DNA of 38,879 nucleotides from Quadrisphaera sp. (GTDB lineage: Bacteria > Actinomycetota > Actinomycetes > Actinomycetales > Quadrisphaeraceae), in NCBI GenBank assembly GCA_029257185.1, contig JARICT010000128.1, positions 1-38,879 on the forward strand, given 5' to 3'. The notes under the pieces are model-generated. The model made no database searches, was not told where the DNA came from, and worked only from the letters and a program-made list of their open reading frames with translations. Positions 1 through 38,879 of this stretch are shown here, one piece after another (the first letter of the stretch is position 1; each line of letters begins with the position of its first letter). Position numbers and translations under genes: made by a program.

Positions 1-614
1 CCCTCGTGCAGGCGCGGCTCGCGCTCCAGCCCGCTGAGGCCGTTCCACGCGAGGTTGACGACGTGGGCGGCCACGCTCGCCTTGTCCGGCGCCTGCTCCC
101 CGAGCCACCACTGACCGGTGAGCGCCACCATGCCCACGAGCATCTGCGCGTACATCGGCGCGCCGGTGGCGTCGAAGCCGCGGCGGTCCAGCTCGTCCGC
201 GAGCAGGTTCTCGACCTGGCCGGCGACGTCGCCGAGCAGGGAGGCGAAGGTCCCGGTGGCCTGGGCGACGGGGGAGTCGCGGACGAGGATGCGGAAACCG
301 TCGGTGCGCTCCTCGACGTAGCCCAGCAGCGCCAGCGTCGCGCGCTCGAGGAGCAGCCGCGGGTGGGCCCGGGGATCGTCGACCAGCGCGCCCATGATCG
401 CGTCGAGCAGGGCGCGGACCTCGCGGTCGACCACCACGGCGTACAGCCCCTCCTTGCCGCCGAAGTGCTCGTAGACCACCGGCTTGGACACGCGGGCGGT
501 GACGGCGATCTCCTCCACGGACGTCGCCTCGAACCCGCGCTCGGCGAACAGGGACCGGCCGACGTCCAGCAGCTGCTCCCGCCGCTGCGGTCCGGTCATG
601 CGGGTGCGGGTCAC
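1..614 (-). CDS. TetR family transcriptional regulator (3' end cut by window edge)
   Basis: DNA-binding repressor of the TetR/AcrR family. About 204 residues are visible and no stop codon lies inside the window, so the C-terminus is missing. The N-terminal helix-turn-helix is clear: LFAERGFEATSVEEIA followed by VSKPVVYEHFGGKEGL, the usual TetR recognition helix pattern. The rest is a helical ligand/dimerisation domain (ALLGYVEERTDGFRIL, MYAQMLVGMVALTGQWW). I chose the GTG at 614 because AGGA lies 8 nt upstream; an ATG at 599 is the alternative. It is divergent from a thioesterase gene, so regulation of acyl-CoA or fatty-acid functions is possible, but the ligand cannot be read from sequence. 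Confidence 0.9.
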   Translation of the reverse strand, partial: MTRTRMTGPQRREQLLDVGRSLFAERGFEATSVEEIAVTARVSKPVVYEHFGGKEGLYAVVVDREVRALLDAIMGALVDDPRAHPRLLLERATLALLGYVEERTDGFRILVRDSPVAQATGTFASLLGDVAGQVENLLADELDRRGFDATGAPMYAQMLVGMVALTGQWWLGEQAPDKASVAAHVVNLAWNGLSGLEREPRLHE

Positions 615-623
615 GGTGATGAT

Positions 624-648
624 CCTGTCACCGGTGATGACGCACAGG
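624..648. promoter_or_regulatory. Candidate TetR operator between divergent genes
   Basis: The spacer between the TetR gene and the thioesterase holds a perfect 10-bp palindrome, TCACCGGTGA (628-637). It lies inside a wider inverted repeat CCTGT (624-628) / ACAGG (644-648). It is only 14 nt upstream of the TetR start, a usual place for autoregulation. The two symmetries do not share a centre, so the true operator boundaries are uncertain. Confidence 0.35.
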
Positions 649-766
649 TGCCCGCGGTCGCGGGGGGCTGCGCCGCGCGCCCGGGCCCCGCGGTGCAGGG
701 CCGCGTGCCACGATCGACCGCCGGGCGCGCCGACGGGGCGCGCTCGGGGTGGACGGGGGAGAACCG

Positions 767-1537
767 GTGCCGTACTTCGAGCGGGTGGGACGGGCGTCGT
801 TCGCACCGACCGAGCACGTCGGCGGGGCGTGGACCGCCGACGAGCAGCACGTGGCGCCGGTGCTCGGCCTGCTGGCCCACCTCGTCGAGACCGACCGCGA
901 CGCGCGGCGGGGCGACGGCCTGCGCGTGGTCCGCCTCTCCTACGACATCCTCGGCACCATCCCCATGGAACCCGTCGAGATCGACGTCCGGGTCCTGCGG
1001 CCCGGGCGCAGCGTCGAGCTGGTCGAGGCCGTCGCCGCCCACGGCGGGCGCGGCGCCGTGGCGCTGCGCGCCTGGTTGATGCGCCCGGGGGAGACCGCCC
1101 CCCTGCGCGGCAGCGCCCTGGCGAGCGTCCCCGGCCCGGGGCTCACGCCCGCCTGGAACCCCACGGGCGACTGGCAGGGCGGCTTCATCGCCTCGGTGGA
1201 GGTCAGGCGCGAGCAGACCCGGCCCGGCCGCGCCCGCTTCTGGGTGCGCACGCCCCACGCGCTGCTGGGCGACGAGCCCGTCAGCCCCCTGGCCCGCACG
1301 GCGGGGCTCCTCGACATCGCCAACGGGATGACCCCGCGCGTGCGCCCCGACGAGGTGGCCTTCCCCAACCTCGACCTCACCGCCCACCTGTTCCGCCAGC
1401 CGTCCGGGGGGTGGACCGGGTGCGACACCACCGTGAGCCTCGGGCCCGCAGGGGTGGGGCTGACGTCGAGCACGCTGCACGACGGCGAGGGGCCTCTCGG
1501 CACGTCCTCGCAGATCCTCACGGTCCGCCCGCGGTGA
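767..1537 (+). CDS. Acyl-CoA thioesterase family protein (double hotdog)
   Basis: Predicted acyl-CoA thioesterase of about 256 residues, the usual length for a TesB-like double-hotdog protein. The N-terminal half begins FAPTEHVGGAW, the typical opening strand region before the first hotdog, and contains RLSYDILGTIPMEP and VRVLRPGRSVELVEA, the central helix/strand pattern. The second hotdog contains ARTAGLLDIANGM and the C-terminal FRQPSGGWTGCDTTVSLGP. I chose GTG 767 because GGGGGA lies 6 nt upstream; a GTG at 749 in the same frame would add six residues. Substrate specificity cannot be deduced. It is transcribed away from the TetR gene and is probably its target. Confidence 0.8.
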   Translation: MPYFERVGRASFAPTEHVGGAWTADEQHVAPVLGLLAHLVETDRDARRGDGLRVVRLSYDILGTIPMEPVEIDVRVLRPGRSVELVEAVAAHGGRGAVALRAWLMRPGETAPLRGSALASVPGPGLTPAWNPTGDWQGGFIASVEVRREQTRPGRARFWVRTPHALLGDEPVSPLARTAGLLDIANGMTPRVRPDEVAFPNLDLTAHLFRQPSGGWTGCDTTVSLGPAGVGLTSSTLHDGEGPLGTSSQILTVRPR

Positions 1538-1611
1538 GCCCGCGGTGAGCCCGGCGTGCCACCCGCGCACGCGCCCGCATGGCACCCTTGATCCCGGACC
1601 ACGGCGTCCGG

Positions 1612-1683
1612 TCCCCCGTCGTCTAGCGGCTAGGACACCGACCTTTGGAGTCGGTTACGGAGGTTCGAGCCCTCCCGGGGGAG
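1612..1683 (+). tRNA. tRNA-Gln (anticodon TTG)
   Basis: A full cloverleaf can be drawn by hand. Acceptor stem TCCCCCG (1612-1618) pairs with CGGGGGA (1676-1682), with discriminator G at 1683. The D stem is GTCT/GGAC (1621-1624 with 1633-1636). The anticodon stem CCGAC/GTCGG encloses loop CTTTGGA, with anticodon TTG at 1645-1647. The T arm is GGAGG-TTCGAGC-CCTCC (1659-1675). No CCA is encoded directly after the discriminator (CAG follows). It lies immediately upstream of glmU, a gene order common in Actinobacteria. Confidence 0.95.
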
Positions 1684-1764
1684 CAGCACGCGCCCCGCGA
1701 GACCTCCGGCGTGGCCGCTACAGTCGGCGTCGCCCCAGATCCCTCCCTCAAGGAGCCCCTGCGC

Positions 1765-3312
1765 GTGAGCCGCGTCGCGACCGACCGCCCTGACGGCGCC
1801 GACCGTCCGTCCGCCGTCATCGTCCTGGCCGCGGGGGAGGGGACCCGGATGCGGTCCACGACCCCCAAGGTCCTCCACGACCTCGGGGGGCGGAGCCTGC
1901 TGGGGCACGCGCTGGCCGCCGCGAGCAGCGTCACCCCGGAGCACCTCGTGGTGGTCGTCCGCCACGACCGCGACGCCGTCGCCGCCCACGCCGTCTCGCA
2001 GGTGCCCGCCGTGCTGGTGGCCGACCAGGACGACGTGCCCGGCACCGGCCGCGCCGTGCAGTGCGGGCTCGACGCGCTGCCGAGCGGCGCTCTGGACGAC
2101 GGCTCCGTCGTGCTGGTCACGTGCGGTGACGTGCCGCTGCTGAGCGCGCAGACCCTGCACCGGCTCGTCGAGACCCACACCGCTGCCGGCGCCGCGCTCA
2201 CCGTCCTCACCGCGACGCTCCCCGACCCCACCGGGTACGGCCGCGTGGTGCGCGGCGAGGACGGGGCCGTGATGGCGATCGTCGAGCAGAAGGACGCCAG
2301 CGAGACCCAGCGCGCGATCCACGAGACCAACAGCGGCGTCTACGCGTTCGACGCCGGCGTGCTCGCCCGCGCGCTGCCGCGGCTGGGCCGCGCCAACGCC
2401 TCCGGCGAGGTGTACCTCACCGACGTGGTCGGCCTGGCCCGGGAGGAGGGGCGCGTCGTCACCGCGATGACCATCGAGGACGTGTGGCAGACCGAGGGCG
2501 TCAACGACCGCGCCCAGCTCTCCCGCCTGCACGCCGAGGCCAACCGCCGGACCGTGCGCGCCCACCAGCTCGCCGGGGTGACCGTGGTCGACCCGGCCAC
2601 CACGTGGGTGGACGCCACGGTCGTCCTGGACCAGGACGTGACCCTGCTCCCGAACGTCCAGCTCCACGGCGAGACGACGCTCTGCGCCGGCGCGCGCGTC
2701 GGCCCCGACACCACGCTGACCGACATGATCGTGGGCCCCGGCGCCACCGTGGTGCGCAGCCACGCCTCCGGGTCCCGCATCGGCGCGGGTGCCACCGTCG
2801 GGCCGTTCTCCTACCTCCGACCGGGCACCGACCTCGGGGTGAAGGGCAAGATCGGCGGCTTCGTGGAGACGAAGAACTCCTCGATCGGCGCCGGCTCCAA
2901 GGTGCCGCACCTGTCCTACGTGGGCGACGCGCAGATCGGGGAGAGCACGAACATCGGCGCCGCCTCGGTCTTCGTCAACTACGACGGGCTCACCAAGCAC
3001 CGCACGGTCGTCGGCGACCACGTGCGCGTCGGCTCGGACACCATGCTGATCGCCCCCGTGGAGATCGGCGACGGCGCCTACACCGCGGCCGGGTCGGTCA
3101 TCACCTCCGACGTGCCGGCGGGCGCGCTGGCCGTCGCCCGGGGGGTCCAGCGCACCGTCGCGGGGTGGGTCGCCCGCCGTCGCCCCGGCAGCGCCGCGGA
3201 CCGCGCCGCGGCGGCCGCGCAGGCCCGGGAGACCGACGCCACCGCCGCCGGCCGCCACGACACCGAGACCTCCCCGAGCACCCACCAGACGGAAACCGGA
3301 GCCACCCCATGA
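1765..3312 (+). CDS. glmU: Bifunctional UDP-GlcNAc pyrophosphorylase / glucosamine-1-phosphate N-acetyltransferase
   Basis: Cytoplasmic enzyme making UDP-N-acetylglucosamine in two steps: acetyl transfer to glucosamine-1-phosphate, then uridylyl transfer. UDP-GlcNAc feeds peptidoglycan and surface polysaccharide synthesis. 515 residues. The N-terminal Rossmann domain starts with LAAGEGTRM (about residues 21-29) and PKVLH. The C-terminal left-handed beta-helix carries FSYLRPGTDLG, GGFVETKNSSIG, PHLSYVGDA (catalytic His about residue 382) and FVNYDGLTKH. The tail after about residue 475 is low-complexity and probably disordered. GTG 1765 is chosen because AAGGAG lies 9 nt upstream; an earlier in-frame ATG would start inside the tRNA. 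The stop overlaps the prs start as ATGA, implying translational coupling. Confidence 0.97.
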   Translation: MSRVATDRPDGADRPSAVIVLAAGEGTRMRSTTPKVLHDLGGRSLLGHALAAASSVTPEHLVVVVRHDRDAVAAHAVSQVPAVLVADQDDVPGTGRAVQCGLDALPSGALDDGSVVLVTCGDVPLLSAQTLHRLVETHTAAGAALTVLTATLPDPTGYGRVVRGEDGAVMAIVEQKDASETQRAIHETNSGVYAFDAGVLARALPRLGRANASGEVYLTDVVGLAREEGRVVTAMTIEDVWQTEGVNDRAQLSRLHAEANRRTVRAHQLAGVTVVDPATTWVDATVVLDQDVTLLPNVQLHGETTLCAGARVGPDTTLTDMIVGPGATVVRSHASGSRIGAGATVGPFSYLRPGTDLGVKGKIGGFVETKNSSIGAGSKVPHLSYVGDAQIGESTNIGAASVFVNYDGLTKHRTVVGDHVRVGSDTMLIAPVEIGDGAYTAAGSVITSDVPAGALAVARGVQRTVAGWVARRRPGSAADRAAAAAQARETDATAAGRHDTETSPSTHQTETGATP

Positions 3313-4286
3313 CCGGCATCACGACCACCAGCGAGAAGCGCCTGGTCATCATCGGCGGACGGGCCCACCCGGAGCTGGCGGCGCAGGTCGCCGGCGAGAT
3401 GGGCGCCGACCTCGTGCCGACCACCGCGTACGACTTCGCGAACGGCGAGATCTACGTGCGCTTCCAGGAGAGCGTGCGCGGGTGCGACGCGTTCGTCATC
3501 CAGAGCCACACCGCACCGATCAACCACTGGCTCATGGAGCACCTGCTGATGGTCGACGCCCTCAAGCGGGCCTCGGCCAAGCGCATCACCGTCGTCGCGC
3601 CGTTCTACGCCTACGCCCGCCAGGACAAGAAGCACCGCGGTCGCGAGCCGATCTCGGCCCGCCTCGTGGCGGACATGTTCAAGACCGCGGGCGCCGACCG
3701 CCTCATGACGGTCGACCTCCACACCGCGCAGATCCAGGGTTTCTTCGACGGCCCCGTCGACCACCTGTGGGCCATGCCGATCCTCGGCGACTACGTGCGC
3801 CGGCGGGTCGAGGACGTCGCGAAGCTCACGGTCGTCTCCCCGGACGCCGGGCGGGTGCGCGTGGCGGACCAGTACTCGGACATGCTCGGCGCGCCGCTGG
3901 CGATCATCCACAAGCGCCGCGACCCCGACCGCCCCAACGAGGTGGAGGTCCACGAGGTGGTGGGTGACGTCGACGGGCGCACGTGCGTGCTCGTGGACGA
4001 CCTCATCGACACCGGCGGCACCATCGTGCAGGCTGCGCGGGCGCTGAAGGAGAACGGGGCGGAGCGCATCATCGTGCTCGCGACGCACGCCGTGCTCTCG
4101 GGACCGGCCGTCCAGCGCCTGAGGGACAGCGACATCGCCGAGGTGGTCGTCACCGACACGCTGCCGCTGGAGGAGGAGCACCTCTTCCCCCAGCTGACGG
4201 TGCTGCCCATCGCGCCGCTCCTCGCGCGGGCCGTCCGCGAGGTCTTCGACGACGGGTCGGTGACGTCCCTCTTCGAGAACGTCTGA
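3309..4286 (+). CDS. prs: Ribose-phosphate pyrophosphokinase (PRPP synthetase)
   Basis: Makes phosphoribosyl pyrophosphate from ribose-5-phosphate and ATP, the precursor for nucleotides, histidine, tryptophan and NAD. 325 residues, normal for class I Prs. Visible motifs: YDFANGEIYVRF near the N-terminus, PFYAYARQDKKHRGREPIS (ATP and ribose-5-phosphate region), TVDLHTAQIQGFFD, VVSPDAGRVRVADQYSD, and the PRPP loop VDDLIDTGGTI at about residues 229-239. The ATG overlaps the glmU stop by 4 nt (ATGA), so the two are co-translated. A strong GC-rich hairpin 12 nt after the stop probably ends this transcript. Confidence 0.97.
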   Translation: MTGITTTSEKRLVIIGGRAHPELAAQVAGEMGADLVPTTAYDFANGEIYVRFQESVRGCDAFVIQSHTAPINHWLMEHLLMVDALKRASAKRITVVAPFYAYARQDKKHRGREPISARLVADMFKTAGADRLMTVDLHTAQIQGFFDGPVDHLWAMPILGDYVRRRVEDVAKLTVVSPDAGRVRVADQYSDMLGAPLAIIHKRRDPDRPNEVEVHEVVGDVDGRTCVLVDDLIDTGGTIVQAARALKENGAERIIVLATHAVLSGPAVQRLRDSDIAEVVVTDTLPLEEEHLFPQLTVLPIAPLLARAVREVFDDGSVTSLFENV

Positions 4287-4298
4287 GCGGGCGGTCCG

Positions 4299-4320
4299 CG
4301 CCGGCACGCCGGTGCCGGCG
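4299..4320 (+). terminator. Hairpin terminator after glmU-prs
   Basis: A perfect 9-bp stem, CGCCGGCAC (4299-4307) with GTGCCGGCG (4312-4320), closes a GCCG tetraloop 12 nt after the prs stop. There is no T-run, which is normal for terminator-like hairpins in very G+C-rich actinobacteria. Confidence 0.6.
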
Positions 4321-4328
4321 ATCGGCTG

Positions 4329-4449
4329 TACCCTGGGGCATCACCCCGGCGAGGGGACCCCACGGTGCGTGGGAAGTCCCGTCATCGACGTGGTGGGTGC
4401 GTTCGTGCCCTCCTGTCCTCGCCTCCGATGACGACACGAGGAGGCCACC
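4329..4449 (+). promoter_or_regulatory. rplY promoter region and 5' leader (tentative)
   Basis: The 163-nt gap before rplY follows the prs hairpin. TACCCT (4329-4334) fits an actinobacterial -10 (TAnnnT) but I see no good -35. The stretch after it would be a leader of roughly 110 nt with local stems, for example CCCAC-ggtgc-GTGGG around 4359-4373. It ends with a good Shine-Dalgarno (GAGGAGG) just before the start. Autoregulatory leaders are common for ribosomal proteins, but no known L25 leader is recognisable here. Confidence 0.3.
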
Positions 4450-5115
4450 ATGGCCAGCAGCAGCTCCGGCGGGATCAAGCTCACCGCGCACGAGCGGACC
4501 GAGTTCGGCAAGGGGGCCGCGCGCCGCATCCGCCGCTCGGAGCAGATCCCCGCGGTCCTCTACGGGCACGGCGAGCCGCTGCGCCACATCACGCTTCCCG
4601 GCCACGAGACGATGCTCGCGGTCAAGGTCCCCAACCAGCTCCTCTCCCTGGACCTGGGTTCCGGCCAGCCGGTGCTGGCCATCGCCCGCGACGTGCAGGT
4701 CGAGCCGATCCGCCGCGTCATCGAGCACGTCGACCTCGTCATCGTCCGCAAGGGTGAGCGCATCGAGGTGTCGGTGCCGATCCGCCTCGAGGGAGAGGTC
4801 CCCGGCGGCGTCACCACGCTCGAGAGCCCGACGCTGCTGGTCACCGCCGTGGCCACGGACCTGCCCGACCAGGTCGACATCGACGTCTCCGGCCTCGAGA
4901 TCGGGGACACCCTCACCGTCGCCGACCTCACGCTGCCCGCGGGCAGCGAAGCCGTGAACGAGCCGGAGGCCGTGGTCGTGGCGATCGTCGCCGCCCCGAC
5001 GGCCGAGCAGGTCGACGAGGAGCTGGCCGAGGCGGAGGCAGCGGCCGGCATCGAGCGCGACGAGAAGGACACCGACGACGTCGCCGGCGAGGCCGCTCCC
5101 TCGCAGGACGACTGA
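4450..5115 (+). CDS. rplY: 50S ribosomal protein L25/general stress protein Ctc
   Basis: Binds 5S rRNA in the large ribosomal subunit; long L25 proteins are also called TL5 or Ctc. 221 residues. The N-terminal L25 domain (about 10-100) has RTEFGKGAARRIRR, IPAVLYGHGEP and the HVDLVIVRKGERIEV boundary. The C-terminal TL5/Ctc beta domain (about 105-190) includes PIRLEGEVPGG and LPDQVDIDVSGLEIGD. The last 40 residues are acidic (EQVDEELAEAEAAAG), typical for actinobacterial L25. The start is supported by GAGGAGG just upstream. It is followed after 20 nt by pth, the usual neighbour. Confidence 0.96.
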   Translation: MASSSSGGIKLTAHERTEFGKGAARRIRRSEQIPAVLYGHGEPLRHITLPGHETMLAVKVPNQLLSLDLGSGQPVLAIARDVQVEPIRRVIEHVDLVIVRKGERIEVSVPIRLEGEVPGGVTTLESPTLLVTAVATDLPDQVDIDVSGLEIGDTLTVADLTLPAGSEAVNEPEAVVVAIVAAPTAEQVDEELAEAEAAAGIERDEKDTDDVAGEAAPSQDD

Positions 5116-5135
5116 CCCCGAGCGCCGACGCGCCC

Positions 5136-5738
5136 GTGACGGACGACGGTCCCTGGCTCGTGGTCGGCCTCGGCAACCCGGGCGCCGAGCACGCCGGGGA
5201 CCGTCACAACGTCGGGGCGATGGTTCTCGACGAGCTGGCGGGGCGCCTGCGCGCGCGGTTCACGGCGCACCGGACGAACGCCGCCGTGGCTCAGGTCCGC
5301 CTCGGCGGGCCGCCGGCCGGCGGTGCCGGCGGCGCACCCGCGGTGCTCGCCAAGCCGTCGTCGTGGATGAACCTCTCCGGCGGGCCCACCTCGTCGCTGG
5401 CGAAGTACTACGGCGTGGACCCCGAGCGGGTGATCGCCGTGCACGACGAGCTGGACGTCGACGCGGGGCTCGTGCGCCTCAAGCGCGGCGGGGGAGAGGG
5501 CGGCCACAACGGGCTGCGCGACATCTCCCGCGCGCTGGGGACGAAGGACTACCTGCGGGTGCGCGTGGGCATCGGGCGCCCCCCCGGCCGGATGGACCCC
5601 GCGGACTTCGTGCTCCGCGGCTTCTCCGCCACCGAGCGGAAGGAGCTGCCGTTCCTGCTCGCCGACGCGGCCGACGCGGTGGAGGCGCTCGTCGAGCGCG
5701 GGCTCGAGGCCGCGCAGCAGCGCTTCCACGCCCCCTGA
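5136..5738 (+). CDS. pth: Peptidyl-tRNA hydrolase
   Basis: Cleaves peptidyl-tRNA released prematurely from ribosomes and recycles the tRNA. 200 residues. Active-site elements are all present: VVGLGNPG (about residues 9-16), catalytic His24 in GDRHNVG, KPSSWMNLSGGP, VIAVHDELDVD with the catalytic Asp, and GGGEGGHNGLRDI. A Gly/Ala/Pro-rich insertion (GGPPAGGAGGAP) lies between the first strands and the KPSSWMN motif. The GTG start lies 20 nt after rplY, so both are likely on one transcript. The downstream gene is convergent. Confidence 0.96.
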   Translation: MTDDGPWLVVGLGNPGAEHAGDRHNVGAMVLDELAGRLRARFTAHRTNAAVAQVRLGGPPAGGAGGAPAVLAKPSSWMNLSGGPTSSLAKYYGVDPERVIAVHDELDVDAGLVRLKRGGGEGGHNGLRDISRALGTKDYLRVRVGIGRPPGRMDPADFVLRGFSATERKELPFLLADAADAVEALVERGLEAAQQRFHAP

Positions 5739-5805
5739 GCAGCACGCTCCCGCGCGGTCCGGTGCCCTGCTCCGGGTGGCGGGGGGGGTCTCGCCGGCGC
5801 CCCGG

Positions 5806-6243
5806 TCAGGCGGTGGCGCGCCGCGAGGTGCGGACGAGGACGCCCCCGGCCACCAGCAGGCCCAGGCCCACCGCGGCCACGCCGCCGACCTCCACGCCGG
5901 TGTAGGCCAGCGAGCCGGCCGACGGGCCGCTGCCGGCGCCGGCCACGGCACCGTCCTCGTCGCGGTCGCCCGAGCGGCTGGGAGCCTCCTCGGCGGCGGC
6001 GCGCCCCGCTCCGGCTCGCGCGGCACCCGTGCCTGCGGCGTCGCCGCCGGGCGCGGTGCTCCCGTCCACCGAGGGCACGGCGGGCGGCGGCCCCGGCTGC
6101 ACCGACGGCACCGGCTGCCCCGGCGGGGTGGCCTGCGGTGAGGTGGGCGGGTACACGGACGCGGCGGCGGCCGCCGGAGCGAGGGCTCCCGCCGCGAGCA
6201 GGGCCGCGCCGGTGGCCATCATGAAGCGGGCGGTGGTGCGCAC
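5806..6243 (-). CDS. Secreted protein with C-terminal LAYTG sorting signal (sortase E-type substrate)
   Basis: Small cell-wall protein of 145 residues with no enzymatic domain. N-terminal signal peptide (about residues 1-28: RFMMATGAALLAAGALAP then AAAAAS). The middle is Pro/Ser/Gly/Ala-rich. LAYTG at about residues 112-116 is followed by a hydrophobic helix and the positively charged end VRTSRRATA. LAxTG with this layout is the known signal for class E sortases of actinobacteria, so covalent anchoring to peptidoglycan is expected. GTG 6243 is chosen because AGGAGG lies 5 nt upstream. No sortase gene is in the window. Function beyond wall display is unknown. Confidence 0.75.
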   Translation of the reverse strand: MRTTARFMMATGAALLAAGALAPAAAAASVYPPTSPQATPPGQPVPSVQPGPPPAVPSVDGSTAPGGDAAGTGAARAGAGRAAAEEAPSRSGDRDEDGAVAGAGSGPSAGSLAYTGVEVGGVAAVGLGLLVAGGVLVRTSRRATA

Positions 6244-6451
6244 GGGGACCTCCTGGGGGTGGTTCGCGGTCGTCCCCGTCATGGTGCGGGACGCCTGAGG
6301 GCGCTCAGGGTGTCACGCGGGTGCGCCTCGACCGGTGCATCGAGGGGGCTGCGGCGGGGCGCGCGGCGGCGGCGCCCGAGATGCTCCCTATCGTCCCTGC
6401 GTGGCCGATCTCGACGCTCAAGAAGATGACGCAGCCCGTCGATCCTCCAGC

Positions 6452-7195
6452 ATGGGCACCCCTCTGCCGCGGCACAGCACCGCGCGGCCGCGCACCCGGC
6501 TCATCGCCGTGACGGTGGTGCTCGTGGTGCTCGCCGTCATCGTCGCGGCCGTGCTCCTGCGCCCGGGGCGGGGGGAGCCGGACGACGCCGGGGCCTCCAC
6601 GACGGCGGAGGCGAGCGAGCCCGCCGCCGCGGAGCCGGGAGCGCCGGCCGGGGGCCGGACCCCTGACGACGCCCCGACGTCTGATGACGCCCCGGCGCCC
6701 GACGACGCCGCGCCGGCCGGTGACGAGCCGCTGGCACCGCCGCCGCCCGCCGCCGGTGACGCCCGCGTGGCGGCGCCCCCGCCGGAGCAGCCCGTCGGCA
6801 CCGCCACGGGTGCTCCCGTGGGCGTGGGCGCCGCGGCGCCGCTGGCCGACGGCGTGAGCGCGACGGTGAGGACGGTGACCCCGGTCCAGACCACGGCGCA
6901 AGGTCCTGGCGAGAGGGCGGGCGACGGAGCGGTGGTCCGCCTCGAGGTGCGCAACGACGGCGCCGGGCCGGTGGACCTCTCCACGCTGACCGTCACCGCG
7001 TCGGCGCGGGGCGAGACCCCGGCGCCCCCGAGCTCCAGCGGTGTCGCTGATCCGCTCGCCGGTCCGCTCGACGTCGGGCAGGTGCGCGCCGGCACCTACG
7101 TCTTCACGCTGCCGCCCGGATCCCCGGCCTCCTCCCTCGTGCTGCGGGTGGGCCTCGCGGGGAGCGCCACCGTGGCCACGGTGCGCGCCGGGTAG
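6452..7195 (+). CDS. Membrane-anchored protein with DUF4352-like C-terminal beta-sandwich (paralog 1 of 3)
   Basis: Unknown function, 247 residues. A single N-terminal membrane segment (about 15-37: LIAVTVVLVVLAVIVAAVLL) is followed by an acidic, Ala/Pro/Asp-rich spacer to about residue 125. The C-terminal domain has the pattern VSATVRTVTPVQTTAQGPGE, VVRLEVRNDGAGPVDLSTL, GTYVFTLP and LVLRVGLAGSATVATV. That resembles the DUF4352 / telomere-repeat-binding-factor-like extracellular beta-sandwich. The same domain recurs in the genes at 7298 and 17995. The ATG at 6452 is the start that leaves a normal signal anchor. The domain name is by resemblance only. Confidence 0.7.
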   Translation: MGTPLPRHSTARPRTRLIAVTVVLVVLAVIVAAVLLRPGRGEPDDAGASTTAEASEPAAAEPGAPAGGRTPDDAPTSDDAPAPDDAAPAGDEPLAPPPPAAGDARVAAPPPEQPVGTATGAPVGVGAAAPLADGVSATVRTVTPVQTTAQGPGERAGDGAVVRLEVRNDGAGPVDLSTLTVTASARGETPAPPSSSGVADPLAGPLDVGQVRAGTYVFTLPPGSPASSLVLRVGLAGSATVATVRAG

Positions 7196-7297
7196 CGGCG
7201 CGGACGGGCAACCGACCCCGTCTCACGCTCCGCACCGGCCGCGGACGATGTGTGACGTTTTGGCACGCTTTTGCTCCGCGTGGGACAGGCTGGCCGC

Positions 7298-7942
7298 ATG
7301 AGCCAGGTGCCGACCCCGCCCACCGAGCCCGCTGCCGCCCCTCGGCGACGGCGGCGAGCCGCCACAGCCGTCGGGATCACCGCGGCGGGCGCGGTGGTGG
7401 CACTGGTCGCCGTCGGGTGGCCGCAGGCCGCGGGCGAGCGCGCCAGCGATGCCGTGAGCGGCGACCGGGCGCAGGCGGTGGCCGGTGAGAGCCTGCTGGA
7501 GGGCGGCGCGGCCGAGCCGCCGCCGGCCGAGCCGGTGCCCGGGGACGGCGCCGAGGAGATGCTCCCGCCCGTCCCGGTCGGCGAGGACGTCGCCCTGCAG
7601 GCCGACCTGACCGCCACCGTCGACGGGGTCGAGGACGTCACCATCACCCCGCGCGGCCCGGGCGACGTCGCCGGCCCGGGCGAGGCCGTGCGCCTCACGC
7701 TGAACAACGGCACGGACGAGCCGGTCGACCTCGCGACGCTCGCGGTCACCGCGACGGCGCCGGGCGACGTGCCCGCGATCCCCAGCGACGACCCCTCCGC
7801 GGAGCCCCTCACGGGCACCCTCGCGCCGGGCGAGGAGCGGGCCGCCACCTACGTCTTCCGCGTCCCCGAGCCGGGCGCGGCGCTGAGCATCGAGGTCGGC
7901 GTGAACACCTCGTCCGACGTCGCCGTCATCAGTGCGCCATGA
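7298..7942 (+). CDS. Membrane-anchored DUF4352-like protein (paralog 2 of 3)
   Basis: 214 residues. A short basic cytoplasmic N-terminus (RRRRRAAT) precedes one membrane segment (about 25-42: VGITAAGAVVALVAVGW). A linker follows, then the shared C-terminal domain: LQADLTATVDGVEDVTI, RGPGDVAGPGEAVRLTLN, DEPVDLATLAVTATAPGD, AATYVFRVPEPG and SIEVGVNTSSDVAVI. It lies 34 nt upstream of the large propeller protein at 7977 and is almost certainly co-transcribed with it. The same pair order recurs at 17995/18998. An anchor or partner role for the anchorless propeller protein is inference. The ribosome binding site is weak. Confidence 0.72.
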   Translation: MSQVPTPPTEPAAAPRRRRRAATAVGITAAGAVVALVAVGWPQAAGERASDAVSGDRAQAVAGESLLEGGAAEPPPAEPVPGDGAEEMLPPVPVGEDVALQADLTATVDGVEDVTITPRGPGDVAGPGEAVRLTLNNGTDEPVDLATLAVTATAPGDVPAIPSDDPSAEPLTGTLAPGEERAATYVFRVPEPGAALSIEVGVNTSSDVAVISAP

Positions 7943-7976
7943 CCCCCACGCCTCGCGACCAGTCCCAGGAGCCGAG

Positions 7977-10400
7977 ATGACCCCTCCCCCCGCGCCGCGC
8001 CGCGCCGCTGCCGCCCGTGCCGCACGCGCCACCGCGTCCGCCGCCCTCGCCGCCGCCCTGGTGGTGCCGACGCTCGCCCTGGCAGCCGGGCCCGCGCCCC
8101 GCGACGCCCGGACCGGTGCCGGCGCCGGTACGGACGCCACGGCCCCCGCCGCCGCGGAGCTCCCGACCACCGTCGCGGCCGACGCCCTGCCCACGGTGCA
8201 GGTCGACGGCGTGGTGTGGGCCCAGGTGATCGTCGGCGACCGCGTCTACGTCACCGGGGAGTTCGCCAACGCCCGGCCCGCCGGCGCGAGGCCGGGCCGG
8301 TCGCAGACGTCGCGGACCAACCTCCTGGCGTACGACCTCGCCACCGGGGAGCTCGTCACCTCGTGGGCGCCGACCCTCAACGCGCAGGGCCTGACCATCG
8401 CCGCGTCCCCCGACGGCCGCCGCCTGTACGTCGGCGGCGACTTCACGCAGGCCAACGGCGAGGCGCACGACCGCATCGTCGCCCTCGACACGGCGACCGG
8501 CGCCGTCGTGCCGGGCTTCGCGGCGGGCGTCAACAGCCAGGTCCGCGCCATCGTCCCCGTCGGGGACACCGTCTACGTGGGCGGGAGGTTCAGCAAGGCG
8601 CTGGGGCAGCCGCGCACCCGGCTGGCGGCCTTCGCGGCCGCCGACGGGGCCCTGTCCGCGTGGGCGCCGGCCGCCGACGGCGAGATGTTCAGCGCCACCG
8701 CTCCGCCCGGGACCGGCACGCTGGTGGTCGGCGGGCGTTTCACCACGCTCGCGGGCACCGACGCCTACGGCCTCGGCGCGGTCGACCTCGCCACCGGCGC
8801 AGCCCGTCCCTTCGCCGCGAACCGGGTGGTGCGCAACGCCGGCCCCAACGCGGCCATCTACTCCCTCACCAGCGACGACCGGCAGGTCTACGGCTCGGGC
8901 TACACGTTCGGCCCCGGGGGGAACCTCGAGAACTCCTTCGCCGCGGAGTCCCGCACCGGCGAGCTCACGTGGGTCAACGGCTGCCTGGGGGACACCTACT
9001 CGCTCGCCGCCGTCGGGGATGTCCTCTACACCGCGGGCCACCCCCACGACTGCTCGATGGTCGGGGGGAACCCCGAGGTGAGCCCTCGCCAGTGGCAGCG
9101 GGCGCAGGCCATGACCACCGGGGCGAGCCCGCTGGGCCGGACGAACACCTCCGGCCCGTTCGCCGGGCGCGCCGCCCCCGAGCTGCTGCACTGGCTGCCG
9201 ACGTTCGCCGCGGGCCAGTACACCGGGCAGTTCCAGGGCCCGTGGAGCGTCGCGGCGAGCGGTGACCACGTGGTGATGGGCGGGGAGTTCCCGCGCGTCA
9301 ACGGCACGGGCCAGCAGGGGCTCGTGCGGTTCACCACGCGGGCCACCGCGCCCAACCTGTCCGGTCCCCTCACCGGGCCGCCGAACGGCGAGACCCCGAT
9401 CGCCCTCACGCTCACCAGCCCGGCGCCCGGCCAGGTGCGCGCCACGTTCGCGAGCGCCTGGGACCGTGACGACGCGGAGCTGACGTACGAGCTGCTGCGC
9501 GGTGACGGCGACGGCGAGGTGGCGGCCACGCAGCAGGGCGCGTCGTCGTGGTGGGACCGCCCGACCCTGTCCGTCGCGGACGACGCGGCGCCCGGCGGGA
9601 CCCTCACCTACCGGGTGCGGGTCAGCGACCCCGACGGCAACGAGATCGTCTCGGACCCGGCCACCGTGGACGTGGTGGCCCCGCCGACCGACCCCGAGCC
9701 CCCGCCCCTGCCGACCGGCTCCTACGCGAAGGTCGTCGACGCCGACGGGCCGGTGCACTGGTGGCGCCTCGGCGAGCGCGCCGGGACCCGGGCGAAGGAC
9801 CGCGCCGGGGCCGCCGACCTCGCCCTCGACCCCTCGGCGAGCCGGCGGGTGCCCGGGGGCACGGGTGACGGCGACCTCGCGACCTTCTTCACGGGGACGG
9901 CGCTGGTGCCCGGCAGCACCGCTCGGCCCGAGCGAGGGCTGCAGTCCTTCAGCCAGGAGCTGTGGCTGCGCACCAGCACCACCCGCGGCGGCAAGCTCAT
10001 GGGCTTCGGCGACTCCAGGACCGGCCCGAGCAGCCAGTACGACCGTCAGCTGTGGCTGGACGGCGCCGGCCGGCTGCGCTTCGGCGTCAACGACGGCAGG
10101 CTCGCGGTGGTGGCCTCACCGACCGCCGTCAACGACGGCCGGTGGCACCACGTCGTGGCGACGCTCGGGGCGCGGGGGGCGACGCTGTACGTCGACGGGA
10201 AGGCCGTCGCGACCGACGCGAGCGCCACGAGGGCGCAGCCGTTCGACGGCTACTGGCGCGTGGGCGGGGACACCCTCGCCGGGTGGCCGTCGCGGCCCCC
10301 GTCGGACGCGGTGGCCGGGGACCTCGACGACGTGGCCGTGTACCCGGGGGTGCTGAGCGCCGAGCAGGTCGCGGAGCACGCCGCCGCCGGGGGGCTCTGA
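7977..10400 (+). CDS. Secreted beta-propeller / Fn3-like / LamG protein (modular surface protein A)
   Basis: 807 residues with a signal peptide (ASAALAAALVVPTLALAAG). Residues about 45-460 form a propeller of repeats such as VYVGGRFSKALGQPRTRLAAF and AYDLATGELVTSWAP, resembling DUF5122/delta-60-type blades. They contain a conserved GDTY...YTAGHPHDCS segment with two cysteines that could form a disulphide. A Fn3-like domain follows (about 470-575, FASAWDRDDAELTYELLRG). The last 220 residues are a LamG/concanavalin-like domain (VHWWRLGERAG, SFSQELWLRTS, WHHVVATLGARGATLYVDG). No C-terminal anchor is visible. ATG 7977 has AGGAG upstream. Probably an extracellular matrix or adhesin protein; the ligand is unknown. 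Confidence 0.8.
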   Translation: MTPPPAPRRAAAARAARATASAALAAALVVPTLALAAGPAPRDARTGAGAGTDATAPAAAELPTTVAADALPTVQVDGVVWAQVIVGDRVYVTGEFANARPAGARPGRSQTSRTNLLAYDLATGELVTSWAPTLNAQGLTIAASPDGRRLYVGGDFTQANGEAHDRIVALDTATGAVVPGFAAGVNSQVRAIVPVGDTVYVGGRFSKALGQPRTRLAAFAAADGALSAWAPAADGEMFSATAPPGTGTLVVGGRFTTLAGTDAYGLGAVDLATGAARPFAANRVVRNAGPNAAIYSLTSDDRQVYGSGYTFGPGGNLENSFAAESRTGELTWVNGCLGDTYSLAAVGDVLYTAGHPHDCSMVGGNPEVSPRQWQRAQAMTTGASPLGRTNTSGPFAGRAAPELLHWLPTFAAGQYTGQFQGPWSVAASGDHVVMGGEFPRVNGTGQQGLVRFTTRATAPNLSGPLTGPPNGETPIALTLTSPAPGQVRATFASAWDRDDAELTYELLRGDGDGEVAATQQGASSWWDRPTLSVADDAAPGGTLTYRVRVSDPDGNEIVSDPATVDVVAPPTDPEPPPLPTGSYAKVVDADGPVHWWRLGERAGTRAKDRAGAADLALDPSASRRVPGGTGDGDLATFFTGTALVPGSTARPERGLQSFSQELWLRTSTTRGGKLMGFGDSRTGPSSQYDRQLWLDGAGRLRFGVNDGRLAVVASPTAVNDGRWHHVVATLGARGATLYVDGKAVATDASATRAQPFDGYWRVGGDTLAGWPSRPPSDAVAGDLDDVAVYPGVLSAEQVAEHAAAGGL

Positions 10401-10401
10401 C

Positions 10402-10427
10402 CGGTCCTGCCCCTCGCCGGACCGTTT
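10402..10427 (+). terminator. Candidate terminator after surface protein A
   Basis: Two nucleotides past the stop codon, CGGTCC (10402-10407) and GGACCG (10419-10424) form a 6-bp stem with an 11-nt loop, followed by TTT. It is short, but placement and T-run fit an intrinsic terminator. Confidence 0.4.
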
Positions 10428-10436
10428 GGTCGGGTT

Positions 10437-10480
10437 GCACCACTTGTGGCTCTCACGACCATTAGTGTCACTGCTTGTGC
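10437..10480. promoter_or_regulatory. Two BldD-like inverted repeats upstream of surface protein B
   Basis: Two sites of form NCAC-N5-GTGN lie 31 bp apart centre to centre, about three helical turns: GCAC-cactt-GTGG (10437-10449) and TCAC-tgctt-GTGC (10468-10480). The second overlaps the perfect 9-bp palindrome AGTGTCACT (10464-10472). TAGTGT at 10463-10468 could serve as a -10, but no convincing -35 is present. Similar inverted repeats occur at 12388, 17962, 25183, 33626 and 33659. Confidence 0.4.
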
Positions 10481-10540
10481 ACCCTCCGTGACTGGAGGGC
10501 GACGCAGAGCCGCTACCTGATGGTCGATCCCGGGAGTCCC

Positions 10541-12256
10541 ATGAGCACAGCCGCCCCCCTCCAGCCCCGCGTCGACCGCAGAGCACCGAAGCGTCGCTCC
10601 GTCGCCTCGGCCCTGGCCGTCTCGCTGGTCGTCGCAGGGCTGGGGGTCCTCGACCTGGTGGCTGCGACCCCCGCGCCCGCGGCGCCGACCGGCTCGCCGG
10701 TGACGGCCGCGGTCGACGCCGACGACCCGTCGCACCACTGGCGCCTGGGCGAGAGCGCCGACGGGCCGGAGGCGGTGGCGGGCGCGGACCGCGCCGGCGC
10801 GAGCGACCTGGTGGTGCCCGCGTCGGCGGTGCGGGGCGTCCCGGGCGCCAGCGCCGACGGTGACGCCGCCACCGCCTTCGCCGGGGGCGGGGCGGTGGTC
10901 GGCGAGGGCTCCGAGCGGGAAGGGGGGCCCCAGTCCTTCAGCCTGGAGGTGTGGCTGCGGACCACCGACCCGGGGGGCGGCAAGATCCTGGGCTTCGAGG
11001 ACGAGCGGTCGGGAGAGAGCCGCCACTACGACCGGCACCTGTGGATGGGTGACGACGGGAGGGTGTCCTTCGGCGTGTACGACGGCCGCACGAGCGTGGT
11101 GCGCTCCGCCGGCGGGCTCGACGACGGGGACTGGCACCACCTGGTCGCCACCTACCGCGGCTCGGTGATGAGGCTCTTCGTCGACGGCGAGATGGTCGGT
11201 GAGCGGGACGGTGTGACGCGGGCCCAGCCGTTCGCCGGGTTCTGGCGCGTGGGTGACGGCCGCCTCGACGGGTGGCCGTCACCGCCTGCCGCCACGGCCT
11301 TCACCGGGGACCTCGACGAGGTCGCCGTGTACGACGCGCCGCTGAGCCCCGAGCGGGTGGCCGCCCACCGCGCCGCCGTGACCGACCGGCCGCAGGCCCT
11401 GCGCCCGCCGGCCCCGCCGGCCCCGCCGGGCCAGGGAGCCGTCGTCCGCCCCACCGACTTCGGCAGCTACCGGCCCGACGCCTCGACCACCGGCTCCTAC
11501 GGCCGGTTGACCCCCCACGCCGGGGACCTGACCATCACCACGCCGGGCCAGGTGGTGGAGGGCCTGGACGTCTCGGGGGTGCTGCGCATCAAGGCGGACG
11601 GGGTCACCGTGCGCCGGACCACCGTGCGCGGCGGCGACCGCGGCCCGGAGTACCGCGGGGCGATCCTCATGGCGCTGGAGGGCGACCAGCGGGGCGCGGT
11701 GATCGAGGACGTGACGGTGCGCCCCTCGCACCCCGTGGTGGGCATGAACGCCGTGCAGGTCTCCTCCGCGACGGTGCGCCGCGCCGACATCAGCCGGGCG
11801 ACCGACGGCATCCTGGTCTACGGGGACGACGTCACGCTGGTCGGGAACTACGTGCACCACCTCGTCCACTACCCCCGGGACCCCTCCCAGCGCGACGGCA
11901 GCCACGACGACGCGGTCCAGGTCGAGGGGGGCTCGCGCACCTCCATCGTCGGGAACTCCCTCTCCAGCGGGCACAACGCCGGCATCCAGGTCACGCAGAA
12001 CCACGCGCGCGTCCGCGACCTGCTGATCGACCGCAACCACCTCGGGGGCGGCTACCTCACCGTCAACACCTCGGAGAAGGGCAAGGGCCCCTACTCGGGC
12101 TTTCGCATGACGGACAACCGCTTCGCGGGGGACGAGCGCAACGGTGACGGGGTCCAGGCGGCCATCACCGGTCCCACCCGTGACGCGGCGACCATCCGGG
12201 GGAACGTCGTGGCGACCACCGGGAAGAGCATCCGGGTCGTCGACGCGGACTCGTGA
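10541..12256 (+). CDS. Secreted LamG / right-handed beta-helix protein (modular surface protein B)
   Basis: 571 residues with a signal peptide (ASALAVSLVVAGLGVLDLVA). A LamG/concanavalin-like domain (about 54-283: HHWRLGESADG, SFSLEVWLRTTD, DWHHLVATYRGSVMRLFVDG, YDAPLSPERVAAHRA) closely resembles those of proteins A and C. After a Pro-rich linker comes a parallel beta-helix (about 304-571) with pectate-lyase-like coils: VTVRRTTVRGG, AVQVSSATVRRADIS, DGILVYGDDVTLVGNYV, GSHDDAVQVEGG, SIVGNSLSSGHNAGIQV. The HDDAVQ segment is a common feature of polysaccharide-associated beta-helix proteins. Catalytic residues for a lyase cannot be assigned. ATG 10541 has GGGAG only 4 nt upstream; ATG 10520 is an alternative. 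No anchor is seen. Confidence 0.78.
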   Translation: MSTAAPLQPRVDRRAPKRRSVASALAVSLVVAGLGVLDLVAATPAPAAPTGSPVTAAVDADDPSHHWRLGESADGPEAVAGADRAGASDLVVPASAVRGVPGASADGDAATAFAGGGAVVGEGSEREGGPQSFSLEVWLRTTDPGGGKILGFEDERSGESRHYDRHLWMGDDGRVSFGVYDGRTSVVRSAGGLDDGDWHHLVATYRGSVMRLFVDGEMVGERDGVTRAQPFAGFWRVGDGRLDGWPSPPAATAFTGDLDEVAVYDAPLSPERVAAHRAAVTDRPQALRPPAPPAPPGQGAVVRPTDFGSYRPDASTTGSYGRLTPHAGDLTITTPGQVVEGLDVSGVLRIKADGVTVRRTTVRGGDRGPEYRGAILMALEGDQRGAVIEDVTVRPSHPVVGMNAVQVSSATVRRADISRATDGILVYGDDVTLVGNYVHHLVHYPRDPSQRDGSHDDAVQVEGGSRTSIVGNSLSSGHNAGIQVTQNHARVRDLLIDRNHLGGGYLTVNTSEKGKGPYSGFRMTDNRFAGDERNGDGVQAAITGPTRDAATIRGNVVATTGKSIRVVDADS

Positions 12257-12335
12257 CTCATTTACTACTTTTAGCTACTTAGAGTGACTTCACGGTTGTC
12301 CTGGACGGTGCTCTCGGCCTTTAGTGGGACGTGCG

Positions 12336-12364
12336 GTGACACAACGCCACGGTGTCTCTATCGT
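12336..12364 (+). promoter_or_regulatory. Promoter of surface protein C / GT2 operon
   Basis: GTGACA (12336-12341) and TATCGT (12359-12364) are separated by exactly 17 bp, a good match to a housekeeping-type promoter (5/6 and 4/6 to consensus). An imperfect inverted repeat GTGACAC / GTGTCTC spans the -35 and the spacer, so it could be a repressor site. The AT-rich stretch 12257-12300 lies just upstream. Expected transcription start is near 12371, giving a leader of about 75 nt. Confidence 0.55.
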
Positions 12365-12377
12365 CTCTCCTCAGATG

Positions 12378-12400
12378 CTCCCCGTGGTCACGGGGAGTGA
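12378..12400 (+). promoter_or_regulatory. Leader hairpin overlapping a TCAC-N5-GTGA box
   Basis: CTCCCCGTG (12378-12386) and CACGGGGAG (12389-12397) are perfect 9-nt complements around a GT dinucleotide; as RNA the innermost pairs would open to give a larger loop. The hairpin sits just after the predicted transcription start and about 48 nt before the start codon. The same DNA contains TCAC-gggga-GTGA (12388-12400), a perfect inverted half-site pair. It could act as an RNA structure, an operator, or both. Confidence 0.45.
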
Positions 12401-12444
12401 TGCTGATCCTCGCCCGATGGGCGGGGGTGGACTGGAGACGACCG

Positions 12445-15400
12445 ATGCGCCCCGTGGCAGCCCCCTCCCGGACGTCCGCTGCGAGCACCCGGCCCCGCCG
12501 GTGGGCCCGCGGCGCGATGCTCACCGTCCTCACCGGATCGCTCGCGGTGGCCGGTGCGCCGGCGGCGTCCGCGGCGCCCGGCGACGTGCCCGCAGCCGCG
12601 GCGCGGCCCGGGCTCGCCGCGCTGGAGGACCCCCGGGGCCCGGCCGGTCTGCCGGCCACGGTCAGCTCGACGCCGCTGCCCACCGCGCAGGTGGACGGCG
12701 TGGTGTGGGCGCAGGTCGTGTCCGGCACCACGGTCTACGTCACGGGGGAGTTCACGAGCGCACGGCCGCCCGGCGCCGCCCCCGGCTCCGGCGAGGTGCC
12801 GCGCTCGAACGCCATGGCCTACGACCTGCGCACCGGCGAGCTCCTGGACTGGGCGCCGTCGCTGAACGCCCAGGGGCTGGCGGCCGCCGCCTCGCCCGAC
12901 GGGTCGCGCATCTATCTCGGGGGGGACTTCACCCAGGTCGACGGGCAGGCGCGCTACCGCGTCGTCGCGCTCGACGCCGCGACCGGAGCCCTGGACCCGG
13001 GGTTCGTCCCGGGGCTCAACGCCCGCGTCCGCTCGCTCGTGGCGACCGGCGACACGGTCTACGCCGGCGGGGTCTTCACCCAGGCGAACACCTACCAGCG
13101 GGCGCACCTCGCCGCCTTCACCGCCGACGGCGGCGAGGTCACCACGTGGGACCCCCGGGCCTCGATCACCGCGGGGGACCTGCCGTCAGGAACCCTGAGC
13201 AAGGCCCCCGCCACCCCCGAGGTCCTCACGATGGTGGCTCCCGAGGGCACCGGGACCCTGGTGCTCGGGGGGCGGTTCACCCGTCTCGGGGGCGCGAAGG
13301 CGTACGGGCTCGGCGCCGTGGACCTGCTCACCGGGGAGCCCCGGCCGTTCGCCGCCGAGGCCACGGTGCGTGACGCCGGCGTCGACTCGGGCATCACCGC
13401 GCTCGCCGCCAGCGGCGCCACGGTGTTCGGGACGGGCTACGTCTACGGGCGCGGCGGGAACCTCGAGGGGTCCTTCGCCGCCGACGCGAGCACGGGCGAG
13501 GTCGGCTGGGTCAACGACTGCATCGGGGACACCTACGGGGTGGCCCCCGTGGGCGAGGTCCTGTACACGATCGGGCACGCCCACGACTGCTCGGCGATCG
13601 GCGGGCACCCGGAGAGCTCCCAGAGCCGGCGGGCCTACCAGCCCGCGCTCGCGACCACCGCGGCGCCGAGCCCGGCGGGGCGCGACGTCGTCGGCGGTCC
13701 CTTCGCCGGCCGCCCGGCCCCCGAGCTCCTCCACTGGCTGCCGCAGCTCGAGCCGGGGCGCTACACCGGTCAGGTCCAGGCGGCGTGGGCCATCACCCAC
13801 GCCGACGGGTACCTGCTGCTCGCCGGGGAGTTCCCCTCGGTCAACGGCCAGCGCCAGCAGTCGCTCGTGCGCTTCGCCGCGCCGGGCGCCGGTCCGGCGC
13901 CCACCAGCGCCGACAAGCCCCGGGGCTACGCGGAGCTGACCCCCGTGGCGGCCGCCGCGGAGCCGGGGCGGGTCCGGCTCTCCTGGCAGAGCGCCTGGGA
14001 CCGGGACACCGCCGGTCTGCGCTACGAGGTGCTGCGTGACGGCGCGGTGATCTCCGAGACGGTCGAGCCCAGCACGTGGTGGCACCGGCCCCGTCTCGCC
14101 GTCACCGACGACGACGCGTCCCTGGCGGTGGGCGGCCCGCGCGCCTACCGGGTGCGCGTCACCGACGGCTCGGGGCTGAGCATGACCTCGGCGCCCCTGA
14201 GCGTCGACGTGGCGCCGGGGCAGAGCCCGCCCCCCGCACCGTCGCCGGGTGCGGACGCGGTGGCGGCCGACGCCCCCCGCCACCACTGGCGCCTGGACGG
14301 GGCGTCCGCCGACGCCGGCAGGGACTCCTCCGGCGCCGACGACCTGACGCTGCCCCCCAGCGTGCGCGGCGCCGCCTCCGGGCCGGGGCCGGGCGGCGCC
14401 ACGGGCGTGACCTTCTCGGGCGGCTCCGCGGCGAGCTCGATCAGGGAGGCGGGCCCGCTGCAGCTCTCCCAGGAGCTCTGGGTGCGGACCACCACGCGGA
14501 CCGGCGGGAAGCTGCTCGGCTTCGAGGACTCCCCGAGCGGCGCCAGCACGCGGTACGACCGCCAGCTGTGGATGGGCGACGACGGGAAGGTCCGCTTCGG
14601 CATCAACGACCGCAAGGTCACCGTGGTGACCAGCCCGGGTGCGCTCAACGACGGCGGCTGGCACCACGTCGTCGCCAGCTTCGGCGGCGGGGTCATGGAG
14701 CTCTTCGTCGACGGGGAGCGCGTCGCGGCCCAGGGCGGGGTGCGCCAGGCCGAGCAGATGGACGGGTACTGGCGCGTCGGCGGCGGGACGCTGGCCGGCT
14801 GGCCAGCGGCCTCGAGGACGACGGACTTCTCCGGCGACCTCGCCGGGGTGGCGCTCTACGGGGCTCCGCTCAGCCCCGAGCGCGTGGTCGCCCACCGCGA
14901 CGCCGCGCTCGTCGCCGCTCCGCCGGCGCCGCCAGCGCCGGCCGAGCCCCCGGTGGTGCCGTCGGACCCCGACCCGGCCGACCCCGAGCAGCCGGAGCAG
15001 CCCGACCCGGAGCAGCCCGACCCCGAGGACCCGGTGGTGCCTCCCGCTGGCTCCCCGTCGGTCTCCGACGACTTCGCCCGCGACGTCGCCCGCGGGTGGG
15101 GCGAGGCCGCGGTCGGCGGCGCGTGGTCGACGTCGCCGGTGGGCTCCACCTCCGTCGCCGGCGGCCAGGGCCGGCTCACCGTGGCTCCGGGCCGCGGCGC
15201 CACGGCGCTGCTCACCGGCGCGCCCACCCAGGACGCGGACGTGCGCGTCGACCTCGGCGTCATCCGTCCGAGCCCCACGGCCAGCACGTGGGCCGCGGTC
15301 GTCGGGCGCTCGGTCACCCGGGCGGACGACTACCGGCTGAAGCTGCGTCCGGCGCCCGACGGCTCCCTGAGCCTCACGGTGCTCGCGCGGGTCGGGGGGA

Positions 15401-15702
15401 GCGAGCGGCCGCTGGCGACCGCGGCGGTGCCGCGAGAGGTCGCGGACGCCGACGCGCCGCTGTCGGTGAGGTTCCAGGTCGCGCCGGGAGCCGCGCCGGG
15501 CACGACCGCGCTCGCCGCCTCGGTGTGGCAGCGCGGCGCCCCGGAGCCGGCGGCGTGGCAGGTGCGCGCCGACGACGCCACCCCCGAGCTCGCCGGGCCG
15601 GGAGGGGTGGGCGTGTGGACCTACCTGTCGAGCAGGACGCCGGACGGGCAGCAGCTGACGGTGTCGGCTGACGACCTCGAGGTGAGGCCGTCGGCGCCAT
15701 GA
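12445..15702 (+). CDS. Large secreted propeller / Fn3 / LamG / C-terminal jellyroll-like protein (modular surface protein C)
   Basis: 1085 residues, the longest and most complete member of the family. Signal peptide ends GAPAASAAPG. Order: beta-propeller (about 60-485; IYLGGDFTQVDGQARYRVVAL, GDTYGVAPVGEVLYTIGHAH, ELLHWLPQLEPG), Fn3-like (about 494-590; WQSAWDRDTAGLRYEVLRDG), LamG (about 606-827; HHWRLDGASAD, QLSQELWVRTTT, WHHVVASFGGGVMELFVDG), an acidic Pro/Glu/Gln linker (EQPDPEQPDPEDP), and a C-terminal domain (about 873-1085; DDFARDVARGWGEAAVGGAW, DYRLKLRPAPDGSLSL) shared with protein D. ATG 12445 has GGAG 7 nt upstream; starts from 12352 would lie in the promoter. The stop overlaps the next start as ATGA. 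No anchor is visible. Confidence 0.8.
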   Translation: MRPVAAPSRTSAASTRPRRWARGAMLTVLTGSLAVAGAPAASAAPGDVPAAAARPGLAALEDPRGPAGLPATVSSTPLPTAQVDGVVWAQVVSGTTVYVTGEFTSARPPGAAPGSGEVPRSNAMAYDLRTGELLDWAPSLNAQGLAAAASPDGSRIYLGGDFTQVDGQARYRVVALDAATGALDPGFVPGLNARVRSLVATGDTVYAGGVFTQANTYQRAHLAAFTADGGEVTTWDPRASITAGDLPSGTLSKAPATPEVLTMVAPEGTGTLVLGGRFTRLGGAKAYGLGAVDLLTGEPRPFAAEATVRDAGVDSGITALAASGATVFGTGYVYGRGGNLEGSFAADASTGEVGWVNDCIGDTYGVAPVGEVLYTIGHAHDCSAIGGHPESSQSRRAYQPALATTAAPSPAGRDVVGGPFAGRPAPELLHWLPQLEPGRYTGQVQAAWAITHADGYLLLAGEFPSVNGQRQQSLVRFAAPGAGPAPTSADKPRGYAELTPVAAAAEPGRVRLSWQSAWDRDTAGLRYEVLRDGAVISETVEPSTWWHRPRLAVTDDDASLAVGGPRAYRVRVTDGSGLSMTSAPLSVDVAPGQSPPPAPSPGADAVAADAPRHHWRLDGASADAGRDSSGADDLTLPPSVRGAASGPGPGGATGVTFSGGSAASSIREAGPLQLSQELWVRTTTRTGGKLLGFEDSPSGASTRYDRQLWMGDDGKVRFGINDRKVTVVTSPGALNDGGWHHVVASFGGGVMELFVDGERVAAQGGVRQAEQMDGYWRVGGGTLAGWPAASRTTDFSGDLAGVALYGAPLSPERVVAHRDAALVAAPPAPPAPAEPPVVPSDPDPADPEQPEQPDPEQPDPEDPVVPPAGSPSVSDDFARDVARGWGEAAVGGAWSTSPVGSTSVAGGQGRLTVAPGRGATALLTGAPTQDADVRVDLGVIRPSPTASTWAAVVGRSVTRADDYRLKLRPAPDGSLSLTVLARVGGSERPLATAAVPREVADADAPLSVRFQVAPGAAPGTTALAASVWQRGAPEPAAWQVRADDATPELAGPGGVGVWTYLSSRTPDGQQLTVSADDLEVRPSAP

Positions 15703-16703
15703 GCGTCGGTGCGAGCGTCGGTGCGAGCGGCGCGGTGGTCGTCGCGGTGCTGACCTACCGTCGCCCGGGGGACCTGGCCGAGGTCCTGCCCCTGCTGGTG
15801 TCCCAGGCGGGCGCGCTGGGCCGCGGCGCGAGCGTGCTCGTCGTGGACAACGACCCCTCGGGCTCCGCGCGCGAGCTCGTCGGCGCCCACCCCGGCGCGG
15901 CCTACGTCCACGAGCCGGCGCCGGGGATCGCGGCGGCGCGCAACCGGGCCCTGGACCAGGCCACGGCCTCGGGCGCCGCGCTGCTCGTCTTCGTCGACGA
16001 CGACGAGCGCCCGGTGCCCGGCTGGCTCGCGCTGCTCGTCGGCACGTGGGAGGCCACCGGCGCCGCAGCGGTGGTGGGGCCGGTGGCCTCCCGCTTCGAG
16101 GTCCCGCTCTCGCCGTGGGTCGAGGCCGGGGGCTTCTTCGAGCGGCGCCGCCCCGCGACCGGGACCCGCGTGGACGTGGCGGCCACCAACAACATCGCCC
16201 TGGACCTCGCCGTCGTGGGGCGCGCCGGGATCCGCTTCGACGAGCGGTTCGGGCTGTCCGGCGGCTCCGACACGCTGTTCAGCCGCCAGCTCCACGCGAG
16301 CGGGGCGTCGATGGTGTGGTGCGACGAGGCGCTCGTGCTCGACGTGGTGCCTGCGGCGCGCACCACGGCGCGATGGGTCCTGGCCCGCGCGCTGCGCAGC
16401 GGCAACAGCTGGGCGCGCACGTCCCTGGCGCTCGCCGCGGCCCACGACCACCCGGCGGCGAAGCTGGCGGTGGCCCAGGTCCGGCTGCTGCTCCGCGGAG
16501 GCGTCCGCACCGCCGCGGGCGGGGCGCAGCTGCTGGCGGGGCTGGTGAGGAGCGCTCTTGCCGGCCCGTCCGGCGGCGGGGGTCTGCGCGCGCAGGCCCG
16601 CGGGGCCCGCACGCTCGCGCGCGGCCTCGGGATGCTCGGAGGAGCGGCGGGCTGGACCTACCGGGAGTACCGGCGCCCCGCGGCGGGTCGGGTCAGCCCC
16701 TGA
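15699..16703 (+). CDS. Glycosyltransferase family 2
   Basis: GT-A fold sugar transferase, 334 residues, cytoplasmic or membrane-peripheral. The N-terminal nucleotide-binding strand VVVAVLTYRRPGDL, then VLVVDNDPSG, GIAAARNRALDQA, and the metal-binding FVDDDERPVPGW (DxD-type) are clear. ATNNIALDL and FDERFGLSGGSDTLFSRQL form the acceptor side. Sugar donor and acceptor are not readable. Its ATG overlaps the stop of surface protein C (ATGA), so it is translationally coupled to a secreted protein rather than to other EPS genes. Residues 2-9 are a short repeat (SVGASVGA). Its 3' end overlaps the convergent CWB2 gene by 11 nt. Confidence 0.9.
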   Translation: MSVGASVGASGAVVVAVLTYRRPGDLAEVLPLLVSQAGALGRGASVLVVDNDPSGSARELVGAHPGAAYVHEPAPGIAAARNRALDQATASGAALLVFVDDDERPVPGWLALLVGTWEATGAAAVVGPVASRFEVPLSPWVEAGGFFERRRPATGTRVDVAATNNIALDLAVVGRAGIRFDERFGLSGGSDTLFSRQLHASGASMVWCDEALVLDVVPAARTTARWVLARALRSGNSWARTSLALAAAHDHPAAKLAVAQVRLLLRGGVRTAAGGAQLLAGLVRSALAGPSGGGGLRAQARGARTLARGLGMLGGAAGWTYREYRRPAAGRVSP

Positions 16704-17859
16704 CGACGGTGGCACCCAGCAGGTCCGCGGCCTGGGCGAGCACCGCGTCGGACACCGCACGGGTCCCGCCGACGACGACGAGGCGCCGCACCTGTCCGCG
16801 CCGCTCCGACAGCGCGGCCGCCGTGGCCGGCGTCAGCGCGTCGGGGGCGGTCAGCAGCACCGGCACGCCGTAGGTCCCCCCGGACAGGGCGTCGGGGAAG
16901 TCCTCGCCGGTGGTCAGCACCAGCCACTCGTCGTCGTCACCCGCCGTGCGCAGCAGCTCGACGGCGGTCTCGTAGCGGTCCGAGCCGGCGGCGCCCAGCA
17001 CGCGCAGGCCGCTCGCGGGGCCCGTCAGGGCTGCAGCGGCCCGCGCCGCCGGTCCGCCGACGGCGATGAGGGTGCCCTTCCCGCCGGCGGCGTCGGCGCA
17101 CCGGGCCAGCGCCTCGGCGGTCGCCGCGGGGAGCCAGTCCCCGTCGGTGAGGAGCAACGGCCGCTGGGCCCGGGCGGACGCCGCGGCGGAGGCCCCGTCG
17201 GCGAAGTCGGCGCCCGTGGACAGGATGACGTCGCACCGTTCCCGCCCGTCCCCGGTGGCGACCGCGCCGGCCACCGCGACCGCGGTGGCGTAGCGGTCCG
17301 CGCCCCCGACCCGCTCGACCGTCCACCCGCCGGCGCGCACCGCGTCCGCCACGTTCGCGGACAGGGCTGCCTCGCCGCCGAGCAGGCGGACCGTCGCCCC
17401 GGCAGGCAGGTGCTCGCGGAGCTCGGCGGCCACGCGGGGGTCCAGGCCGGTGCGCGGCGTCAGCAGCAGCGGCGCGCCGTAGCGGTCGGCCAGCGCCGTG
17501 GCGGTGAGGGCGTCGGGGTAGCTCTCCGCGCTGGCGATGACCACGGACGGCTGCGCGGGGGCGCCGTAGAGGTTGCGGGACTCGTCGCGGTCACGGGTCA
17601 CCGCGAGCGCCGTGGCGACCCGGTCGGGGCCGGACAGGCGCGCGGCGCGGGGTTCGGGGAGCTCTGACGCGGCGGGCGCGGTGGCCGTCGTGGTCGAGGA
17701 GGTCTGGGCGCCGGGCTGCGTGCTGCCCGGCGCCTCGCCGACGACGGAGGCCACGATGACGGCGACCCCCGCGAGGGTCGTGGCGGCCGGAGCGGCGACG
17801 GACCCCCAGCGAGAAGGACGTCGGTCCGCCGGGGCGAGGGGGCGCTCAGCGGTGTGCAT
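16693..17859 (-). CDS. Cell wall-binding repeat 2 (CWB2) protein
   Basis: 388 residues. After a single N-terminal membrane/signal segment (about 17-37: APAATTLAGVAVIVASVVG) and a Ser/Thr/Ala linker, three CWB2 repeats (Pfam PF04122 type) fill the protein. Each begins with a variant of RLSGPDRVATALAV (also RVGGADRYATAVAV and VLGAAGSDRYETAVEL) and contains a VIASAESYPDALTA-like strand and a VVVGGTRAVSDAV-like end. CWB2 modules bind cell-wall polymers non-covalently in Gram-positive bacteria. ATG 17859 is chosen because AGGAG lies 7 nt upstream. It has no added catalytic domain, so it is probably structural. It is divergent from the gene at 17995. Confidence 0.88.
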   Translation of the reverse strand: MHTAERPLAPADRRPSRWGSVAAPAATTLAGVAVIVASVVGEAPGSTQPGAQTSSTTTATAPAASELPEPRAARLSGPDRVATALAVTRDRDESRNLYGAPAQPSVVIASAESYPDALTATALADRYGAPLLLTPRTGLDPRVAAELREHLPAGATVRLLGGEAALSANVADAVRAGGWTVERVGGADRYATAVAVAGAVATGDGRERCDVILSTGADFADGASAAASARAQRPLLLTDGDWLPAATAEALARCADAAGGKGTLIAVGGPAARAAAALTGPASGLRVLGAAGSDRYETAVELLRTAGDDDEWLVLTTGEDFPDALSGGTYGVPVLLTAPDALTPATAAALSERRGQVRRLVVVGGTRAVSDAVLAQAADLLGATVVRG

Positions 17860-17939
17860 GGGCTTGCTCCTGAGGGCTTCGGGGACGCGGCGCTCGGACA
17901 CGGTGAACGTCCGACGGTAGGTGCTGGACGCACCCTCCG

Positions 17940-17974
17940 GATGCATTCTGTGCATCATCCCTCACGCAGCGTGT
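17940..17974. promoter_or_regulatory. Two operator-like palindromes between CWB2 gene and the 17995 cassette
   Basis: GATGCA-ttctg-TGCATC (17940-17956) is a perfect 6-bp inverted repeat. Six nucleotides later TCACGCAGCGTGT (17962-17974) contains the perfect palindrome CACGC-A-GCGTG. It agrees with the BldD operator pattern TNACNC(A/T)GNGTNA at every fixed position except the last. The box lies 21 nt before the ATG at 17995 and about 105 nt upstream of the divergent CWB2 start, so either gene could be controlled. Confidence 0.5.
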
Positions 17975-17994
17975 TGGTCCGTCAGAGTGATCTC

Positions 17995-18918
17995 ATGGAC
18001 GAGACGCCGTTGACCGAGGGTGCAGCGCCCGGCTCGCCCGCTGGCGGAGGCGCCCAGAGCCGCTCGAGCCGCGTGCGCCGGTGGGTCGCGGGGGGCGTCG
18101 CGGTGGTGGCGGCGGCCGCGGTGGTCGTGGCGGCCGTCGGCCTGCGGCCGGCCGAGCCGCCTCGATCGGCCTCCGCGGGCGAGGGGAGCTCGACCACCCC
18201 CGTCATCACGGCGCCGGGGGCGCGCGGCTCCGCGGGCGCCGCGTTCGCCCTCGACGGTGAGGACGTCAGCGGCGCGTCCCTGCCGGGCGCCGCGTCCCTG
18301 CCGGTCACAGGGCCGGACCGTGGGAAGGGTGGCCGACCGGCGATCCCGCTGTCGCTGCCCTGGAAGGCCGGGACGCCGTGGGCGGGCTCCCCCTCCGCGG
18401 CGGGGAGGACGGCGGCAGGAGGTCCTCCGGGCGGCGCCCCGGCCGGCGGCGCGTCGGGTGGTGCGTCGGGTGGCGCGTCGGGCCCTGCTCCGGCCCCCGC
18501 TGGCTCGGTGGTCCTGGAGCCGGTGACCGTCGGCACCGACGTCCGGCTGGGACGAGCCGTGCAGACCCGGGTGGAGTCCGTCACCGCTGCCCGCACCCGC
18601 GCGCTCGGGCCCGGCGACATCGCCGGGCCCGGAGCGGTGGTGGTCCTGGAGGTGCGCAACACCTCCGACCGGCCCGTGGACCTCGCCGGCCTGTCGGTGA
18701 CGGCCACCGACGCCGACGGCGACCCCGCCATCCCCAGCGCCGGCAAGCCCTCCGACGTCCTCGCCGGCACCCTGCCGGCCGGTGAGGACGCCACCGGCAC
18801 CTACGTCTTCGGCCTGCACCGCGCCGCGCCGCGCACCGATCCGAGCGTCCCCTCGGGGCTGCGGCTCGAGGTCGGGCTGTCCAGCGCCCCCGAGGTCGCC
18901 GTGGTGGTGACCCGATGA
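17995..18918 (+). CDS. Membrane-anchored DUF4352-like protein (paralog 3 of 3)
   Basis: 307 residues. One N-terminal membrane segment (about 27-47: WVAGGVAVVAAAAVVVAAVG) is followed by a long disordered Gly/Ala/Pro-rich stretch with tandem GGAS units (about residues 145-165). The C-terminal domain matches the other two copies: VRLGRAVQTRVESVTA, LGPGDIAGPGAVVVLEVRN, DRPVDLAGLSVTATDADGD, ATGTYVFGL and RLEVGLSSAPEVAVVV. It lies 79 nt upstream of surface protein D, repeating the 7298/7977 arrangement. ATG 17995 is preceded only by a weak GAG-type ribosome site. Function unknown. Confidence 0.72.
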   Translation: MDETPLTEGAAPGSPAGGGAQSRSSRVRRWVAGGVAVVAAAAVVVAAVGLRPAEPPRSASAGEGSSTTPVITAPGARGSAGAAFALDGEDVSGASLPGAASLPVTGPDRGKGGRPAIPLSLPWKAGTPWAGSPSAAGRTAAGGPPGGAPAGGASGGASGGASGPAPAPAGSVVLEPVTVGTDVRLGRAVQTRVESVTAARTRALGPGDIAGPGAVVVLEVRNTSDRPVDLAGLSVTATDADGDPAIPSAGKPSDVLAGTLPAGEDATGTYVFGLHRAAPRTDPSVPSGLRLEVGLSSAPEVAVVVTR

Positions 18919-18997
18919 CGGCACCGGCACCGGCACCCGCCCCGAGACCGAGCCACGTCCGAGACCGCACCCGCGACGACACCGCACCGGAGCCACG

Positions 18998-21457
18998 ATG
19001 ACCACCACGACCCCCTCCCTGCGCCTGCGGGCCCGTCGACGGCTCGCCGGCCTCGCCGCCCCGGCAGCCCTCGTGCTCGCCGCGAGCCTCCCCCTCGCCG
19101 CTCCGGCGACGGCCGCACCCGTCGAGCCCACCGACGCCCGGGCGGCGGCGGCGCCGCGGCTCCCCGCCACCGTCCCCGCCACCGTCTCCGCCGACGCGCT
19201 GCCGACCGTCCAGGTCGACGGGGTGGTGTGGGCGCAGGTCATCGTCGGGAAGCGGGTCTACGTCACCGGCTCGTTCTCCGCCGCCCGCCCCGCCGGCGCG
19301 GCCCGGGGCCAGGAGGAGACCCCGCGCGCCAACCTCCTCGCCTACGACCTCGAGACCGGTGAGCTGGTCTCGTCGTGGGCCCCGCGCCTGAACGCCCAGG
19401 GCCTGGCCATCGCCGCCTCGCCCGACGGCAGCCGCGTCTACGTCGGCGGGGACTTCACCACCGCGAACGGCGCGCGCCGCGAGCGTCTGGTCGCCCTGGA
19501 CGCCGCCACCGGCGCCCTCGTCGACGGCTTCGCGCCGCGCGTCAACGCCCGCGTGCGCGCCGTCACCGCCGTCGGCTCCGCGGTCTACGCCGGCGGCTCC
19601 TTCACGACGTCGGGCGGCCAGGCCCGCACGCGCCTCGCGGCCTTCCGCGCGGCCGACGGCGCGCTCACGCCGTGGGCCCCGGCGGCGGACCGCGAGGTGT
19701 TCGCGATCGTCGCTCCGCCCGGCGCCGGCACCCTCGTGGTCGGCGGGCGGTTCACCCGGCTCGGCGGTGCCTCGTCGTACGGCCTCGGCGCGGTGACCCT
19801 GGCGAGCGGCGTCGCGTCGCCCTTCGCGGCGAACAAGGTCGTGCGCAACGCCGGCAGCAACGCCGCCATCTACGCCCTGAGCACCGACGGCGCCCGCGTG
19901 TACGGGGCGGGCTACGTCTACGGACCCGGGGGCAACCTCGAGAACACCTTCGCCGCGGACGCCCGCACCGGCGCGCTCGCCTGGGTGAACGGCTGCCGCG
20001 GCGACACGTACGACGTCGCGCCCGCCGGCGGCGTGCTCTACACCGTCGGCCACCCGCACCAGTGCTCGGCGGTCGGCGCCTTCCCGGAGACCCGCCCGCG
20101 GCAGTGGCAGCGCGCCCAGGCGATGACCGCGGCGCCCTCGCCCCGCGGGCGCAAGAACACGTCGGGGGCCTTCTCCGGGCGCCCGGCCTCCGAGCTGCTC
20201 CACTGGCTGCCGAGCCTGGACGTCGGGAAGGTCACCGGGCAGTCCCAGGCCGCGTGGGCGATCGACGCCGCCGACGGCTACGTGGTCCTCGGGGGGGAGT
20301 TCCCCCGCGTCAACGGCTCCGCGCAGCAGGGCCTCGTGCGCTTCCGTGCCCGCGACGCGGCCCCCCACGCCTCGGGCCCGATCGGCTACGCGCCGCTCGC
20401 GCCGGCCGCCTCGGTCACCGGCCCGGGCGCCGTCTCGCTGCGGTGGACCAGCGCGTGGGACCGGGACGACGCGGTGCTCACCTACGAGGTGCTGCGCGCC
20501 AGCGGGCGCGGCCCCGCCGAGGTGGTCGCGGTGCAGGACGGCGCCTCGTCGTGGTGGAAGCGCCCGGCCCTGTCCGCCGAGGACGCCGGCGCGCCCGCCG
20601 GCGAGGTGACCTACCGGGTGCGCGTCAGCGACCCGGACGGCAACACCATGACGTCGACCGCCACCACCGTGACCGTCGCCGCAGGGGCTCCCGGGTCACC
20701 CGAGCCGGCGCCGACGCCGACTCCGACGCCTCCCGTGGCCCCGGAGCCCCCCGAGCCTCCGGTGGGTCCTGACCCGCCCCAGCCACCGGCCCCGTCGTCG
20801 GGCGCGAGCGACGCCTTCTCGCGGGAGGCCGCCGCGTCGTGGGGCGCCGCGGACGTCGGCGGTCCCTGGTCGCTGACCGGTCCCGCCTCGGCCTTCGCGG
20901 TGCGCGGCGGCGAGGGCACCATCACCGTCGCCCCCCGCCAGGGCGTGGAGGCCGACCTCGCCGGCGTCTCGGTGCAGGACGTCGACGCGAGCGTCACGCT
21001 CTCGGGGACGGTGGGCAGCTACGCGGCGCTGGTGGTCCGCCGCGTCGACGCCGGCACCGACTACCGGCTCCAGCTGCGCGGGCTCGACGACGGGTCCGTG
21101 GGGCTCTCCCTGAGGAGGCGGTCCGGCGGCGTCGAGACGGTGCTGTCCTCCACCACGCTGGCGCCCGGGACCACGGGGCCGGGCGAGGCGCTGAGGGTGC
21201 GGGTGGTCGCCGTCGGCTCCGGGAGCAGCGGCCCCGTGACGCAGCTGCGCGCCGCGGCGTGGCCGGTGGGCGGGGCGTCGTCCGCGGCGCCGTCGGCGTG
21301 GGCGCTCGCCGCCCAGGACGCCGCGCCGGAGCTCGCGGCGCCCGGCGGGGTCGGCGTGGCCGCCTACCGCTCGGGCCTCGTCGAGGCGGGCGCGACCCTG
21401 GGCGTCGACGACCTCGCCGTGGGTGCCGGCACCCCGGAGGTGCTCACGACGCCCTGA
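18998..21457 (+). CDS. Secreted propeller / Fn3 / C-terminal jellyroll-like protein (modular surface protein D)
   Basis: 819 residues, signal peptide ending PLAAPATAAP. The beta-propeller (about 50-460) is very close to that of protein A: LPTVQVDGVVWAQVIVGKRV, VYVGGDFTTANGARRERLVAL, GDTYDVAPAGGVLYTVGHPH, ELLHWLPSLDVG. A Fn3-like domain follows (about 463-565), then a Pro/Thr linker (PAPTPTPTPPVAPEPPEPP). The C-terminal domain (about 605-818: SDAFSREAAASWGAADVGGP, DYRLQLRGLDDGSVGLSL) is shared with protein C. LamG is absent, unlike A, B and C. GGAG lies 6 nt before the ATG. There is no C-terminal anchor. It is convergent with the following glycosyltransferase, 14 nt apart. Confidence 0.8.
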   Translation: MTTTTPSLRLRARRRLAGLAAPAALVLAASLPLAAPATAAPVEPTDARAAAAPRLPATVPATVSADALPTVQVDGVVWAQVIVGKRVYVTGSFSAARPAGAARGQEETPRANLLAYDLETGELVSSWAPRLNAQGLAIAASPDGSRVYVGGDFTTANGARRERLVALDAATGALVDGFAPRVNARVRAVTAVGSAVYAGGSFTTSGGQARTRLAAFRAADGALTPWAPAADREVFAIVAPPGAGTLVVGGRFTRLGGASSYGLGAVTLASGVASPFAANKVVRNAGSNAAIYALSTDGARVYGAGYVYGPGGNLENTFAADARTGALAWVNGCRGDTYDVAPAGGVLYTVGHPHQCSAVGAFPETRPRQWQRAQAMTAAPSPRGRKNTSGAFSGRPASELLHWLPSLDVGKVTGQSQAAWAIDAADGYVVLGGEFPRVNGSAQQGLVRFRARDAAPHASGPIGYAPLAPAASVTGPGAVSLRWTSAWDRDDAVLTYEVLRASGRGPAEVVAVQDGASSWWKRPALSAEDAGAPAGEVTYRVRVSDPDGNTMTSTATTVTVAAGAPGSPEPAPTPTPTPPVAPEPPEPPVGPDPPQPPAPSSGASDAFSREAAASWGAADVGGPWSLTGPASAFAVRGGEGTITVAPRQGVEADLAGVSVQDVDASVTLSGTVGSYAALVVRRVDAGTDYRLQLRGLDDGSVGLSLRRRSGGVETVLSSTTLAPGTTGPGEALRVRVVAVGSGSSGPVTQLRAAAWPVGGASSAAPSAWALAAQDAAPELAAPGGVGVAAYRSGLVEAGATLGVDDLAVGAGTPEVLTTP

Positions 21458-21471
21458 CCGGGGGGCGAGCG

Positions 21472-22672
21472 TCAGCGCCGGGCCGCCGCGCCGACGGCGG
21501 CCACGAGCGCGCTCGCGTAGGCGCCGGTGGAGAAGCGCTCGCGGGCGCCGCGCTGCGCCCGGCCCGCCCGCTCGAGCGCGCCGGGCCAGTCGGCCAGCAC
21601 CTCGCGCACGGCACCGGCGAGCGCCCGCGGGTCGCCGGGAGCCACGAGCAGCCCGTCGCGGCGGCCCCGCACCACCTCCGCGAGGCCCTGCGCGCGGCTC
21701 GCCACCAGGGGGCGACCCGCGAGCATCGCCTCCACGGCGGTGTTGCCGAACGGCTCCACCCTCGAGGGCACCAGCGCCACGTCGGCGCTCGCGAGCGCCG
21801 ACCACGGCGAGGGAGCCAGGCCCGCGAAGACCACCCGGTCGCCCAGGCCGGCCTCCTCGACCTGGTCGTGGAGCGCGGCTTCGAACCAGGCGTAGTCCTC
21901 GAACGCGTCGCCCACGAGGGTGAGCGTCGCGTCGACGCCGCCGTCGACCAGCTCGGCCAGCGCCGCGACCGCCACGTCGGTGCCCTTGCGGGGAGAGAGC
22001 CGGCCCACCAGCACCAGCGCCGCCGCCCCGTCCAGGGCCGGGCGGGCCGGCGCGGCGGCAGCGGGCCCGGGCACCCCGTTGTGGACCACCGTCGTCGCCG
22101 ACCCGAGGGCACGGCGCAGCCGCACCGGCCGGGGCGGCACGCTGCCCAGCAGCACCGCGCGGCTCGCTCCGCTGTTGGCCACGACCACGCGGGCCAGCGC
22201 CAGCGGCGCCACCAGCGCCGCGCGGACGGCGGCGTGGGCGTCCTCCTCGGCCTCGTGGACGTGGACCACCACCCGGGCACCCGCCAGGCGGGCGGCGAGC
22301 ACCCACAGCGGGGTGATGAGCGTGGAGACGTAGACCACGTCGGGGCGGACCCGACGCAGGGCGGCGAGCATCCTCGGCAGCGTGGTCACCGCCAGCCCCG
22401 CCAGCCGGACGAGACCCCGCGGGGTCATGAAGGCCTTGCGCAGCACGGGGGCGTCGAGGCTGACGACGCGGGCGCCAGCGGCGGCCATGTCGTCCGCGAG
22501 GTCACCGGCCACCTGCCCGTCGGCCATGTCGTCGCCGGCGCGCGGGCCGTGCACGGGCGGCAGCGCCACCGTGACGTCCCACCCCGCGGCCACGAGGGCG
22601 CGCACCGACTCCAGGCACTGGCGGTCCGAGCCGTAGCGCTCGCGGGAGGGGTGCGCGACGAGCACGCGTGGA

Positions 22673-22680
<8 letters not shown>
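21472..22680 (-). CDS. Glycosyltransferase family 4
   Basis: GT-B sugar transferase of 402 residues. The N-terminal half shows VLVAHPSRERYGSDRQCLES and ADVVYVSTLI-type Rossmann strands (here RPDVVYVSTLITPLW). The C-terminal donor-binding domain has LVLVGRLSPRKGTDVAVAAL, TLVGDAF and the EX7E element EPFGNTAVEAML, followed by RDGLLVAPGD. The GTG at 22680 overlaps the end of the upstream GNAT gene by 8 nt, so the two are one operon. The sugar is unknown; an EPS assembly role follows from context. Confidence 0.92.
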
Positions 22681-23265
<585 letters not shown>

Positions 23266-23272
<7 letters not shown>

Positions 23273-23553
23273 GTCGCCCCCACCCCATCGCGATTCGCGC
23301 GCGAATTGCTGGTGGGAGGGGCCTCGCCGTCGCGTTTCGCGCGCGAAACGCTGTGGGGGACGCGGGTCAGCGCCGCGAGGTCGGCCCAGTCGCCCTCGCC
23401 GGCGTCGGGCGGCAGGGCGGCGAACGGGGAGACGTCGAGGCGGTAGCGCACCGCCCGTCCGCGGCGCAGCGCCAGGTGAGCGTGGGCCCCGAGCAGGGAC
23501 GCCGCCACCAGGTCGTCGGGGAGGTCGTCCACGCCGTCAGCCGTTACCACCAC
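23266..23553 (-). CDS. N-terminal fragment of the split GNAT protein
   Basis: 95 residues. The segment LLGAHAHLALRRGRAVRYRLDVSPFAALP and DWADLAALTR matches, from memory of the family, the N-terminal region that precedes the catalytic core in a common actinobacterial GNAT group. After TRV the frame reads through the palindromic element (PHSVSRAKRDG, SNSRANRDG) and stops. In the other frame the family-like sequence resumes as GGGDVLMMTIPG. This is what an insertion of non-triplet length would give. GTG 23553 has AGGG upstream. Probably a degraded first half, unless coupled translation gives two functional chains. Confidence 0.6.
23277..23359. repeat. Paired-palindrome element interrupting the GNAT gene
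   Basis: Two 20-bp palindromes lie 42 bp apart centre to centre: GCGATTCGCGCGCGAATTGC (23290-23309, one mismatched pair) and GCGTTTCGCGCGCGAAACGC (23332-23351, perfect). Short inverted ends CCCCCAC (23277-23283) and GTGGGGG (23353-23359) flank the pair. The element sits exactly where the GNAT reading frame shifts. It resembles REP/BIME or MITE-like dispersed palindromes; no transposase is nearby. Confidence 0.75.
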
Positions 23554-23584
23554 GTCGTGACCCTAGGGGCGGACGGCGCGGAGC

Positions 23585-25108
23585 TCAGGGGATGAGGTGA
23601 GGAGACCGCGCAGGCCGCTGGCGGGCGTCGGCCATCACCAGGAGGCCGCCACCGGCGCGCTTGGCCCGGTAGAGGGCGTCGTCGGCGCGGCGGAGCACCG
23701 AGGGGGCGTCGTCGTCGTGCTCGACGAGGGCCACGCCGGCGCTGGCCCGCAGGTCCACCTCGCCGGCGCCGACGTGCGCCGGCCCCACGAGGGAGGACAG
23801 CACCCGTTCGCCGAGAGCCAGGGCCTCGTCCACCTCCTCCACGTAGCGGGCGAGCACGACCAGCTCGTCACCGGACAGCCGCGCCGCACCCTCACCGGGG
23901 CGCAGGCACCCCTCGATGCGCCGCGCCGCGAGCACGAGCACCTCGTCGCCCGCGGCGTGGCCCAGCCGGTCGTTGACGGCCTTGAAGCCGTCCAGGTCGA
24001 GCAGCACGAGGGCCCCGGACGGCGCACCGTGACCGGGGAACGCCTCGTCATGGGCGGTGAGCAGCTCGAGGTCGCGGTGCACCGAGCGGCGGTTGGGCAG
24101 CCCCGTCAGCGGGTCGTGGGTGGCTTCGTGCTCGAGGCGGGCGGTGGTGGTGCGGACCTCGTCGACGTCGTCGGCCTGGACCACCAGCTGGGCGGGCACG
24201 CCGAGCGACGCCGGGACGAAGCCGACCACCAGCCGCACCCAGCGGGGGGAGCCGGTGCAGGTGAGCCGGGTCTCCATCGCCTGGCCCGGCGAGCCCGCGC
24301 GCGCGTCGCCGCGCAGGACCGACGCCACGACGCGCTGCAGCGCCTCGGCGTCCTCGCGGTGCACGAGGTCGAGCAGGCGCCGACCCACCAGGCGCTCGCC
24401 GTCGCACCCGCAGAGCCTGGCCATCGCCGCGTTCACCCGGAGGAATCGGCCGGTGACGCCGGTGATGCCGGCCGGCGTGGGGGAGTGGTCGAAGACGACC
24501 GACAGGGTGGCTCGGGCGTGCTCGGCCATCGCCTCCTGGCTCAGGAGCAGGCGGCGCAGCCACAGGCCCAGCCCGGTGGCCCCGGCGATGACGACGACCA
24601 GGGCCACCCGCCCCTCGTCGCTGGTGAACACCCCCGCGGGGTGCGCGAGGGCGGCGGCGGTGAGCGGGGCGACGACCAGGACCGCCCCGCGCACGCCCCA
24701 GGCCAGCGGGGCCTGCCCGAGCAGGACGAGCCCGAGGACCGCCACGGGGCCGTACCCGCTGTTCCCCAGGGAGGTGGACGACACCGCGACGAACGCCAGC
24801 AGGTCCACCGCGGCCAGCACCGGTTCGACGGCGCGGCCGACCAGGCCGGTGCGCGGCGAGAGCCGCGACCCCACGCGGAGGTAGGAGCCGACGACCGCGC
24901 AGGTCGACGAGCCCAGCAGCCACCCGAGCACCCAGGGGCCGAGCGGGCCGGCGACGTCGCTGAGCGCCGCCTCCATGGCGATGAGGATGCCGGTGCCGAG
25001 CCGCAGGGTGGAGATGACGATGATGCGCTGCTGGCGGCTGCTCAGGCGCCGCCCGGGCAGGGCGGGCGGCAGCGGTCCGATCTCACGGTCCTGTCTCGGG
25101 ATGCCCAC
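23585..25108 (-). CDS. Membrane PAS-GGDEF diguanylate cyclase
   Basis: Predicted to make the second messenger c-di-GMP from GTP at the membrane. 507 residues. About 25-195 hold several membrane helices (LGTGILIAMEAAL, AVLGLVLLGQAPLAWGV, VALVVVIAGATGLGLWL). A PAS domain follows (about 205-320: VFDHSPTPAGITGVTGRFL), then GGDEF (about 330-495: HDPLTGLPNRRSVHRDLELL, LDLDGFKAVNDRLGHAAGDEV). The signature is SGDEL (RLSGDELVVLA) instead of GGDEF, and the inhibitory site is RPGE where RxxD is usual. SGDEF-type variants can be active, so activity is likely but not certain. GTG 25108 is the first start in the frame. Its promoter overlaps a BldD-like box. Confidence 0.9.
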   Translation of the reverse strand: MGIPRQDREIGPLPPALPGRRLSSRQQRIIVISTLRLGTGILIAMEAALSDVAGPLGPWVLGWLLGSSTCAVVGSYLRVGSRLSPRTGLVGRAVEPVLAAVDLLAFVAVSSTSLGNSGYGPVAVLGLVLLGQAPLAWGVRGAVLVVAPLTAAALAHPAGVFTSDEGRVALVVVIAGATGLGLWLRRLLLSQEAMAEHARATLSVVFDHSPTPAGITGVTGRFLRVNAAMARLCGCDGERLVGRRLLDLVHREDAEALQRVVASVLRGDARAGSPGQAMETRLTCTGSPRWVRLVVGFVPASLGVPAQLVVQADDVDEVRTTTARLEHEATHDPLTGLPNRRSVHRDLELLTAHDEAFPGHGAPSGALVLLDLDGFKAVNDRLGHAAGDEVLVLAARRIEGCLRPGEGAARLSGDELVVLARYVEEVDEALALGERVLSSLVGPAHVGAGEVDLRASAGVALVEHDDDAPSVLRRADDALYRAKRAGGGLLVMADARQRPARSPHLIP

Positions 25109-25167
25109 CCTGTCGCCTGCCGTCCGCTCGTCGATGCGTCGTCGTCACCGCCGCCGCGGGTCCATCG

Positions 25168-25196
25168 ACGGTAGTGGCTTAGTCACCCGGTGTCAC
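25168..25196 (-). promoter_or_regulatory. Diguanylate cyclase promoter with BldD-like operator over the -35
   Basis: Read on the minus strand, -35 GTGACA (25196-25191) and -10 TACCGT (25173-25168) are separated by exactly 17 bp. The inverted repeat TCACCCGGTGTCA (25183-25195) covers the -35. It fits TNACNCNGNGTNA at every fixed position; the known BldD consensus prefers A or T at the centre, where this site has G. Start codon is about 60 nt downstream. The remaining 125-nt gap holds nothing else obvious. Confidence 0.55.
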
Positions 25197-25233
25197 ACGT
25201 TATGGGGGGTTTCGGCGGGCTGTGACAGAACCT

Positions 25234-26715
25234 TCACGAGCGCGCCCGCGAGGTGGCGCGCCGCAGCAGCGAGGCCACGAGGCGCGCGTCGGCCCGCACG
25301 GGCGCCGCGGCCACGACCATGGCCCCGGCCGCCGCGGCGGCGAGCATCACCCCGGCGCCCAGCTGGGCGACCGGCGCCCACGGCAGGAGGTTCGCCAGGG
25401 CCGCGGCGCCCGCGCACGGCAGGCCGACGCCGAGGATCGCCCGCACCGCTCCGGCGAACAGCGGCCGCACGTCGGTCCCGGTAGCCCTCCCGGCGACGGC
25501 CAGCTGCGCCACCCACACCAGCAGGTGCGCCACCGAGTGCCCCGTCGCGACGCCGATCGCCCCCCAGGGCAGCCCGGCGAGGATCAGCGCGACCGTCGCG
25601 GGGCCCGTGACGAAGGAGAGCTTCAGCTGGGCGCCGGGCCGCCCGGACGACAGGAAGATCCAGTAGGCGATCTGCGCGACCGCCCGGAAGATCCCCCCGA
25701 CCGCGAGCACCGCGAAGATCGGCGCGACGCCGGCCCAGCGCGCCCCGAAGAGGACCTCGACCAGCGGCCACGCCAGGGCGGCGGCGACCGCGAAGACCGT
25801 GGCCGTGAGGTAGCAGGCCACGAGCTGGGCGCGCGCGAGGTAGCGGGCGTAGGTGACCGGCTCGGGCTCGACCTTCGTCAGCACCGGCAGCGCCACCCGC
25901 GTCATCGGCGCGTTGATCTGGTTGAGCGGGGCCATGAGCAGCTGGTAGGCGCGGGTGTAGAGCCCGAGCGGTGACGCGCCCCAGATCGCGCCGAGCGCCA
26001 CGGTGTCCACGTTCTTCGTGGCGTAGGTGATGGCCTGCGTGCCGAGGACGGCGCCGCCGAAGCGGAAGAAGGGGCGCACCTCACCGCCCCGGTGCGGTGC
26101 CACCGGCCGGAAGGACGACGCCATCGCGACGACGAGAAGCCCCACCACGGCCACGGTCAGCTGCTGCGCCACGAGCGCCCACAGCCCCCAGCCGGCGAGC
26201 GCCCCGGCGACGGCCACGGCGATCCCGGCCAGCTGCGCTCCCACGTCGGCGGCACCGAGCGCCACGAAGCGCAGGCTCCTGGCCAGGTCGGCGCGGAACT
26301 GGGTGGAGGCGCCGGAGATCGTGAAGATCCCGGCCAGCGCCAGCACCACGGCGGTCAGGCGCGGCTGCCCGTAGCCGGCGGCGATCAGCGGCGCGCTGGC
26401 GAGGGCGAGCACGGTGCACCCCGCGCCCAGGCCGGTGCCGACCCAGAACAGCGACGACTGCTGGGCCCGGCTCAGGCTCTTGGCGGTGATCGCGGCCTGG
26501 GACAGGCCGAAGTCGCGCACGAGGTCGGCGATGCCGATCACCGCGGTCACCATCGCGACCAGCCCGAAGTCGGCGGGGTCCAGGAGCCGCGCGAGGACGA
26601 TCACGGACGCGATCTGGAGCCCCGCCCGCAGGCCCTGGGTGACCACGGTCACCGAGGACCCGCGGGCGGCGCGGTCCCCGAGACCGCCCTGCGGTCTGCC
26701 GTCCGGCCCGCTCAC
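25234..26715 (-). CDS. Wzx-like polysaccharide flippase (MOP superfamily)
   Basis: Integral membrane protein of 493 residues that would move lipid-linked repeat units across the membrane. The N-terminal SSVTVVTQGLRAGLQIASVI and VLARLLDPADFGLVAMVTAV is the classic opening of the polysaccharide-biosynthesis/MOP family. Later signatures are FRFGGAVLGTQAITYATKNVD, LGLYTRAYQLLMAPLNQI and VLFGARWAGVAPIFAVLAVG. About 12 to 14 hydrophobic helices are visible. The GTG at 26715 overlaps the stop of the O-antigen ligase gene (GTGA), so it is coupled to it. This is the last gene of the ligase-flippase operon. Confidence 0.92.
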   Translation of the reverse strand: MSGPDGRPQGGLGDRAARGSSVTVVTQGLRAGLQIASVIVLARLLDPADFGLVAMVTAVIGIADLVRDFGLSQAAITAKSLSRAQQSSLFWVGTGLGAGCTVLALASAPLIAAGYGQPRLTAVVLALAGIFTISGASTQFRADLARSLRFVALGAADVGAQLAGIAVAVAGALAGWGLWALVAQQLTVAVVGLLVVAMASSFRPVAPHRGGEVRPFFRFGGAVLGTQAITYATKNVDTVALGAIWGASPLGLYTRAYQLLMAPLNQINAPMTRVALPVLTKVEPEPVTYARYLARAQLVACYLTATVFAVAAALAWPLVEVLFGARWAGVAPIFAVLAVGGIFRAVAQIAYWIFLSSGRPGAQLKLSFVTGPATVALILAGLPWGAIGVATGHSVAHLLVWVAQLAVAGRATGTDVRPLFAGAVRAILGVGLPCAGAAALANLLPWAPVAQLGAGVMLAAAAAGAMVVAAAPVRADARLVASLLRRATSRARS

Positions 26716-28073
26716 GCGACGTCCGCCGGGGCGCTGCGGCGGGCGAGCAGCCACAGGGCCAGCGGGGTGATCGCCACCGGGAGCAGGAAGCCGCGGTCCA
26801 CCAGGGCGAAGGAGACCTCGAACGTGGAGGAGACCGCGAGCGCCACGAGGTGCGCCACGGGGAACAGCGAGCCCGCGCCGGGCGAGGCGGCCCACCCCGA
26901 GGCGCGCACGAGCGCCACGAGCACGAGCACCGTCAGCGCCGCCGTGCCGAGCAGCCCGGTGGTCACGAGGGACTGCACCAGCCCGTTGTGCCCGTGGTAC
27001 GCGAAGCCGCCGAGGGGGTTGGCGTACCCGGCGACGCGTCCGTACCAGTCCGTCCCCATCCCCACCAGCGGGTGCTCCGCGAAGGTCTGGAGGCTCAGGC
27101 GCCACACGTAGCCGCGGTTGGTGAAGGCGACGTCGGCCGCGGTGGCGCGCGCGGCCCCGGACGTGGCCGCCGCCACGGTCGCCAGCGGGAGCGCCGCGAG
27201 GACCGCCAGCGCCAGCGCGCCGCCGAGCCCGGCGAGGACGGACCGGGCTCCGGGCCGCCGGGCGGCTGCGAGCACCGCGGCCACGGCGCCCGCGGCGGCG
27301 AACGCCAGCAGCGAGCTGCGCGAGGAGCTCCACACCAGCGCGAGCACGACGACCGCCAGCCACGCCAGCGCCACGCCGCGGCGGCGCACCAGCAGCAGGG
27401 CGGGGGTCCCGAGCACGAGGACCTGGGCGAGGTTGTTGCTGTCGGAGAACGGCCCGACGAGCAGCCCGAGGGGCACGAGGGTCTTGTCGGGGTCCACGAG
27501 GTCCCCGCTCGCGAGGCGGTAGATCCCGGCCGCGGGCAGCAGGGCCCCCATCGCGAGCGCGAGCAGCGCGCTCGCCCCCGTGAGGTGCCCGATGACCGCC
27601 CCGACCCCCAGCCGCGGCGCCAGCGCCCAGAGGGCGAGGACCACGAGGGGGTAGAGCGCCGCCCCCGTCCCCGGAACGGTGCCCCCGTAGGCGTCGCGGA
27701 CCGCGGCGACCAGCCACGGGAGCAGGAGCGCCGCGACGGTGGCGGCCCCCGCCAGCGTGGCGCGGCGCAGCGAGAGCAGGACGGCGACGGCGCAGACCCC
27801 GGCCAGCGCGGCGGTGAGGCCGCGGTCGCTGAGCAGCGCCAGGGACGAGTAGGGCGCGGCCTCCTGCCCGACGGTGGTGCGGAACTTCGGCGCGGTCATC
27901 GACTGCACGGTCCGGGGCACCACCACCAGCGCCCAGGTCAGGGCCAGCACGAGCGCCGCGAGGGCGTCGCGCCCGGCGGGCCGCAGCCCGAGCCCGCGCA
28001 GGGGGACGACCACGCCGGCGCCGGGCACGCCACCTACCCTCGCGTCGGCGGGCGCCGCGACGGCGCTCGTCAC
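26712..28073 (-). CDS. O-antigen ligase / Wzy-like polymerase family membrane protein
   Basis: 453 residues, about 10 to 12 membrane helices. The Wzy_C region (PF04932 type) shows VVVLALVWSSSRSSLLAFAA, and the periplasmic loop has VAFTNRGYVWRLSLQTF, HPLVGMGTDWYGRV and YHGHNGLVQSLVTTGLLG, the conserved acceptor loop with His and Asn. It would polymerise or ligate repeat units outside the membrane. GTG 28073 is chosen because GAGGGG lies 6 nt upstream. Coupled downstream to the flippase. Divergent from the glycosyltransferase at 28175; the 101-nt gap between them holds only GTG-rich sequence and possible promoters. Confidence 0.9.
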   Translation of the reverse strand: MTSAVAAPADARVGGVPGAGVVVPLRGLGLRPAGRDALAALVLALTWALVVVPRTVQSMTAPKFRTTVGQEAAPYSSLALLSDRGLTAALAGVCAVAVLLSLRRATLAGAATVAALLLPWLVAAVRDAYGGTVPGTGAALYPLVVLALWALAPRLGVGAVIGHLTGASALLALAMGALLPAAGIYRLASGDLVDPDKTLVPLGLLVGPFSDSNNLAQVLVLGTPALLLVRRRGVALAWLAVVVLALVWSSSRSSLLAFAAAGAVAAVLAAARRPGARSVLAGLGGALALAVLAALPLATVAAATSGAARATAADVAFTNRGYVWRLSLQTFAEHPLVGMGTDWYGRVAGYANPLGGFAYHGHNGLVQSLVTTGLLGTAALTVLVLVALVRASGWAASPGAGSLFPVAHLVALAVSSTFEVSFALVDRGFLLPVAITPLALWLLARRSAPADVA

Positions 28074-28174
28074 CGCCGTCCCCTCGCCCAGGGAGCTCCC
28101 GTGCCGCACCCGCCTCGGTGCACGTCCCGGTGCCCGTCCCCGTGTCTGTTCCCGTGCCGACCCGGAGCGGCGGC

Positions 28175-29242
28175 GTGAGGCCCGGCCGCCCCCGGGTGCT
28201 CCTGTCGGTGCGCGCCCCGCGCCCCACGACGAACCCGTACGTGGTCCAGCTCGCCGGCGCCCTGGACGAGCACGTGGACGTGCTCTGGTTCTCGTGGCGA
28301 GCGGCGCTGCTCGGCCGCTACGACGTGCTGCACTGGCACTGGCCGGAGGTGGCCCTGCGCCGAGGCGGCGCGCCGGCGCGGGTCGCGGCACGGCTGCGCT
28401 TCGCCGCGCTGCTCGCCCGCGTCGCCCTCACGTCGACCCCCGTGGTGCGCACCCTGCACAACCGGGCGCCGCACGAGGACGTCGGGGCGCTCGACGCGCT
28501 GCTGCTGCGCGCCGCGGCGGCGCAGACCACGTGGTGGGTGGTGCTCAACGAGGACACCCCCGCCCCCGAGCCCGCGCGCACGACGCTGGCCCCGATCGGC
28601 CACTACCGGGACTGGTTCGGCGCCCGCGCCGACCTCGCAGACGCCGGGGCAGCGCCCGTCCCCGGCCGGGCCCTGCACCTGGGGCTGGTGCGGCCCTACA
28701 AGGGGGTCGAGGAGCTGGTGGGCGCCTTCGCCGGCGTGGAGGATCCCGGCGCCTCGCTCCACGTCGTCGGATCCTGCGAGGACCCCGGGCTCCGGGCGGC
28801 GCTGGAGCGGGCCGCGGCGCCCGACGGCCGGGTGGCGCTGACGCTGCGGCACGTCGACGACGACGCCCTGGCGGGCGAGGTCGCCGCCGCCGAGGTCGTG
28901 GCCCTGCCCCACCGGGACCTGCACAACTCCTCGTCCGCCCTGCTCGCGCTCTCCCTGGGACGCCCGGTCCTCGTACCCTCGACGCCCACCACCGAGGCCC
29001 TCGCCCGCGAGGTGGGTCGGGAGTGGGTGATCCGCTACGACGGCGACCTGCGCGCGGAGCACCTCGAGCGCGCCGCTCGCGAGGCCGGCGCCGTGCTCGC
29101 CGGCGGGTCGGCGCCGAACCTGTCCGCGAGGGACTGGCCGCCCGTCGCCGCCGCCCACGCCGGCGCCTACGCCGGCGCCCTGGCCGTCCGTCGCGGACGC
29201 GTGCGACCGGGGCGCGTGCGACCGGGGCGCGCGCGGCGCTGA
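28175..29242 (+). CDS. GT-B type glycosyltransferase (GT4-like)
   Basis: 355 residues. VLLSVRAPRPTTNPYVVQLA opens the N-terminal domain; DVLHWHWPEVAL and VVRTLHNRAPHED resemble GumK/GT4-like bacterial transferases. The donor domain has HLGLVRPYKGVEELVGAFA, LHVVGSCEDPGL and HNSSSALLALSLGRPVLVPS, with no EX7E glutamate pair. GTG 28175 is chosen because GGAG lies 7 nt upstream. In-frame GTGs back to 28118 would add a VPVPVPVSVPVP leader without a ribosome site. The C-terminus ends in basic VRPG repeats. Sugar specificity unknown. Confidence 0.85.
   Translation: MRPGRPRVLLSVRAPRPTTNPYVVQLAGALDEHVDVLWFSWRAALLGRYDVLHWHWPEVALRRGGAPARVAARLRFAALLARVALTSTPVVRTLHNRAPHEDVGALDALLLRAAAAQTTWWVVLNEDTPAPEPARTTLAPIGHYRDWFGARADLADAGAAPVPGRALHLGLVRPYKGVEELVGAFAGVEDPGASLHVVGSCEDPGLRAALERAAAPDGRVALTLRHVDDDALAGEVAAAEVVALPHRDLHNSSSALLALSLGRPVLVPSTPTTEALAREVGREWVIRYDGDLRAEHLERAAREAGAVLAGGSAPNLSARDWPPVAAAHAGAYAGALAVRRGRVRPGRVRPGRARR
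29199..29228. repeat. 15-bp tandem duplication at the end of the glycosyltransferase gene
   Basis: Two perfect copies of GCGTGCGACCGGGGC, encoding repeated VRPGR in the basic C-terminal tail. In frame, so coding potential is kept. Confidence 0.85.
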
Positions 29243-29253
29243 GGCGGTCGCGC

Positions 29254-31014
29254 TCACGAGGACGGCCGGGAGGCGGACCCTCCGGTGGACGGCGCGGCGC
29301 GGGCCCGGTCGCCGTAGGGGTCGGCCCGGACGGAGCCGGACGACGTCGACGGCCGCCCCGACGAGCCCGACGAGTCCGACGAGCCCGAGGGACCGGAGGC
29401 GCCCGAGATCCCCGGGCGCCGGGGCGGACCGTCCGCGGGCCGCGAGTCCTGAGCCGGCCGCGAGCCCTCGACCGGCTGCGAGGCCTCGGCGGGCTGCGGG
29501 TCCTCGGCGGGCCGGAGGTCCGTGGCGGGCAGCCCGGCCGTCGCCTCGGGGGTGGGCTGCCGGCGCCTGCGCCACGAGCGGCGGGAGGGACGCTGGCCGT
29601 AGTACTCGTCGTGCTCGACGGCGGTGCGGTTCAGCACCATCCCGAGCACCGGCGCGCCGGCGGTGCTCAGGCGGGTCAGGGTCTCGGTGACCTTGCGGGC
29701 AGGCGTGCGCCGGGCGTCGACGACCACCAGCGCTCCGTCGGTGCGGGTGGACAGCAGGGCGGCGTCGGTCACCGGGAGCACCGGCGCCGTGTCGAGGACC
29801 ACGACGTCGTGGTCGCGCCGCACCGCGGCCATCAGCCGGGCCATCATCGGCGAGGCCAGCAGCTCGCTGGGGTTCGGGGGGACCTCGCCGGCGGTCAGCA
29901 CCCGCAGGCCGCCGGGCCCCCAGAGCTGCACCACGTCGCCGAGCGCCGCCCGCCCGACGAGGACCGTGGTCAGGCCCACGCTGCCCTCGAGGCCGAGCAT
30001 CGACGCCACCGCGGGGCGTCGCAGGTCGGCGTCCACGAGCAGGACGCGCTGCCCCGTGTCGGCGATGGACGCCGCCAGGTTCGCCGCGGTGGTGGTCTTC
30101 CCCTCGCCGCTCACCGAGGAGGTCACGACCACCAGCTGGCCGCCGCCGGAGAGCGCGCCGCCACCGTGGCCGGCGGACCCGGTGGCGGTCCCGCCGGCGG
30201 CCTCGCCGTCGGCGCCCACGGCAGGCTCCGCCCCGGACGGCGGGCTCGCGCGCAGGAAGTCGAGGTTGGTCCGCAGCGAGCGGTACGCCTCGGAGCGGGC
30301 GCCGAGGGGCTCTGCGGCGCTGGCGACCACGGGGGTGCGTCCGCGCGGGTCGTCGGGCAGCGAGCCGACCAGGGGCGTGGCCGTCAGCCGGGCCAGCGAC
30401 TCGCGGCTGTCCACGCGGGCGCGGGCCACGCCGAGCACCAGGGCGACGGCGATCCCCACCAGCAACCCGCCGAGCAGCCCCACGCCGACGTCGAGGACGG
30501 GTCGCGGCCACGCGGGCGAGGTGGGGACGCTGGCGGGCTGCGTGGTGGTGACGGTGACGGCGCCGGACCCCTCGCGCCCGGCCGACAGGCGCGTGACCGC
30601 CCCGTCGAGACGGGCGGCCACGGCGTCGGCCACCGCGGCGGCGCGCTCCGCGGTGGGCTGCGTGGCGGTGATCTCCAGGAGCACCGTGCCGAGCGGGGCG
30701 CGCGCGGTGACGTCCCGTGCCAGCTCGGTGGACGACGCGTCGAGCCCGAGGTCGGCGACGACGGGGTCCAGCACGATGGGCATGGTCGCGACCGAGGCGT
30801 AGGACTGCACGAGGTCGAGGGTGTAGGTGTTGCCCTGCGCGAGCTCCCCGACGGTCTCGCCGCGCTGCAGGCTGAAGAACACCGTCGTGCTCGCCTCGTA
30901 GCGCTCCTGCGCCAGCACGGTGTGCGCCAGGCCGGCCCCGCCGCCCAGCAGGGCCGCGACGAGCACCACCGCCCACCACCGCCGCAGGGCCGCCAGAGCG
31001 CCGGTCAGGTCCAC
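29254..31014 (-). CDS. Polysaccharide co-polymerase with tyrosine autokinase domain (Wzz-Wzc/BY-kinase)
   Basis: 586 residues, inner membrane. Two membrane helices (about 12-32 and 175-195) bracket the extracytoplasmic Wzz domain. The cytoplasmic BY-kinase has Walker A SVSGEGKTTTAANLA, Walker A' VLLVDADLRRP and Walker B VVVLDTAPVLPVTD. It controls chain length and EPS export through cyclic Tyr phosphorylation. The Ser/Pro-rich C-terminal tail (about 490-586) has few tyrosines, in DEYYGQ and ADPYGDR, fewer than the usual cluster. The GTG start at 31014 has a weak ribosome site. It is divergent from the tyrosine phosphatase gene at 31180, its expected antagonist. Confidence 0.93.
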   Translation of the reverse strand: MDLTGALAALRRWWAVVLVAALLGGGAGLAHTVLAQERYEASTTVFFSLQRGETVGELAQGNTYTLDLVQSYASVATMPIVLDPVVADLGLDASSTELARDVTARAPLGTVLLEITATQPTAERAAAVADAVAARLDGAVTRLSAGREGSGAVTVTTTQPASVPTSPAWPRPVLDVGVGLLGGLLVGIAVALVLGVARARVDSRESLARLTATPLVGSLPDDPRGRTPVVASAAEPLGARSEAYRSLRTNLDFLRASPPSGAEPAVGADGEAAGGTATGSAGHGGGALSGGGQLVVVTSSVSGEGKTTTAANLAASIADTGQRVLLVDADLRRPAVASMLGLEGSVGLTTVLVGRAALGDVVQLWGPGGLRVLTAGEVPPNPSELLASPMMARLMAAVRRDHDVVVLDTAPVLPVTDAALLSTRTDGALVVVDARRTPARKVTETLTRLSTAGAPVLGMVLNRTAVEHDEYYGQRPSRRSWRRRRQPTPEATAGLPATDLRPAEDPQPAEASQPVEGSRPAQDSRPADGPPRRPGISGASGPSGSSDSSGSSGRPSTSSGSVRADPYGDRARAAPSTGGSASRPSS

Positions 31015-31179
31015 CTGGGCCTACCCCCTCGATGATCGTCGGTGCTGGCGGAGCCCGCCGGAGAGCGTTACCAGCCGGCACCCTCCGTCACGGCGCTGCC
31101 CCGTCCGGGGGCCATCTGGGCCCGCCGGCAGGCTACGGGACGTCGCGACCCCGCGAGCGGGGAGCGGCACACTCCTCGC

Positions 31180-31818
31180 GTGCCCGGTTTCTCCGTCCTC
31201 GTGGTCTGCACCGCGAACCTCTGCCGCTCCCCCTCGGCGGCCGCCATGCTCAGGGCGGGGCTCCCCCCGGGGAGCGGCGTCGCCGTGACCAGCGCCGGTA
31301 CCAGCGCGACCCCCGGGCAGGAGGTGCCCCCGCTCCTGGTCCGGGAGCTGGCGCGCCGGGGCGTCGACGTCGCGGACCACCGTTCGCGCCAGCTGAGCGC
31401 CGAGCAGGTCAGCGCCGCCGACCTGGTGCTGGTGGCCACCCGGGCCCACCGCGCCGTGGTGGTCGGCGCTGTGCCGGGGGCGCTGCGGCGCACCTTCACG
31501 CTGCGGGAGATGGCCCGGCTGCTCACCAGCCCGACGAGCCCGCGGTGGTCGGCCGCCGGAGCGCTCGCGGCGCCCCACGACGGCGCGCCGTCGACCGACG
31601 ACGAGGACGAGGACGGGGAGGTGGCCCGGTGGGCGGCGCTGGCGCCCGCCGCCGCGGCGCGGCGCGGCGCTGCGGTGGCGCAGGGCGAGGACGACCTGGC
31701 CGACCCCTACGGCCGCTCCGCGCGGGCGTACCGGAACAGCGTGGCGGAGGTCGAGCGAGCCGCCCAGGTGGTCCTGGCAGCCGCGCAGGCCCCCGGCCTC
31801 AGCCTTCGTGGGCGGTGA
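31180..31818 (+). CDS. Low-molecular-weight protein-tyrosine phosphatase
   Basis: Wzb-like phosphatase that would dephosphorylate the BY-kinase. 212 residues. The P-loop CTANLCRSPSA gives the CX5R active site near the N-terminus; SAGTSATPGQ follows; the general acid lies in DLADPYGRSARAYR near the C-terminus. A 50-residue acidic/Ala-rich insertion (STDDEDEDGE) lengthens it relative to the usual 150 residues, as is common in actinobacterial members. GTG 31180 is chosen to put the catalytic strand (FSVLVVC) at the start; no strong ribosome site is present, so a leaderless transcript is possible. Its 3' end overlaps the convergent cytidylyltransferase by 20 nt. Confidence 0.93.
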   Translation: MPGFSVLVVCTANLCRSPSAAAMLRAGLPPGSGVAVTSAGTSATPGQEVPPLLVRELARRGVDVADHRSRQLSAEQVSAADLVLVATRAHRAVVVGAVPGALRRTFTLREMARLLTSPTSPRWSAAGALAAPHDGAPSTDDEDEDGEVARWAALAPAAAARRGAAVAQGEDDLADPYGRSARAYRNSVAEVERAAQVVLAAAQAPGLSLRGR

Positions 31819-32218
31819 GCAGGGCGCGCAGCAGCGTCGACGACGTCCCCGGCGTGTAGGGGAAGTACTCCACGCGGGCCCCCACCTCCGCCATGGACGA
31901 CTCCAGGACGGCGCCGCGCTCGGTGCCCTGCCAGTCGTCGCCCTTGAACAGCACGTCGAAGCGGAGGCGCTGCCACATCGGGAGCTTGTCGGCGGTGCAG
32001 TCGTCGACGACCACGCGGTCGACGATGGCCAGGCCGCGGAGGATCTCCACGCGCTCGTCGAGGGGCACCACCGGGGTGCGCCCCTTCGTCGCGGCGACCA
32101 CCTCGTCGGTGACGGCGCCGACCACGAGCACGTCGCAGCGCTCGCGAGCGCGCCGCAGGATGTTCAGGTGCCCCACGTGGAACATGTCCCACACCCCGGG
32201 CACGTACCCGGTGCTCAC
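31799..32218 (-). CDS. TagD/RfaE-like nucleotidyltransferase (probable glycerol-3-phosphate cytidylyltransferase)
   Basis: 139 residues, close to the size of TagD. GVWDMFHVGHLNILRRA carries the HxGH nucleotide-binding motif, and GTSSTLLRALL is the C-terminal counterpart of the family ISST motif. DVLFKGDDWQGTERG and FPYTPGTSST are typical of the cytidylyltransferase-like group. It would activate a sugar- or polyol-phosphate with a nucleotide; CDP-glycerol is the usual TagD product, but the substrate is not proven. GTG 32218 overlaps the stop of the upstream glycosyltransferase (GTGA). With a CDP-alcohol phosphatidyltransferase nearby, CDP-linked chemistry fits. Confidence 0.85.
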   Translation of the reverse strand: MSTGYVPGVWDMFHVGHLNILRRARERCDVLVVGAVTDEVVAATKGRTPVVPLDERVEILRGLAIVDRVVVDDCTADKLPMWQRLRFDVLFKGDDWQGTERGAVLESSMAEVGARVEYFPYTPGTSSTLLRALLTAHEG

Positions 32219-33513
32219 GACGCCACGCTCGCGCGCCGCCCGGCGTGGTCCTCGTGGCGCGGGCCGGCGTGGTCCTCGCCGCGGGGGCGCGCGCCGACGC
32301 CGGCGCCCTCGGCGGCGACGCGCGTCTGCAGGCCCACCACGGCGGCGGGCTCTCCGCCCGAGGCGCGTGCGCCGCTGTGCTCGCCGCGCTGGCTGACCCC
32401 GGCCGCCAGCAGGCCTGCCAGCAGGCCGTAGTCGCGGGCCACCGCGTCCCAGGAGTAGGTGCGCTCGGCCCGCTCGCGCAGGGCGGCGCCGCGCTCGTGC
32501 CACGCGCCGGGGTCGGCCTCGGCGGCCTCCAGCAGCGGTCCCAGGTCCTCGGGGGCCCAGACGAAGCAGCCGCGCTCGCCCAGCACCTCGCGGTTGAAGA
32601 CCACGTCGTAGGCGACCACCGCCGTGCCGGCGCCCATGGCCCGCAGCAGCGAGGGGTTGGTGCCGCCCACCGAGTGCCCGTGCAGGTAGGTCAGCGCGTG
32701 CGCGTACAGCTGGTCCAGGGTCTCCGTCTCCCACACCGGCCCCAGCAGCCGCACCCGCTCGTCCTCGCCGAGCGCCTGGATCGCGGCGACGTGCTCGCCC
32801 GGGTAGGGCGCCGAGCCGACGACCACCACGGGCAGCGCCGCCCGCGAGGCGAGGTGCCCGCGGAGCAGGAGGTCGACGTGGTTCTCCGGCTCGAACCGCG
32901 CCACCACGAGGTGGTACCCGCCCGGCGCCAGGCCCAGGGCCTCCACCCGGTCGCTCGCGGGGCTCCGCTGGATCGGGGCGCCGTAGGCGATCTGCTCGGT
33001 GGCGGCGCCGAACTCCTCGCGGTAGTAGGCGGCGATGCCGGCGGCGTCGGCGATGAGGGCGTCGGACCAGCGCACGGCGAGGGACTCGGCCGCCCGGTAG
33101 TACCGCTTGCCGGTCCCGGACCACTTGTCACGCTTCCACTCCAGCCCGTCGACGTGGGTGGCGGCGGGGATGCCGCGCAGGCGCAGCAGCGGCAGGAGCG
33201 CGGCGTTGGCCGCGTTGAAGAGCAGCACCACGTCGGGCGCGCGGCGCCGGGTGAGCAGGTGCAGCACGGAGAGCAGGGTGTGCGAGAGGGTCTCGAGGCT
33301 GCGCCGGCGCAGGGCCGGCAGCTCGACGCGGTGCATGCCCCGGTGGGTGGGTCCGTGGTGCTCCCCGTCGCGCCGGCAGTAGACCGTCACCGTGTGGCCG
33401 CTGGCAGCCAGGCGCGCGCCGATCTCCTCGACGGCGGTCTCGAAGCCGCCGTAGCGGGCCGGTACGCCGCGCGTCCCGATCATGGCGATCCGCAGGGATC
33501 GATTCGCGTGCAT
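32215..33513 (-). CDS. DUF1972/GT4 glycosyltransferase (rhamnosyltransferase-like)
   Basis: 432 residues. The N-terminal DUF1972 (PF09314) signature IGTRGVPARYGGFETAVEEI is unmistakable, followed by VLLFNAANAALLPLLRLRG and THVDGLEWKRDKWSG. The GT4 donor domain has LVVARFEPENHVDLLLRG and HGHSVGGTNPSLLRAMGAG. Members commonly add rhamnose or similar sugars in surface polymers; the donor here is unknown. ATG 33513 has a perfect GGAGG 5 nt upstream, so the frame back to 33648 is the leader. The last 60 residues are a low-complexity Arg/His/Gly tail (GPRHEDHAGRRASVAS). Coupled to the cytidylyltransferase by GTGA. Confidence 0.93.
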   Translation of the reverse strand: MHANRSLRIAMIGTRGVPARYGGFETAVEEIGARLAASGHTVTVYCRRDGEHHGPTHRGMHRVELPALRRRSLETLSHTLLSVLHLLTRRRAPDVVLLFNAANAALLPLLRLRGIPAATHVDGLEWKRDKWSGTGKRYYRAAESLAVRWSDALIADAAGIAAYYREEFGAATEQIAYGAPIQRSPASDRVEALGLAPGGYHLVVARFEPENHVDLLLRGHLASRAALPVVVVGSAPYPGEHVAAIQALGEDERVRLLGPVWETETLDQLYAHALTYLHGHSVGGTNPSLLRAMGAGTAVVAYDVVFNREVLGERGCFVWAPEDLGPLLEAAEADPGAWHERGAALRERAERTYSWDAVARDYGLLAGLLAAGVSQRGEHSGARASGGEPAAVVGLQTRVAAEGAGVGARPRGEDHAGPRHEDHAGRRASVAS

Positions 33514-33602
33514 GAGTTCCTCCGGGGGACCGGGTGGCAGAAACCGAAGTCCATCACGGAGGGTTGACATCGTGTGAACAATCAGTGCGAACAGGCAGGT
33601 GA

Positions 33603-33671
33603 TATCGCCGATACACGACATAGTGCCACTGATAGTGATCCCCGACAAGCGTAACTAGTCACTGTGAGTGG
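33603..33671 (-). promoter_or_regulatory. Promoter with paired inverted repeats for the glycosyltransferase operon
   Basis: On the minus strand TTGTCG (33648-33643) and CACTAT (33625-33620) are 17 bp apart and form a plausible promoter about 107 nt upstream of the start codon. CACT-gat-AGTG (33627-33637) lies in the spacer and CACT-gtg-AGTG (33660-33670) just upstream of the -35, 33 bp apart centre to centre. TATCG-C-CGATA (33603-33613) falls at the expected transcription start. Such nested symmetry suggests tight regulation by a dimer binding both sites. Confidence 0.5.
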
Positions 33672-33683
33672 TCATCTGCGACG

Positions 33684-34439
33684 TCAGGAGGCGGTCAGGA
33701 TGCGTCTGCGCCACGCCACCATCGACGCCGCGGTGATGGCGGTGAAGCCCACGGCCAGCAGCGTGTAGAGGGGGCGGAACACCCCCGGCCACCCCAGCGT
33801 CGCCAGCACCAGGCACCAGGCCCCGTAGTCCGCCGGCAGCGCCGCGAGGGAGCGGGCCAGCCCGCGAGCCCCCGCCCGGCCGCCTCGCGCCCCCGGGTCC
33901 GCCGCGACGGCCGCCTGCCCGTCGCGGCCACCGGCCAGGCGGGTGAGGTGGTCGTTGAGGATGATCGTGAAGAACCACGTGGACGCCACCGCGGAGAAGC
34001 CCAGCGGCACCAGCAGCCACGGCCCGTCCACGCCCGCGCGCCAGGCGCCCACCGCCACCGCCAGGTGGACCGTGGCGATCTTCGCCGCGTCCACCACGTG
34101 GTCCAGCCACTCGCCGGCCACCGAGCCCCCGCCCCGCAGCCGGGCCAGCTGCCCGTCCGCGGCGTCCAGGGCGTACCCCAGCACCAGCAGCGCCGCGACC
34201 ACCGCCCCCCACCACCACGCGCCCGCCGGCGCGAGCGCGATCGCGGCGATGCCCGCGAACGTCGCCACCGCCGAGACCGCGGTGACCTGGTCCGGGGTGG
34301 CTCCCGCCAGGTGGGCCAGCGCGGCGAGCCGGCGACCGAGCGGCCGGTTGACCAGGCGGGAGTACAGCGGGGCGCCGCGGGTGGTCTTCTGCGCGGCGGC
34401 CAGCGCCGCCACCAGCTCGGGGTAGGTGCGGTGGGTCAC
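33684..34439 (-). CDS. CDP-alcohol phosphatidyltransferase family protein
   Basis: Membrane enzyme of 251 residues that transfers a phospho-alcohol from a CDP-linked donor. The family motif D-x2-D-G-x2-A-R-x8-G-x3-D-x3-D is complete in LDAADGQLARLRGG through GEWLDHVVDA. About five or six hydrophobic helices surround it (WWWGAVVAALLVLGYA, LLVPLGFSAVASTWFF). The GTG start at 34439 overlaps the stop of the DUF4012 gene (GTGA), matching the coupling pattern in this locus; a GTG nine bases upstream is possible. Acceptor could be a lipid or an inositol/glycerol-type headgroup; context suggests surface polymer synthesis. Confidence 0.9.
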   Translation of the reverse strand: MTHRTYPELVAALAAAQKTTRGAPLYSRLVNRPLGRRLAALAHLAGATPDQVTAVSAVATFAGIAAIALAPAGAWWWGAVVAALLVLGYALDAADGQLARLRGGGSVAGEWLDHVVDAAKIATVHLAVAVGAWRAGVDGPWLLVPLGFSAVASTWFFTIILNDHLTRLAGGRDGQAAVAADPGARGGRAGARGLARSLAALPADYGAWCLVLATLGWPGVFRPLYTLLAVGFTAITAASMVAWRRRILTAS

Positions 34440-36256
34440 CGAGCGCACGGTGCCACGTCGGCGCTGGCCGGCCTGACCATCGTCGGCACCACCACGTCCT
34501 CCAGCGGGGGGCCGCCGACCAGCGCCGTGACGTCGACGTCCTCGCCGCGCGGCAGGTCCACGTCGAACCGGGACCAGCGCCACCGGGCCTCGGTGCCGGA
34601 CGCGGTGCCCACCGGGGCCCCCGCGACCTCGACCGCGTCCACGCCGACCGCACCGCCCGGGCCGTCAGCACCGCCGACGCCGTCGCCGCCGACGTACAGC
34701 GCCACCTGCACGGTGTGCGTGGTCGGCGCTGCCCCCGGCAGCTTGCTGGCGACGTAGGGGGGCACCTGCTCCGGCGCGTCGTTGCGCAGCGTCAGGGCGA
34801 GCGACGCGGGCGCGGCCCCGGAGGGGCACGTCGTCGCCGCGGTGAGGGTGAGGAAGTAGTCGAGCTTCGAGCCGTCCACGTTGGTCAGGTGCACCCGCGC
34901 CGACCCCGGCTCGGGGGCGGGCAGCGCGCCGGCGAGCCCGGCGCCGGAGAGGACCGCCTGCAGGTCCTCGTCGGGGCTCCACGCCAGCACGTGGCCGCCG
35001 CTGGCCGCGCGGGCCACCCCGGCCAGCGTCGCCGGGGTCAGCGCGCCGTCGCCCAGGGCGCGCGTGAAGACCGTGCCGACCACGGTGGAGAGGTAGGCGT
35101 TGCGGGCGTCGTCACCGGCGACCTCGAGGTAGGTCCGGCGCAGCAGCACGTCCACCACGGTGTCCGCGCTGATCGCCGGCCCCCCGGGCACCTCGAGGGT
35201 GGTGTCGCCGAGCAGGGGCGCCATGCCCTGCGGGTCCACGGCGACGACGGCGTCCGGCTCCGGGCGCCCCAGGGAGACCCACGCGCCGGCCAGCAGCGGG
35301 GCGGCGACGGTGAAGTCGGGGGAGAGGTTCGCGTTCGACAGCCGCACCGGCCCGTCGCCGTAGACGGCGCGCTGCTCCTCGCCCAGGCTCGCGGCGGGCG
35401 CGCGCACCGCGGTGAGGTCGTCGTTGGCGCCGACCTCGGTCAGCTCCACGCGTCCGTCGTCCACGCTCAGCGACGCCCACGTCCCGAGCAGCCCCCCGGT
35501 GGGCCGCAGCTCCGCGGGGTTCTGGAACACGACGAGGTAGTCGCGGGGGCCGTCGGCCCCCAGCGCGCCGGGGGCCGACGCCAGCGCGGGATCGGCGCGG
35601 GCCACGGCGCGCGCCAGGTCGCGGATGCCGCTGCGGGCCGCGGCGACGTCCTCGCGGAGCGCCCGGGGGAAGCGGCCGGGGTCGACGGCGGCCGCGCGCG
35701 CATCGGCGCCGCCCAGCGCGGCGCTGGCCCGGTGGACCACGGCGCCGGCCTCGGTCAGCGCGGTGACGTCGACGCTGCCGTCCTCGCGCAGCAGCCCCGG
35801 ACCAGGCGCGCGCCCAGGCCCGTCACCAGCCCCGTCACCAGCCCCGTCACCGCCGGCGGCGAGACGGTCCACGGCCTCGAGCACGGGCACCGCGCCGTCG
35901 CCCACCGCGGTGTCCGCAGCGGCGGTCAGCGCCCGCGCGTCGCTCAGCAGCGGTCCGGTGACCGGCAGGTGGCTGGCCAGGCGCAGCGGCAGGGCGTCGG
36001 CCCGCTCGTGCGCCCGCTCCGCGGCCACCGCGGCGGAGCGGGCGGCGGCCAGCGCGCCGGACGTCTGGCCCGACCCCAGCGAGGAGGTGACGTCCCGGGC
36101 GCGGTCCGCCGCCACCTGCGCGGCGCTGCCCACGGCGGCGAGGGCGATGCCGGCCCACACGAGGAGGACGAGGACGAGGGCCCCGGCCAGCAGGAGCGCC
36201 GCGCCGAGGCGGCGGCGCCACGGCGGGGGCGGCGCGTCGCTCGGCTCGGAGGGCAC
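34436..36256 (-). CDS. DUF4012 domain protein
   Basis: 606 residues. One N-terminal membrane helix (about 18-42: ALLLAGALVLVLLVWAGIALA), then a helical region with many Ala residues, then the DUF4012 hallmark YLVVFQNPAELRPTGGLLG (about residues 240-258), which resembles a LytR-type or secreted beta-rich module. Later segments include DPQGMAPLLGDTTLEV and YLSTVVGTVFTRAL, and the C-terminal third is beta-rich. A 12-bp repeat (about 35818-35850) encodes GAGDGAGDG. DUF4012 genes are often found in actinobacterial polysaccharide loci, but no reaction is established. GTG 36256 has AGGG 7 nt upstream. Confidence 0.85.
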   Translation of the reverse strand: MPSEPSDAPPPPWRRRLGAALLLAGALVLVLLVWAGIALAAVGSAAQVAADRARDVTSSLGSGQTSGALAAARSAAVAAERAHERADALPLRLASHLPVTGPLLSDARALTAAADTAVGDGAVPVLEAVDRLAAGGDGAGDGAGDGPGRAPGPGLLREDGSVDVTALTEAGAVVHRASAALGGADARAAAVDPGRFPRALREDVAAARSGIRDLARAVARADPALASAPGALGADGPRDYLVVFQNPAELRPTGGLLGTWASLSVDDGRVELTEVGANDDLTAVRAPAASLGEEQRAVYGDGPVRLSNANLSPDFTVAAPLLAGAWVSLGRPEPDAVVAVDPQGMAPLLGDTTLEVPGGPAISADTVVDVLLRRTYLEVAGDDARNAYLSTVVGTVFTRALGDGALTPATLAGVARAASGGHVLAWSPDEDLQAVLSGAGLAGALPAPEPGSARVHLTNVDGSKLDYFLTLTAATTCPSGAAPASLALTLRNDAPEQVPPYVASKLPGAAPTTHTVQVALYVGGDGVGGADGPGGAVGVDAVEVAGAPVGTASGTEARWRWSRFDVDLPRGEDVDVTALVGGPPLEDVVVPTMVRPASADVAPCAR

Positions 36257-36344
36257 CGGGCCACCCTGTCACCGCCGCGCGGCCCGAAGCGGGACGTGAG
36301 GGCGCGAGGTGAGGGCCGGCAGCGAGGATCGGCAGCGCGGACGG

Positions 36345-36359
36345 GGCGCGGGTCGCGCC
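36345..36359 (-). terminator. Possible terminator of the DUF6197-like gene
   Basis: GGCGCG (36345-36350) and CGCGCC (36354-36359) form a 6-bp stem with a 3-nt loop four bases past the stop codon of the minus-strand gene. No T-run; G+C richness makes chance stems frequent, so support is modest. Confidence 0.3.
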
Positions 36360-36362
36360 GGG

Positions 36363-37019
36363 TCAGGCGGGCAGCGCGCCTCGGACGTGGCCCTCGGCGG
36401 TGCGCAGCGCGCCCACCACCTCGTCGCGGCGGCGGCTCCCGGCGTCGTTCCAGCGGGTGAGGTCGCGCACCCGCGCGCGGTGCACCTCGGGGGCGCACGC
36501 GCGTCCCGGGCGGACCGGGACGCCGGAGACGCTCTGCCACACCACGTCGAGCGAGCGCCCGGTGAGCTGGGAGGACACCCGTGAGAGCCCGGCGCCGTGG
36601 ACCACCGCGCCCACCAGGCAGGCACCGGTCACGTCGTCGTCGGTGACGACGGTCAGCGACCCGGACGAGACGGTGCGCGCGTCCTCGCCGGTGCCCACCC
36701 GCAGCCACGCGCCGCGCACCCACCCGCGCTCCACGAGCGCGGCGGCCGCGGCGAGCACGTCGGCCATGTGGTGCAGCTCGGCCCGCCGGGCGGCGGCCAG
36801 CTCCGCGGAGCGAAGGTCGGCGAGAGCCTGCCGACGGGCCCGGCGCTCGCCGCGGCGCTGCCGCCATGGGGGCCACGGAGGCCGCGGAGGCCGAGGGGGC
36901 GCCGGCGGGGCGAGGGCGTGCGGGGTCCCGGGTTGTCCGGGGGCCCGCTCGACGTCGAGGGGAGCGCGGTGAGCCTCGTCGGCCTCGACCGGCACGCTCG
37001 GGGGAGCGATCGGGGGCAT
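36363..37019 (-). CDS. DUF6197-like hypothetical protein
   Basis: 218 residues, no membrane segment. The N-terminal 75 residues are Pro/Arg-rich (APPRPPRPPWPPWRQRRGE). The C-terminal part has ADVLAAAAALVERGWVRGAW, TGACLVGAVVHGAGL and VRDLTRWNDAGSRRRDEVV. That pattern (aromatic-Gly after a helical stretch, a CxxGA segment, and a WND motif followed by a helix) is that of the actinobacterial DUF6197 family, as far as I can judge by eye. ATG 37019 has GGAGG 5 nt upstream. Role unknown; it looks unrelated to the EPS genes beside it. Confidence 0.65.
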   Translation of the reverse strand: MPPIAPPSVPVEADEAHRAPLDVERAPGQPGTPHALAPPAPPRPPRPPWPPWRQRRGERRARRQALADLRSAELAAARRAELHHMADVLAAAAALVERGWVRGAWLRVGTGEDARTVSSGSLTVVTDDDVTGACLVGAVVHGAGLSRVSSQLTGRSLDVVWQSVSGVPVRPGRACAPEVHRARVRDLTRWNDAGSRRRDEVVGALRTAEGHVRGALPA

Positions 37020-37138
37020 GCGCACCTCCGCGCGGACGTCGGGCGGCTGGTCGCCGGCGGGCTGCCGGCTCCACCAGCCATCATGCGCGCCCGAAGGCGC
37101 CTTGTCACCACGTGCTGCGCGTCGCCGGCGCTGCCGCG

Positions 37139-37166
37139 TTGACCGTCGACGAGCGCCCGGTATACG
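37139..37166 (+). promoter_or_regulatory. Promoter of the metQ-metN operon
   Basis: TTGACC (37139-37144) is followed after 16 bp by TATACG (37161-37166); shifting by two gives TACGTT with an 18-bp spacer. Either way the expected transcription start is about 37172-37176, exactly where the riboswitch begins. The earlier part of the 299-nt gap (37020-37138) shows no gene or clear signal. Confidence 0.6.
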
Positions 37167-37175
37167 TTTCGCGCA

Positions 37176-37295
37176 GGTCATGAGTGGCAGCGCCAAGCCT
37201 CAGCTTGCTGTCCGGCAACCCCCGTCCGCGGTGGGGTGCCCTGGGTGACGACCTGGTCGGGGGACGCACCCCGGCAAGCGCGGCTCCACGGAGCC
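37176..37295 (+). promoter_or_regulatory. SAM-IV riboswitch
   Basis: The sequence from GGTCATGAGTGGCAGCG through CAAGC-ctca-GCTTG, GTCCGGCAACC, GCGGTGGGGTGCCC, GGGTGACGACC and CCCGGCAAGCGCGG follows the actinobacterial SAM-IV aptamer core and its downstream pseudoknot-forming part. P1 pairs GGTC with GACC; P3 is the CAAGC/GCTTG hairpin. Downstream, GGCTCC (37282-37287) can pair with GGAGCC at 37290-37295 or with GGAGCC covering the Shine-Dalgarno (37308-37313). This suggests a translational on/off switch for the methionine transporter genes. The class is assigned from memory of the consensus. Confidence 0.85.
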
Positions 37296-37318
37296 CTGAC
37301 TTCTCGAGGAGCCCCACC

Positions 37319-38305
37319 ATGTCCACCGCCGAGCACCCCTCCCTGCCGCAGCGCCCGCAACGGTCCCGCAAGGGCCTCGTGGCCGCGGTCGTCGCGGTCG
37401 TCGTGGTCGCGCTCGTGATCGCCGCGATCGCCCTGACCCGCGGCGGCAGCGCGTCCGCCTCGGGGGAGGACGAGGGCGGCGCCGCGAGCCCCGCCGCGTC
37501 GTCGGGCGAGGAGACCGTGACCATCGGCGTCGCGGACGAGGCGCTGCCCTACTGGAAGACGTACACGGCGCTGGCGGAGTCCGAGCTGGGCGTGGAGGTC
37601 GAGCTCGTCAACTTCGCGGACTACAGCCTGCCGAACCCCGCGCTGGCGCAGGAGCAGATCGACATCAACCAGTTCCAGCACATCCAGTACCTCGCGGACT
37701 ACAACACCACCGCCGACGACGACCTCCAGCCCATCGGCGCCACCGCGGTCTACCCGCTGCCGCTGTACTCCACGACCGTGGACGCTCCCGAGGGCTTCGC
37801 CGACGGCGCGAAGATTGCCATCCCCAACGACGCGGTGAACGAGGCCAGGGCGCTGCTCACCCTCCAGTCCGCCAACCTGCTCACCCTGGAGGGCGGCGGC
37901 GACGCGTTCTCCACCAGCGCCGACATCGAGGACCAGAAGGTCGACGTGGTGCCGGTCGACGCCTCCCAGACGGCGAACGCGCTGCAGAGCGGCTCGGCCC
38001 AGGGCGCCATCGTCAACAACAACTTCGCCACCGCCGCGGGGCTGCCGCCGACCGACGTGGTCTTCGACGTCGACCCGGCCGGCAAGGAGTCCTCGCCCTA
38101 CGTCAACCTCTTCGTGACGCGCAAGGCCGACGCCGAGAACACGACCTACCGGGACCTCGCCGAGCTCTTCCAGGACCCGGCCGTCCAGGAGAAGTTCCTC
38201 CAGGACTACCCCGACGCCGTGGTGAGCGAGACCAGCGCGCAGGACCTCCAGGCCGAGCTGGCCCAGGTGGAGAAGGACGCGAAGAAGGCCGCGACGACCT
38301 CGTGA
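37319..38305 (+). CDS. metQ: MetQ-like methionine ABC transporter substrate-binding protein
   Basis: Extracytoplasmic binding protein of 328 residues for D/L-methionine import. The NlpA/MetQ domain (about 66-320) has TIGVADEALPYWKTYTALAE, VELVNFADYSLPNPALAQEQ, DINQFQHIQYLADYN, KIAIPNDAVNEARALLTLQ and AIVNNNFATAAGL. The N-terminus is a membrane segment (about 19-40: GLVAAVVAVVVVALVIAAIA) with no lipobox cysteine, so it is a membrane-anchored form, not a lipoprotein. ATG 37319 has AGGAG 7 nt upstream. The SAM-IV riboswitch upstream supports methionine as the ligand. The stop overlaps the metN start as GTGA. Confidence 0.92.
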   Translation: MSTAEHPSLPQRPQRSRKGLVAAVVAVVVVALVIAAIALTRGGSASASGEDEGGAASPAASSGEETVTIGVADEALPYWKTYTALAESELGVEVELVNFADYSLPNPALAQEQIDINQFQHIQYLADYNTTADDDLQPIGATAVYPLPLYSTTVDAPEGFADGAKIAIPNDAVNEARALLTLQSANLLTLEGGGDAFSTSADIEDQKVDVVPVDASQTANALQSGSAQGAIVNNNFATAAGLPPTDVVFDVDPAGKESSPYVNLFVTRKADAENTTYRDLAELFQDPAVQEKFLQDYPDAVVSETSAQDLQAELAQVEKDAKKAATTS

Positions 38306-38879
38306 CGGCGATCGTCGAGCTCGAGGGGGTCTCCAAGCGGTACGTGCGCGCGGGCAGCGCCACCCCCGTGGTGGCCGTCGACGACGTCACCCTGTCCGTC
38401 GAGACCGGTGAGGTCCTCGCCGTGGTCGGCTACTCCGGGGCGGGCAAGTCCACGCTGGTGCGCCTGGTCAACGCCCTGGAGAAGCCCACCGCGGGCCGGG
38501 TGCGGGTGGCGGGCAAGGAGCTCACCGCGATGAGCGAGCGCGAGCTGCGGGCCGAGCGCGCGCGCATCGGCATGATCTTCCAGCGGTTCAACCTGTTCCG
38601 CTCGCGCAGCGTCGCCGGCAACGTCGAGTACCCGCTGAAGGTCGCCGGCGTCGACAAGGCCCAGCGGGATCGCCGCGTCGCCGAGCTGCTCGACTTCGTG
38701 GGCCTGCTCGACAAGGCCCACTCCTACCCCGAGCAGCTCTCCGGCGGGCAGCAGCAGCGCGTGGGCATCGCCCGGGCGCTGGCCACGAGCCCGCCGCTGC
38801 TGCTCGCCGACGAGGCGACCAGCGCGCTGGACCCGGAGACCACCACGGAGGTGCTGAACCTGCTGCGCCAGGTCAACCG
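38302..38879 (+). CDS. metN: Methionine ABC transporter ATP-binding protein MetN (3' end cut by window edge)
   Basis: ATPase subunit of the methionine importer; 192 residues visible. Walker A VVGYSGAGKSTL, Q-loop GMIFQRFNLF, signature LSGGQQQRVGIARAL and Walker B LLLADEATSALDPET are all present and close to MetN of other bacteria. The C-terminal NIL regulatory domain and the MetI permease gene would lie beyond the window. GTG start overlaps the metQ stop (GTGA), so both are under the SAM-IV switch. Confidence 0.95.
   Translation, partial: MTAIVELEGVSKRYVRAGSATPVVAVDDVTLSVETGEVLAVVGYSGAGKSTLVRLVNALEKPTAGRVRVAGKELTAMSERELRAERARIGMIFQRFNLFRSRSVAGNVEYPLKVAGVDKAQRDRRVAELLDFVGLLDKAHSYPEQLSGGQQQRVGIARALATSPPLLLADEATSALDPETTTEVLNLLRQVN

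Follow-up and report, generated by a model that had tools for sequence, protein, structure and literature searches.

The modular proteins A–D of Quadrisphaera sp. and their small membrane-anchored partners (s1–s3) are encoded within a Wzx/Wzy exopolysaccharide locus. Together they probably constitute the protein part of this locus, for a capsule or a biofilm matrix, with a role as cross-linking adhesins. The window, i.e. the whole stretch of DNA analysed, comprises 38,879 nucleotides. What A–D do is best indicated by the exopolysaccharide locus and the membrane-anchored partner; both were absent from the earlier, sequence-only reading of this DNA, which had described A–D as a family sharing one kit of parts. 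All four reading frames of that description are present, and the similarity of modules between copies is far above chance. The kit consists of a β-propeller, an Fn3-like sandwich, a LamG domain, a β-helix and a C-terminal sandwich (CTD), arranged as follows.

7977..10400, + strand: protein A, whole gene, 807 aa (signal peptide, propeller, Fn3-like, LamG)
8181..9362, + strand: propeller of A, DUF5122/Rax2-like (Pfam DUF5122, 29.7 bits; cut-off 27)
9363..9677, + strand: Fn3-like sandwich of A (alignment to D, fold from the D model; no Pfam match)
9723..10397, + strand: LamG of A (Pfam Laminin_G_3, 6e-23; 82 bits, gathering score 27.6)
10541..12256, + strand: protein B, whole gene, 571 aa (signal peptide, LamG, β-helix)
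10700..11395, + strand: LamG of B (Pfam, 8e-24; 85 bits), sister of the C LamG in the tree (100/98)
11456..12253, + strand: right-handed β-helix of B, a probable polysaccharide-acting domain (Pfam Beta_helix, 3e-8; AlphaFold2; Foldseek)
12445..15702, + strand: protein C, whole gene, 1085 aa (signal peptide, propeller, Fn3-like, LamG, CTD)
12676..13914, + strand: propeller of C (Pfam DUF5122, 34.2 bits)
14251..14919, + strand: LamG of C (Pfam, 6.6e-17; 62 bits)
15052..15699, + strand: CTD of C (43% identity to the D CTD; no credible Pfam match)
18998..21457, + strand: protein D, whole gene, 819 aa (signal peptide, propeller, Fn3-like, linker, CTD)
19193..20374, + strand: propeller of D, read as seven-bladed (AlphaFold2 strands; Foldseek; Pfam DUF5122, 27.4 bits)
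20375..20677, + strand: Fn3-like sandwich of D (seven-strand sandwich in the AlphaFold2 model)
20798..21442, + strand: CTD of D (β sandwich, pLDDT about 90)

Between copies, identity amounts to 58.5–68.8% for the propeller, 47–58% for the Fn3-like sandwich, 49–55% for LamG and 43% for the CTD; sequence comparison gave E-values of 3e-214 (A and D), 1.4e-213 (A and C) and 7e-63 (LamG of A and B). Every landmark motif quoted in the sequence-only reading recurs in the module alignments. The propeller and the Fn3-like sandwich make up a specific unit of 540 residues with invariant LPTxQxxGVVW and CxGDxY...HxHxC motifs; according to the alignment, the invariant propeller residues include C333, D336, H352, H354, C356 and E434. 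The Pfam model for DUF5122 (delta-60 repeat; Rax2-type propellers) is passed in A, C and D, and that for Laminin_G_3, among the ConA-like lectin domains, in A, B and C. DUF5122 is a broad repeat family without known function. The Pfam scan of A–D yielded no model for the ‘Fn3’ part (including no Fn3 match) and none that is credible for the CTD. A, C and D carry signal peptides and have neither a wall nor a membrane anchor. Their linkers are of low complexity and Pro/Ser/Thr-rich, and are short, with mostly Pro/Asp/Glu. No A–D modules were found in the source genome outside the array.

In the AlphaFold2 model of D, the shared segments fold separately, as the reading of them as independent domains had implied. 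The Fn3-like part (about 460–560) and the CTD (601–815) are confident β sandwiches with pLDDT mostly 80–95; the propeller precedes both, and a disordered linker lies at 566–600. Foldseek matched D to WDR5 (TM 0.68 by target) and to GH43 propellers. GH43 xylosidases were the best matches (TM-score by query only about 0.2), in long alignments (about 610–840 columns) that are not resolved per domain and may span the CTD sandwich. In the model, the propeller and CTD of D together appear to resemble GH43 enzymes in fold, a counter-point to an adhesin role. A search for a characterised enzymatic role of the family, which the sequence-only reading had regarded as telling against its proposal, found none. 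A reading of the CTD as a diverged LamG domain was rejected (profile comparison gave 1% probability), and neither the CTD nor the small protein has a credible sequence relative in the PDB.

The β-helix of B was modelled as a right-handed β-helix with a pLDDT of 84.5. Its Foldseek matches are tailspikes, lyases and epimerases, with RbmB in the list at E 0.007–0.03. Invariant polar residues are D117, H150, D152, Q155 and Q181. The only sequence match in the PDB is a weak one (E 0.0012) to 1k5c, a GH28 polygalacturonase; there is no sequence match to RbmB or any characterised lyase, and no GH28 Pfam match. In the alignment to 1k5c, a conserved D-G lies opposite TDG and HDD opposite QDD, while the GHG His has no counterpart; these residues of 1k5c we take to be catalytic. 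The catalytic motifs of GH28 are NTD, DD, GHG and RIK.

Beyond A–D, the region 6452–21457 contains three small paralogous secreted-domain proteins, the first at 6452.

6452..7195, + strand: s1, small array partner, TM-anchored and with a single DUF4352-like domain (s2/s3 paralog, 42% identity; N-terminal TM segment; profile match 1.8e-44)
7298..7942, + strand: s2, small DUF4352-like protein with TM anchor, encoded immediately upstream of A (DUF4352, E=0.026)
17995..18918, + strand: s3, small DUF4352-like protein with TM anchor, encoded immediately upstream of D (start inferred: ATG after a divergent gene)

Pfam matches to DUF4352 occur in 12 of 18 members of the small-protein family, the best at 1.2e-5; s2 scores 15.2 bits against a gathering score of 25.9. 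Strong matches to propeller and partner coincide exactly across the 119 genomes examined from this order: the partner accompanies the propeller in 23/23 genomes and occurs in 0/96 genomes lacking it. The partner gene is usually located 75–480 bp upstream of the propeller gene, and lies more than 1 kb away in 9 of 28 cases. A TM helix or lipobox is present in 64/72 partners.

The array is flanked and interrupted by genes for polysaccharide synthesis; a GT2 gene and a wall-binding (CWB2) gene lie between C and D.

15699..16703, + strand: family 2 glycosyltransferase, GT2 (start overlaps the C stop, ATGA; Pfam Glycos_transf_2, 1e-12)
21472..22926, − strand: family 4 glycosyltransferase, GT4a (Pfam, 2e-29)
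25234..26715, − strand: Wzx-type flippase (Polysacc_synt_3, 1e-64; start approximate)
26712..28391, − strand: Wzy-type polymerase / O-antigen ligase family (Wzy_C, 3.5e-15)
29254..31014, − strand: Wzz-like chain-length regulator with ATPase domain (Wzz and ParA/AAA_31)
32215..33648, − strand: DUF1972 / GT4 glycosyltransferase, GT4b (Pfam domains)
34436..36256, − strand: DUF4012 protein (Pfam, 7e-33)

Flippase, polymerase, chain-length regulator and glycosyltransferases are thus all present in one contig; no initiating sugar (phosphoglycosyl) transferase was found among the ORFs scanned in this contig, which ends at 38879. This linkage recurs in relatives. Among 47 related loci, each at least 18 kb long, one or more of four polysaccharide genes tested lie near the propeller gene in 36, and two or more in 29, compared with 0/20 control stretches sampled at random from the order's genomes; in the remaining 11/47 loci none of the four is found within about 10 kb. 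Homologs of GT2, GT4a and GT4b are found near the relatives in 21, 28 and 25 of the 47 loci, respectively. The CWB2 gene can be discarded as a core anchor, being absent nearby in 47/47 related loci. An independently annotated record from Actinomyces oris shows the same set, namely sugar transferase (the initiating one), flippase, DUF1972, GT4, GT2 and chain-length protein, with a lipoprotein partner and a LamG protein alongside.

The sequence-only reading knew of no described system with this architecture. As a statement that the architecture is isolated, this does not hold: 199 confirmed relatives exist in sequenced genomes, and it is not unique to one genome. The commonest complete form is propeller–Fn3–LamG–CTD, the order of C; one such relative is annotated as ‘LamG domain-containing protein’. 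The propeller is the constant part of the family, and LamG, PKD and CTD repeats are the variable parts; LamG and CTD repeat number varies widely, and paralogs have multiplied. In 93 of 100 modular proteins, at most 15 residues separate the end of the CTD or another module from the C-terminus. That these proteins are sorted to the wall was rejected (LPXTG-like motif in only 5/100, no TM tail). Cultured genera with the family are Quadrisphaera, Arthrobacter, Rhodococcus, Geodermatophilus, Blastococcus, Cellulomonas and Actinomyces, several of which are soil or stone colonisers; Quadrisphaera granulorum, Arthrobacter agilis UMCV2 and Rhodococcus erythropolis are among the cultured relatives that have the locus. 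The family is not ubiquitous in the phylum; in a 199-genome sample rich in other families, propeller and partner were present only in the source genome. Open-licence literature on LamG, propellers, DUF5122, DUF4012, EPS clusters and these genera gave no description of this system. A–D thus belong to a widespread and apparently unpublished actinobacterial family, whose CTD without Pfam model and consistent partner have been masked by the labels ‘LamG domain-containing’ and ‘hypothetical protein’.

Trees of propeller, LamG and CTD bear out the earlier suggestion of duplication with domain gain and loss. The propeller tree (126 sequences) unites A, C and D in a single clade (SH-aLRT 95), in which D is the sister of A; the LamG tree likewise unites A, B and C (99/95), and there C is the sister of B; C and D group in the CTD tree, with weaker support (92). 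Apparently, A and D keep complementary portions of a C-like ancestor. B joins a C-like LamG to a β-helix; fusion of this β-helix to the modules of the kit occurred in none of the 13 other ORFs seen. Rhodococcus has a stand-alone β-helix. The branching of the small-protein tree neither supports nor refutes s1–s3 as one local clade.

From these data, we infer that A, C and D function as adhesins; the ‘different binding heads’ of the sequence-only reading are likewise putative. They would leave the cell via their signal peptides. Most likely, the constant propeller–Fn3 head would bind the polysaccharide that the adjacent Wzx/Wzy/Wzz and glycosyltransferase genes produce. A second ligand, be it another polymer strand, the cell or an outside surface, may be bound by the variable LamG and CTD sandwiches, and each protein would therefore act as a cross-linker or a two-sided adhesive. 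The DUF4352-like proteins, which a TM helix (in relatives, a lipid) holds in the membrane, might fasten this layer to the cell or aid its release. B would dock on the matrix through its LamG domain, and its β-helix probably cuts or modifies the polymer.

In principle, A, C and D could instead be secreted glycan-acting enzymes, with propeller and C-terminal sandwich as a glycoside hydrolase-like unit and LamG as a carbohydrate-binding module; their targets would be the cell's own exopolysaccharide, trimmed or remodelled, or foreign glycans. GH43 xylosidases do pair a propeller with a ConA-like sandwich, several propeller residues are invariant, and the fold of B, which has invariant polar residues too, is of the lyase/hydrolase type. 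However, A, C and D have no GH43 or other CAZy-type Pfam match, the catalytic GH43 propeller is five-bladed whereas theirs is read as having about seven blades, the TM-scores by query are low, and the extra LamG, PKD and CTD repeats of many relatives better fit a structural protein. For A, C and D an enzymatic role is thus unlikely; for B it may well be right.

The tight linkage to glycosyltransferases, including the translational overlap of the C and GT2 genes, and the Pro/Ser/Thr-rich linkers would also suit glycoprotein substrates, to which the glycan of the locus is attached in an S-layer-like or glycosylated coat. Since the contig yielded neither S-layer homology nor an oligosaccharyltransferase, Wzy and Wzz indicate a long polymer, and the linkers are short and mostly Pro/Asp/Glu, this is quite unlikely. 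The Wzx/Wzy/Wzz linkage and the membrane-anchored partner, whose pairing with the propeller is perfect at the level of genomes, might further point to an extracytoplasmic complex that steers export of the polymer or release of its chains and does not reside in the matrix. Such a role is very unlikely; widely varying repeat numbers and multiplied paralogs are unlike a conserved machine, and the propeller proteins have no membrane anchor of their own.

For the preferred reading, matrix adhesins, the closest comparison is with Vibrio cholerae Bap1/RbmC, whose propellers bind the matrix polysaccharide and whose other domains attach to surfaces; whether this two-sided-tape design is general was raised as a question by the Vibrio authors (PMC10102183). 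Few bacteria have matrix-holding proteins for exopolysaccharide known in detail, and the propeller–LamG family is a genetically defined candidate for such a design in Actinomycetota. Both systems comprise secreted modular proteins with a constant β-propeller and variable sandwich or lectin domains, both are genetically tied to one polysaccharide system, and both have paralogs in which the propeller is common and the remaining domains differ. The likeness does not extend to homology: a 16-propeller profile run against all PDB sequences found no Bap1/RbmC chain at E up to 1, and neither protein is among the top 50 fold matches of D (Foldseek). The Bap1/RbmC propeller is eight-bladed, whereas that of D is read as seven-bladed; they have β-prisms where A–D have LamG and CTD; and the present family is actinobacterial, Gram-positive and always accompanied by a gene for a membrane-anchored partner.

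RbmB, a predicted β-helix, is a lyase for the Vibrio matrix polysaccharide encoded in the same gene cluster (PMC11637428). Like RbmB and WceF of Pantoea stewartii, B has a right-handed β-helix and is encoded beside polysaccharide genes; unlike in RbmB, its β-helix is fused to LamG. Within the actinobacteria, a related case is the capsule/EPS locus of Bifidobacterium longum 105-A, the paper on which mentions DUF4012 (PMC5412050); the literature searches showed no propeller–LamG array described there. By analogy, the A–D system appears to parallel Bap1/RbmC/RbmB without detectable sequence homology. Tentatively, it could be a separately evolved actinobacterial matrix system, in which an obligate pair, a membrane-anchored DUF4352-like protein and a secreted propeller adhesin, with an uncatalogued CTD, would hold a Wzy-type exopolysaccharide to cells and surfaces. 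If so, one design would have been reached more than once: a propeller for the polysaccharide, variable domains for the surface and a β-helix enzyme for release.

The window takes in a whole contig of 38,879 bases, from a genome of 3.05 Mb in 178 contigs (G+C 76.9%). All four ORFs of the modular set claimed by the sequence-only reading (A at 7977, B at 10541, C at 12445 and D at 18998) were found, with signal-peptide-like N-termini, and its observation as a whole was right. In module alignments of A–D, identity between copies is 43–69%, and within the source genome each module is confined to the window.

Pfam assigns both DUF5122 propeller repeats and LamG to A and C, the propeller repeats to D, and LamG plus a right-handed β-helix to B. 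The Fn3-like part and the C-terminal domain (CTD) go unrecognised by Pfam; 16 CTD sequences gave scattered weak matches only, a PDB sequence search gave none for the CTD, and comparison of the CTD and LamG profiles detected no similarity. An AlphaFold2 model of D (34 homologs; mean pLDDT 84) predicts a propeller at residues ~60–455, apparently of seven blades, a seven-strand sandwich at 460–560, a disordered linker at 566–600 and a second sandwich at 601–815. Foldseek matches of D are GH43 enzymes (propeller plus ConA-like sandwich) and WDR5-type propellers; the GH43 alignments span ~610–840 columns with TM-scores by query of only ~0.2, which indicates a general likeness and no family assignment. 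The modelled β-helix of B (pLDDT 84.5) has as Foldseek neighbours a dehydratase, tailspikes, lacto-N-biosidase, chondroitinase, alginate lyase, epimerases and RbmB. When the helix is aligned with a GH28 enzyme, a conserved Asp and the HDD motif stand opposite the TDG and QDD of the enzyme; the match is weak (E 0.0012 for the whole sequence, 0.086 for the best stretch), and the GHG motif of GH28 is absent from the helix.

That the set arose by duplication, as previously proposed, is supported by module trees. The propeller tree (126 sequences) places A, C and D in a single clade (95), in which A is sister to D (94); the LamG tree (86 sequences) does so for A, B and C (99/95), B being sister to C (100/98); and the CTDs of C and D pair (92). 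Of the complete architectures, propeller-LamG-CTD is seen most often in relatives (26 proteins), and the simplest history is therefore duplication of a C-like ancestor, after which A would have lost the CTD and kept LamG, and D would have lost LamG and kept the CTD. Trees and architectures further suggest that B is a C-like LamG joined to a β-helix; none of 13 β-helix ORFs in relatives is fused to LamG or a propeller.

The family is widespread: scanning 84,980 species genomes yielded 199 confirmed stretches that encode relatives, and every one of the best 79 loci is labelled Actinomycetota, with genera including Rhodococcus, Arthrobacter, Modestobacter, Geodermatophilus, Blastococcus, Cellulomonas, Mumia and Agreia. 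It is not universal; strong matches occur in 23 of 119 genomes of the same order and, in a phylum sample, in 1 of 199, the source genome alone. Across relatives the propeller-Fn3 head is constant, and LamG repeats (0–4), CTD repeats (0–3) and PKD-like domains vary. No description of the family was found in the open-licence papers searched. Additional ORFs of ~700–1000 aa at loci L034/L049, L040, L042, L044 and L047 match the CTD profile without a propeller. Loci L058 and L114, from a MAG titled Bifidobacterium breve, share their architecture and near-equal scores with L059 and L117 (Actinobacteria bacterium IMCC26207); the bin is probably mislabelled. The contig of L061, named Streptomyces sp. 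NP160, is apparently genome G005, placed in the window's family, and the name is probably wrong.

The array adjoins polysaccharide genes, and other features lie around them:

Downstream of the array, minus strand: GT4, flippase, Wzy polymerase, Wzz-ATPase, DUF1972 glycosyltransferase and DUF4012 protein
1612–5738, plus strand: housekeeping run (tRNA-Gln, GlmU, ribose-phosphate pyrophosphokinase, L25, peptidyl-tRNA hydrolase), directly after which the polysaccharide locus starts
16693–17958, minus strand: one protein with three CWB2 cell-wall-binding repeats, its gene divergent from s3, the partner gene before D
22673–23272, minus strand: ORF for a GNAT acetyltransferase; as it overlaps GT4 ORF 21472–22926 in the 5' part of the latter, the true GT4 start probably lies further inside
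23585–25108, minus strand: PAS-GGDEF diguanylate cyclase within the polysaccharide locus, which suggests c-di-GMP control of the matrix
28118–29242, plus strand: glycosyltransferase-like ORF between the minus-strand Wzy and Wzz genes

No homologs of the CWB2 protein were found beside the relatives' loci. The GT2 gene starts inside the stop codon of C. With profiles built from the window's own GT4a, GT4b, GT2 and Wzz genes, at least one of these lay near the propeller gene in 36 of 47 related loci and at least two in 29 of 47; 20 random stretches of 20 kb, drawn from six relatives' genomes within the order, carried none of them. This difference is indicative and yields no exact probability, because most test loci belong to other genera. 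An independent check on this linkage is the annotated Actinomyces oris record (NZ_CP116225.1, 289739–319187), with a sugar transferase, a flippase, two GT4-type genes and a chain-length protein beside two propeller genes, one annotated 'LamG domain-containing protein', and a lipoprotein partner. The record is termed a 415-kb plasmid, and its version of the locus is complete.

Each partner is a small protein that has a membrane anchor at its N-terminus and a single DUF4352-like domain; two are encoded directly upstream of A and one of D. Strong matches to partner (E <1e-15) and head (E <1e-150) fall in the identical 23 of the 119 order genomes (Fisher p 5e-25, overstated, as cut-offs were set after viewing the lists and the genomes are related). 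The gap beyond the cut-offs is wide, the next matches being 1e-103 for the propeller and 2e-8 for the partner. Of 28 partner genes, 19 are no more than 1 kb from a propeller gene; by simple pattern rules, 24 of 72 relatives' partners have a lipobox and 40 of 72 a TM segment.

In Vibrio, the propeller of Bap1/RbmC binds the Vibrio polysaccharide and other domains bind surfaces (PMC10102183), and the cluster also encodes RbmB, a predicted β-helix protein that cuts the same polysaccharide (PMC11637428). From this parallel come the roles proposed here: by analogy, the constant head would hold the polymer and LamG and CTD a second ligand, the DUF4352-like partner may tie the layer to the membrane or aid release, and B may trim or modify the polymer, a putative activity. 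A membrane tail is missing from the modular proteins, and few of them have a sortase-like motif; like Bap1/RbmC, they are unanchored yet genetically tied to polysaccharide genes. In every family-membership test run, however, the array proteins fell outside Bap1/RbmC, and the set would work like matrix adhesins from outside that family.
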